Below are positions 1-64,000 of a DNA stretch of 64,000 bases, piece by piece; the first letter of the stretch is position 1; every line of letters starts with the position of its first letter. The notes under the pieces are model-generated. The model was not told the origin of the DNA and searched no databases. It saw only the letters and a program-made list of their open reading frames with translations. Position numbers and translations under genes: made by a program. This DNA is from Tomocerus qinae (Eukaryota > Arthropoda > Collembola > Entomobryomorpha > Tomoceridae): positions 43,020,296 through 43,084,295 of the forward strand of contig CM034548.1 in assembly GCA_020055645.1 (NCBI GenBank), written 5' to 3'.

Positions 1-15
1 CGGTTGAATACTCAC

Positions 16-86
16 CGGTCTTCCATTTAATGAGATCTGCAGGGTGCAGGGTTCTGTGTTAAATACAAATACTTTGAGACTAGGAG
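16..86 (-). CDS. Candidate internal exon, unidentified gene
   Basis: On the minus strand an open stretch ends at a strong splice donor (CCG followed by GTGAGT). It reads SLKVFVFNTEPC then TLQISLNGRP in one frame. The frame is closed upstream by a TAA near 106-108, with possible AG acceptors ending at 92, 87, 80 and 54, so the left boundary of the exon is uncertain (start at 91, 86, 79 or 53). The peptide reads like an extracellular beta-rich segment, but I cannot assign a family. The polypyrimidine tract before the acceptors is weak. It could be the next exon of a gene continuing beyond the window edge, or a chance reading. Confidence 0.25.
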
Positions 87-2576
87 CTAGGCTAGGTTAG
101 TCTTTCCACGGAATAGGTGGAATTGGAAAAGTTAAAGGGAGCAGACAAGTAAAATAGTACATGTATTTGGCCCCTCCACACACAATCCATGTACAAGCAT
201 TCTCCTCAAGCTATGGCCCATGAATTACTTGTCTATCTACTCTAGTATGAAACTTTTGTGGCAACAACTTGCTGCCTAACAATTTTTAAGTGGCTCCAAA
301 AACACAATGCAAATAAATTAGTAAATATAATTCAAAGCTTCTAGAATTGTCAATTAATTTTAGATGCGGCTTTCGGTCTCCCTCATCCTCAACTACTATT
401 AATAGACATACTATAACTGCTTCACATTAAAAAGCTTTATTATCTGTATTGTGTACTGTGCTCCGGTTTATGAAAATGAATAGTGTCAGACTCTCTACAG
501 CCTAAATGCTTCTTTTCACAGACAATGGAAAAAGGACTAATTTTAAGCCGTTTCTATCTTTAATGATGTCAATTCTACTTTCAGCCTATAGAGTTTTTAT
601 TCTACATAACATAAATTAACCAATAGGTTGAATAAAGAGACTGTTATCATTGTTCTTGTAGTTAAGTTGTCTCTAGGCTATAGGACTTCATCTAACAGCT
701 TCCGGAAATAAATCTGATTAAAACGAAAAAGATCAATAAAGCATCGCACTGCCTCTCTTATAGTCAGTCATAAGCTGTAGGTAAGCAGCTTGAATTTTGG
801 ATGCAGAAAATAGTTTTAGTAATCGCATTTAAGGGCCAACTTCTTGCAAAATATGTTTTTTGAGAGTGAGTAAACCAAGCGTGCGAAGCTCACAACGTTT
901 CAGATGGATCTTGTGATGTTTAGAGATTTAGGTAGGTAATGTTTCCACAATACCAGGACCATTTTAATCAAGTTTTACGCAATTGTAAATTTCCGAGGAT
1001 TAGTTGCTCGCATAGCCAGTCGCAGTATTAACAAGAGTGCATAACCTAACAGTGAGTACCTTCAATAAAATAAGTCACGGAAACTAGGCACCTACCTAAG
1101 ATCTGACATAACATAAAGGTTGTACTCAGTTGTTAACTTTATGCTCATTCCTAATGAAAATAACTTTTTATGGCTTATTTTTCTGGATAAAGTGCGTGTT
1201 TGTGCTCCCCTGAGTTTTACTACAGTTATTATATAGAGTCAGGGTTTTCTTGTAGCCAGCCTTTCCAGATTTTAGCCAACAGCATTGTCTATAATGGCCT
1301 ATAATGTTATAAAATGCCTAAAGGGTCACAAATACTCCTCCTGAAAAGGTAATACCTTATGACTTTTGAGCTTTAAATTCTTTAATGGATTCACTGCCTC
1401 GGAACTTCTGAGCACTTACATACGAATTCTAACGGAATTTTGATAAAAATTGACCTAGCTTGAGTTATTTTTTATTCTTAGCAATTGTAAGCCAATATAT
1501 CGACTCTCCAACAAAGAACCAAGCCATTTTTGCCACTACCATTATAGCTGACAGCCAGTGGCTAGTCAAACACTGATTTTAGTTGAGTGAGATTAGCCGC
1601 CTTCCGTTTGCGTGTTTTTCTAGTCTTATAAGTTGGCCTTTACTCAAACAGAGGATTTCTGTCTAGGGACAGACGTCATTGAGGAGAATTTGATCTTCAT
1701 CTGGCAAAGATATACTGTGAAGATGAATGCATCAACTCCCTTCTTGATAGAGAAACAAGGATGTTGGTCTATGTCAAGCTGACGATCAGTGTCAGTAACA
1801 AGAAAAAGCAGTTAGGCATCCCAAGAACTTAATACAAACTACAAACTATTTCCCCCTAGCCTAGCCGTTCGCACCTTTTGTATTTATCTCCCACTACGAG
1901 AAAGGAGAGAGGAGGGTGAACTACTAGAAATGGGAGAAACGGGAAAGTCCCTTGCGTTCGAATTTGTTAATTTAATGTTCCAAACAATCTCAAATTACAC
2001 TTTCTCCCAATTCTAACACACAAACTTAATTCACCCACCTACCTTCTAGTTAAGAATTTATCCTATGTATCCCCGTGGGACGGCGTATTGTGGTAAGTAC
2101 AGGTATTTTTTGTGTTACGATATTACTTTTTATTTTTGAAGGTTTCATCTACTGTAGTAGCAGATAGCTTAAGTTGCCCTAATTCATTCTTTCTACGCAA
2201 TATGTAAATATATGTATCCTCCATTATGAAGTTAATTTCCAATGGAACATTCAAGTAATCGTAGTAAAAAGAATAGTAAAAATAACTACAGCTGCTCTTT
2301 CCCCAGAGTCACTATTAAGTAATGAGATCTTCTGTTAAACATGCAGCAGCCATTGCATGGAACAAACTACCAAAAATTGGGTTTATAAGGAGATGTAAAA
2401 AAACTGTTTGAATGTATTAAACAAATTATGGACTCTAACCGAGGAAATGTCTCGAATTAAGTGTTTTACAATATAATAAGGTATGTGAGTATGTGGGATG
2501 AGCGGTAGTAGTATTATTATACTACTAGCTGAAATCTAGCACGCATAGTGTGCTAGAAAATCAGAAGACCTTCTCA
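87..2576. other. Non-coding, AT-rich; no gene seen
   Basis: No long open frame or recognisable RNA gene. Near 2531-2576 there is a short palindromic motif (CTAGCAC...GTGCTAG followed by AAAATCAGAAGACC) that resembles one near 59446. It appears to be an older dispersed repeat into which the MITE at 2577 inserted. Confidence 0.5.
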
Positions 2577-3163
2577 CAGTGTACAAAATACCATTTACCA
2601 CTTACCAGTGGTAAGTGGTTTTTAATGGTATTTAACGTTAAATACCACTACTTAAAAAGTAGTGGTAAGTGGTATAAATGGTAAAAAATAGTTTCATTTA
2701 AATTTCGTGTTTGAATTTTGAATTTAATTCGGTGCCAAAGTATGAAATAGCTTAGCAGATGATCATTGTTGTCACAAATTGATAAGTGTTCATCAATCAG
2801 AGTAGGATTCAACCAATGGGGGCGCTAATAACCCTTGCCGATTGAGAAATTAATTGCAATTAAATTAGCATCAATTTTAAATGGGCGATACCAAATACAA
2901 TCTTTTTTCCTTCATTTTTTTTATAAATTTTGGTGTAAAATCAAATAAATATGATTTAATTGATTAAGGGGCTAATTGGAAATATTTCATAGAAAATAAA
3001 GTTTTAAAACTTATATTTTAGGAAGTCTAGTGTATCTGTACTCAGCTGTCTAATCAATCGCTAAAATTTACCATTTTTACCATTAAATGCATTTTTACCA
3101 TTAAGTGCATTATTACCACTGTGATGGTAAAAAAGGCTAAAAAGTGGTAAATTTTGTACACTG
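2577..3163. mobile_element. hAT-type MITE, copy 1 (587 bp)
   Basis: The element starts CAGTGTACAAAATACC and ends with the inverse AAATTTTGTACACTG, giving terminal inverted repeats. It is flanked by the exact 8-bp direct repeat CCTTCTCA (2569-2576 and 3164-3171). An 8-bp duplication with CAGTG ends fits the hAT superfamily; P-type or Merlin elements are alternatives. It has no coding capacity. The left subterminal region carries nested palindromes at 2598-2618, 2627-2646 (GGTATTTAACGTTAAATACC) and about 2645-2665, and both ends are rich in TTTACCA/TGGTAAA motifs. A second copy lies at 38846-39462. Mobilisation would depend on a transposase encoded elsewhere. Confidence 0.88.
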
Positions 3164-4553
3164 CCTTCTCATGGGTACAAACATACTGACATACAAACAT
3201 ACGGAATTATTTAATGTGCATGCGTCAGTTTACATTTATATTATAGTCATGACATGATTTACTGAGTGCAATTTGAGTAATTGTCAGGCCTGAATTGTCA
3301 TTTGAATAAAATTGAAATATATAGACCATCCGCAGATATGTGAAACATTAGTTTCCAAATCTATTTTACAAAACTTTATTGCGAATAAATTGAAAGTGTT
3401 AATTTTGCACTTAAAATTTACTTAGTCAACTATTAACTTGGCCTTTTACACTCTATCGAATCACGAAGTTTCACAATTCTGAGTAGAAATTACATTTCTG
3501 GCTGGGTTGCATAGGAGTGAGGATGCAACATACTGATGCGAAGTTACAGATCTTCCAAACGGAGCCGATATCATTACCAAAGTAACTTTTACCTACAAGT
3601 CTTTCTATCTATGATCTCAGGAGCAGCGTGGCTTTGAGTTGGAAGCTAACACCTACGCACAGAATACACTCGTGCATTTCACCTTGTAAAAATTGTGGCG
3701 TAGTAGTGGAAACGGTACATTTCATGATAGTACATCAGTATGGTTTATTCATTTCCTTTGTCTGCCCGGCCCTAGGTTATCAAATAAAATATTAACTCTG
3801 GAAAAGTGAAAAGCCTTGGTATTAATGCGGGCTTATATTTCCTATTAATTCTGCTTTTATATCATTAGGTCGTTTCTTCTTCATCACTTCCCTAATAGCC
3901 ATCTTCATCATTCATGCCACATTATAGTAACCAAAATTAAATCAAGCCAAAATGAAAGGAATCGTAAAACATGAGATGCCCATTATAATATTGTGATTCG
4001 ATATCTGGAGGAAGTAATTGCTTCAAAATCTGATTTACGTAGCAAATGTTCAGAAAGTTCACTAAAATAAACATTTCTTTGCGAGAAGAACTTATTTTAT
4101 TTAACTCTTAATGCAGACAACATTCATTTTAACTCGAAAACTTTTCCCTCCATCAAACAAATCCCTATCAAAAAGATTATTATACATGCTATATACTATC
4201 TGCCTTGCCTTCTCCCTAGTTGCACTAACACCCACAATTCTGACTGCTTTTTATATTACATCATTCAACCAATATGTATCACTTCTATTATTACAGGATT
4301 TGTGACTCGAAGGTTTGGCAGAACTCAAAAAAGTTTTATAAAACTTCTATATACGTAGACTTAGGAAGGTAACTGTGCCTCCCTTCCGACAATATTCATT
4401 TCAAGCAACGACATGGTCTAAAAGACTCAAATAAGTTCGCAAGGGCAGTTTAGGTCAATCGACACTTTCGACAACTGGTAACAATGAAATGGAGATAAAA
4501 GAGGCCTGTCTTTACGTGTGGATTACTCTTGCTAAAGTAAGTAATGTATTTAC
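3164..4553. other. Non-coding; downstream side of GPCR exons
   Basis: After the MITE target duplication (to 3171) the sequence reads TGGGTACAAACATACTG and continues with ACATAC-type motifs that look like the rest of the interrupted older repeat. No exon for the later transmembrane segments of the GPCR could be found here on the minus strand. A 64-codon open frame at 4111-4305 (+) has no supporting signal. Confidence 0.4.
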
Positions 4554-4709
4554 CATCATAGGAACGGAGCAAATTAATACGCCAATGTCGCTGAAGGCCA
4601 ACCCAATGAGATAGGAGTATGTGACTCCTTTGAGTGAGGGTCTTGTCAGCACAATCAAATTTAGTACATTGCCCAAAAGTCCAATCCCCACCACCGCAGG
4701 TCCAATTAT
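4554..4709 (-). CDS. Class A GPCR exon: TM1-TM2 (partial gene)
   Basis: This 156-bp exon (52 codons, phase 0 at both ends) is bounded by an acceptor after TTACTTTAG and a donor ATG/GTAAAT. It encodes TM1 with the family-defining Asn in LLGNVLNLIV (N1.50), a short basic first intracellular loop (LTRPSLKG), and TM2 with the conserved Asp in LIGLAFSDIGVL (D2.50). This is the rhodopsin-like pattern and most resembles insect neuropeptide-type receptors. It would act in the plasma membrane, signalling through heterotrimeric G proteins. The frame runs on past the donor to a stop, so splicing is needed to continue. The exact receptor cannot be named from TM1-TM2 alone. Downstream exons are not recognisable in the window. 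Confidence 0.82.
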
Positions 4710-4907
4710 CTAAAGTAAGAAATAAGTGACACGTATTAAAGCAAGTCTTTCCATCTAATTGACTTACATCTTTTCAAAAACTCAATTTTAGAACTGGTCA
4801 AGTTACAATTACAAATAACCAGAACTAATTGTTGGACAACATTGAAAAAGTTTGGTTACATGCATGCTTCCCATTTTAAATAGTTAGATTAAATAGTGAA
4901 TAAGTAC

Positions 4908-5034
4908 CCTGTAAGCAATCCACTCCACGACTTTCTTCTTGTCCTCAAATACTTGATCAAATTCACCTGAAGTGTAGTTTGGGGCAGCGCAAGGGTTCAT
5001 AATTAATGAAGAGTTAGCCATCAAATCATCCGTT
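4908..5034 (-). CDS. Class A GPCR exon: extracellular N-terminus (partial gene)
   Basis: This 127-bp exon lies upstream of the TM1-TM2 exon across a 198-bp intron. The acceptor is ATTGCAG and the donor is AGG/GTACTT. It starts with the last base of a split codon, then 42 codons that end in phase 0, matching the next exon. The peptide contains Asn-glycosylation sequons (NSS and NYT), an acidic/basic stretch (FDQVFEDKKK) and VVEWIAYR, which leads directly into IIGPAVVG of TM1. An in-frame ATG with G at +4 (MANSS...) could be the initiator, giving a 37-residue ectodomain; otherwise an earlier exon lies at higher coordinates. No stop codon lies between the acceptor and that ATG, so either reading is possible. 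Confidence 0.78.
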
Positions 5035-6867
5035 CTGCAATCAATAAAATTTTAAGCAATTAAGTGGAGTGCTCTTCAAATTGAGATGGACAGATTCCAT
5101 ATGCATTAGACCTTAATTAGGTTTTGCTTAGTTTAACTGGCAAAGGGATGAAATTTTTTCCTGGAATTTAGCCAATAGTTTTCTAAGTATTTAGTGTAGT
5201 AATTAATCCATTTCAAGAGTTGAGCAACATCTTTCATAATCATTTCACTTATTCAACAACATCTTCATTTCTACCATAAATAGTTTTTGGAGTGACTTTG
5301 AATCAATGTGTATTTCCTAATACATTTCCTGTCGTAGGTAGATATTATCAGTTTCGGAGAAGTCGACTAAATTAGGGAAAGTGTTTTTGACGAAATGTTC
5401 TGTAACACCTACGTTCAACTAAACGCTTTCAAATTAAAAGCATAGATGCCACATGGATAAGGTTATATCCCAAAAAATGCTTAGTAAATTGTCAGCTCTT
5501 ATAAGCTCAATTCTTAGAAACGAATTGGATTTAAGATAATTGAAAGAACGTCGACTTCAGGTTGCTCAATATTTCATTCATTACTGGGGAAGGAATCCAG
5601 CATGACAGGAGCGATCAATCACTATACTAAAGAGGTCATACTTTTCAGCGTCTTATTTTATTAATAAATATTACATCTCAGTTGGAAACGGTGTTAGACT
5701 CCTACATAGAGTTCATTATAGGGACATTGGCAAGCTGGAAGATCCAAATTTCCTACACGTCCTTGTTTCAGTATTGGATTTATGTGGATTTTTCTCGAGA
5801 GTTCATTGCACAATAAAGTGTTACACGCATCCAAACATTTAGGAAGTCTTTACAGAACTTACGCAGACAAAGTTTATATTGTCCAAGAACAAATCTGGTA
5901 TCAACACTAATGCAAGTAATCTTGACACTCAAATGACCAATTAACCCAGTTTGTTACTAGTAGACGAGGTTCAAGGTACCCATGCCTTCGCCTACGTAGA
6001 CCAACAATATTTCCACATCCTCGTCTCAAGTTAATCTGGATTTGAGTCCATGTGAGGTTTACCGAAAATCAATTGCGATACAAAGCCGATGATAAATCTT
6101 TGAGGGAAGCTATGCACCTTATACTTATGCTACTTCCATTTGCACGACATTCGCATTCACCGACAAACTCCAAAGGCTTAAAGATAATTCCCACTCAACA
6201 ATGAGGAAGAGAAAGGATGAGCCCCGTAAGAAAAGTTACGTTTGTGTTCCATTTATCTGAATCCCACGAATTCTGGGTACTTGCTGAGCTATTTTGGTGA
6301 AAGTCTATTCAATTCTGATTTCACTAAGTAGCACTAGCTTTATGGCAACTCCGACAGGAATGAGCTGAATGTTTTGTGTGTACTAAAACATTTACCTACA
6401 GGGTAAGTAGGACTTAGGAACAAAGCCACTTTAGAAAAGTTAGTTCCCTGCATTTGCATTCAATTGCATGTGCACTGAACATGTGTTGTGAGTGGCTCAC
6501 AATCCCTGAAATACGTCTAACCAAAATTGCAGAATGGTTTTATACAGAAAGAAAGTTACATTAAATCCTTAAGGGCGACTTTATTTCAAGAAGACATTTC
6601 AATTGAATTTGTGTCGTAATTTTGCAAAGTGACTGAACTCGCCGAAAAACTAAATTCCGGTTTATCGTTCTATTAAATAGAGCATTTTCGAATCTACAAT
6701 ATGGCGGTGACCTGGTATTTTTAAAAAATTCCTGTGAATTTTGGCAATAATTTTAGTCTGCATTGTGTCTTTTATGATTTCATTATACACCATATGAGTA
6801 AGAAGCCGAAACCTTGTCATTTTTTATCCGAAGGCGAGAGAATTCGATACCGAACTTATAAATAAAT
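5035..6867. other. Non-coding between GPCR exon and satellite array
   Basis: No additional exon, promoter or repeat could be supported. If the GPCR has a further 5' exon, its first intron would cover this stretch and possibly the satellite array beyond. Confidence 0.4.
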
Positions 6868-7882
6868 AAACCCTACGAGGTACTTAAGTACGCTGATTTG
6901 GAATATGGCCACCGATATATCATCAGAATGACCCCAACCGATATTGGGGGTATGCCCCAATATCGGAAAATATAAAACAATTGAATCAAATAAATTCCAT
7001 TGAACCTACGGGGTATTTAAATTCGCTGATTTCGTATATGGCCACCGATATATCTTCTGGATGACCCCATCCTATATAGGGGGTATGCCCCCATATCGGA
7101 AAATATAAAACAATTGATTTAAATAAATTCCATTGACCCTAAGGGGTATTTAAATACACTGATTTCAAATATGTTCACAGATATATCTTCTGAATGACCC
7201 CATCCGATATATGGGGTATGCCCCCATATCAGAAAATATAAAACAATTGAATTTAATAAATTCCGTTGACACTACGGGGTATTTAAATACGCTGATTTCA
7301 AATATGGCCACCAATATATCTTCTGAATGACCCTGTCCGATATAGGGGGTATGCCCCCATATCGGCAAATATAAAACAATTGAATTTAATAAATTCCGTT
7401 GACCCTACGGGGTATTTAAATACGCTGATTTCAAATATGGCCACCAATATATCTTCTGAATGACCCTGTCCGATATAGAGGGTATGCCACCATATCGGCA
7501 AATATAAAACAATTGAATTAAATAAATTTCGTTAACCCTACGGGGTATTTAAATACGCTGATTTCAAATATGGCCACCAATATATCTTCTGAATGACCCC
7601 ATCCGATATAGGGGGTATGCCCCCATATCGGCAAATAAAGAACAATTGAATTAAGTAAATTCCGTTAACCCTACGGGGTATTTAAATACGCTGATTTCAA
7701 ATATGGCTACCAATATATCTTCAGAATGACCCCATCCGATATAGGGGGTATGCCCCCATATCGGCAAATATAAAACAATTGAATTAAATAAATTCCGTTG
7801 ACCCTACGGAGTATTTAAATACGCTGATTTCAGAAATGGCCACAGATTGATCTTCGGAATGACCCCATCCGATATAGGGGCA
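6868..7882 (-). repeat. 133-bp satellite array, left (inverted) block
   Basis: About 7.6 units of 133 bp. In the plus-strand reading each unit contains a near-perfect inverted repeat built on CCGATATAGGGGGTATGCCC...ATATCGG, then an A/T-rich spacer with CAATTG, then CCCTACGGGGTATTTAAA and ACGCTGATTTC. The block is the reverse complement of the adjacent right block. Unit variants near 7634 (AAATAAAGAAC), 7525 (TTTCGTTAACCC) and 7490 (GGTATGCCACC) recur in mirror order at about 8525, 8630 and 8668. The left block is therefore an inverted copy of part of the right block. The overlapping short open frames are by-products of the repeat. Confidence 0.93.
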
Positions 7883-9963
7883 TACCCTCTATATCGGATG
7901 GAGTCACTCTGAAGATACACCGGTGCCCATATTTGAAATCAGCGTATTTAATTACCCCGTAGGGTCAGCAGAACATATTTATTTCAAAAGTTTTATATTT
8001 GCCGATAGGGGGGCATACCCCCTACATCGGACGGGGTCGTTCTGAACATATATTGGTGGCCATATTTGAAATCAGCGTATTTAAATACCCCGTAGGGTCA
8101 ACGGAATTTATTTAATTCAATTTTTTATATTTGCCGATATGGGGGCATACCCCCTATATCGGATAGGGTCATTCAGAAGATATATTAGTGGCCATATTTG
8201 AAACCAGCGTATTTAAATACCCCGTAGGGTCAACGGAATTTATTAAAATCAATTGTTTTATATTTGCCGATATGGGGGCATACCCCCTATATCGGATGGG
8301 GTCATTCAGAAGATATATTGGTGGCCATATTTGAAATCAGCGTATTTAAATACCCCGTAGGGTTAACGGAATTTATTTAATTCAATTGTTTTATATTTGC
8401 CGATATGGGGGCATACCCCCTATATCGGATGGGGTCATTCTGAAGATATATTGGTGGCCATATTTGAAATCAGCGTATTTAAATACCCCGTAGGGTTAAC
8501 GGAATTTATTTAATTCATTTGTTCTTTATTTGCCGATATGGGGGCATACCCCTTATATCGGATGGGGTCATTCAGAAGATATATTGGTGGCCATATTTGA
8601 AATCAGCGTATTTAAATACCCCGTAGGGTTAACGAAATTTATTCAATTCAATTGTTTTATATTTGCCGATATGGTGGCATACCCCCTATATCGGACAGGG
8701 TCATTCAGAAGATATATTGGTGGCCATATTTGAAATCAGCGTATTTAAATACCCCGTAGGGTCAACGGAATTTATTAAATTCAATTGTTTTATATTTGCC
8801 GATATGGGGGCATACCCCCTATATCGGACAGGGTCATTCAGAAGATATATTGGTGGCCATATTTGAAATCAGCGTATTTAAATACCCCGTAGGGTCAACG
8901 GAATTTATTAAATTCAATTGTTTTATATTTGCCGATATGGGGGCATACCCCCTATATCGGATGGGGTCATTCAGAAGATATATTGGTGGCCATATTTGAA
9001 ATCAGCGTATTTAAATACCCCGTAGGGTTAACGGAATTTATTTAATTCAATTGTTTTATATTTGCCGATATGGGGGCATACCCCCTATATCGGATGGGGT
9101 CATTCTGAAGATATATTGGTAGCCATATTTGAAATCAGCGTATTTAAATACCCCGTAGGGTTAACGGAATTTATTTAATTCAATTGTTTTATATTTGCCG
9201 ATATGGGGGCATACCTCCTATATCGGATGGGGTCATTCTGAAGATATATTGGTGGCCATATTTGAAATCAGCGTATTTAAATACCCCGTCGGGTTAACGG
9301 AATTTATTTAATTCAATTGTTTTATATTTGCCGATATGGGGGCATACCCCCTATATCGGATGGGGTCATTTAGAAGATATTTTGGTGGCCATATTTGAAA
9401 TCAGCGTATTTAAATACCCCGTAAGGTCAATGGAATTTATTTAATTCAATTGTTTTATATTTGCTGATATGGAGGCATACCCCCTATATCGGACAGGGTC
9501 ATTCAGAAGATATATTGGTGGCCATATTTGAAATCAGCGTATTTAAATACCCCGTAGGGTCAACGGAATTTATTAAATTCAATTGTTTTATATTTGCCGA
9601 TATGGGGGCATACCCCCTATATCGGATAGGGTCATTCAGAAGATATATTAGTGGCCATATTTGAAACCAGCGTATTTAAATACCCCGTAGGGTCAACGGA
9701 ATTTATTAAAATCAATTGTTTTATATTTGCCGATATGGGGGCATACCCCCTATATCGGATGGGGTCATTCAGAAGATATATTGGTGGCCATATTTGAAAT
9801 CAGCGTATTTAAATACCCCGTAGGGTTAACGGAATTTATTTAATTCAATTGTTTTATATTTGCCGATATGGGGGCATACCCCCTATATCGGATGGGGTCA
9901 TTCTTAAGATATATCGGTGGCCATATTTGAAATTAGGGTATTTAGTTACCCCGTAGGGTCAAC
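7883..9963 (+). repeat. 133-bp satellite array, right block
   Basis: About 15.7 units of the same 133-bp repeat in the opposite orientation. Diagnostic positions such as CGATATGG recur at exact multiples of 133 bp (for example 8530, 8663, 8796 and 9461). A distinctive variant (GGATAGGG, TTAGTGGCC, AAACCAGCG) occurs at 8161 and again at 9624, exactly 11 units apart, and about 280 bp after each are identical. The last unit (about 9900-9963) is more diverged, as edge units of arrays usually are. Each unit can form a hairpin through its GC-rich inverted repeat. No target duplication was found at the outer ends. Confidence 0.93.
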
Positions 9964-10227
9964 CGACATTTTTATTTCATATGTTTTTGAATTTTCAAAT
10001 ATGGGTGTTAGCTGCTGTCATTTTCTTGGGCTTCGGGTAAGTTTATGCGATTATCTGTAATAGTAATTCTGAAAGGATAAATGGTATGCGATGGCTTTAT
10101 AGGCTTATTTCTCGCTTACTAGATCTAGTAGAGTACATTCAGTTTGCTAAGTTTCGACACATTTTATATTATATCTCCTGGCCAGACTTTAAGGGTTTTG
10201 GTTTATTTTTAGAGTTAATACCTTTTT

Positions 10228-10370
10228 GCAGCGCTGCTATTTGCAATAAGTCTATTCAGTGTATAGGCGGATTTGTTGTTGAAAGGATTGTAAAGATTTG
10301 TTGTTGTTGTCTGACTGTCTGAGTACCAGACATTCAAATGTGCAAACACGACGTGAAGAGTAATTACTTA
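10228..10370. repeat. Diverged direct duplication, copy 1
   Basis: Aligns with about 10652-10795. Shared stretches include GTCTATTCA, CGGATTTGTTG, CAGACAT and CAAATGT.CAAACACGA. Identity by eye is about three quarters. In both copies the same frame reads AICNxSIQC..GFV....I..IC..CL, but neither open frame has other support as a gene. This probably reflects an old local duplication or two fragments of an unrecognised dispersed repeat. Confidence 0.6.
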
Positions 10371-10651
10371 CATTTACTTTATAAATTTTAAATAAGAGAA
10401 ATCGCTCTTGGTAATGTGGAGTTGATTACGCCTACAATGCATGGCAAAAGGTTATTTCGGTTTTTATTTCCTTTTAACACAATCCTATCTTTTTACTTTT
10501 TTGGATATTTCGTGTTAAACAAATGGAGCAGCTCTTGGGCTCAATTATGCCTTTCAATTCCGATATCAAATATGATATCCAGAGAGAATTGAATCTTGTC
10601 TCAGCTAGATTTACACTCTGCGTTTCATTACCTTTCCAAAATACCTGCGTC

Positions 10652-10795
10652 GCTGCAATTTGTAATATGTCTATTCAATGCCTAGCCGGATTTGTTGCTA
10701 CAAAGATTGCAAATATTTGTTATTTTTGTCTGGGTAGCAGACATGCAAATGTCCAAACACGAAATGAAGCGAAATTATTTTGCATCTACTTTGTA
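10652..10795. repeat. Diverged direct duplication, copy 2
   Basis: Partner of the copy about 424 bp to the left. It has the same motif order, with small gaps after TTTTTGTCT. The homology fades near TACTTTGTAAAT, which matches TACTTTATAAAT about 430 bp earlier. Confidence 0.6.
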
Positions 10796-13700
10796 AATCT
10801 GAGAAGAATTTTACTCTGAACAGTAAGACACAAATGGTTATAATTTCGAAGGCATTTTATTTCAAATAGCGAAACAATTACCTAGCTATGCTTATAGGTC
10901 ATTAAGTGATTTACGAAACAAAGAACGGTCAACAATTCCAAAATTGGCGGCCATAAAATAAAATCTGAATAATAATATGAAAGTCTTGTTACAGGCTTCT
11001 CATTATCACATTCTATTGTAACTTCCTTTTGCGTTTTGGCAGAAAGATAACGTTACACGTTTTGGGTCATCTCTGTTATTTCACACTGTCGTTACGGCTT
11101 TAATCTTGCATGTTGCTGTTTTTGAATACTTAAAATGTAAATTAGCCACAGTTGATTATCTGTTCAGGTATCTAGTATACCTCTAGTTTATATATCTTCA
11201 TAGATGAAATGCCATGAGGTCGAAAAGCACCATCGCTAATGTGGCTTATGATTGTGTACTCACTCAGGTTGCACTCTTGGTTTGGGATTTGTCAGAGTCA
11301 GGATTAAAATTGAGTTGTGGGATGTTTTGTTTTGCTGTGTATACGTGATAGTAGGGGCAAGATTGCAGAAAGGTGCTTTCCTCGTCATGAGTGTTGAATT
11401 TTTGATAGTGAATCTTTGGCTTATTATTAAACTAAACTTACATTACTAAAACACTGAAAACAAAAAATCAAACATTTCATCTTGTTCAAAATTAAAAGAA
11501 ATAAACACTTTCTTTATTATTTAAAGTTCATGATTCAACTAACCATGGCAAAATCGGCTACAGAAATAACTAATCGAAATAAACCCGATTTTCTTTTCAA
11601 AACCAGTTTAATTTTAAATTAGAGCACCTTTTTAGTCAGCGGCTGGGCATAATTATACTATGCAAAATTTAGGGTAATGTGTATACAGGTATTTATGGAA
11701 ATCAAAGTACTATTTTATTCACATATTTAGGTTAAACAATACTGATTAGTAGTTCCTTGTTTATTTATGTTTAACATCGCAGTGTTACGTTTCTGAATAT
11801 CAAATGAAACGATGCGGTTTGCGTCATTAAAGAACACAATTAATATTATAATCTTGTTGTTAGCCAGAATACCTTTTCTTCTCTCTGTGGCTTGGTTTAC
11901 TTTGGATATCATATTGCCATAGATTTGGGGATTGCGTGCCTTCCATTTAATAGAGCAACAGTACATACCTACCTACCTAGAATCTTCCCAAGGTTGCAAA
12001 ATAATGTACTCTTGTTGTGGCCAAAATTTTAGTGTAGCAGTAGAGGTACTATGTCTAAACGCATTTCTGCGATAGACCATTTAACCAGGATTGCATAGAT
12101 AAGTATATATAGGGATCATCTATAGTGGGTGAGCGGGGTTTGGTTACAAGTTACAAATACGCATCGTTACATGTTATTGCTACTATAATTAGTAATGGGT
12201 GTCACACATATTAAGTACATGTTTTGAATGGATGTCGGATGCTTAGAAAGAAAACTTTGTAGATGGGTGTAGGTATTACTTGTTTGGGTAAAGAGAAAAG
12301 CCCAGGAGCAAGACCTTTTGTTACATGGCTTTTGTTTCGTCTTCCTTTTGTTGAACTTTCTTTACAGATTAACTGGTAAGCGTATTATTGTTAACAAGAC
12401 CTACCCATAACTATGCTCTAAATAACGATACTCTCCTGGCTCATGATAATGATGTAGCTACACTCTTGCAATTTGAATATGCTTACTCTATCGTCACGTA
12501 AACGTAACACTTTCGTCTCACATAATATTACATTTTGTAATAAGTATGATCCGTCTGTACTTACGGAGAACGTGAGGTTGATGTCCCCTAATGGACATCT
12601 GACTGCTCTGGAAACAGATCTCTTCTCTAGTAACATAATAATACTCTCTCTCTCTAATCTGTAGCAGAGACAGACAAAAAGCGGCGTTTACTTTAGTAGA
12701 TATGGAAATGACAGCCATTTATTCCTTCCATGTCACTTTCTTGGAAGAGTCTAGTTAATAGGCTTACCTACATTATTATACTTATATAACACAAAATAGC
12801 TAATAGTTTTCTTTGTACTTGCAACTCGACAAACTCTAATGTGTTCTTGGAAAAACGACCGCAAAATAAAATAATCTTTTGTTTCTCTTTTCTTTTGATT
12901 CCCGTCTTCTGTTTTCTTCCAAGAAATACATATTAAACTGGGACTTATATAAAATGCAAAATCATAGTACCGTATTTAGAAGTTGGTTTTAGGGAAATGA
13001 CGGATGAGTGAGACGTCATATAAACGAATTCAATATGAAAATATAAAGCATATTAAATGGGTCAACAATGGTCTAAACAGAAAAAATTGTATCGCATTTT
13101 TTTTACTTTTTTTGCAGAAATCTGTGCTCTTTTGTATTACATGGAAAGTGAAAACGAACAAATGAATTTACTAAGTAATTGAACTGCGTTCACAGAATTG
13201 CGCTTTCTTAATACGGCCTGGAATGTATACTAGGTTAATTTTTGGTTGAAATGAAAAAATAATCGTATTTAAAAATTCTATGTTTTGGACAACTTTAAGG
13301 ATGAAGTTCATGTACGCAATCGCTGCAGTTTTACATATTGTAACATTTTATATTAATATAATATTCTCCTGAAAGTATAACATTTACAAATATGGATGAA
13401 CTTCAATTATTCATTAAATACATTACAGATTTCTAAATACCTGCCTTTTCGTAATTAGTAATAATGGGTCATGGGACGTCAAGTGATACAGCCTTGCCAT
13501 AAAAGTGGACTTTCTTTGTTTTGTCTGTCAGAGTGAAATACATAAACCAAACGAAGGAGAAAGCGGAGATAGTTGGTCTCAGAGTCCATGTAGTAACAAT
13601 AGATCATTCACTTTCTTAACTCAATTCTTGGAACATTAATGCATGGTTTCATTTTCATTATTCTTGTTTGTCTTCTGACACTTTCGTAAACCACCCGATA

Positions 13701-15075
13701 CAAGTAAAGTTGTCTATACTTGCTTACCTTTGATTCTTTTCTTTTTCTGTCAATCTTTTTATCCGCATTGAGTGCAACTAGAAGATTAGACTTACACAAC
13801 CTTACAGCGTACACCCACACAACTTTCACAACTGACTCTGTGACTAAAAATCTACTAAAATTTCTTCAGTCTACATCTTGTATAAAAGAAGTATGTAGTC
13901 CTTTGACGATTTTCATGCGAATCCATTTGCAGTAGAGACATTCACTTAAATGCTGAAACTAGATGAATACAGTTTTTGTGTTGCAGCGTTACGTAAACTG
14001 TTTATGTAAGTCACATCGCAGTATTATGACACAGCTGAATTGACTTATGTAATTGGACTGTAATACTTAGATTTTGAATCTAACCTTACCTTTCCGAGAA
14101 AAGGTAGAAAACCAAAGCTACCTAATCGGTACAGTCAATTAAGAATTAAGTAACGTTCTTTATTCTTCAGAACAAAGACACTCTCGCTAATGGACCCTAA
14201 AACCTTGTTTCGTAAATACTATAACATTACTTCCTTCACCTGTCCAGTAAATACATTTGCTGTCTTGAGTAGAAGAATAAGGTTTCATACCATTTTTTGT
14301 TTCATGAAATACTGTAAATCTGAACTAATACATAGTACTAATATTATACTGTTAATATTAAATACTGTTAATATTAATAAGGACCAAACATTTCCTATTT
14401 GTGACTTAAAGGGAACAAATTAAATTTTTGTACGAAATTCTGCATCCAAAAATTATAAATTTTTATGTCCTTAATATAATCTAGGAGCTCAAGTTGAGTA
14501 TGAATCTTTCACAATTCCAAAAACTACAACCTAAATAAATAGTGAATACATAAATGAAGTGTACCAATTGTAAATAAATAAGACAATGGAAATTTCTAGA
14601 TAAGAATTGATTGATTTTTCTAAGTAAATGAATACTTTTTCTGACATTATTATTACAACTTCTTTATCTGTGAAATTACTTCATTATTGCTTGGAATAAC
14701 TTGCTCTAAAAATGAGTTTTTAGTCTGAACTTAAATAGTACTGCCTATAAGTCAATCAAAACATTCTACTCGACCCGTTAATGAATGACTTTCAGGAAAC
14801 GGAAAACTATTAACATTACTATTGATGAATGATAATTAAGAGAATCCTGCTTTTATCTTTTCAATTAATTTACTAATTGTTACGTAATATTTAAATTAAT
14901 TTTTCACAATATTCTCGTAAAATAAAAGTTTTAACTTACATTATTTAATTTGCTTATTGAGGTTTGCATGATTTGCGCTATACACTTTTTATGCACAAAG
15001 CCTCTCTGTTATGAAACAGAAAATCTTTTGAGCGGTGATGCATCAAGTCAAGCAATGATACTTTTCTAACAAGAC
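10796..15075. other. Non-coding; no gene seen
   Basis: AT-rich sequence with only short, unsupported open frames on both strands. Overlapping opposite-strand frames near 12418-12718 and 13608-13935 look like chance. No tRNA-like internal promoter or known RNA was recognised. Confidence 0.4.
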
Positions 15076-15878
15076 AATCTCTATATATAATCGCAGACTT
15101 GATAAATTTACCTGTCTATATATATATGTATGTACGTGTGGTAGGGAGAGCCTAGGGAGCCTGCATATATTACGTAACGCAAAAACCCACTCCCACATAT
15201 GTAACTCAAGTGCTGACTGCAACTCTTTTGAGTACCTCCTCCTCCCATCAACTGCATACGTAATATATGCAGGCTCCTTAAAAGCAAAAAAGCAAAATGC
15301 GCAAGCCCAATTCCTCTAAACCACCGAAATGAGTTGTTTCATATTATTATTATAACATCAAAATATTAATAGAAAACAGGTTGAGTAGTGATGGGTGATC
15401 GAATGGAAATGATTATCGAAGGGGAACATTTCGTAATGATCATATAATGTGCGTATTAAATAGCATTTCAAAACTTCTAATCCAAATTGGTTCTGCTACA
15501 TCGACAAACTTATTCAACATTATTTAGTAGAGCTGGTTTTACTTTTTACCACCCTCTTGATTTCTTCGTGCCAGTTGCGACATCTTTTTGTAGAATTAAA
15601 ATAAATAACCGTACTGGGTACCTCTATTTATTCTTTAATAATATTTTATTAGTAAGTTGTACTCATGGATTTTGTATGTTTTTCCAAAATTCCACGGGGA
15701 ATCGAATTTTTTGATTGTAAAAGGGAGCTTTTTGGTAACTTTGTGCGAGCTCTTTCGAAAATAGAGTTAACATAATAACCTAATGGGATGTTTTCGAATT
15801 TGTTTTTATTACTGTGATGCGTGGCTTGCTGAATTTCTCTTGAGTGCTAGATTTGCCCCCTTAGCTGGGTTCACTAGT
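15076..15878 (-). repeat. Dispersed repeat A, copy A1
   Basis: This copy is the reverse complement of 18602-19786, apart from gaps. Its outer end is near AATCTCTATATATAATCG and its inner end is GCTGGGTTCACTAGT. The same terminus, (A)CTAG[TC]GAACCCAGC, starts the copies at 18602 and 54321, so it is a real end of the element. Compared with A2 it lacks roughly 250 bp in the middle (around 15720-15790). No transposase or reverse-transcriptase coding was recognised, so it is non-autonomous or decayed. Confidence 0.8.
15156..15277. repeat. Palindrome-ended segment inside repeat A1
   Basis: GGAGCCTGCATATATTACGT at the left end is matched by its inverse at the right end (ACGTAATATATGCAGGCTCC), giving about 21-bp inverted ends over 122 bp. 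A corresponding, more degenerate segment lies in A2. It is either a structural part of repeat A or a small element inserted before the copies spread. Confidence 0.7.
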
Positions 15879-18601
15879 AAAAAATGAAAGGGAACGACCT
15901 TTGAGAATTCAGAAGTACTGACAGCAAAAAGAGTCTCTTAATCTAACGTGCAATAAAGAAGGCCAAGAAGGATTTCGTTTTTGCAATAGTAGAAAGAATG
16001 TTAAAAGAGTGGCCCTCAGTAACAATGGCGCTATTAGGGCTTTTGAATACTTTTCTATTTCGAATTCTGAGTACCACTTTTATTGTTGGAATATTTTCAT
16101 AAGTTGGGCATTGCATAGAAGAGCTTACGTCTAAAAGAAAAATGTACTTGTGTGCATGTGAGAGTTTTAGTTTGTCGAGTAGTAGAAATGGAGCAACCTG
16201 TGAAAGTGTCAGCTTTGCCGATACGTGCTTCTGAAAAATTCGCCATTGTGGTACTTGTGCTCTTAATATCAACTCATAATGTTATACTCGTGCCTATATT
16301 TAGGTCTGTAGGTAGGAACGATTTACATTTGTACTTTAGGTATTAGAATCACGTAGTAGAACATGTGCGTACGCTACCTAGATTTCCGAAGCTTGCTTCT
16401 TTAGGCATCTATATTAATTCATGATATCTCTGTATGTATGTATAATAGATGGGGATATTTTACTATATCATAGCTCTTCTCATATCCTTCCGCTTACTTT
16501 TGTTTTATTAATACACTTTACGGAAAACTCTTTCTGGCCTGAAGTCCGAATTACAAAATGGAAAAAATACATCATATAAATAAGAATACCTATACCGTTC
16601 AAAATAGCCGTTATAGCTGAATGCCCACACAGGGTTTTGTCATACAAAAAGGCAGACCCGTTGCGGTTTTTGATTTGAATTGCTTGCTCTGAGGGGGGCA
16701 GTTCAAATTATTTTCATAACAAAATCTCATTCGATTTTCATTATGCATGCCTGCAAATTTTGCAACATGACGTCTATTACTCGGGAAAATGATGGGGAAC
16801 CATTAAACTCATTGAATCCATCATCCACAACAAGATTAACGTATTTACATTCGCTTCGTACCTTACGTTTCGGCATATTTACATTTTATAATGAGAAAGT
16901 CCACACAGGATGAAAAGATATAAATGAGCTTTGTTATTTCATGAATGGTAGTAGTTCGTTACTCCCTAGCTCCGTAAGCATAATTGCAGATTATGAACAT
17001 TAATTTGAGAAAGGAAGCCAAAAAATTAGTTTTAGGTATTTCTGACTTCTGAAATATTGCTTTTCAAACACAAAATTGCCCTGCACTTCACGTATCCCGC
17101 ATACAGGGTTGCTTGCAAACTTCATCTATATTTTCCAACTTATTTTCTAACACCCTGTACAGGGGGTGTGGGCCCTTTTAGCGCGTCAGAATATTGTTAG
17201 GTGACTTAATGACACAAAATTGTATTTGGCAATTTCGAAATGTAAATGATATTATTTAATGCAAATGTTCACCAATAAATCGATGCCTAAGCTTACGGTG
17301 TCCAAACTAAGTAAGTAATTACGGAATCTATATTTAACCAAGCGAATTAATTCTGGAAAGTCACTTCATTAACGTTGACTTAAAAATTACATGGCCATCA
17401 TAACCATGTCTTTTAACCCTGTTAAATAATTTACGAATTTTACGAAAATTTGCGAAAATTTCCAAAAGTTGTGAATAAAGGAATTTTAAGAGATAAATTC
17501 GTATTATTGCAGTCTCGAGATAGATTAGCAGTCAGTTAAACGAAACACTGATGTTGTAAATATAGTAGTAAGTATTTAAAGTTGAAGATATTTGCTTCCT
17601 CTTAAAGAGTTTTTTCAACAAAGTGGAAGTAAGTGGTATTGGGCATATAAAAGTATTATTGAAAACCTGTTTTATATTCCCGTTGTGTTCCATTTTGTTC
17701 TGTCTGTTGTAAGCACTTCTGTTCGGATCTCTATTTGCTCATTATATTGTGCTGTAGTTTACTTTTAGTTAGAAACTATGCCTTCCCCGAGTTCCTGTTA
17801 CTATTTAATACTCCATCGTATCAGAACGAGTAAGATGAGAAAGGAAGGAAAGAGAAAGAAAATAGAGCGTCTACTCTATTTAATCTAACTGTATCCTTCT
17901 ATCTATATGCAACACTAGAAAGGTAGGAAGGAAGGAATACGTAGCAGTAGACGTGTCGGTAGTATTTCTGAAAATAAGAATTGTACATTGACGTTGTTAG
18001 TGGCCTAGACATATAGAAACTAGGTAGGAGCTGGCTGGGTATGTTAAACTGTTGTAAGTAGACTGCGAGAGCTAAAAAGTGTAGAGACACGTGTAGTCCA
18101 TCAAGGAAGACAAAGGCAGGCAGCCCATTGCTGAAATTCGACTCAACTTAACACAACTGAACTTTCCAACATTTCTCATCTCCATGTCCACAATCATCCT
18201 TCTTCCTTAACTTCCCTTTATTCATCTGCTAACTTTTATTAGGGATCTACCACTTTAATATCACTACACCTTCTACTACACTTTCACAACTCTGATTCAG
18301 TCATCCCACTCACAACCAAACAGCGATAGACACAAAAAGTAAATAAGTAGTCCGTAGTTGCTTAGCAAATATTGCATACTTACTTCGCAAACATTTACGA
18401 CAGACGTAAACATTTTCTACTAACGAAGTGATAATTACAGATTAAGTGCATGCATTACTGTCCTTTTAATTCCATTATTTCTCAAACGGCTTTCTTCCTA
18501 ATAAAATACCTTTCTTTAATGTTGAAAGCAGTTTTTGTTGGGTTGCTCTGCTTTTCGACAGAACTTAATCTTCTGCTCTTCCAATCGATGCTTATTTAAA
18601 G
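15879..18601. other. Segment between inverted repeats A1 and A2
   Basis: About 2.7 kb with no recognisable coding sequence. A 109-codon open frame at 15943-16272 (minus) has no domain or splice support. TACAGGGT...ACCCTGTA ends at 17102-17159 enclose 58 bp and may be a remnant element terminus, but this is weak. I cannot tell whether this is the interior of one element with long inverted ends or unrelated DNA between two insertions. Confidence 0.4.
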
Positions 18602-19269
18602 ACTAGCGAACCCAGCTAAGGAGCGAACCTAGCACTCAAGAGAAATTCAGCAGGCCACCTATCACAGTAGTAAAAACAATTCAGAAAAAATCATCGGCAT
18701 TTCCCTTATAGTTATTAAATTTGTAAATAAAATAATTTAAATATCTTTTTTAGAAAAATTAGCTGCAGTTTCAACTTCCTGATAAAAAGGAATTTACTAA
18801 ACTACAACAATAACTGTAGATCGTAGCATCAAATACAGGAGACAATGAAAGACTCCATTTTTAATAATCAGCTCAAAAAGTTACCAAAAAGCTCCCATTT
18901 ACAACCAGAAAAATAAGATTCCCCCAGGGATTTTGGAAAAACGTATAAATCCCATGAGTACAACTTACGGATGAATATTTTTAGACGATAAATAGTGGCC
19001 CCTAGTACTGTTATTTAATTGTACAAAAAGGTGTGCAAGCTGCCACAAAAAAGAGTCAAGGGGGTCTAGGGGGTAATAAAAAGTAAAACCAGTCTACTAA
19101 AAATACTAAATTTGCTTGTCAAGTTAACAGAACCAATTTGGATTAGGAGTTTTGAAATGCTAATTAATACGCACATTACGATCATTACGAAATGTTCCCT
19201 TTCGCCAAACATCTCCATCACAAAATAATCATCTTATGTTCTATTTTTGTTTTGATGTTATAATAATAT

Positions 19270-19491
19270 AGGCACCCAATACCATTGCCGAATTTCAAAA
19301 TGATTATGCATATTATCATTGTCTAATTTCGAAATAAGCTAATGTTAACCCATATTGGACTTCCTTGTTTTATGAAACATGTATTGTTTACGCGCATGTG
19401 CATTGCAACAAAATTGTGCATTGTCCATGGCATAGATAGATACATAGATACCTGCGACATAGTAATAAATAATTTTATTATATAGAGATTT
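19270..19491. mobile_element. 222-bp insertion within repeat A2, 20-bp flanking duplication
   Basis: The inserted stretch is absent from A1. It is bracketed by TTTTGATGTTATAATAATAT (19250-19269) and a copy differing at one base (19492-19511), while A1 has a single corresponding site near 15341-15361. A duplication of about 20 bp fits target-primed retroposition (SINE or truncated LINE) better than a typical DNA transposon. The insert starts AGGCACCCAATACC and ends in TTATTATATAGAGATTTT; no tRNA-like head was recognised. Confidence 0.6.
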
Positions 19492-19574
19492 TTTTGATGT
19501 TGTAATAATATGAAACGACTCATTTCGTTGGTTTAGAGGAATTGGGCTTGCGCATTTTGCTTTTTTGCTTTCAA

Positions 19575-19696
19575 GGAGCCTGCATGTATTACGTGTGCAG
19601 TTGATGGTAGGAGGAGGTACTCAAAAGTGTTGCAGTCAGCACTTGTGCTACACATGGGGGAGGGGGTTTTGCATTACGTAATATATGCAGGTTTCC
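19575..19696. repeat. Palindrome-ended segment inside repeat A2
   Basis: GGAGCCTGCATGTATTACGT at the left and the near-inverse ACGTAATATATGCAGGTTTCC at the right enclose 122 bp, the same length as in A1. The interior shares the AGTACCTCC/GGAGGTACT and GTGCTGACTGCA motifs. The inverted ends are diverged here. Confidence 0.6.
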
Positions 19697-20067
19697 TAAA
19701 TTCTCCCTACCATACGTACATATATATAAATATATATAGACAGGTAAATGTATTGCTTTATCAAGTCTACGATTAATACAGATTGGCTTAGATGTAATGT
19801 CTCAGGAGATGTAATTGTGCAATGTACATAGTACATACGCATATTGCATAATGATGTTCTCTACCATCCACGGATTGCGAATATATAATTATATTATTAT
19901 TAATCGCCGTCAAAAATTAATTTCAGATCTAAGATGCATTAATTAATCTTTAAGATTCCAGGGCTTAATTTGCTTAGATGAAAAACACGTTGAATATTTC
20001 TTTTAAAAGTGTGATATGGCAGTCGAGAAGGAAATGCCTACAAACCCAGACACATTCACGCATTCGA

Positions 20068-20184
20068 GTTGCGTTTTAGGCGTTGGAAAGAGTGCTTTGC
20101 ATATTATGAAACAAACAATTTGTTTTTCAAGTTGCGTTTTAGGCATTGGAAAGAGTGCTTTGCATATTATGAAACAAACAATTT
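20068..20184. repeat. 63-bp-offset tandem duplication
   Basis: Two 54-bp copies (20068-20121 and 20131-20184), starting GTTGCGTTTTAGGC and ending CAAACAATTT, differ at one visible base. The 63-bp offset is a multiple of three, so a 109-codon frame through the region (20016-20345) stays open across both copies. That frame is probably a by-product and has no other support. Confidence 0.85.
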
Positions 20185-20290
20185 ATGTTTGGGTATTGGA
20201 TAATCTGGGCTGCACTGTGTATGTTCCAATGTCCAATGCCACGTGCTCCGATGGCTTAGAAAAAGTGAACATGCGCATTTTGAATTTATC

Positions 20291-20396
20291 ACCCTACCAC
20301 ACGTACAGACATAGACAGGTAAATTTATTGCTTTCTCAAGTCTAAGATTATAATATATAAATTTATTGCTTTCTCAAGTCTAAGATTATAATATAG
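20291..20396 (+). repeat. Fragment of repeat A outer end with 38-bp tandem duplication
   Basis: CCCTACCACACGTACAGACA followed by TAGACAGGTAAATTTATTG matches the outer end of A1 (reverse complement) and A2. The terminal stretch AAATTTATTGCTTTCTCAAG TCTAAGATTATAATATAT is duplicated in tandem (20321 and 20359, period 38). It sits about 0.5 kb outside A2. Confidence 0.75.
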
Positions 20397-23300
20397 ATTA
20401 CCTACAAAAAGTAAGATTGTATGATTTTCATTGCGACAAAACTAAAGGGAAAACTAAAAAAGGGAGAGAGAAAGACTAGGCTTTGACTTCCATTGCATTC
20501 AAAATCTATTCCCTTTCACTTTTGAAGAACAATCAATTACAGGCATTACAGTGTGATGGGCATACACATTGGAAATTTTCATTTGCTAATTGCTGTTTCT
20601 GCTTTCCTCAGATTTAGTGCTACAAACAATAAACATGGTACTATTAATTAGGGAATCTGTATTCCATAAATTATCCAAATGATCTTCTCGTTGACATTGG
20701 CGGGTACCACGGGTTAACACAGCCTCAATGCTAGGATCAGTTGGCACTGTCATCTGAAGCTAGAATCTCGATCCCTCGAGTAATGTACCATATCTTTATA
20801 TTATAACGACCGTCGTAAATAAAGCAATAAATCTACCAATCCACCAATCGGTACATATGGCAGATTGCCAAATGCCAAAAAGCGCACGTGTTTATGCCGT
20901 TGATTATTACATAAAACAATGAACTACACTCTGAGTTAATTTTATTAGCATATTTCGAAATTAACTGAAAAATGTTAACACGAAATTCTTTTGAAATTCA
21001 ACAGCAGTACTGGTGACCTAGTTTTCCTATATTTATCTAATTTGTAGCTATCTAATTTGAGCGCTGAGATTGAATTGAGGTTTATTTTTGGCTACTCCAA
21101 CGTGTTATTTATATCAGAATCCGGTATAGAGTACTAGTTTTTGAATATCAATATTAATGAAGAAGTTTTAGTCTAATTAACATTCTTTATTAATGTTTCT
21201 ATTCACAACATTCTGTTTCTCAGCTTAAATATAAAATTCATGATTTTGGTAGTATAAATGTATTTTCTTTAATATGGTAGTACCTCCTGGCAAAGGTGAA
21301 TTGAATAGAAATGTTGTGAACAGCATAATAGTACTAGAAAGCCACAGCATATGCGGCTCAATTTCGAAAGATAGACATCCAGCATAATCATGAGTATATG
21401 GGAGACAAACTATGAAATTAGGCGATACCAAGTATACATACATACAAACACACATGAGACACAATTTATCAACAGAAGCCATTTATTATATAGTGGTCTA
21501 CGGGGAATGTTAGTTTTTTTGTTGGTTCTGATTTGTACAAGTATTTGGGCTAATATAAAACAAATGAATTGTGACATTATTGGCGGAATATTTGGTGTAC
21601 TCTTTACACTAATAATAAGTGCATTGTATTGTAAGATATTGTATTCGATATTATGTGTTTATTGCATTCTTTGAAATTTCGTCTGTAGAGACGGATGATA
21701 TTTTAGCTTCAACATTGGAAGTGAAAGGTATGTTGCAGTTGAAGTGGAGAATTTTCTGAATGCACTTAGACCCGTTTCGTTAATTTCGGTTCAACCACGA
21801 CTGGAATATCATTTGTGCGGTCCACTGCAGATTGCATTGCATTGCTTCGAAGATGTAACATTCTTTCACATCTCTTCTTTTATTAAATTCAACGTAATTC
21901 AATGTTACAGTATGAGACTTGAAAGGGAAAAACCATGTGGCAGCAGAAGTAGAGTTCGTGAAGAAACAGCCCAGAATTGAATAGGTCGAAAAATGCCAAG
22001 ACAGATCCCGTAGTCTTTGCAAGAAAAGATTCAAGGAGAATCTTCTTAGTTTCATGAAAGGAAAAAGCACACGGTTTTATTTATGCTGCCCTGTCACGGT
22101 TTCGTCTTCGTCTCACAAAGATCTTGTTTGATGTCGTCTTAAATCAGCTTTAAGGTATTTCAGAAAATTGTATAGAAAATTAGTCCCCGAGCATATAATA
22201 TGTGATATACATTAAATAATACAACTTCTTATGGCTTCTCGTACTGAAATATTGTCCTAAATTTCAACCTTCATACTTCTCATACACTTACGTATAATTT
22301 GTAGTGTATAAAAGACTGTTTTACAGACTGACTTGAAGTAACCAAATGGATTTCACCACTTAAGTATGGCGAGCCAATTATAGTGTGTCGAATACCAACC
22401 TTTAGGCCTCAACGAACAAAATTAAGAAGTACGTAACTAAAAGTTTATATTTAGCCTTCACATAGCAAGTAACATAGTGCCCATTGCTGTAGTTAGAAGT
22501 TCTAACTTAGATCTCAGTTTCGGGAGCTAAAACGTCATGTATTGAAAAATTAGACTATGGAAATGTTTTCTAAAATAATTTATAATCGGATTTTAAGAAA
22601 GAAAATCTGCTTTATCTTGGAAATCAGAATCCAAAGCCCCCCTCGAAACAATTCTGATAATAACCTTGGGTAAATTTAACTGACTCCAACAGACCTGGCC
22701 AATGGGATTGGAATTGGCTGAGACATCTTCTAAATATTATATAATAACCATTTTTACCTAAGTAGGCATAAATCAAATGTTGCTGTTCTATTTGCTCAGG
22801 GATCCTGTGGTTCAGCATGGTTTGGTTTGCTGAACAAAAGTAGCAAGTATGCTGGTGAAAGTACTGTCAGTATTACGATAAGAATTAAAGCCTAGCTTAT
22901 CTTGTAGATATGCCAGATTGAAACGATTGAGTAAGCATTTATGGCAGAGCAGTCATAAGCTGGGATTTAATGAATATTCAGATTTTGTTCATGCTGCTGA
23001 CATTGTCTTCCTATGGCATGTTTCTTAGGCATAGGATCTGCAGATGGTAGGCAGTGATGAGTGATGTTTATTTTCTTAAGAGTACAGCAGAGACGACACA
23101 CATACTTTCTTACTTAAGTACCGTCTGCATATCACGCTTACAATCATGGAAATACGACTCTACGAAAATTCTACGAAAGCCCGGGTTTCTTTTAATTATT
23201 TACACAATCACTAATCCAATGAATTAATGTTGTAACTTGGGATTTCAGACACTTTACACGAGCAACCACCATCCATCCGCATGAACAGCAATCACAAACC

Positions 23301-26300
23301 TAAATGGGTCATCCTTTAAATACACATCCACGTAGCCCGAAATAATTTGGCGATATACTATTGTCCAACTTAGGAAAACGAGTCTTAAAATTCTAACGTT
23401 TTGCAGCGCTTGCAATGTATACTCTAACAACTTAGGTAGATAGTTTATAGGTACCTGGGACTGAGCGTTATAATTATATGCCAAGTAAACTTTTGTTAAA
23501 TGGAAAGGATTAAAGTCTCTTCGGCCATGCAGTTTGCAGTGTACTACTAGTACTTATAATGTTATACAGCGCATTATTTTCGCTTAGGTATCTGCATTTA
23601 CTTATCCTAGTGCAGTATCATGTTTAACTTGTCCTCGTCTGGAATCCTTCATTGAACAAATATTTGTACACCCATACATAATTGGGTGCAAATGAGGTCA
23701 GAAACTCCCATTCTCACCATGCAACTCTAAGAAATCTAAAATTGCAAATCATCCTTAAACTGTTAACCAATTTCATCTCAACTATTGTATCCTCTTTAGC
23801 AAAAGGCATTAACGTGAAAATTTTAAGTGTCTTATGTTGAAAATCTAATTCCGTCAGTTCAGAAATCTACCGGAAAATGGAGCACTTTTACTGTGAAAAA
23901 TTATTGCTATGAAATGATTTTATTCAACTTTACTACAAAGAAAGTTTTAGTGTCTACCTATTGTAGATCGAAGGCTTTGCTGTTTTTAATATAAGATACT
24001 CAACGTGATTAAAACAATATAAAACTTGTTATCGTATGTCGTTGTGTAAAATGTATCTTCAAAAATTATTGCAATTTTGTCCTATCATAGGTTGTGTAGA
24101 AAAATAACGTTAGAGTTAACCCTCACATTCCTAATCTTTAATTACAGGTACCTGTTACTACACATGATATAAAGTGTATTGCATTGAGCATTACAAAAGT
24201 AATCAAATCCTTGCCACATAACTTCTTTGAAAGTTTTTATTAGCGTTATGAAACGAAGTCATTAAATTCCTCGACTGTATTAATAAAACCTCATATGAAT
24301 ATTGTATATCACATACGTAGACCATCTGCTGAGAAAGTCATAACGTTTGATATAATTAAACATAGGAATGTTTACTAGAAATACCAATTTATAGAGCAGT
24401 GGTAATAAATTATTGATTACATAGACAGGAAGTATTCCTCCAATCTCACATTCCATACTCTATCATCATCTTGCATGAGGAGTTTTAATGTGATCAAATT
24501 TATCCAGACTTAATTAAACACGCAGTGCAACTTGGAGTAGTTGTATTAATTATAACTGGAGACAGCTCCGCATGCAAGTATCAAAGACTGCTGAGGACTA
24601 TTACATCGTTTTGATATGTGCTCTGTGATTTACAAAGTTTAGATTTGCTTGAACAATTTCTGCCAAGTAATTGTTCCTTGCCACTTGTGCAAGAATTGAA
24701 GGGAGCACGCATCAAGGCAATTTGGTTCGTTGAAGGCAGATAAAATTATCTCATTCGGTGCAATTCCTTTACTTTCACTATCATCAGGGAACTCATGCTA
24801 CTACATTTCCACAAGAATCTAGTTGGGTAATTCACATGTCTTAAGAATAAAAATTCCTACTAAGGTTGCATTAATTATGCTTCATTTGGTTGGATGGGTC
24901 AATGTAAAGTATGTTGAGGAAGATTCTAATGGCGAAATGTCAATAAAACTTTCAGTCTTTATGATTTTTGTAACAAATCCAAAATTTTTTGTAATTAACT
25001 ATTCTAGATGCCTATTAATTCGATTAATTCCATCGTTTCTACTAGGTACATTTGTCCTCGTAAATTTAATGGGAAATAGTTGTTTGTCAATAAGGAAATT
25101 AAGTATGACATTATTATGTCATAATGCATATTATTATATGCTTATTAACCTGAAGTACGTAGGGACGTCAACAATATTTCTCGTTTCACTTCCTGTTTGT
25201 GACACTTTCTGACATAAATGGCAAGAGCAGTAGATACATTTGTAATTAATTATTATCGGTCACACGTATTGCATAGATACCTTAATACTGAATATATTTA
25301 AATATGATTATGTAGAGTAGATCTGAATTCCAAACAAGAAACAATTTCTATAGTGACATACTTATCGGAGATTCTGTTGCAAGTTGCAATAAAGTTATGT
25401 AAATAGTATACACTATCCAAATTGATTTGTGAATCCATGTGACAAAACATTAATAATCCGTGAAGACTGCATCATTAGAATAATTTAATCAACTCAATTT
25501 AGCAACAACGTAGTGAACAATGAATGTAATTGAATTTGATCCGAAATTATAATTTCCAATTTGTTACAGGGCTACACTGAAATTATATAATTATATCAAA
25601 CTCTGGAATTCCAGGATTTCTGAAGAACAGTGAATGTAATACTGTACGATAAGAGGAAATAAGAACTGAACGCAAACAAAGAAAGTTATACGGAAGACGC
25701 TGCACTTTTTACATCTTTAGCAAACATCTTTTTTGCACATTTGCGACTCTCTTGATTGCATGCAGGGTTTGCAAAAATCAAAATACGTGCTTGTGTACAT
25801 TATATTCAAAACTCGAGTCTAGGAAGTTTTGCACCTATACAAACAATTAGTAGTATCCAAAATAGGCTTCTAAAACTACCATTAGCTATTTTTGTTGCTA
25901 TTTATATGCCGAAATAATTTTCAAACAACAGCTGTATATTCATTAAAGTTATTTTTGAATAAGGAAATCTCAATAATTCAAAAATAGGTTTTTTGGAAAA
26001 AATGCATTTAACCTCTACAATCCAAAACCTTGCCCTGCCAGTTATGGTTGATTGCATCAGAGAAGATTGGGAATTCTGCAGGTAGGATAATATTTGAATA
26101 GAGAGGGAGGATGTATATGGAAAAGAACTCAGCAAGTTTGAATTAATAATGAAGTGAGACAAATTATTCATCGCAATACAATATGCATGTTCGTAGTATT
26201 TACATTATTATCCCTAATTATAACGTTGAAATAGAAAGAAAAATACTAAAACTTCACGAGTTACTGCATCCCTTGATACTTTAACAATATGTCACGACCA

Positions 26301-29300
26301 CGTAAACCAAAAGTTTCTCCTATCTCGGGCCTATCTAAATCCTCAAAGTTCTAAAGCAAAGCAGATTTTGATTTTTGTAATAAATAATGGATGGCCTTTG
26401 AGTCTCAAACTACAAAGTTCTTAAATAATGTTTCTAATAGGAAAACTGTTTAATTAGATTTGCATAAAGAGGTAAAATATCTGTACAAGTGACATATTAC
26501 AAACGTCTCCATTCCTTTTTGATTTGCTAATGTGTCCTCCATTTCGTCAGGCTGCGTTTATAAAAAATGCTTAGAGATAAAGTTAATCTACTACTTTTTT
26601 AAAGGATGGATTATTAATGACGTTAAATATATTTTGTAAGTTTTCTGCGGATCTAATACATACTCAGCTAAAATTATTCTATTTCTTAAACCAGTGCTTT
26701 GGGGATGGGAAATATTTCATCCAATTTAATGCATCAATATAACAATATAGATGAGTAAGCAATGCAGCAACCTTCTGCTTTAACAACATTTATTGTCTCG
26801 ATCTTCTTTGAATTCAGCATATCAGCTTTGTCAAAATACTTCTAGAATTTATGCGGTGCTACCTTTTGGGAAAAAACTTATATTCAGTATATTATTAATA
26901 AGGCTGCAGGAATAGTTTGCATCGAGTGCTAATAAATAAAATATATTAATGTTGTTTCCCTGCGGGTCAAATAATAAAGTAAAGGACTTGTGTATATTAA
27001 GCGAAATGCAATAAAAGGACATAATAGCGTAAGCCCAATGACAATATACTAAAAAGTCTATTATTGAATTAATTGCACCTTTGTAAGAATTAAAATGAAA
27101 TTTATTAAGTATAGAGACACTCTAAATAGAAGACGAAGTAGGTTCTTGTGCTTTGTATGTTTATGGGAGACAAATATCAGCAACTAATACTTGAACAGGT
27201 GCAACGTGCAAATCCCATGAAAAACAAGAAGAACTGCTACTGTGTCAATAGTAATTTTAAACTGTCTCCTTTTCTAAAAATAGCTTGTACATTTTTTGGA
27301 ATTTGTGGCATATTAATTGCTGCTATGATAGAAAACCTGCCTTATCAAATTTACACAAAATAAACAATTTTGTTTAACATTCAATAAAGATCACTCAAAG
27401 TTATGTGTGCGTGAATGTATAACGTGTATAACATACTGTATACATACATTTGCAAATGTGCAAAAAATTGGAAATATGCATGCTAAGTAGTTAGTACGTA
27501 GTAAAATTAAACAGAGATGCAGATTATTTTCTAAATTTTTGAAATTACACACTGTGAACAACAAATTTTGACAATAATTCATTCATAAGTAAATGCAGCA
27601 GTCAGGAGTCTGCAGTATAGTGTTAGCAAAACTGCTCTTATAGCTCCATGAACATATTTTCGTTGCAAGGAGTTCCAATTTTAACCTCTGTTTGTTTTTA
27701 TTGGCTACAAAATCCGAGATTTATAGTGTGAGTGAACCAGCTCCAGAAAATACTTGCTTTATATGCCCGATTAGCATGTTTTGCTATACAGGAATTCCTA
27801 AATTGCATTTACTTAGTCTCACTTCATATTTTCATGAAATATACCTTACCTATTCTGCAGCACAACAGAAACTTACTTGTTTAAACGCTGCTGCTGTACA
27901 AATGAAACGATGCCTCATGAATGCATTCACTCAGTCTGTACCATCAAACAAACCTCTTTTATGTGGAAAATTATTTTCATATTCAACTTTTTAAAATTTA
28001 AAATGAAGGACGCTAGGTCGATGTGATGCGTAAAATCAATTATTAAATCGATATCAAATGGAAATGGAAAAGAAGTACAGTTGAAAATGTAGTATCAACT
28101 GTTATGGAATTATAACAAAAGTTATGGACAATATTAAAATGAATCACGAATTGACAAATGAAAAAATTATCCTTTCCACCTCAAGCGTTAATTTAAGCAG
28201 GCAAAAATTTGTGAAAATTACAAATCGTATGCGTAGTCATTATTAGTCATGACGTACAAAAAGTATTTTGGTTTTGTTAATCCGGCGAAACTTTGTTCTG
28301 AAGGTGTATTTTCCATGAAAATAACTTTTCCATTAAAACTAGAAGGGTTAATCGTTTGAATTCAGCAAAATTTCTTCGATTTTCTGCTACTTGGCCCTTT
28401 AGCGTCAAAGCTTGGCGATTCAGTACGTATTCGTTTATAATTCAGAAATAGAATAAATCCGTAAAAGGGAATTTTACTTTATCATTATCTTAATGTTTGC
28501 ACTGTTGCGATTATTAGAACTTCTAGGACAAGTTACTAGGTGAAGCTAAATAATAAATACAGAATGATGACAATTTTGTAATCTGGAAACAAATCAATCA
28601 CTTAGTGATTAGATAAAACGAACGTTAGCCAGGAACAAACAATCGTTGCAATTCAAACGGAAGGGTTTCATAAGGCACACTTTATGTTTACACAAATAGG
28701 GACAGCATATTGCATATTCAGAGCGTTGAACGATATCAAGAAAAAATTATTGCCAGCCAAAGGCGAAAATGAGTCAGAAAAAAATTTTTCACAAGATTCC
28801 TGACAGACGAATTTGTGTCTCAACTTCACCTTCAGATGTCAATAGATTATATTTTTCGGGGAAGGGCATGTGTTGGTTGTTGCAGGAGGCATTAGGGTTA
28901 GTTAGACAGAGTAAAGTGTCACATCTTTGAAAATCTCAATTTTGGGCTTTCTGCTCCTTCTTTTGGGTAGCTTTGAACCAGTACTATCTGTAGTACTTGA
29001 GCTTACATAATAGTAAAAATTATGTGTTTTGGAATATCATGACTGATGCTTGGTTATTACGAAGTATGCATACTATTCAGTCTCAGATTATTTCAAATAC
29101 AGTGGAAATAAAGTCAGGGTTTATCATTTAGACCGACATTTAGACTCGAAATTGTAGCATACTTAGTTTTACGAGCACGAAAAAGTCAGCTTAAGAATTT
29201 GTAAGGTAACGCTATCGCAATGCCAACCAGGAATCTAGGAATGTGCTTTGCCAATCCACATACCAGATGTCTTTAATATTAGAATCATCTTAACTTCCCT

Positions 29301-32300
29301 TCCTATTTATTCTCTAAACCTTTACACAAGCACACTTAAATCGTCTTAATTCGCTACCGGGCTTTTTGCTTTTAAGACTTTTTACCTTTTATCGTTTTAT
29401 TTTTATATGCTACAGATAGTAAAAGTACTCAGTACTCAAAATTGTGTCAAGGCTGTTGAAAATCGAAACGTAACACAATGTTCTAGTTCCAATTTCCAAT
29501 ACATTCATGTTGGTACCCTAAATATCCTTTGACACATATAACATAACACAATACAGAATGAGTAATAGGTGACACTTCTTCAATTTTCTTATAGTAATTT
29601 ATACATATTTTGAAAAGGGGTTTTCTAGTTTCCACAAAGGAAATCATTATTCATGTTTTCCCATGCATTAATTTATGCAAATGCTTTTAAGAAGTTATGG
29701 AGCTCAAAGCAATTTTCTTCAAATGCTACAATTACTAACTTCAATTATTTACGTGTATTGAAGCTACGTTCCAGGAATCACAAAATTTGCCCTTCTACTT
29801 TAATGTCTTTTTCCTACTTCAAACAACTTCAAATTTTGAGCGTTAAGGTTAAAACCTTAAAAATGATTCTTCCATTAGGGCCTCGGTAGAAAAATACGGG
29901 TAGGTTTCAAAAACTTCTTCGAATCTGTAATTTGTAATCCGAACCATAAACCCACCCTTAATATTATATGACTTTAGGGTACTTATAAATACAAAAGTTC
30001 AGCCGCAGATTTAGATTTTGAAACACTTTATGTAAATTATATTAGTTATAGCGGTTAGTTTTTGAATTACTGGAATAAATAGTTATCATTTGTTATGATG
30101 TGGTTAACGAAAGTCTAGAAAAGATTTTTGAGCTGCTGGAATGAAATTTGCACACAGTGACTGTTTTTTGTGAAATGCTTACATACTGTTGAGATACAGA
30201 AGAGTGAAAGTTAGAAGCTTTTTGCTTTTGTCAATACGGCTAGAATTACATCGGGAAGGAAGTTTGCAGCTCATAGGATAGATGAAAGGAAATTTTCGTA
30301 TGTGCTTGCAATAGTATGTACCAATGCATTAACATCGTGACTTGAATGGGAACTTATTTCTTTAGTTTGAAATGGTATTACATCTACTGTTGTATTTTAT
30401 CAAAGAATTATTTAAAATTTAATTAGGAATTCGTTGGAATTCTAAATATCCTAAAGAAAGCAAAAGGATAAAAATTAACTTTGATCAAATATCTTAGTAA
30501 ATATGAAAGGACACATATAATTACAGAAATTAGTGAAATAAGAGAATGTATTTGAAGTTTTATGTCACAACACAAGAAATCTGTATTATAGTTATTAACT
30601 CAATTCATGGAGAATAGTAGAATGCATAAAGTGCTGGTGCAACGACATAAAATGTTAGTGTAGCGATCTAATTTATATTTGTACGCTATACTTAGCCGTT
30701 ATTAGCAAACAATGTAACTTATGATTGTGAATATTACAGCATGAAGGCATGACCCCGTGCGCCACTTATACTGCAAATATTTAGGTTTTCTGAAAAGGAT
30801 CAAGGCCATCTTTCACAAATGCCTTTCAAGCTATTTGGGAAACACCCAGTCATAAACTATATTATACTTAATTATTACATCTCATCCTGTTATTTCCATC
30901 CACAATTATTATTAGGGGACACTTTTATTGTTGCCACGTTTTCTTCTTTTAAGGATGCGCTTAAAACGACATCATCAGCACTCGTGCCTAAGTAATTGGG
31001 ATAATTCTTGCTATAATCCCTAACTCATGTTATTTTAGAAACATCTAACTGCCACTATATTATTACTATTATTTATTCAGTGTCAATGGGATGACATTAA
31101 ATTCTCCTTCGCTGAACACAGTTTCATACCTATTTACTAATACTGTACTGACGCATTAACTTCGCAATTACATCTCCCAAAATAGAAATAGAAAAGGTTG
31201 TCTAAAACTTTTCACTGTTGAAGTTGTATCTCTATACTTGTACACTCTAGTCTGTAATCCGTAAATGCTCAGTTATCGAATGTAAATGGTCTGCATTTAT
31301 AGCTTATGCAAAGTAGACCTCAAGTTTATGCTTTCTATTACGTTTGATTGTAGCTCCGTTTTACAAAGAGAACTTGGTGCAAACATGTAATTTAATCGAT
31401 TACAATATTCTATCCTTTAGTTATTGCAACTCTTACAAGTTCAGTAAAGCTGATAATATGTTTTAAACCTACACATATTTTGAGGGAGAAAGCAAGAATT
31501 AAGTGGCAGAGTTACAAAACATGTGCAAAGAATCATCAAGCTGAATAAACATAAATTACAGACTACACGAGATGTTCAAGGTTTTACTTTGTTGTTAGCT
31601 TTCTTTAAAACTATAATTTAGTGCCCCAAATGACTCTTACTGTGAAAAGATGCAATTACTAACATGTATTTGTTGGACAGGGTGAATCACACTTCTATCA
31701 TGGAAGCACTTCACAGAATTTTCAAACCAATAGAAAAAGAAGAGATGCATTTAGATACATCTAGCATCTATATATTTTACATGCTATATTTCATGCAATT
31801 TCAATTTGAATATTTTGTACATTTTGAATGTATACAAGACGTTTGAAAATTCAAAAAATTGTCACTTTTGTCATTTTGATAGCCTAAAGTTTAATATTAC
31901 TAACTATTATATGAACAATCTTACGCTTCTCTTGTAGACACTACACATATAACCTTGTAGGCGGTCTAATTTCTTATTCATAAAAAATCAATTTATACTG
32001 AATTTTAAAACAAGACAATTAGATGAACTATATTTTATCGCAATTACAGATATTGTCTATTATGTAAAATTTTGTTTCACAACGGGTCAAGTAGTAAAGT
32101 ACTTATGTACATATATCAATTGAAATACAATAAAAGAATATAATAGTATCAATTGATTTTAAATTTAAAGTTGCGACAATTCAAAAATTCGGTCAACTAA
32201 GAAATAGATACTTTCGGTTTCCTGAACAAAAGTTAGCCAAAATAGAAGGACATACAGAGCTCGTGTCTTCACGAACAGGTAAACAATGTCCTTCAAAGCA

Positions 32301-33527
32301 GAAACTATTCAAATTAGTTCTGTTTTTCGATGCATCTAAGCGCGAATACAATATAACTTTGGTAATCTCAGTCTGAATTTCTGAATAATATAAACTGGGA
32401 CAAGTATTAAGCTCCAGAAACTCCAGTGAACAACATAATTTTATCCTAAAAAGCATCATGTCTTGACAGTTGAGGTGTAAATACCAGATAATTTTTCTAT
32501 GATCTCCGCCATACTGAGAAATAGTAAGTCACATTGATCATCAGACTACTGTTGTCTAGCCAAATAACTGCTATCACTTTAATTGTGTCTGCCTTTTCGC
32601 AAGATTTCTTTTCAAAAAGAGTTTTCTCCCTACCCAGGAGATAACAATACAATATATGACATTTTTTAGAGTTTTTTTTAAATCTGTTGTAACGATAGAA
32701 TATCGTTAGCGTAGGATTGTACAAAAGAATGAATATTATTATGGTCTGAGTCTAGTAAGTAGAGCATAAAGATTTATTCAGAGAAAATATAATTCGAATG
32801 ACTCTAGGATTTGCCTGAAACGATGAATCTGGACTCTGGAACGAAAATGTGTAACTCTGAGAATTCATCTTTGATTAAATATCCGTAACATCTAGAGGCA
32901 ACAAGAACGATACAATCAAATAACTAATTTATTAAATTCCCATTTCACTATAAAATGATAATACTGATTCTATTGAAATCTTCATTACCGTGTAGTTTTC
33001 AAAAGCTTAACAAAAACTATCAGCTAGTAGAGTCATGAATAAGATTTTGGTTATAGTGGTTGTAAATTTTCCTCTAAGCAGTCTATTCCTGTACAAATTA
33101 CTAAAATTCGCAACCGCATTGATAAACAAAACTTTTGAAACACAAAATTTCTCATTAAGTATTACCGTAGATAAAAGTTTACTAGTTTAAAATTTTGTTT
33201 CCAAGTGGTAACTTCACTAACAAAGGCTGTAAGCAAATAACACACCTAACGAAATTTTGTGAAAGCTGTTATTGAATTCTCAAGACCTAATTTACAAAGA
33301 AAACTTAATTGCTTTGCACGGATTAATTAAAGGACAATCCTTTAACACAAAAGTACTTAGGTGTAAAGTTGCATGATTGCATGCCAACTGCTATATAAAA
33401 GTATTCACATTCAAGGGCAACACTAATTTATATATGCAACTAGAATACAGAATTCATGGATAGTCGAAAAAAGTTATATGTAATGGGAGACTCTTTGACG
33501 AAAAGTCTCTTGAAGGAATTCACACCT
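20397..33527. other. 13-kb AT-rich region without supportable genes
   Basis: Only short or unsupported open frames. The longest is 129 codons at 24823-25212 (+, starting at TTG); it is hydrophobic, but a frame of that length is expected by chance in this amount of AT-rich DNA. No splice-bounded exon, RNA gene or array was recognised. It may be intronic or intergenic. Confidence 0.45.
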
Positions 33528-33661
33528 ACAAGGCCGCAGCGAGGGGGGGGGCACCGGGGCACGTGCCCCCACCTGAAATCGAGAACAATGAAGAAATTTT
33601 TGTCTAAAAACCCAAAAACTTCTGCTGCCCCCCCCCCGAAATTTTTTTCGCCCTGCACACC
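33528..33661. mobile_element. GC-rich transposon end remnant (hAT-like)
   Basis: AAGGCCGCAGCGAGGGGG followed by a G-run, a C-run and CGAAATTTTTTTCG stands out from its AT-rich surroundings. It contains the perfect 14-bp palindrome GGGGCACGTGCCCC at 33556-33569. This style of end (GCCGCAGCGAGG plus poly-G/C) is common in degraded hAT-group elements. I cannot define both termini or a target duplication. The open frames on both strands here are not genes. Confidence 0.45.
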
Positions 33662-35053
33662 TAACGAACTGGATAGACAGCTACGCAAATAATAAAACCT
33701 GTATATTTAATACAAGCATGTAGCATATAACCACATCAGCTAAAGCTTTTCCGCAGCAATCGAACATGCTTGGCTCTAGTACTGTCCATAACTATCTGGT
33801 GACATAAAATTCAGTTGATATGCAACAATGATGAATAATTCTTGATGAGACTGTTTTTAAAATATTTCGCTAGTACCAACTAGAGGTAGAGCTTTATGAT
33901 GCATTGAGACCCTCAGGCTTCATTGTCATTATATGTGTAATTCTCTATTAGAAAATGGTATCAGGGCAGACAGCTAAGTTACAGGCATTTGGATTTTGTG
34001 TGATATAAATATCTTTTGATGCTAAGGAATAGAAATCCAAAAACAAATCGAATAGCCAGCATTGAAGTGGGTAATAGCTTTTACTAAACAGATTTGGTTC
34101 CAGTCGTAGAATTTAATTGAATAGACATTTAACATTAAATAGCTATGCTCAGATCATCAGATGCTTATTGGGGTATTGCAATACGGACGCTAAATGGTGA
34201 AGCGAAACTAAAATGTAAAATGTTATTCATATTTATTGTTATACTTATTGTTGCTTACTATGCACAAGAATTTTGTATTTTTTAGAAAGCACTTCAGTTA
34301 AATCTCTTTGACCCTGAAAGGGTTTGGTAGATTATTTGGGTTGTACAACGTTTGTATAGTGTTTGAACTAAATTAAATACCTGTCCAACATTCCATGAAG
34401 GGCACAGAGCTTATATGAATACTAATTAATTTTGTAATTAATTTGTTTACATATTTTCGTGAATTAAGCTTTGCCAGAAGGCTTCTACAAGTTTTAGGAG
34501 GAACTTTAGAGATTAGAAAAAAGAGATGAAACCAAGTGTGGGCAAGGTAGAGATTTTTACATACTTTTGTGAAGTATCTAATTGCAAACTTTTAAAGGGA
34601 TTCTCAAAACAGAGCTGAAATAAATTCTTTAGCAACTTTGGAGCATCGTGCAGTGCCCTTAGTAGATACGACAAAGTTTTGTTTACTTTACCGGAGATTG
34701 ATATGATTGTAACTATCAAGTAAAACTCAGATCTAAATTTTGCCTAAGGCAGAAAGAATATATTTTTGTAAATAGTAAGCACCTGGCAGCTTTTACTGTA
34801 GATTCCTACCTCTTCTATAGTTGACATGAAGACTGTTATCAAAAGTATTGAAGGTTATTGAAAACAGTTTTTAAAAATGTAAATAATTGCACTCTGTTAT
34901 GATTGCGCTTCCCCTGTAAATAAAAACTTGTGCTTTTGTAAGGCTAGTTGATTAGGTATATTGCTTAGAGTGGAAGAAAAAATTCTGTAATCTCAATTTT
35001 ATTGCTTTGGATGGTTTATATTCTATTTGAGAATGTATGATAATAAAAGAAAG
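33662..35053. other. Non-coding; no gene seen
   Basis: AT-rich, with only short unsupported open frames and no recognisable repeat. Confidence 0.4.
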
Positions 35054-35483
35054 CAGAGGCGGTACACACTCGAGCGGATCGGGCGATAGCACAGGGCCCC
35101 GTGCTGGGCCTGATTTTTAAATTTAACCATATATAACATCTACAAGAAATAGTAACTAACGAAATACTGATTAAATTTTTTAATGCAACTTAAAATATGC
35201 AGTTTTTTGTATTTCCTTATTCCCACTAATAATTTGTCATTTTTCCAATTAATTCAATTTTCAAGTAGGTGAAATATTTTTAATCAACAGAGCAAAACAG
35301 AACAAATTTGGATACTTTAGCGCTAAAATAGCTGCAAGCTTTACTTGTAATTTCATAACGAAACGTTTGCAATTAAACCGTTATTGAAATCCCCTTCAAA
35401 AGAAAAACTGCAGAAATAGGCATAGGACCACCCCCCGCCTTGAGGGTCTCGTACAGGGCCCCAGGGACCTAGTGTAGCCTCTG
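35054..35483. mobile_element. Probable hAT-like MITE (430 bp)
   Basis: Begins CAGAGGCGGTACACACTCGA and ends ACCTAGTGTAGCCTCTG, giving inverted ends of CAGAGGC plus TACAC. Subterminal GGGCCCC motifs occur at both sides (35093-35101 and 35456-35463), enclosing AT-rich non-coding DNA. The flanking octamers AAAGAAAG and AGGGCAAG match at only 5 of 8 positions, so the target duplication, if it is one, has decayed. Confidence 0.55.
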
Positions 35484-38400
35484 AGGGCAAGTATGAGTTC
35501 ATGTCACAAACCAAGAGATATTATTACATATTTAATTAAATATCACTTAAACGCAAGATATACACCGAAAGGGAAAATAAAAGCACTGCTTTATAGTCAA
35601 CGCCGTACCAAAGTAGCAGCAAAAAAGGAAACAAAGGCCAAGCCAAGAAGACCTGGAAAAGTACGAGAACAAAACTCGTCAGGCCGTCAAATACATTATT
35701 AAAACTGCAGAGAACTCACGCGTAATGCAAATGAAACCTACGGCACGTGTTCATTTATTCTAAGCGTAATTAATACATGATTTTTTTCAATACAATTTCA
35801 GCTATTAAAGTCTATCCACATACAAATAGGTACAAATTTCCTAGGTGCATATATTATTCGGATCATCAGTGCCATTTAGTATTTATTTAACCCTGCACCG
35901 AGTATGCAATTCGTACACAACTTTCAAGTTTATTGCCTGAACTTGACAAGTTCACCTGATGCCATTGATTTAATACGACCGTGAAACTTAAAACCATTCT
36001 GATTTGCCAAGTACATCAGCCTACCTTTAAGTGGCATATTATTAGTCTAGTAATATATCTGAAAAGTGTAGCAGCTCAATTCTGCGATTTAAGTTACAAC
36101 ATCATTTCTGTGTAACTCTTGTAACTATATCGAACAACACACTAGTTTGCTATTGCTTTGAAAATTGTCATTTTCGTACTAGGGAAAGCGAAACAGTAAT
36201 AAACACCACTATGCGCTGACCCTGCATGCAATTCTACTTTATTAAATTGCAGATTTAATTTCACCGACGCTTCCTATCTCCAAAGTCTAGTAAAATGTTA
36301 CAACGTTTTCTCTTTCTCCAGCTTTTTTCCTGGATGCAAAACTCATTACGACAGTTGGTTTTAGAATTGAACTCTTCAATTTTTAATTCTTCTAAATAGG
36401 TTGTGTTCAAATTATATAGAATTGCACTAGCTGTAGGGCGATAGCCTTAAATGTAGATCACGATGTGGCTATATTATAAGGTAGACAGTACTATCACGAT
36501 TTTCATGATTCGTTTACGGTAAAAAGTCTCTTGGTTCCTAACGAAGGACCTGCCGTGTAATTTTTCAGGTGGTCTTGCAAATAAAAAGGCTCGATTTATA
36601 GCGTGCAATTTGTCCAAGTTTCAATAAAGTTAGTACAACTTCAGTTTCATGGAGAGAGGACTTGGAAGTGATGGGCAGCAATAAATAGGCTGCAAAATTA
36701 GTAGACCTCTTTTCTTTTGTGCTTGCATATCACGAATCCTTTGTAGTTAAGTGATTCGCCATGTTTCTACTCATTAAATCTACTTCATATAGTGAACTGG
36801 CTGAACCATGATGCCACTAAAAAAGGATGCACTCATCACATTTCGTTTGAACATATCGACCTATTACATTATAACAAAACAAAGTCCGTACTAAAATTTT
36901 ATAGCTTTTATACTAGGGGCCTTCATTTGTTTTGATATATTGTTTTAGGTACCTGCGTAAGAACACGGATACTACTCTTTGCAAAACAACCAATAAATAC
37001 TGATAGAGCACTTCAAAACTGCATTTTATTAAAAATAAACCGTCGGGTGTTTTTAGATTTCTGCAGCTCACCTTTGGCTCAGTCTTAAGAAAATGTAAAA
37101 AAAAGCAAGAAAGTGTATTTGTGGAGATATTTCTAATACAAAAAGAAAGTTTTCTTTTCCGCAGATTGGAACTTTTCTGAAATTTCAGCAACAACATTTT
37201 GACTCTAGTTCCAGACGGATGGAGTTTAATAACTGGCTTGTAAGTTGTGTTCTGTATATGAAATGACTGTATAAAAATAACCTGCAACACATCCACATCT
37301 GTACAATGGTATGAGTTCGGATCTGCGATTAATGCTTATATCTTAGTAATCTAGTATAGTTGTGTAAAAGCAAAAAGTGGTTGCTAAGACTTCGCTCCCA
37401 CCCACCGTGTGAACTCTTATCTTATCCCCATTATTCCCACTATCTAGTAACCACATCTCTCATCCCGAAAATCCCATATAGCTTCACAATAACTACCTGT
37501 ACTCTGGGTTGGTCCTGATCCCACTGTGCATCATATCTGTAATTATCACTGTCGGACCAAGACTCAAGACATTACTGAAGCGTACCTTCATTAATAACAC
37601 AGAATCAAAGGCTTAATTTGGAAAAGATACCTGTCTTATTCAACGATGCACCTGCATCTTGCACCCAGTACTCGCATATTCATTCTCTACTTTCTCCGGC
37701 ATCTTTTCTTCTTCGCAAATCTAAATGGAGATTACGAGTCGAAGGATTATGTGCATGAAAGGTCAAACCCGAGAACAATGCAACAGATCCTAATCTCATT
37801 CTCCAATATTGTGACAAATGGACAAATCCTCCATTTTCCCTTATTTAAGTGATAAAGTGGAATGACCCAATATATTTCCCAGGAGTCTCTTCTCTCAATT
37901 GTGTGTCAATAGAAACAAAGCTGGAGAAAGTGCAGATATAAAAAAAGACAGAGAAAGCATAACAAAAAGAAATAAACGGAGTTTCTTACCCGTTGATAGC
38001 CATGACGGAAAAAGTAGTTCAGTTTCAGATCAGAGGAGATAGCTAGAGATAAGTTGTGGGAAAGTAGTATTCAGTAGTAGAATAACCCAACTTGGCTTTA
38101 CGGTCTTCTCGTAGTCGCGTACACTTTATTTTCAGTCGGTTCAGTAGCTTCAGCAGAGTTGAGTTGAGGTTGTTAAGTATGGTCTTCTTGTTGGACAGCA
38201 ATATAGGATATTACAGTAGTAAAGGTGATTATGTGAGTGAGAGCGCTGTTTTCGTCTTTCTTTGTGGCACTAAGCTGATCCAGCCAGTCGAAAAGGGAGA
38301 TTTAATGACCAAATGCTTTTCAATGTGCTTTGTAGCACCATAGAGATATAATGAGCTTATTATTGTGATTCCTTCTATAGCAAAGTCAACAGAGAAGCAG

Positions 38401-38845
38401 ATTTGATATTTTCATTCAGTTCAATAGAAACCGAACAAAAAGGTACTTGCCAACATCTTTTCATTCACTTGACGGGAGCAATGTCATTGAAATAGAAATG
38501 GAACTACAAATTTTTTGAGAGTCCTAAACTACTTCAATATGCAACAATCGGCAAATTGCCTAGAAAATGTGGCTTCCGTTTGATTATTATTTGAGCTAAT
38601 CAAGTCATGTCAAGTCTGCAGGCTTTAGCGAAGAGTTCCAGCACTCCCAGTCTCCTTTCCTGTTTATCACAACAGATTCCAAAGTTAATTAAATAATTCG
38701 GTTCTCGTCAAGACCAAGGCTTACGGCATATTGTTTAATTAGCTTTAACTATTGTGCAAACAATAGGCGGCAATGAAATATTTAGTCATACTAATCCTTT
38801 GCAGAAATGATATTATAACTCTGTCTATGACAACCATACAATACA
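35484..38845. other. Non-coding; no gene seen
   Basis: Short open frames only. The frame at 35493-35702 (+) encodes a Lys/Arg-rich peptide, and 36913-37296 (minus, 127 codons) is the longest; neither shows a domain, splice sites or a homologous neighbour. Confidence 0.4.
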
Positions 38846-39462
38846 CAGTGTACAAAATACCGTTTACCACTTACCAGTGGTAAGTGGTTTTTAATGGTAT
38901 TTAACGTTAAATACCACCAGCTAAAAACTAGTGGTAAGTGGTATAAATTGGTAAAAATGGTAAAAAATAGTTTCATTTAAATTTCGTGTTTAAATTTTGA
39001 ATAAAATTGGGTGCCAAAGCATGAAACAGCTTAGCAGCTGATGATTGTTGTCACAAATTGAAAAATGTCCATTCAATCAGAGTTGGATTCAATCGATGGG
39101 GACACTAATCGCCCTTATTTGCCGATTGAGAAAGTAATTGCAATTAAATTGGCGCATCCATATCAATTTTAAATTGGCGATACCAAATGAAATCTTGGTT
39201 TTAGTAACATTTATTTTATAACTTTCGGTGAACAACCAAATGAATAGGATTACTTTGATTAACTAAAGGGCTAATTGGAAATATTTCATAGAAAATAAAG
39301 TTTTAAAACCTATATTTTAGTAAGTCTTGTTTATCTATACTAATCTGTCTAATAAATCGCTGAAATTTACCATTTTTACCATTAAATGCATTTTTACCAT
39401 TAAGTGCATTTTTACCACTGTGATGGTAAAAAAGCCTAAAAAGTGGTAAATTTTGTACACTG
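38846..39462. mobile_element. hAT-type MITE, copy 2 (617 bp)
   Basis: Same element as 2577-3163: CAGTGTACAAAATACC start, AAATTTTGTACACTG end, and the same nested palindromes at the left. It is flanked by the exact 8-bp duplication ACAATACA (38838-38845 and 39463-39470), different from that of copy 1, so the two are independent insertions. It is longer than copy 1 through small internal insertions, for example an extra TGGTAAAAA unit after the palindromes. The 60-codon open frame over its left end is not a gene. Confidence 0.88.
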
Positions 39463-40110
39463 ACAATACACTGCAGGAACACTCAACATTTTGTCTTCCC
39501 ATTTCTCGTCCCTGAATCAGTGAAATCGGCTTATCTCATTACTTAAAACGTAATTTTTCAAGCTAATAGTGGCTTAATTTCCGTACACAAAAATTTTTTG
39601 TTATTTTCCTATCCGATGAGAGTATCTGGTGTCTCATTTTAGTTTGAAGGGCAATCGTGTGTGAATGCGTGTTTTGGTGTAGTAAGTAGTAGCTGTAATA
39701 ATTAGTAATGGTATTATAAGGATCTACTTTTCTGTAAGTCAACAACGTCTAATAAATAAATTAATGAGTTTTTGAGTACGACCCATGAATAAATAATATT
39801 ACATTTATGTTACCTATATACGATACCGATTTTAATTTAACTGAGGAAATTACATGTAGACATGTACAAATTACTAACGAATCCGCTAAAGAATAAAGCC
39901 CATGCTGCTGTAATGTAAAGACGTCTATCTTAGTCGTCACTAAAATAGTGAATTTTAAAAACAATTGTTGGATGTTGTGACATGATTACTTGACTGAATG
40001 TTAACACGATTTACTAAGCAAGAAATGCCATTCTCATTTGTCGTTTCTAATTCTAACTCCACTCCATTCTAATTCTAGTTTTAATAAAATTAAACCAAAC
40101 CCAGATAGCC

Positions 40111-40300
40111 CATAGGCGGACGGAGAAGGGGGGGTTTCTATAGGACTAGACCCCACCCGAAATTCAAAAAAAGCAATTTTTTTTAAAATACCAAAAATTT
40201 TCACCCATCGCGAGATTATATATTGCTTTTAATTCTTGGATCTCTCCCGAAAACAATTTCTCCGTCCCCCTTGCACCAGCTAGTGCAGTGCTATTTAAAA
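40111..40300. mobile_element. Transposon remnant with GC-rich ends
   Basis: CATAGGCGGACGGAGAAGGG with a G-run, then ACCCCACCCGAAATTC, and further on TTTCTCCGTCCCCCTTGCAC. The CGGACGGAGAA / TTCTCCGTCC pair is inverted. This resembles the ends of hAT-group elements such as the one at 35054 (shared AGGCGG). The boundaries are unclear. Confidence 0.4.
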
Positions 40301-40963
40301 CTGTAGGCCTTCTATCTGTAAATCTAAGAACTGAAATCTTATAAAACATATCAATTATTTATGTATGTCACATTGTCTAAAAATGTATATTCCAATTTTT
40401 TTGTCCTTCCTGTTTGGATTATTTGAATGGGCAAACATGAATACAAATATAGAATAAATAAAATGTCTCTAAATTATTGATGAATACCACAGAGCTGTGA
40501 TAACTGGTTGTGGTGGGCTACGGACATCAATAACCTTCCCAACTTAATTTTGTTATTGACAGTAATTTACAGTGTACCGCGTTTCACCTAGGGTTCTACT
40601 TTTGTAGTTGAGGACTAAGCCTATGTTTAACCTCCCACTAACTAATCTCAAATTTGTAGAACCAGTGCAGTGTAGTGAGTTGTAAATCCGTCATTTGGCT
40701 AGAGGGAATGGTAAAGAAACAGTCGTAGTACTATATAACAAACAAATTAGCGTGGTTCCTGTTTTTAAATGAAATGGAACTCAATTATTTTATGTCGATA
40801 AGGAAATAAGCCGATTCCAGCAACTTAGAACCTTAAGGTGAAAACTATGATATTGAGTAAAGAGGAATACAAGGCAACCACATCAATCTAACCTCTCAGT
40901 ATTTTAGACGTTTATGAAACTAACAGTTAAGTAAACATCCTACACATGATTGTCCGAAATAAT

Positions 40964-41043
40964 TCATTTCCAATCACTTGGAAACCATTTCCAAATGCTT
41001 GGAAATCATTTTCAAACACTTGAAAACCATTTCCAAACACTTC
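40964..41043 (-). repeat. 21-bp palindromic repeat array, left arm (about 4 units)
   Basis: Four degenerate copies of CCATTTCCAAACACTTGGAAA, the reverse complement of the unit in the 42328-43002 array, immediately left of the 130-bp satellite. Together they form oppositely oriented flanks. Confidence 0.85.
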
Positions 41044-41044
41044 T

Positions 41045-42006
41045 ATTAAACCTCACCTTTCGCGCACCATAGCAGCGCATTGGCCGCGCAAAAGTCAAGT
41101 TTCGCAGATTAAACCCAAACTTGGTGATTTGGGGTAATTTAATGCGCTGATTACGGATAAAATACTCAAATTCGAATAAACCCCACCTTTCGCGCACCAT
41201 AGCAGCGCATTGGCCGCGCAAAAGTCAAGTTTCACAGATTAAACCCAAACTTGGTGATTTGGGGTAATTAATTGCGCTGATTACGGATAAAATACTCAAA
41301 TAACAGTTAACTTTAGCTTTCGCGCTCTATAGCAGCGCAATGTTAGCGCAAAAGTCAAGTTTGTCAGATTCAATCTAAATTTTGGATTTTGGGGTAATTA
41401 AATGCGCTGATTACGGATAAAATACTAAAATAAGAGTTAACTTTAGCTTTCGCGCTATAAAGCAGCGCAATGTTAGCGCAAAAGTCAAGTTTGTCAGATT
41501 CAATCTAAATTTTGGATTTTGGGGTAATTAAATGCGCTGATTACGGATAAAATACTAAAATAAGAGTTAACTTTAGCTTTCGCGCTCTATAGCAGCGCAA
41601 TGTTAGCGCAAAAGTCAAGTTTCACAGATTAAACCCAAACTTGGTGATTTGGGGTAATTAATTGCGCTGATTACGGATAAAATACTCAAATAACAGTTAA
41701 CTTTAGCTTTCGCGCTCTATAGCAGCGCAATGTTAGCGCAAAAGTCAAGTTTGTCAGATTCAATCTAAATTTTGGATTTTGGGGTAATTAAATGCGCTGA
41801 TTACGGATAAAATACTAAAATAAGAGTTAACTTTAGTTTTCGCGCTATAAAGCAGCGCAATGTTAGCGCAAAAGTCAAGTTCCTCAGATTCAATCTAAAT
41901 TTTGGATTTTGGGGTAATTAAATGCGCTGATTACGGATAAAATACTCAAATAACAGTTAACTTTAGCTTTCGAGCTCTATAGCAGCGCAATGTTGGCACA
42001 AAAGTC
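41045..42006 (+). repeat. 130-bp satellite array (about 7.4 units)
   Basis: AGCAGCGCA recurs at exactly 130-bp steps: 41071, 41201, 41331, 41461, 41591, 41721, 41851 and 41981. Each unit contains TTTCGCGCTCTATAGCAGCG, GCGCAAAAGTCAAGTT, GATTTTGGGGTAATTAAATG and CGCTGATTACGGATAAAATA. Two or three sequence types alternate (for example CACAGATTAAACCCAAAC versus GTCAGATTCAATCTAAAT), indicating exchange between units. The units are richer in CpG than their surroundings. The core GGGGTAATTAAATGCGCTGA also occurs, with two changes, in the 133-bp satellite at 6868-9963. Confidence 0.95.
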
Positions 42007-42120
42007 GTTTGTTGGGCCATCTATCAACACAAATCACACATTTGCATATTAGACCAATTCGTTCTCCAAAAATGTCAAAAATTAACTTGGTAAAATGCAT
42101 CAATACACCTTGTATGACAT

Positions 42121-42290
42121 TAATAAGCATCTACACACTTCAAGCAAAACGATTATGATGTAATATATTCAAAAATTTGAATTGGTACAAGGCCAAAGGT
42201 CAATTTTTAAAAGTTGTTGTTTCTGTGACCTGTTAATCAGCATCTACTTACTACGAACGGAATGATTATGATGTAATATGTGACATTTGA
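42121..42290. repeat. Degenerate 113-bp-offset direct repeat
   Basis: TAATAAGCATCTACACAC...GATTATGATGTAATAT at 42121 recurs as TAATCAGCATCTACTTAC...GATTATGATGTAATAT at 42234. It lies between the 130-bp satellite and the 21-bp array and may be the remains of a third tandem family within the composite element. Confidence 0.6.
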
Positions 42291-42327
42291 CTTATTCTAA
42301 TTCTTTTTCCTACAACTTTACGGTTTG

Positions 42328-43002
42328 CAAGTCATTGGAAATGGTTTGCAAGTCATTGGAAATGGTTTCCAAGTCATTGGAAATGGTTTGCAAGTCATTG
42401 GAAATGGTTTCCAAGTGTTAGGAAATGGTTTCCAAGTGTTAGGAAATGGTTTCCAAGTGTTAGGAAATGGTTTCCAAGTGTTTGGAAATGGTTTCCAAGT
42501 GTTAGGAAATGGTTTCCAAGTGTTTGGAAATGGTTTCCAAGTGTTTGGAAATGGTTTCCAAGTGTTTGGAAATGGTTTCCAAGTGTTTGGAAATGGTTTC
42601 CAAGTGTTTGGAAATGGTTTCCAAGTGTTTGGAAATGGTTTCCAAGTGTTTGGAAATGGTTTCCAAGTGTTTGGAAATGGTTTCCAAGTGTTTGGAAATG
42701 GTTTCCAAGTGTTTGGAAATGGTTTCCAAGTGTTAGGAAATGGTTTCCAAGTGTTAGGAAATGGTTTCCAAGTGTTAGGAAATGGTTTGCAAGTCATTGG
42801 AAATGGTTTGCAAGTCATTGGAAATGGTTTCCAAGTCATTGGAAATGGTTTCCAAGTGTTTGGAAATGGTTTCCAAGTGTTTGGAAATGGTTTCCAAGTG
42901 TTTGGAAATGGTTTCCAAGTGTTTGGAAATGGTTTCCAAGTGTTTGGAAATGGTTTCCAAGTGTTTGGAAATGGTTTCCAAGTGTTTGGAAAAGATTTCT
43001 AA
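42328..43002 (+). repeat. 21-bp palindromic repeat array, right arm (32 units)
   Basis: About 32 units of TTTCCAAGTGTTTGGAAATGG. Each unit contains the inverted pair TTTCCAA/TTGGAAA, and the junction TTGGAAATGGTTTCCAA is also palindromic, so hairpins can form throughout. Core variants fall in blocks: GTCATT x4, GTGTTA x3, GTGTTT, GTGTTA, GTGTTT x10, GTGTTA x3, GTCATT x3, GTGTTT x7. Because 21 is divisible by three, long open frames appear on both strands (for example repeated QVFGNGF); these are artefacts, with no gene support. Confidence 0.96.
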
Positions 43003-46000
43003 GCTGCATACGTTTCGTATTGGAAGGTGTAAGAAAGATTGTACTAATTTTCACAAAAGTTTGACTACTCGGATGTTTCACAATGTTGGGATTCGGCTAC
43101 TTAAAGAGTTTATTTTTATTTTAATTTATGAAGGCATAAAATAACTGTCTTACTTTTAATGAATTTTTAAAAATAGTAGGAATGGGTTTAAAATTTTGAG
43201 TTTTTTTTTATTTTGTAGAGAATTTTCTGCTTTATTTTATTAAATGGAAAACCAAATTTATCAGTCATCACCTGAAAGCTTAAATTTGCTGGAATCGACA
43301 CATATGTATACCATTGAACTAAAGCATAAAGCAAAAGGCCTTTGAAGTCATAGACATAAACATTAATCAAATGAAATTCATTCATTTCGTGTCGATAAGG
43401 TAATTATGTAACATTGGACTAAAGCATGGCAAAATACCTTTTGAAGTCATAGATATAAAGCATCAAAAGCATCTTACTATTATTCGCTAATTCGCTACCA
43501 GTTACATGTCACTAATTTTCTCAAAAATAAATAGCTTTCAATATTGAGAAGTCGTGAAATATATTAATAGCGCATGCCTGTTCACAGGAATTTTGAGTTT
43601 TGAACTATTTAAATAGATTGTATGTATCCCCTGATTGGAGATGTGGGTGAAATACTGAAAGGCGGAGTAACTTGGATTCTGTGCGTCGTAGAATGTCGTG
43701 TAGCTCTTTCTAAATCTGATAAGTTCTGTGACTGGTATTCATGAGAAATACCTTTATTAAACTATTATGTGCTTTTCAAAGCTATACAATGAATTTTCAA
43801 AATTTTTCTCATCCCGTAACATTGAAATGTAAAAGGATTTTCTTAGTAACATACTATATGCCACCCACGTATTCTGGAACATTCTTTACGGTTTGACGAA
43901 AATGTAACTCTTCTTTCTCATATGGCGAAATAGAAATATTCGTTGACATATGTATATAATTAGCATAATAGAAAAAGAATTTTATGAATAATAAGAAGGT
44001 AGGAGAAATATTATATATTATAGGATTGCATCTTCAAGGTTAGAAAATGGAATGGGCACTGTGATTTACCTTCGTAGGATAAAAGTATGAATGCCATTGA
44101 TAACATTTGGGGAAAAGTCTTGGTATTTGGAAAATTTAGTAATTTTTACTAAATATTCTCCTATATGATATGAAATGCATTTTCTGGTGATGCAACGTAT
44201 TCTTTTGCTAAGCCGCTGCAAAGGAACATTTTTCCTTTTTTCACAAAGCAGAATTTTGTCTGTAAATGAAGGAATATTTGCAGCTCATTTTACAGAACTG
44301 AGTGAACACTATTGCTATAAATAAGCATCAAACAAAATATAAAATATTTTTGCTGGTTGCAACTTTATCGTTGTTGGCAGTGATTAAAATAGATATTTGT
44401 TACATAGACTATATTACATTTTTCTCCATTGGGATGACGAATACCAAAGCACAAAGATGAGAGAAATTTTGTTCTATTGAGGAGAGAAGAAAGAAAGTCT
44501 CGGGAATGTGATCTGATACGAATGAAGGTTTACAATCTTCCATGTTATCCTATGGCGCCTTTATTCTTGCCTGGAGTCTAGTGAATTGCGAAACCATGTT
44601 CTGTAAGATCTAATAAATGGTACCTTAATGGAGCATCGTTGTAAGGCAAAAAATTACTTTAATTATCCATTTTCTACTATTCTAAGTCTGTGATCATGGG
44701 CTGCGTGAAATTGATTTGAGTTAGTTCAGTGTGGTAAATAGTAAAGCATTGCTTTTGATCATCCCACTCTGCTTTTAGATAACGTAAGCGCTTATTGAGA
44801 ATCTACAGGTGTACCTTGGCCAAAAATCAAGCCATTTCAATGCGCCATTTGTGAAGATCACTTAACAACATATTATATAAATGCATGGATGTGAGCGAAT
44901 CAGAAATGTAAAACGTTTTTACTTTTACGAAAGACGATGTAAATGTTTGCAGCGTTTGACAACAGCTTGTTGTGTTCAAGAGTAAATTACAGGCCTTAGC
45001 AAATCTATGGATAACTATTTTTCTATTCAAGCATTCTTCTATTATTCAATCATTATTCTATTCAAAAATATGTTTACCAGTGCTAACGTTTTTACGACTT
45101 AGTTTAACCTTTTCGTCAAGTACGAAATGTCATTGGAGTTTCCGAGCATTCTGTGGTATTTGTAGCTCTTCTAGAACTTTCTATCTAGTATTATAAATGA
45201 TGGACAATTATCAAGTCGAGCACAAATGATTTATGGCGCACTAAAAAGTGGCATATACAATGGCCTGCAACACTTCGCAAACTCCGATTTCATTACTAGG
45301 AATTGTAAAATTGCAAAATTCCATTTCCAAATGCCGAGATCGTACATTGTGCGATAGCAAAGAGTCGTTATTTCAATATGCGGGAATAAATGTTTTAGAT
45401 CTTCTATTGTTATAGCAAACGATTTCTGGCCATATTAGTGATCATAATGAATACCAAAACAATGTGATTAATTTTTGTTTATTACAATATTTGTTTGATG
45501 TCAACAAGTAAGAAGTTTCATATACTACGTTTCATTAAATGGCAGTTTCCGCCTGAATGGCTGTGAGGGAGGTCTAATTGGCTCAACAAAAGAAGGTTGG
45601 AATGACTTTGTGAAATTTATGTCGGAGATAGCTTCCGCCTATTACTAATTTCCGTCCGGAACATGATAGTAAATATATGCTTTATAAGCAAAGTCCATCG
45701 ATGCGACTTGCTTATAGTAATAGGTCCCAGCGTACCTATCAATGCATGTTGTTCTCACAATGCCCATATTGAATCTAATATAATACTATTACTTGTATTC
45801 GTCTTTAATGCAATCTTTGAATGAGATTGTTCGATATATAGAAAAGCTTTTTTGCTGTCACTTTTGTTCATCTAAAAATTAGTTGATGAATGTACTGTGG
45901 TTGGGTCTAGTTTATCCAGTCCTTTCAATTAATTGGAAGTAAAGAAAACGAATCTAATTTGCTTGAATCGAGAAGAGAGATTAGACCAGGGAAGGAAAAC

Positions 46001-48150
46001 CTCTTAAATTATGTAGGTGGACTCTTGCTGCGTGTTCATTTCACTCTATTGTACTAGACCTTAATCTGACCACCATCCATTCCATGTTCATTGTTCATGA
46101 ATGCTAACAACGTGAAATTACCTGGTAAGGCAATTTTACCTTACAAGCTAAAATACACTAAACGATAATTGACTTTTTCGACAGATACATAAAAATTATT
46201 ATCTGTCTCAGTTTCACAATCAGTTTCCTAACACAATTGTTTGCCAGGAACAGTTAATTTTCTTATTAAGTAAGAAAAGGAAGTTTCATAATTGGTAAAT
46301 ATTTTCTATTTCGTAATATTATAGCTACACAATTTAATTGGGAAGAAAATCTTATCCAGTCACTTATGAGGTAATATTTTGCCTGAAGTGAATAGATGAG
46401 TATGCTAAAGAAAAAATATTTTATTGCAATTTGTTGAAGATGTTCATCCGTTTTAGTTTTGTGAATTCCCTGAGCGTGTGTAATTTCCTTTCTTAATATA
46501 GGTACGTACAATACTTCCAAAATTCATAACTGAACTTGACGGAAGGCAAGATATTTACAAAAAATAACATTTTTGCCAGATAGCGTTTCTAAGTCCACTT
46601 GTAGAAATTTTAGCAACAAGGAGATTGCTCTTGGGAAATGTGAAAACCGGTTATTGTAAGATTTTCGGAAATAAGTGGTTTGTTTTCTAGCGTAAACAAT
46701 ATTGGATGGTATTTATATCTCAATGCATTATTTTAGAAGGACATAGCTATACAGAGACTCCATAAGACTTAATACAATGAGTGCATGAACCCCTGAAAAC
46801 CCTTTTTACCAAACAGTTCCCCGAACAAATCCGTTTTGGAAGAGTTCTGAGCAGTGTCCTATCTGACAGGAAGGACGTTCTGTCGTGTTCAATTAGTTTT
46901 GCAATAAGCGAGTTGGGAAAACTTGGACTGATTCCGTTTAGAAGCTATGTGTACAATAGTAGTAGTCAAAGAATGCTTTGGAAGTGATGCAACACAGGAT
47001 TTGTGTAGGAGAATAACGTTTCAACGAAGATAATAGAACAATTATGTGAAGTTAACCTGTTGTTTTCCTAAGGAGAATTCAATAACTTGCCCCTTAATAT
47101 TTCATTTTCCGCATCATATAAAAATGCTCGATGTAAACTCTATTCTTAGAGTATTCGACTTTTTGCGTGCTTGATTATTAATGACAAAATTGCAAGGAGT
47201 AATTTAATAAGGAAACAAAGCACAAAGTCTGGGCATTGGAAACTCAATCTTAGGCACCTATTTGGAAATGTGCGTGTTGAACATGGCATGGTTCTTGTAC
47301 TTGAGATAGATTTATTACTACAATTAATAGTTCCAACATACCTCCTTTACTTTCATAATTGTGTCTCTCTACTAGAACAAAGGAATGGACTGAGTAAGTA
47401 GGAGACCTGCTTCTTCAGAAAAATCAGGTCTTCATTCTAGGTTACTATCAATCCACTCATTTCTTTTACTAGTACTACCATGTTCTCAGAAATGGGTGAG
47501 TGATATGACATGACAGAAGACAGATACATTCTTCTAGATAGTAAAATGAATTGCAAGGTAGTTGTCAAAATTTTTTGTACTTACCAACGATATTGATTCA
47601 AAGCGATGTGAGGTTGAAGTTTATGAGGATGCAGCTGAAAAAATAGAAGTTTCTTTGACAAACGCACTAAAGTTAACTACACATGAAGAATTGCAGCAGA
47701 AAAGAGTGAAACTGAGTCTTGTCAGCTCGACTATGAGTCGTAAGAGTGAGAAAAATGAAGCTTAAATTGATTTTCTTTATACGGTTAGAAAAACATGGGA
47801 CAATTCTCCTGAAACGTTTTTAGGAATCCAAAGAATGCTCAAAAATTTCTTTGTTTAAACGAATATTAGGTTGGTACTTAGGCTAGTCTGACACTGACAG
47901 ATGTTTTGTCCAAGTTGTAACTTGTCTAGTTTACTTTGCAACCTGTACTTGTGTTTATTTACGGATGAAATGAGGCAAAGTGAGATTTCCTATATCTAAC
48001 TTATCACACAACGTACTCGGGATGTGCACTGTTCAAAAATACAGTTTTGTAGAGTTAAACCACGGAAATTTCTTTTTGTGACTATTTTTTAAAGTGAAAT
48101 TGTAGAGTAATAATGATTTTCACAAAAAGGTTAGCAGACAGAGACTTTTG
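43003..48150. other. Non-coding; no gene seen
   Basis: AT-rich, with only short open frames. One at 47562-47765 (+, from TTG) encodes a charged peptide (KRCEVEVYEDAAEKIEV) that looks more protein-like than its neighbours, but no clear acceptor or family was found. Confidence 0.4.
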
Positions 48151-48422
48151 ACGGTGAGAACAGAAGTGTTAGTGGAGTACGAAGTACGCTTTTCCGGTGC
48201 TGCTTCTCCAAACGTTGGTTTATCTGTGACAGCAGACAGTCGACGCAGGATACTTTTGTGCTGGTGCTCTTTCCTTTTCCTGTTTCACGACGACCCGGGT
48301 TTCTTTCACGTACTTTCTTCGGCTAACTCACGCTGGTGTTGAAGAGCTGCGATGCGAAATGATAGCACTGTTGGGATATTCGGATGCATACAACACGGAC
48401 ATAGTATACCATCTCCATCGCC
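48151..48422. promoter_or_regulatory. CpG-dense patch; possible promoter or first exon
   Basis: About 18 CpG dinucleotides in roughly 270 bp, against very few in the surrounding AT-rich DNA. Features include GACGACCCGGG, several CACG and TTTCACGTACTTTC. Short open frames exist on both strands but lack splice or domain support. It could be a promoter-proximal region, a decayed exon or a transposon fragment. I see no TATA box. Confidence 0.25.
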
Positions 48423-51400
48423 TTTCCTACCACTCTTTCTCCTCCAGTTAGTACAATATTACACATTCGGCAGCCCATAATATCTGTTTTACTTAGATTG
48501 AGATTCTGCTTACCAAAAAGCACTATACTTGCTCATGCTCAATGCTAAAATCTTCTCTCCGCTATTCAACGCTGTATTAAATCATTAAAATGTACTTACA
48601 ACATAATTAAGAATTTAAGCTGAACACTGGAAGCCCACTGGAGAGGTGAGCAAGGAAAAGAGGTGAGAATTTCAATATTAATGGGATAATGATTTTCCTC
48701 AACATTTCTCGGGTCATAAAAGTTGTTAATATCTGCTACTAAGTAACAAAAATGCATATACTTAGTAACAAGTCAGATAGAGAAACATTATTTCAACACT
48801 TACAAAAAATACATCTGTATTTTCTGCATTGCTAAAATCCTTCGCTGAATATTAAAATAGAAATCAGTCTCGCTTTTCACTCTCTACATTTAATGGAGTT
48901 CATTAATTGTCAGTATCGCATGCCAGTAAATTTGAGTTTCATACGTTTACACCACATCTGAGGTGTAGTAATTTGACAATTGCAAATTAGATTTACCAAA
49001 ACCTGAAAAATAATTACACACAATCACACAAACCTTCAAGGCTTGTCCTTGCATCACACTCAACGGATTCTCTTCATTTAAAGCATATTCCCTGCAATGC
49101 TTGCAATTTAGGTGTTCTTACATTCGTTAAGAACATACTACATGCAAGTAGATTTACTGATTAAATTGTCCACTGCACAGTTGGCTGTCTGTCACCCATT
49201 TTGAATGTGATTAGGATGCTATCTAAAATTAATACACGTCACGTCAAAACCATTACATGAGCAAAGTATTGTGTCTAGAGACAGCAGTTTTCTCCAAGGT
49301 CACTCAGTCTCAAAATTTACTTTCTGTAGAGTTGGTAGGGGAAATAAATAAAAAATAGACAATTCATGTCTTTCTATTTTGTATGACGACTGAAAAAATA
49401 TTACGCTGACTGCCACTTCCAATGCAGAATTTTATTCTGTCTTTATGACAACGCATGTCGAAAACAGCTCACTCAAAATCGTGTTGTTGATCTGCAAAAT
49501 CCCTATTCTGAAGGCTGCCAAGATTTTACTCCAGCAGTAAACAAGAAAACATTGTTTTGCAACACTTGATATACCACGATTATAGTTGAATCAGCATTAT
49601 AATAGCTAAATGTATAACCATAATATAACTTTAACTATCATTACGGTTAAAAAGTCGAGGTCAGTTTGTACGAATGGTATTTGTATTTTCTGGACGATAC
49701 AATATGGTTGCAACACACGATGATATTATAGCGTGGAAGAATCGAATCCAAGTAAGTGCAATGCGGAAACAAATAATGTTCCAATACGAAATTAAAACTA
49801 GTCAGCTAGTACAATGGAAAAAATGTTGGCATATATTAAAGTAGCGTAAAGGTGATCTGTATAATGTAATCTTTAGAGTCCATTTTACAAAAATAAGTCT
49901 ATTGATAATTGCGTATTTAATATAACTAATCATTTTTTGGTTACAATTAATATTTAAATAATTGCTTATTTATTTAAATTTAAAATGACAAATTTAATAT
50001 TAACTTAAAATCACGTTACTAAAATTTAGAAAAGCAAAAATACAAATGTGAATAATCCATGTCTGATGGGGTTTTTTAATTCCTTCTTTTGTAAATGATT
50101 AATTTGAAACAGTTTTTTCCTAACGTCATTATAACTTCAGCTTTAAAATTAATTAAAAGGGGATAACGTTTAAGAACAACAACAACCGGAGGAAACTTAT
50201 AATTATAAATAGTCACATACATCCCGAGAATACTTTTTAGCAAGTTCATAGTTGTTAATTGTTTGTAGTTCATACTAAAAGGCTTTGTCCATTTCAGATA
50301 CAAGAAACAAAATGTGGCAAAAGTTGCAATCCAAAAACGTGTATGCCAAAACGAGATGCAAATACATTTTGCTAAATCTACTACACATCAGAGTAGCTGC
50401 TGTGGTATAGTACTAAAACTTTTAGCAAGGGTGCATTAGGCATTAAACTGATGAAATCACTAAAAAGAAGAGACAAACTTACGCTGCTATTAGCGCTTAC
50501 ATAATGTGGATTAGACAATATGTGTCGCTTCTAATTATATATTACCCACAATATGTTATTTTGAAAATACGTTGAAACATTGATAGGCAGTACACACTCT
50601 AGTGTGCACTGTTCAAAGGCACTAACAACTGTTATAATTTCTAGAGTACCACAGCGCTAATTACACAGTCAAAATGTTGAAAGTGCATGCTATGAAACGT
50701 TTGGTAGGTGTTTTATATAGATATATCTACAAATATTATATATAATGTCAACCAAACAAGTCCTTTTACATAGAAATGATATTTGGTAAAAGATAGAAGA
50801 GGAGAGGAGTTGGCATTTTCGATTTCTTAGAAGTTAATTATTTGATTTCATTTAAGTGCATTTACTCTTTTTGCATTTTGCTGTCGAATGAAATTAGGGA
50901 TTACGCTACACTCACGCAGCTCAGATAAGCAAAATAATGGTTTGAAAATAATTAAAAACTTCTTTGCTGAGAAACCATTCTGCAGTTTCTAGCTAATTTA
51001 TCCATGTAAATGAACAATTGCTCTGATTTCAGGCTGTAGTATGTTTCTTTTTGTTTTTTTCAACAATGTGTTTTAAAATTGAAAGGTTTTTGAGGATTGA
51101 GTTCTTTTGTGTACAGTACAGCTAAAACTATTTCCAATATTTCTTTAATAGAGTTGTTATTATGTAAATTTCATTTGTTGAGAAAATTAAAGACATGTGG
51201 ATACACATTCTAATTTATTTAATTGAGATCGAATGTATAAACTAAGAGGAAAAAGACAGACAAGATGAGAACAAAAGACAAACATTCAATTCACATTCTT
51301 ATACATACAAAGAATATTACACTCTTGTTTTCCATGGATTATTCTGTCTGGCATGGAAAATCATCAGTAAATGTTTGAACTGTATGCAAAGCAAGCAAGA

Positions 51401-52649
51401 ACCGCAGAAACTCACTAGACAGGTCTCTTGTGGTGAATACGAAAGTTGATATTTAGGAATCTACGGAACGATATAAGACCTCCTCGCTTACTATTCATCT
51501 TGTTTTCCTATTTCCGGTTATATTGGGAAAGACAATTACTAGCGGTGTCACTCACTGTATGTGTCGTTCGGAAATCTATCACAGAATTATGATTGTTTTT
51601 TGTATGGTAGCCAAATATTATGCCAATCCATTCTAGCTTTCAAAGAGGTTGCTAGTATATTGTTATTAGGTTCAAGGAGAAACGTGCCGTTGGAAGCTTA
51701 GTAGCAATCTAACAATAATCTGATACTGTGAATTAAACTTTTGATGGATTTGATTAACTACAACCACAATCTAACTATTCCCTTTATCCATTATGCGGCT
51801 TTCCGCACAATCATTTTATCGTAGTGGGACCTATTAAATACTATCTAGAGACTAATCACAATATAGTAAGCAATTAGTTAACTTAAACTGGCAAAATTAG
51901 GTTCAATCGTTATTCTACTATCGAGTACAGAATATTGAAAACTTTTCTCATTTGCCCCAAATTCCATTTTTATAGTAGCAATCTAGCAATAATTATTGGA
52001 GTATAAAAAATCTTAGAAAATCTGGTAAATTTTAATTTCCTTATCTCTATAGTATAATAGTGGATAGATAGGATTCTTACAACACAAACACACTCGTAGT
52101 TTTCTATGGATTGAACAAAATGTTTATTTTTAGAGGAATGAAATTTCAGAGTAAACAAGGACGAATTTAAAATACTATTGATTTAATATAAATAATTCAT
52201 GCTTTCGCAATTTGGCTGGTATGTTAGAGCTGAGGTTGTATTTTTCTTCAACGCGTTTGTTAGAATAAAAATTTTGAGGGAAAAGCCCGTCGTTAGCTGT
52301 GACTGCATTTACCGAAGTCTGCATATGTACGTAGAATGTGAATATTGTGTTTGTATTAAAGTTAAGGAGAAAATTCTTAAGCGGCTGCTGCCATTCCATT
52401 AATGACCATTATTCTCAAGAATTCGCTATTTTAACTAACGAAATTTTAATTAGTAGCTTACAGCATATAGAATTAAATAAAGTTTTTCATGCTTCTAATA
52501 AACAGATTTCTACTAATCTCACTCAACATTTTCAAGTGGTAGATAATGCTCTTTAGTCAATCGAAGTAAATTTTTCAAAAGAAAATTGAATTTTCCATCA
52601 AAGGCCTGTCTTATTTCCATTTCTAAAGCTGGTAGTATTCAACAAACAG
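48423..52649. other. Non-coding; no gene seen
   Basis: AT-rich sequence without supportable features; only short open frames on either strand. Confidence 0.4.
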
Positions 52650-53141
52650 TTAAAGTGACAGAGATAAATCTTGCAGTGTAAATAATCTTACAGTTAGTCG
52701 ATTCGAAAAAGTAATATTACCCACAAGCAGAAAATTACAAATGTGGCAGTTGTGCCACTGCATAAAGGTAAACATTTCCAAGTCAGAAGGTTCGATATAA
52801 AGCCAAAGAAAACCAAAACGAAACATTGAAAACATGCACGACGGGAACAGCAATAATAATATTATTATATGCAGACTGTACATCAGACGTCGCAAGTAAA
52901 TATATTCAGATTCAGCCCCAATTCGATTTCCAATCGTAAATAGATGCACCAAAAGGAGAGGATTGTTATGCATTATAAAATATCTGAAAACTGCATAACA
53001 GATGTATGTAAAAGTTGTAAATTCAGGGACCGTTTCAACGTACGGTTTAAGATTTGTATTCAGAAAACGCGTGACATTCCATTGTAGAGGTTTTTGCAAA
53101 CATGCAGTAATACAAAGTACAATATTGTATTTGCCATGCAT
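52650..53141 (-). CDS. Hydrophobic open frame, possible exon or pseudogene
   Basis: A 163-codon frame from ATG. The same frame stays open 19 codons further upstream, to about 53198, so about 182 codons without a stop, which is unusual in DNA this AT-rich. The peptide is rich in L, I, F, Y and C, with a strong membrane segment (SLHIIILLLLFPSCMFSMF) after a basic YLRRLMY, followed by PSDLEMFTF. The order loosely recalls the N-terminal part of insect chemoreceptors, but no diagnostic motif is present and I do not assign it. A consensus-like donor (ACT/GTAAGA, exon end 52692) lies near its 3' end. It may be a first exon, a decayed receptor or chance. Confidence 0.22.
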   Translation of the reverse strand: MHGKYNIVLCITACLQKPLQWNVTRFLNTNLKPYVETVPEFTTFTYICYAVFRYFIMHNNPLLLVHLFTIGNRIGAESEYIYLRRLMYSLHIIILLLLFPSCMFSMFRFGFLWLYIEPSDLEMFTFMQWHNCHICNFLLVGNITFSNRLTVRLFTLQDLSLSL

Positions 53142-54320
53142 ATATTTAACTTTGTTGTTGATAGGAAGTGGTAAATTCTTTTTGAAAAGTCTAAGTATTT
53201 ATACAGTCGGCAGTTTTCACATCTTAGCAAATAAAGTTAAATGGTAGAAATTCTTCTTTCATCCAGTCAGACTGTCTGCAGTTACATGTCTACTAATGTG
53301 GAGATGCATCACTTTGCAATCGGAAACTGTAATTCCTCTTTCAAGGATCTCTCTGCTGCTTTTCTTTCATCTTTTTTCGATTTAGTCAGCCGTTCACAAT
53401 TCACATGCAAATGGAGATCCTAAATATGGAGGTGAAATGCTAACACCATGCATCTGTATGCACTGAAATACAGTATCGTCGTAAATATACACAAAGCATT
53501 AAGCATCAACCCGCTCTTTGTCCCACTCTCTGGCGATTAGGGAAGCTTTTATGAGCATCCTCAGAAACAGTAACGTTACTAATCACCATTAGCATACGCA
53601 CCACAACACTTCACTTTTGCATTTTTGTTTGCTTATGCTTTCCGTTGCATTTTCACCAATATAGCTATAAGTGCCACTACAAATATAAAACCCAAGCGCT
53701 CGAAACTAAAGCAAGTTATAGAGGCTTCGCCTTTCATTTTATCTGCAGAAGCCGACAGTCAGCTCTCTTTGTATGTAACTTTGAAATGTTGTAGCCTAAA
53801 GGAATTCAGAAAGGAAATCGAATGTTTTTGATAAACTCTAACTTTAGGTACCTCAACCATGACAAGTGACAATACATTCATACCGAAGATATACAAGTTA
53901 ATTATTATTAGTAATTACAAAGAACAGAACGCCAAAATATGATGTAAAACTCAAAAGTGCTGCAATTCATGCGGTGGTAAAGTAAATAGAAACCATGCGT
54001 TTAAAGAACAGACGTAGACATAACGGATTATACGCATTTTAGCATGAAAAGAAACAAACATAATCTTTTATATGTATTTTACACAAAAATATGCTCTACT
54101 CAGTGATTTCAAAATATAACCAATGAAATATTTGTGGCTAAACTTTTTGTAGTTAAGTAATTGCGTTGGGGGACTGATGGCCTATACTATCACGAAGCCT
54201 TGCTATAATATAGTACGCTTTTTTGTATGTGGTATAGCTGCAGTAGATACATTAATCAATGACCGCTCCTCTCTGCACGGGCCTTATCCCATGACTTCTT
54301 CTAATAGAAATATATTTATG

Positions 54321-55015
54321 ACTAGTGAACCCAGCAAAGGGACGAACCTAGTACTCAAATCCAGCAGGTAACCCATCATAACAATAATCACAATCCCAAA
54401 AAAGTCATTGGTATTTCCCTAAGGTTATTATGCTTATTGTGATAGATGTATATTTTTCATTAAAGCCCAGGTACATGGAAACGAAAATGATTTCTCGACT
54501 ATCATATTTGCAAGTAACTTTTTTTGGAAATTCCCTAAGGATCTGAGACCACAGGTTCTAAGGCCATATAGTAAATTTTAAAAAATTCTTCGAACCCTAT
54601 TTTTCAGTAGTTATATTGAAAATTCCACATTTTGGTCTTTGACTTGAACATATAAATTCGCAAAATATAATGCACAAAAAACACACATTTTTTGGTTTCA
54701 AACGATGATATCTTTCAAGTCGAAGCCCAAAATGTGGAATTTTAAATATAACTACTATAGGATAAGTTTCGAAGAATTTTTTAAAAACTATTGCATGGGT
54801 GTAGGACCAGTGGTCTCAGATCCTTAGGGAATTTCCAAAAAAAGTACAAATTTTTCCGATTCCCATTTACCCTCTATGATAATTTTTGCTGGTTACCCAG
54901 CAACATCCCCATTTGTGGCAAAAACAATCTGAGTCTTTTGAAACATGCACCATTGCCTTAACTACAGAAAACAAAAACCAATTTGACAATGAAAGACTCA
55001 ATTTTTAATAAACAT
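54321..55015 (+). repeat. Dispersed repeat A, copy A3 (partial, interrupted)
   Basis: Starts ACTAGTGAACCCAGCAAAG and follows A2 through the cognates of CTATCACAGTAGTAAAAAC and GGCATTTCCCTTATAG. It is then interrupted by the hairpin at 54518-54847 and resumes with GACAATGAAAGACTCAATTT near 54985. The outer part of repeat A is missing after about 55015. It shares the same ACTAG...CCCAGC terminus as A1 and A2. Confidence 0.7.
54518..54847. mobile_element. Fold-back MITE-like hairpin
   Basis: Two inverted arms of about 130 bp (about 54518-54648 and 54715-54847) separated by about 66 bp. The arms share TTTTTTTGGAAATTCCCTAA, GGATCTGAGACCAC, AAAAAATTCTTCGAA, CAGTAGTTATATT (TATAGTAGTTATATT in the other arm) and AAAATTCCACATTTTGG. 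The inner parts are diverged by point changes. It has no coding sequence. The terminus near GTAACTTTTTTT is blurred by the T-run, so a target duplication cannot be fixed. It interrupts repeat A3 and is therefore younger than it. Confidence 0.85.
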
Positions 55016-55209
55016 CAGTTTTATACTATTTGTTTAATGCAGAATAAATAGCTTTGAATTCTAATACAGCCAACTATGGCGGACCATCTCATCAATGCCC
55101 CGGTAGGTTCTATAAGGAATTTAAAAAAATTAAACTCCATTTCGGCTATAATAATTGTTACTTACCTTTTTATTATGTAACTAGCTGAATCCTGTGTTGA
55201 AATCTGTAA

Positions 55210-55460
55210 ATTTCTAGCGACTGCGCATTGGCCCGAAATTCAAAGACCGTTGATTGGACTCAGTACTCAGTACTGATAGTCTAAGTCTAGTCCTTGCTCA
55301 TTAATTGCAAAATATTACCCTTACTCATTAATTGCAAAATATTACCCTTACTCATTAATTATTAATTACAAAATATTACGGACAAATATACAAACCTTAA
55401 TACATTCAAAAAAATTCCATGCGCATGTCCCACTTTATGTTTAAAAGATTATGTTTATGT
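55210..55460 (+). repeat. Dispersed repeat B, copy 1, with 27-bp tandem units
   Basis: Shares TTCTAGCGACTGC, GGCCCGAAATTCAA, ATTACGGACA and CATGCGCATGTCCC with the copy at 59480. Within it, about three copies of a 27-bp unit (CCTTACTCATTAATTGCAAA plus ATATTAC) lie at 55292-55379. The family is not identified and no coding was seen. Confidence 0.65.
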
Positions 55461-56005
55461 AGAGTAAAGATGTAAAAGGCAAAAATAACTTTCTCATCAG
55501 AAAAATATGATACTGAATTTTTGAAGAAATCCAATTCAAAACATGCATAGCTACTACAAACACAAAGCACAATCAAAAACAAAGGTGTTGGTAGTTTTTA
55601 AATAATTACACAATAGACCTCAACGCAGAAGTTAGAAAATGCATAGCATACCTCACTTTGCTCATTTTAGGGACATCATCCAAATGCAGACAAACTTATT
55701 CACTTAATTTTATCATAGATATAAAAGTGTAATTATAGTTCAAATTAAAGCATTTCTTGTAGTTATATCATGATATAAAAATACTACTGTGTTTGTATAT
55801 GTGACATAATCATTCTCTGAGTTAATTAACAGTTTATATACTTGATCTTAAGACATCATAATTATTAAATTTTTAAACACTTTAACCGGGTCAAAACATT
55901 TTAAGCAAAGATGAATACGTCAAATTGATGTTTCTGAACCGAGTGAATAACTCTAAGACAATAGATATGAGGAAACGAGTGAATGTTGTTGACGTCTATA
56001 CTTAC

Positions 56006-56188
56006 CAGGGAACAAAAAAGGTACTCCTTTTTTACAAAAAAGTAAAAACGGTACTCTTATTTTACAAAGGAATAATAAAGTACTACTTTTTAAAACAAAA
56101 AGCAGTCCCTTTTACCTTTTTTACCTCATTTACATGTAAAGTTTACCTTTTTTAAATAAAGGCAAAGAAGGTCTTTTTTTGTTCCCTG
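56006..56188. mobile_element. Small MITE, 183 bp, CAGGGAACAAAA ends
   Basis: Starts CAGGGAACAAAAAAGG and ends CTTTTTTTGTTCCCTG, an inverted pair. The flanking octamers ATACTTAC and ATACTCAA match at 6 of 8 positions, consistent with a hAT-like 8-bp duplication that has drifted. The interior is made of short GTAC/TTTTTACAAA motifs. A 76-codon open frame through it is not a gene. Confidence 0.7.
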
Positions 56189-59100
56189 ATACTCAAATTG
56201 CAACCTCTCCAAGAGATTCAAGATCATCCTTAGAACATGATGTGAAATTCTATTTGTATATTTTTTAACATGCTACGCAAACAGTGCAAGATAAATATGT
56301 AAATAGTTACGAAAACGAATTATATTATACCACAAGATGTGAGCGTTGGCAATGCAACGTTACGATACACGATAAGTGTAGTTTGAAATGCAATGAAACG
56401 GAGTTTACATTAAGGACTTACGTTTAGATAGGTATTATTGTAGTAGGAACGAAAGAATAGGTCTTTGTGTTGCAATTCCTTTCGGAATACATATCTCGGG
56501 GACAACAATTCAAATGAAATCGGAGGAAAGAATGTACGTTTTCGTCTCAAGGTCACTGATTCAGTCCGTAAACTTCTTCATGTATTCGTAAGGCGAGAAA
56601 AACATCCGTTTTATTGCTTATGTTAATGTTAACTTTGCTGATTTCTTCCTCTTTAAGCTCAGAATGCGTTCTAAAAAAAGTAAAGGTCGCCAGTAGGCTC
56701 ATCCTTTGTAGGTTTACTTCCGCCATATTCTAACCTTGTGAAACAACAAAGAATCAGTGATGTAGTTTGTTAAAGGTTAAAGTTATAACGACTGAACTGC
56801 TTCATAGTGAGTTAAATACAACTAGGATCAGTTTTTTTCTTTTGTGACTTTTCTGAGCATTAACTCAAAGTTGAAAGTTAAGCCAACGTGATCTATCAAT
56901 GTCTGTATACCGCCGAAAAGTAATGTCATTTATTTTCATTCATTTCATTTCATTTCATTTATTCATTTATTTATTTACAGCGAATAATTTGGATACATTT
57001 TGAATGAAAGCTCTTCGACATTATTTTGCCAAATTACACAATTTTTTTTAATAAAATAGTTTTTTGGAGTATATCACCAAATTTAGAAATTGAGATTTAA
57101 GTCTGCCTTGGCTGGTAGGATATTATGCATAACTTCGGATTTCGGATCGAAAACAAAAATTCATGAATTAGCTATAATATAGTCATAGTGGTGAATTGGT
57201 GTGTAATGTAATGTGTAATGTTAAGCTAAATCGTTTAGTCCACACAGGCTGTAATACGTCTTTCAACAAAAAATATTTTATTGTTAGTAGGCCATTTTAT
57301 GATGTCTATTATTTTTCAACATGCTTTCGATTGTTGCACAGTTCCTTTTCCACATCCTAAAATTGACCATTTTTAAAAGGTTCACTATGTAAAATTTTAA
57401 TGAGCGAACTAAATGTATTTGCCCACAGATCCACAACCAGCTTTGATACATGAAAGTATAAAACTATCTTTTTGAGTCACTTCGTGAAAGTGCAATCTGG
57501 AGACTACATAATAACCAAAGTAGTATACTTTATGTGGAGATACAAGTACAAGTATTTGCATATTAGAGTATCCAAATGAGATAGACTGGACATAAGTACT
57601 TGTACAGTGCAGAAGGGGATTTATGCCAAAACAGATTACATTGTGTAACGTTACCAGGATATTATGGGTCAGGTTTTTATGAGTTGCGTTTTTTGGGTTT
57701 TTTGGCAAAAATTTGTTTTACTTAAAATCCTCGTTGGTTTATTGGGTTTTTCAAAAAGTTTGGATACTTTAAAGCTTCTATCACAAAGTAGTAACTAAAG
57801 TAGTTGAAAAAACAAGTTTTTACTTAGAACAAATGTCTCATAGCTCCATACACATTTTAATCCTTGTGAATATGCTCCATAGATTATTGCGCTCAATTTT
57901 AATTTAATTAATTTGCCCTCGTAATTCACAATTCAAGAAAATTTAACCAACAATGGGATTTCATAATCTAGGTTTGCTCTTTAAAATATTATCATTCATA
58001 GTCAATAGTGTATCAGTAAATGTTATCCAGCAGAATTGCAAGAATTTAGATAGACATTTTACCTCTACTGTTTAAGCATTAAGCATGTTAAATTTAAACG
58101 TGTTTATGCTTCAGTTTATGTTTTTATAGATGGAAATAGCGGCAGTTGCTCCATTACACGGTTCCTGTTATTACCAGTTGTGATTTCCTTACAATATGAT
58201 TTATTACAGGCTTATAAGTTACAAGGCTTGCACTTATACCTACAATTATCTCAAAACCTCATAAACCAAAAATACCCATTCGATTCGGGGACTTTTCGAT
58301 ACCTTGGACATCTATTCTAATAACTATTATACTAAGCACTAATAAAGCACGAACAGAGATACAGTCACAGAAACCATTCCGTTATGAAAATGGAACATTT
58401 GTTTATGTTTTTGGGAACACTGTCGATGTGTGAACCTGTGTGTGTTCTATTGATTTTTATGGTACAATATTTACCTACTATAGCATTTAAAAAATATGGC
58501 AAAGTGATTAGGTGATTAATGATGGTATTAGACCTCTGCTATTATTGAACACTATTACGTTTTTGTCTGTCTTACATTTTGTTTAATTGTTTGTAGGCAT
58601 GTATTACTGATTCTGTTGAATTTATTCAGTGAAGACAACATCCACAATAACAAAGCTATCTATGCACTCGTGTTTTCTCATGTATACCCACTCTTCCGTG
58701 TCATGTCACAACGTCACAAAAAAGCAATTTTGCCTTATTTGGTCTCTATAGTATATTATTATCATTTTCTTTACAAATTACTCGACCGTATACGGCAACA
58801 CGAGTACATTGTTATTTATATTATACTTGAATACTTCCTCGTGAAACCTTTGAGCAAAACTAATTAAAAAAGTTTGTCAACTATGATGTTCCAATGCTTA
58901 TTACTCTGCCACAACAATAAGACAAATGTCTTGTTAAGTATAGAAACGGTTTTCATAACTAGAAAACCATGATAATATTCACAATGTGGTTGCTGTATGA
59001 GATTCAACTTTTTTCATATTAATTATTTATGCAACAAGAGGCTCGATTTCATTCATACATGACATTGACATACTTTTAAACTCTTTATGCAACGCAAATT

Positions 59101-59479
59101 GATTATTTAGTATTTGCAGGCATCTAGACAGTAGACAGTATTTTTAATAAAACCAAATACATTTGCATCTTACTAAGTCCAATCTCGAGAATTGTACTAA
59201 GTATATGGAACAGTATTATTGTCTGTTTTGAACACAATTCTTGAGAAGTCATTCGTGAATTAATATTAAAACAAGCTGGAAAATAATAAACTATGGATTC
59301 AGGAATCGGAAAAATGATGCTATGTATATATTTAATATTGCTAGTCATTCAAAGTCTGTACCTAATCACCATTCCTATAAGTGCAAGCAGAAAATTAGTG
59401 CTCTTGGAATGCATTAACTGTGAATATATTATTACTAACTGTAAACCTAGCACAATGTGCTAGAAAAAATGATGGAATA
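56189..59479. other. Non-coding; ATTT-rich tract, no gene seen
   Basis: Contains a CATTT/ATTT simple repeat at about 56931-56980. Open frames at 57409-57708 (minus, 99 codons) and 58616-58867 (+) have no support. Confidence 0.4.
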
Positions 59480-59700
59480 AATTCTAGCGACTGCATATGG
59501 CCCGAATTTCAACGATAGACTGATTATTTAGCAGACCAATTGTTGATGTATAAGCTTTTTGAAATTGTATTGTTAGCCTATAGTCATTACTCATTACAAA
59601 AAGGTACGGACATCCATACCGACATAGGTAGATATCGACAGAATTTCATGTGCATGTCCCCGTTTGCGTTTATCTAATAGTAAAGATAATATTTATATCT
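59480..59700 (+). repeat. Dispersed repeat B, copy 2
   Basis: Matches the copy at 55210 in order: TTCTAGCGACTGC, GGCCCGAATTTCAA, TACGGACA, TTTCATGTGCATGTCCC. Just upstream, CCTAGCACAATGTGCTAGAA resembles the palindrome at 2537-2557, suggesting that a related element lies beside the first MITE. Confidence 0.6.
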
Positions 59701-60575
59701 TTATTAACTTGGCAAGATGTACGTTTCTAAAATTCTACATTATGCACAAATTCGGTTCAGACTCAGCGAGAGCGATATTAACATACAGTAATTTATTTTT
59801 TACGCAATTGTCTTACAATGAAAACTATGTAGCTTAGCTAATAATATATGAAATTAATCTTTATTGGTTTGCAAAATAACAAAACACATAATGGCATTGT
59901 AATTTGTAATAATAAACACGCTTATTTAGTAAACATGGAGATACTTATCATTACCAAACTTATTTTGCTAAATGGCACTACTAAAATAAATTATTTATTG
60001 TTACAGTCAGTAAAATATTAGGCACTTATCTTCATTTCATAACATTCGTGCAATAACAGACGGTAAAATATAAGCGAAAGACATGAAATGGCAATTGAAT
60101 TGGCTGCCAAAGGGGAATACAAATAACATAAATAGATAATTTTATTTTGTGACGAGGTTAACTACCAAGCATGAAAGGATTAACATCAATAAGCTTATTA
60201 GCACTCACTGAACCCAAATTTACCTAATTAATCATTAGTGGTATTAGTAGTGCAAAAAGGTAAATCCATTCATAATAGTAAAATATGCAAATGGGATATA
60301 ATGATACAGATAGTAAATATGTGTCTTTTGTGTAAGGCCTTCTTAAGTAGACTTACGTTCTACTTATTACATACTTTAGGAGATAAATGTATTTACATCC
60401 TCTGTTTTTAATGAATTTCTCCAACTTTGAAGAGAAGTAATTGAAGTAAATAATATCAGTATTTCAGTATCAGTGATAGGGCATAATCTTCTAAAAGGTA
60501 ATCGTAATTCATATATTGGTACATCTACAATAATAGTTCAGCTAATGAAATATGAAAGTTATCTAGCACTCATGA

Positions 60576-63500
60576 TTATGATATTCCCTTTTTAACATTT
60601 TGAAACTTGGCAGGGTTAGGGTATTGTTTATTGATTTGATTATGCATATTGTGTTGTAAATTGGTTTGAGGGATAACATTAGGATGGTTGAGGAGGTTCC
60701 TGTTACTTTCGGACTCAAGCGTCGCTTTCTCTTGTTTAATTGCAATTTTGACTAAAATCGGTCCTGGGTCTTTTTCACTGTAGGGCACGATGGGAAGGAA
60801 TCCGCCGTGAATGATTTTGGGAGGAGTGAATTCTTGTTTGTCCACTAGTTCAGAGGAGTTAGAGCTTCGGAGTGGCTTTTCCTCACCGTAGGAATTCTCT
60901 TTGCTGTTCTCATCGACGGAGACAGCAGATTTGTTGTCCAGGGTGATTGTCACTGCTTGTCTACCTTCCGCAATTGCGTCTGGGCTTTTCTCGCTTTGGG
61001 AAGCGAGTGCGGAGGTGACGTCATTGGACGTTGGCGAGAGGACTTCATAAACGGTTCTCTCGCTCCCTTCTACTTGCAGCACATCTGCAGGGGCCTCCAG
61101 TCCTTTCGAGTCTCTATCTCCTGCACTGACATCAACATCTGAATTGTAAGTGGCATTAGTAGTCCCATTGGAGAGGATGTTTGCACTTGGCAGAGGAACG
61201 TCTCCGTTGTCCCCCGGAGCACTTGCAACAGCAACTTGATTTTCTGAGCCCGCTGTTAGGTATGTGTCGACAAGGTCTTCTGTAATATTTCTGGCACGTG
61301 AAGTTCTACCGTTGTACCTATTCATATGGTTCATGATATGCTGAGAAATCTGCATGTGTTGGTGGTACTCTTTGAGGTGGTCGGAAGGAAGTTGTTTCTG
61401 GGCTGGCACCGCGTGGAGTGTTGGAGAACCCACGGGTTTGGTTACAACAGGATTCCCATTATATCCTTGAGAATTGAAACTTACTGACACCGATGGATTG
61501 GAAATAGGTTTGCTTTGGAGAGAGCCTGAGTTGTAGATATTAGATTTAGTCTGTTGTGGCTGCTGAAAGTTGTTGTAGCTATTGTATCCATTAGAGTTTA
61601 CAATATTCTGAGTCGCATGGCTTGGATAATGGTAAGCGGAAGGAAGTTTGCTTTCCCTCAAAACAATTGGAGGCGTGGATAGGGACTGGCCCCAATAACT
61701 CCCAGACTGTGTAGATGGATTTGGTGAAATACTAATTGCAGGTGGTGCATTTGTAAACAATTTCAAATCGGAATTAGGATTCAGTTGAGGTTGTTGAACG
61801 TTTAGAGACTGTGGAGGCGGAGAGTAGAGTTGTTGCGAGTAGTCTGCAGCATTAGAGTTGATGGAGTAGCCTGAGTAGCCTCCTTTAAACTGTTGAGATG
61901 ATTGTGGGGGAGATTGAGACTTCCAAGAATCCGCAGCAGATGCGGATTGAGATGGGAAACTCAAGTAGGATTCCGGTTGCAGATTCTCTGAGTGGGAGCT
62001 TATTCCATGGGAAAGCTTCTGGCCACTCGAGAGATGGACAGGCAAAGTTTTCATTTCGTTCGACGAGTACAAATTGTTCTGTTCCTTTGTGTCCACACTC
62101 ACAGCTTCTCCGTACTGGATATTAACAGTTTGCTGCATCTTGGGGTTATGGTGGGGCAATATGGGAAGAGTATAGCTGAGAGGTCCAGGGCTTGGAACTT
62201 GGCTCACATAATTCTGTCGCTTATCCTGCTCTGCTCCTTCCGACAGGATGTTATTCCCATGGTAGTGAGATCGGGTCGGTGTATTTAGTGGCTGGACTTG
62301 CTGATAAGTCTGCGGAGGAGATGTCGGCTGTGGATAATGAAGAGGGGACGGTGTGGAGTAAGAGATTTGGCTCGGCACAAATGGAGACGTCGAAACACTG
62401 TGTCCATCTTTTCCACCCACAGGAGGCTTCCCATCTGCCAACTCAATAGAGAATCCTTGATGATTTGACGTTACGTGATAATTAATATTATCGAAGGCTG
62501 GCTGGAGAAGAGATGTTGGAGTGTCGGTTATTCGGTTTGCATGGTAGAAATTCTGATGGGCTGCGTTAACTGACGAAAGATCTAAAGTACTTATCTGTGG
62601 CTGGACTATTTGTGGTTGCGGCAAGTTATTTTGTTCTGGAACATTGACGGGAGCGGCAGGTTGGATTTTTGTTTCAATTGGGTGTCTATTGAAAATATTG
62701 GTCTCCTCAATTCTTTGTGGAGCTGGGGCGCGAATATTTGGGTTTTCAAAGTTCACCTGATTAATTTCGTACTTATTTTCTTTTCGTGGAATATCTTGAC
62801 TAACTGTCGCTGGGGGAAGCACTGTTCTGGGGGTTGTCAACGAGGAAGTCGCTCTCCATCCAGAGAAGTCGAATTTTTCTGGAACAGGAAATCGTGACGA
62901 GGTTTTAGATTTAGAGGCGGAATAATTGTGCTCGCTTTGTTCATTTACTCGAGTAAACTCGACCGCCGGTCCTATGTTTGCTGGGAGTGTTTGTGTTGGC
63001 AATGGTGATGGTGCTGCGTAGTTGTTGCGGAATTGAATAGCTGGTGGCGGGGGAGATGTGGAAGGTGTAAGTGGCAGAACGTACGCGGGAGTCGTGGCGG
63101 GTACATTGTTCTCTATGGAGTAGAAGGTGGGAGCAACGGTGACCGGGGCAACGGGAGATGTCGGGGAATATATATAGGGCGCTTCGGTTGGAGGGATTTG
63201 ATATAAGAAATCTTTCTCTGTTGTGGTGGCTAATTGGGACGGTATTTGCTGAGCTATGGAGAAAGTTGTGAAAGTCGGAGGTGGCATTTCTCTGTCAGTC
63301 GTGGACGTTTTAATTGCGGTCATGACACGTTCTGGTTTGACGGATTCAGGCATAAGGATTTCTGGTGCGGAAAAGTCATTTGCTTTATGCGCATTGACTT
63401 TGGTCTTCTGCTTCTTCCTCATTTTCATTCTGGTCTCTTCGACAGGCGTCTGCGATAGTTGAGACACTGGGAATCTGTTTAGCTGGTGCTCTTTGACAAT

Positions 63501-64000
63501 GGCATTATTTGTATTTCTATTCGAATGCGTACTCACGACACTTCCGATCACGTTGTTTGTGTTTCTATTTGTATTGGTGATCAGCCTGTCTGCGTAGTTA
63601 GAGGGGCCGCTGGGAGTTGCAAGTGCGGGTTCTGTCGGGGCTGTGCGGGTGGGCACGGAATTGAATTCCACGACACTCTCCACTTTCGAGACATTATTAA
63701 CTGGAGTGGCAGACGCTGGACTTTTACTATTCTCCGTGCTCACTGGTCGATTTCTGTAGTTGTATCGTGAACGTGTTGGCAGCGGCGAAGCTGTCGTGCT
63801 AGATTCTATCAATGCAGATTGAGATTTTCTGTACGGGGGGAAAACAAATTTCGAAGTAGTGTCTGTTGTTTTCAAAGATTCGGCGGAAGTGATGGGTGTT
63901 GATGATACTACTCGGTAATTACTATGAGTGCCAATTACAGAGTCGGCAACCTTGTCATTATCATCTGCCAGAGATGCTCCAGAGTTATCAACAGTCTTTA
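60576..64000 (-). CDS. P/S/T/Q/N-rich protein, 3' exon (5' end outside window)
   Basis: One uninterrupted frame of about 1,140 codons from the right edge to TAA at 60576-60578. It has no stop at the edge, so the start lies outside; a TTG at 63873-63875 is simply a leucine codon within the frame. Numbering from that codon as residue 1, the protein is low-complexity and rich in Pro, Ser, Thr, Gln and Asn. It has a duplicated NRNTNN motif (about 105-125), a basic cluster (KMRKKQKTK, about 150) and many polyproline/TSP stretches. A more ordered tract (KEYHQHMQISQHIMNHMNRY) lies in the C-terminal third. The C-terminal tail (last 84 residues) begins TPPKIIHGGFLPIVPYSEKD. No transmembrane segment or catalytic domain is visible. 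The composition fits an extracellular, mucin- or cuticle-like protein, but this is inference; any signal peptide or chitin-binding domain would be upstream. ATTAAA (60407-60412) and AATAAA (60141-60146) on this strand are possible poly(A) signals. GC content is higher than in its surroundings. Confidence 0.9.
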   Translation of the reverse strand, partial: KTVDNSGASLADDNDKVADSVIGTHSNYRVVSSTPITSAESLKTTDTTSKFVFPPYRKSQSALIESSTTASPLPTRSRYNYRNRPVSTENSKSPASATPVNNVSKVESVVEFNSVPTRTAPTEPALATPSGPSNYADRLITNTNRNTNNVIGSVVSTHSNRNTNNAIVKEHQLNRFPVSQLSQTPVEETRMKMRKKQKTKVNAHKANDFSAPEILMPESVKPERVMTAIKTSTTDREMPPPTFTTFSIAQQIPSQLATTTEKDFLYQIPPTEAPYIYSPTSPVAPVTVAPTFYSIENNVPATTPAYVLPLTPSTSPPPPAIQFRNNYAAPSPLPTQTLPANIGPAVEFTRVNEQSEHNYSASKSKTSSRFPVPEKFDFSGWRATSSLTTPRTVLPPATVSQDIPRKENKYEINQVNFENPNIRAPAPQRIEETNIFNRHPIETKIQPAAPVNVPEQNNLPQPQIVQPQISTLDLSSVNAAHQNFYHANRITDTPTSLLQPAFDNINYHVTSNHQGFSIELADGKPPVGGKDGHSVSTSPFVPSQISYSTPSPLHYPQPTSPPQTYQQVQPLNTPTRSHYHGNNILSEGAEQDKRQNYVSQVPSPGPLSYTLPILPHHNPKMQQTVNIQYGEAVSVDTKEQNNLYSSNEMKTLPVHLSSGQKLSHGISSHSENLQPESYLSFPSQSASAADSWKSQSPPQSSQQFKGGYSGYSINSNAADYSQQLYSPPPQSLNVQQPQLNPNSDLKLFTNAPPAISISPNPSTQSGSYWGQSLSTPPIVLRESKLPSAYHYPSHATQNIVNSNGYNSYNNFQQPQQTKSNIYNSGSLQSKPISNPSVSVSFNSQGYNGNPVVTKPVGSPTLHAVPAQKQLPSDHLKEYHQHMQISQHIMNHMNRYNGRTSRARNITEDLVDTYLTAGSENQVAVASAPGDNGDVPLPSANILSNGTTNATYNSDVDVSAGDRDSKGLEAPADVLQVEGSERTVYEVLSPTSNDVTSALASQSEKSPDAIAEGRQAVTITLDNKSAVSVDENSKENSYGEEKPLRSSNSSELVDKQEFTPPKIIHGGFLPIVPYSEKDPGPILVKIAIKQEKATLESESNRNLLNHPNVIPQTNLQHNMHNQINKQYPNPAKFQNVKKGIS

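Follow-up and report, generated by a model that had tools for sequence, protein, structure and literature searches.

The Foldback transposon Tetris of Drosophila virilis is described as a non-autonomous terminal inverted repeat (TIR) element with satellite-like tandem repeats of about 220 bp in its inverted ends; its tips are common to another element, and the same autonomous element likely moves both (PMC4079207). In Galileo, a member of the P superfamily, sites for the THAP domain of the transposase lie within long repetitive TIRs, and their binding was measured (PMC3688188). Sola2-type elements have short TIRs and 4-bp AWWT target site duplications (TSDs), and the passages that describe them do not mention box arrays (PMC3627910); nor are such features mentioned where a survey of aphid transposons treats Sola (PMC9783078). 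Helentrons of Crassostrea gigas carry satellite-like repeats, and some otherwise dissimilar clusters of these have conserved segments in common (PMC7492417). CENP-B-like boxes have been reported from Meloidogyne satellites, with a transposition-related mechanism proposed (PMC3694981).

We analyzed a window of 64,000 nucleotides (the whole stretch studied) from Tomocerus qinae (Collembola). Like Tetris, its elements are non-autonomous TIR transposons with satellite-like tandem repeats in their inverted ends; unlike Tetris as described, the genome has several arm-repeat families that agree in box, approximate hairpin position and period (120-133 bp), as well as a full-length element carrying a DUF7869 frame. 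As in Galileo, candidate binding sites recur in the tandem repeats of long inverted arms, which offers a model for a possible mode of action, whereas the box is a putative site and that of Galileo, bound by a THAP domain, a measured one. The likeness to Sola2 is one of short TIRs and 4-bp AWWT duplications (ATAT, AAAT, ATTT). The C. gigas elements similarly hold satellite-like arrays dispersed within non-autonomous elements, but are of Helitron type, with one central array and monomers mostly of 140-180 bp. The Meloidogyne satellites likewise have short conserved motifs in otherwise different repeats; a location inside transposons with target duplications is not part of their description in the relevant passages of PMC3694981. 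At least six repeat units considered here have little in common except a box of ~15-22 bp and, in most, a similarly placed hairpin. Satellite-like arrays are in this way linked to working parts of transposons, and the box is a concrete candidate site.

Two arrays of the window and their common box

The window holds a tandem repeat of period 133 in two opposed blocks (6870-9971) and another of period 130 (Table 1). A scan for the box GGGGTAWTTAAATRCGCTGA with at most 3 mismatches returned 31 copies, against a shuffle mean of 0.04; array 1 holds 24 of them, 8 on the plus strand followed by 16 on the minus strand, and array 2 the other 7. The 133-bp (u1) and 130-bp (u2) units share a box of 20-22 bp with two differing positions; its 22-bp form, with 2 differences, scores highest among ungapped matches between the two consensuses (Gumbel p of 1.9e-5, 6.9e-5 and 3.3e-5 in three runs). 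With the box excised, the units scored 7.0, no higher than shuffles (null mean 7.6). The common 20-bp core and the unlikeness of the remaining sequence, both claimed in the original prediction, are therefore real. The u1-u2 pair is a post hoc one, having been chosen there on account of the box. The opposed repeat arms claimed for both arrays exist head-to-head in array 1; in array 2 all 130-bp units run in the same direction, and the opposed repeat around them is a 21-bp one.

Table 1. Features of the two elements, in positions of the window.
Feature	Positions	Strand	Basis
TSD ATTT, 4 bp, left of element 1	6607..6610		
Element 1, non-autonomous TIR transposon, 3550 bp, 133-bp family, ends GTGTCG...CGACAC	6611..10160		Homology among fetched genomic copies stops at these bounds; ends and TSD
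Left arm, 133-bp units, 8 boxes pointing inward	6870..7880	+	
Head-to-head arm junction, within the unit's own hairpin	7869..7897		
Right arm, 133-bp units, 16 boxes pointing inward	7869..9971	-	
TSD ATTT, 4 bp, right of element 1	10161..10164		
Element 2, non-autonomous TIR transposon, about 2494 bp, 130-bp family	40808..43301		
21-bp minisatellite, left side of element 2	40965..41042	-	
Array of 130-bp units, 7 boxes	41057..42006	+	
Non-repeat middle of element 2, 315 bp	42007..42321		
21-bp minisatellite, right side of element 2, opposed to left copy	42322..43003	+	

Restriction of the box to these two arrays, which would have spoken against the prediction, was not what we found: genome-wide, the box (at most 3 mismatches) gave 716+670 matches, compared with 19+25 for a reversed control. 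We dropped this raw count as proof because any 15-mer from an abundant array would be enriched. Searches of prokaryote and virus collections for boxes or tandem boxes gave nothing, or single matches in apparently coding DNA (L001-L010), and BLAST against plasmids and phages gave short chance matches only. No Rfam family reached its gathering score within the window; sub-threshold matches, mostly of microRNA models to the 21-bp repeat, were taken as artefacts. A text search of the literature for the motif letters found no relevant paper.

Transposon ends, target duplications and the DUF7869 frame

Conserved non-array flanks stop sharply across the fetched copies, and a pair of ends was found in 35 of the 42 loci examined, with GTGTCG or GTGCCG at the start in most. 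Identical 4-bp flanks, mostly AWWT, border 33 of these 35, as compared with a mean of 17.5 and a maximum of 26 when partners were shuffled (20000 shuffles). The left flank is ATAT, AAAT, ATTT or AATT in 32 of the 35, and identity over 5 bp occurs in none. For element 1, each end has at least 40 scored matches genome-wide. GTGYCG tips (altered in some copies) and AT-rich 4-bp TSDs are common to families 1 and 2; in the window, element 2 itself has AAGCCG instead of GTGCCG as its left tip and unequal flanks (AAAT/ATAT). Its middle was matched in seven fetched loci (100% in six, 86% in one). Inverted ends with a target duplication of fixed length are those of cut-and-paste TIR DNA transposons, the 4-bp AWWT duplication is that of Sola2, and long inverted arms of tandem repeats are Foldback-like. 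That both arrays are inner parts or arms of dispersed TIR transposons with 4-bp target duplications is well supported; the prediction had called them satellites, which they are not in the usual sense.

Family 1 (133-bp units) includes two full-length copies of 12.3-12.4 kb, in which inverted box-array arms surround a 748-aa frame. They are 99.3% alike over 12.1 kb and have ATAT TSDs in differing flanks. DUF7869 is the only Pfam match of the frame above cut-off (E 1.5e-13). Pfam lists it as a domain of unknown function; our analysis gives it a mobile-element context, and the frame is probably a transposase. D, D, D positions conserved in 6 sequences may be catalytic. A relative of the frame, 52% identical, occurs at two other places (with an internal stop in one), with inverted 133-bp arrays on both sides. 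These relatives keep the unit, but the 3' half of their box differs, GGCGAATTC replacing GCTGATTTC; the change fits co-divergence and also fits an absence of function. The longest frame of one locus, L062 (REL2), is a polyprotein-like frame of another element and was left out of the reading of the protein alignment. A word search of the literature found DUF7869 in no paper, all matches being to Sola2; Sola was reportedly the subject of a 2009 study by Bao et al.

Box-bearing repeats in other elements

The box is also present in a 120-bp array (u3), carried by a sister of element 2, and elsewhere in 121-, 122- and 130-bp arrays. We reached u3 via the element ends, independently of the box, and when it is compared with u1 and with u2 the box gives the best local match each time (2/2 pairs). 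Over six units (u1, u2, u3, u5, u6 and u7), the box is the best local match in 15/15 pairs. Among 15-bp windows of u1, u2 and u3, those matching all five other units lie at the box only, and those outside it match at most one of the five. Taken singly, some pairs have weak p values (0.012-0.017 for u1 with u3, 0.003 for u2 with u3 and 0.066 for u1 with u7). Since u5, u6 and u7 were retrieved with the pattern YGCTGATTACGAATA, their resemblance within that 15-base stretch is a selection effect. Their tandem period, inward arms and extension beyond the 15 bases are free of pattern selection.

The strongest hairpin is centered 53.5-60.5 bp from the anchor in 6/7 units, a position given without shuffle control, and hairpin folding in u1 and u2 has modest z-scores (-1.7 to -2.8). 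Boxes of both orientations are found in 33 of 47 loci, with inward-facing arms in all 33; 30 of these loci are strictly inward in the sequence retrieved, and L023, L038 and L039 become so when split element by element. The other 14 loci, element 2a of the 130-bp family among them, have a single orientation. Four further copies of a second 130-bp family (L073 type) were found, with TCCA on both sides of one and no clear duplication in the rest.

Possible roles of the box

The occurrence of one box in several repeat families of different mobile elements suggests a candidate protein-binding site that the elements need. The reading we prefer, and hold to be somewhat better than an even chance, is that these are Foldback-like and Sola2-like TIR transposons, mostly non-autonomous, and that the repeats of their arms contain a conserved box to which a protein probably binds. 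The DUF7869 transposase of the full-length copies would probably move family 1, and the same or a related enzyme might serve family 2. It would cut at the short GTGTCG/GTGCCG tips and duplicate an AT-rich 4-bp target at insertion. Inside the tips would lie arms of 120-133 bp repeats, facing inward where both are present, each unit with a box and most with a GC-rich hairpin ~55-60 bp further on. Recognition of the unit would rest on the box; the transposase, or another protein that works with it, may bind the many arm boxes and so assist pairing of the ends, while the remainder of the unit drifts between families. Recombination and template switching could alter the number of units, the inversion junction in the window falling in a hairpin. 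If the box is bound, the retention of tandem arms of such unit length by Foldback-like elements would be explained, as would the origin of satellites that have only a short box in common. Among the observations that go against this explanation, the box of the family 1 unit is conserved no better than the rest, and that of element 2a occurs in one orientation only.

A single transposase may not account for every array, as the 122-bp family has CAGTGTA ends and, in one copy, an 8-bp duplication; the box may thus cross transposon types. An alternative that we consider rather unlikely holds that at least two transposon superfamilies of this one genome adopted a tandem module of box and hairpin (120-133 bp, with inward arms where both are seen). 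Such a portable cis-acting device would be independent of the transposase that cuts, and a shared protein or host factor of chromatin, replication or silencing would bind it. Box, period and inward arms are indeed alike in the GTGTCG elements with 4-bp TSDs and in the CAGTGTA elements, and L070, the sole 122-bp copy with both tips intact, has an exact 8-bp duplication (ATTAGGGG), 8 bp being the duplication length of hAT elements. However, the duplication is present in just one of the five CAGTGTA loci with both ends visible (a sixth lacks one end); the tips of the remaining four are altered, and L064 and C1:98481140 among these have similar flanks.

Less probable again is plain common descent, in which a functionless box is the last recognizable stretch of one ancestral arm repeat. 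The prediction had expected stronger conservation of the box than of the remaining unit, and this fails within the 133-bp family, where it ranks 91st of 133 windows over 19 arm or locus consensuses and 94th of 133 over 297 units, behind the hairpin; the ranking led us to reject the box as a standout within family 1 and is what a relic would give. Homology of u1 and u4 across most of the unit points the same way. Even decay would be expected of a neutral relic, however, whereas the matches among the six units are sharply confined to the box region. The original suggestion was that the box reflects either common descent or selection for a site tied to protein binding or transposition: TIR elements, 4-bp TSDs and the DUF7869 frame support the transposition link well, and either descent or selection may account for the box.

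Chance or convergence of short AT-rich strings is very improbable: the two-array comparison by itself is post hoc, but its p is 2e-5 to 7e-5, and the box then turned up in the u3 array, fetched by element ends. Slighter still is the case for conventional satellites of centromeres or heterochromatin that contain a CENP-B-like box. Otherwise different nematode satellites with conserved motifs, one of them CENP-B-box-like, offer a described parallel (PMC3694981), but we rejected a centromeric satellite on account of dispersal and position inside elements: among the matches listed, the arrays are not long centromeric or heterochromatic ones but short (about 0.4-4.0 kb), and the elements that hold them have target duplications and are scattered along large contigs.

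The shared box and its arrays

The top ungapped match between the consensus sequences of the 133- and 130-bp repeat units, with both strands tried, is a core (the "box") reading GGGGTATTTAAATACGCTGATT in the former and GGGGTAATTAAATGCGCTGATT in the latter (p = 1.9e-5, 6.9e-5 and 3.3e-5 in three runs). At up to 3 mismatches the window contains 31 box matches vs 0.04 expected, and once the box is taken out the remaining likeness of the two units does not rise above that of shuffles. Thus, the original prediction of a common box in otherwise unlike units is borne out. Both repeats were also placed in structures with opposed repeat arms; in array 2 the units are unidirectional, and the opposed arms consist of a 21-bp repeat. 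This near-palindromic minisatellite (TTTCCAA..TTGGAAA) also occurs in fetched loci of element family 2 (L022, L029, L030, L039-L058); its matches extend near both ends where both are present, and its copy number is very variable.

Arrays, elements and accompanying features
Feature	Position	Details
Array 1, period 133	window 6870-9971	two opposed blocks; Tandem Repeats Finder
Array 2, period 130	window 41057-42006	all units same direction; Tandem Repeats Finder
Flank homology limits, array 1	window 6607-6611 and 10160	
Flank homology limits, array 2	near window 40808 and 43301	
Full-length family 1 elements	C1:12968.6-12981.0 kb and C1:14677.1-14689.4 kb	
21-bp minisatellite	window 40965-41042 and 42322-43003	
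40-bp tandem repeat	L042 1715-2281	14 copies
Inverted pair	window 15071-15878 and 18602-19789	~800 bp, 78-86% alike
Short TIR element	window 2577-3163 and 38846-39462	2 copies with 86% identity
1099-aa open frame	window 60576-63875, minus	S-, T-, P- and Q-rich

Across the 334-Mb assembly (115 contigs), the box at up to 3 mismatches gives 716+670 matches vs 19+25 for the reversed pattern and hence is not confined to the two window arrays. The exact YGCTGATTWCRRATA has 699+717 matches vs 2+1 reversed, mostly units of already known arrays, with positions taken from the first 100 matches. At 20 places fetched on contig C1, the box arrays have a short length of about 0.4-4.0 kb, and in many of them plus units give way to minus units. 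Both box orientations are present in 33 of 47 loci and a single one in the remaining 14. The boxes point inward in 30 of the 33 as fetched, and also in L023, L038 and L039 when matches are grouped per element.

Elements carrying the arrays

Both arrays sit within transposons. Among the fetched C1 loci the non-array flanks are kept between loci and stop sharply, and most copies end in GTGTCG...CGACAC (GTGYCG in family 2, which includes window element 2), with some tips altered. Paired ends were found in 35 of 42 loci examined. Identical 4-bp flanks border 35 of 37 end pairs, L039 alone contributing three combinations, or 33 of 35 with one row per locus, vs a mean of 17.5 and a maximum of 26 in a partner-shuffled control (20000 shuffles); the misses are L028 and window element 2 (left tip changed). 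Identity over 5 bp was seen at 0 of 35 loci. Window element 1 is bordered left and right by ATTT, and the left flanks (n = 35) are ATAT (23), AAAT (6), ATTT (2), and AATT, CTAT, TAAT and AGTT (1 each). Sola2-type elements make AWWT 4-bp duplications, according to the text available for that study (PMC3627910), and on target duplication alone the box elements are Sola2-like. Separately, pieces related to the inverted pair in the window adjoin L026 and L028.

Family 1 (133-bp units) has ends about 12.3-12.4 kb apart in two full-length elements, which have ATAT duplications each, different flanks and 99.3% identity over 12.1 kb. Each carries plus units in the left arm and minus units in the right, and the stretch separating the arms holds a 748-aa open frame matching Pfam DUF7869 (E 1.5e-13, above cut-off). 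Six sequences compared share D positions ([FM]D[FY], [AC]DN..GQNKN, D..F[GA]), which may be the acidic residues of a transposase of the RNase H-like type. Two other places hold a frame with 52% identity, one of them with an internal stop, and inverted 133-bp arrays flank it at both; the relative at C1:18410719 likewise matches DUF7869. The adjoining repeat is homologous to the 133-bp unit over most of its length, with GGCGAATTC replacing GCTGATTTC. Many more distant relatives of the frame exist (26-36% identity), several with 400-600 open codons (L065-L068 and other places). L062 (C2:42870000-42879900) holds a relative with DUF7869 whose array is interrupted beyond 7886 by what we take to resemble a BEL-type retrotransposon. 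The 1099-aa frame in the window had no Pfam match at E 0.001.

Family 2 elements with the 130-bp array (2a) have a sister group (2b) that is 97-98% identical at the left end and about 87-92% at the right. In 2b the 130-bp array is replaced by a 120-bp repeat, which contains GCTGATTTCGAATA as well as a GC-rich hairpin and forms inverted arms; L042, alone among the 2b elements scanned, also contains a 40-bp tandem repeat. Family 2 may be moved by the same or a related transposase as family 1, since tips, duplication length and box are kept while the rest is lost.

Further box families

Because the 120-bp repeat was reached by element ends and not by the box, it is an unbiased third case. The box is its best match to both the 133-bp (p 0.012) and 130-bp (p 0.0035) units, each weak singly. 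The variant YGCTGATTACGAATA, missing from the consensus of these three units, has 33+43 genome matches vs 0+0 reversed. For 60 of the 76 a neighbouring match lies within 270 bp; the other 16 (e.g., C4:10710005, C1:139639513) have no other listed match within that distance and may be relics, single sites or parts of arrays with other variants. These matches led to arrays of 122, 121 and 130 bp (L069-L073; 120-122 bp in L072), whose box likeness is by selection, while their AAATAAT extension, period and inward arms were not selected. The box is the best match in 15 of 15 pairs of six units (weakest p 0.066, 133-bp unit vs u7, one of those found by the box pattern), and among 15-bp windows of the first three units only the box matches all five others at up to 3 mismatches.

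In the 122-bp family the ends read CAGTGTA, and L070, the sole copy in which both tips are intact, has an exact 8-bp duplication, ATTAGGGG; four other loci of the group, with both ends visible and tips altered, show no duplication (flanks are similar in two), and one further locus is without one end. That the box is present in transposons of more than one superfamily seems rather unlikely; if confirmed, a single transposase would not be the whole explanation. The short TIR element in the window ends in CAGTGTAC, and each of its two copies is flanked by an exact 8-bp duplication (CCTTCTCA and ACAATACA). By ends and duplications these are hAT-type MITEs, and their first 7 bases, CAGTGTA, are those of the 122-bp family.

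Hairpin, conservation and putative role

The strongest hairpin is centered 53.5-60.5 bp from the start of a GCTGATT anchor (GGCGAATT in the 133-bp unit's relative) in six of seven units, a descriptive figure; the exception is the 121-bp unit. Inside family 1 this hairpin is the best-conserved part of the unit, and the head-to-head junction of array 1 falls within it, which suggests template switching there. The box was predicted to be conserved above the rest of the unit; inside family 1 it ranks 94th (297 units) and 91st (19 arm or locus consensuses) of 133 windows, contrary to that prediction, and so is distinctive across families rather than inside a single one.

We slightly favor a reading of the box as a repeated putative protein-binding site in element arms, where multiple boxes per arm would give greater specificity and aid pairing of the ends. 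The model is Galileo, whose transposase binds sites within tandem repeats of long TIRs by a THAP domain, as far as the available text describes (PMC3688188); binding is shown there and would be analogous here. In the literature searched, as far as its accessible text goes, no single box and hairpin are kept at similar distance across several arm repeats, apparently across transposon types. Dispersed satellite-like arrays are carried inside oyster Helentron-type elements (PMC7492417), and nematode satellites have conserved motifs in common, one CENP-B-box-like (PMC3694981), in the excerpts available. The closest known kind, from the accessible part of its description, is Tetris of Drosophila virilis, a Foldback-like element with satellite-like repeats in its TIRs (PMC4079207).
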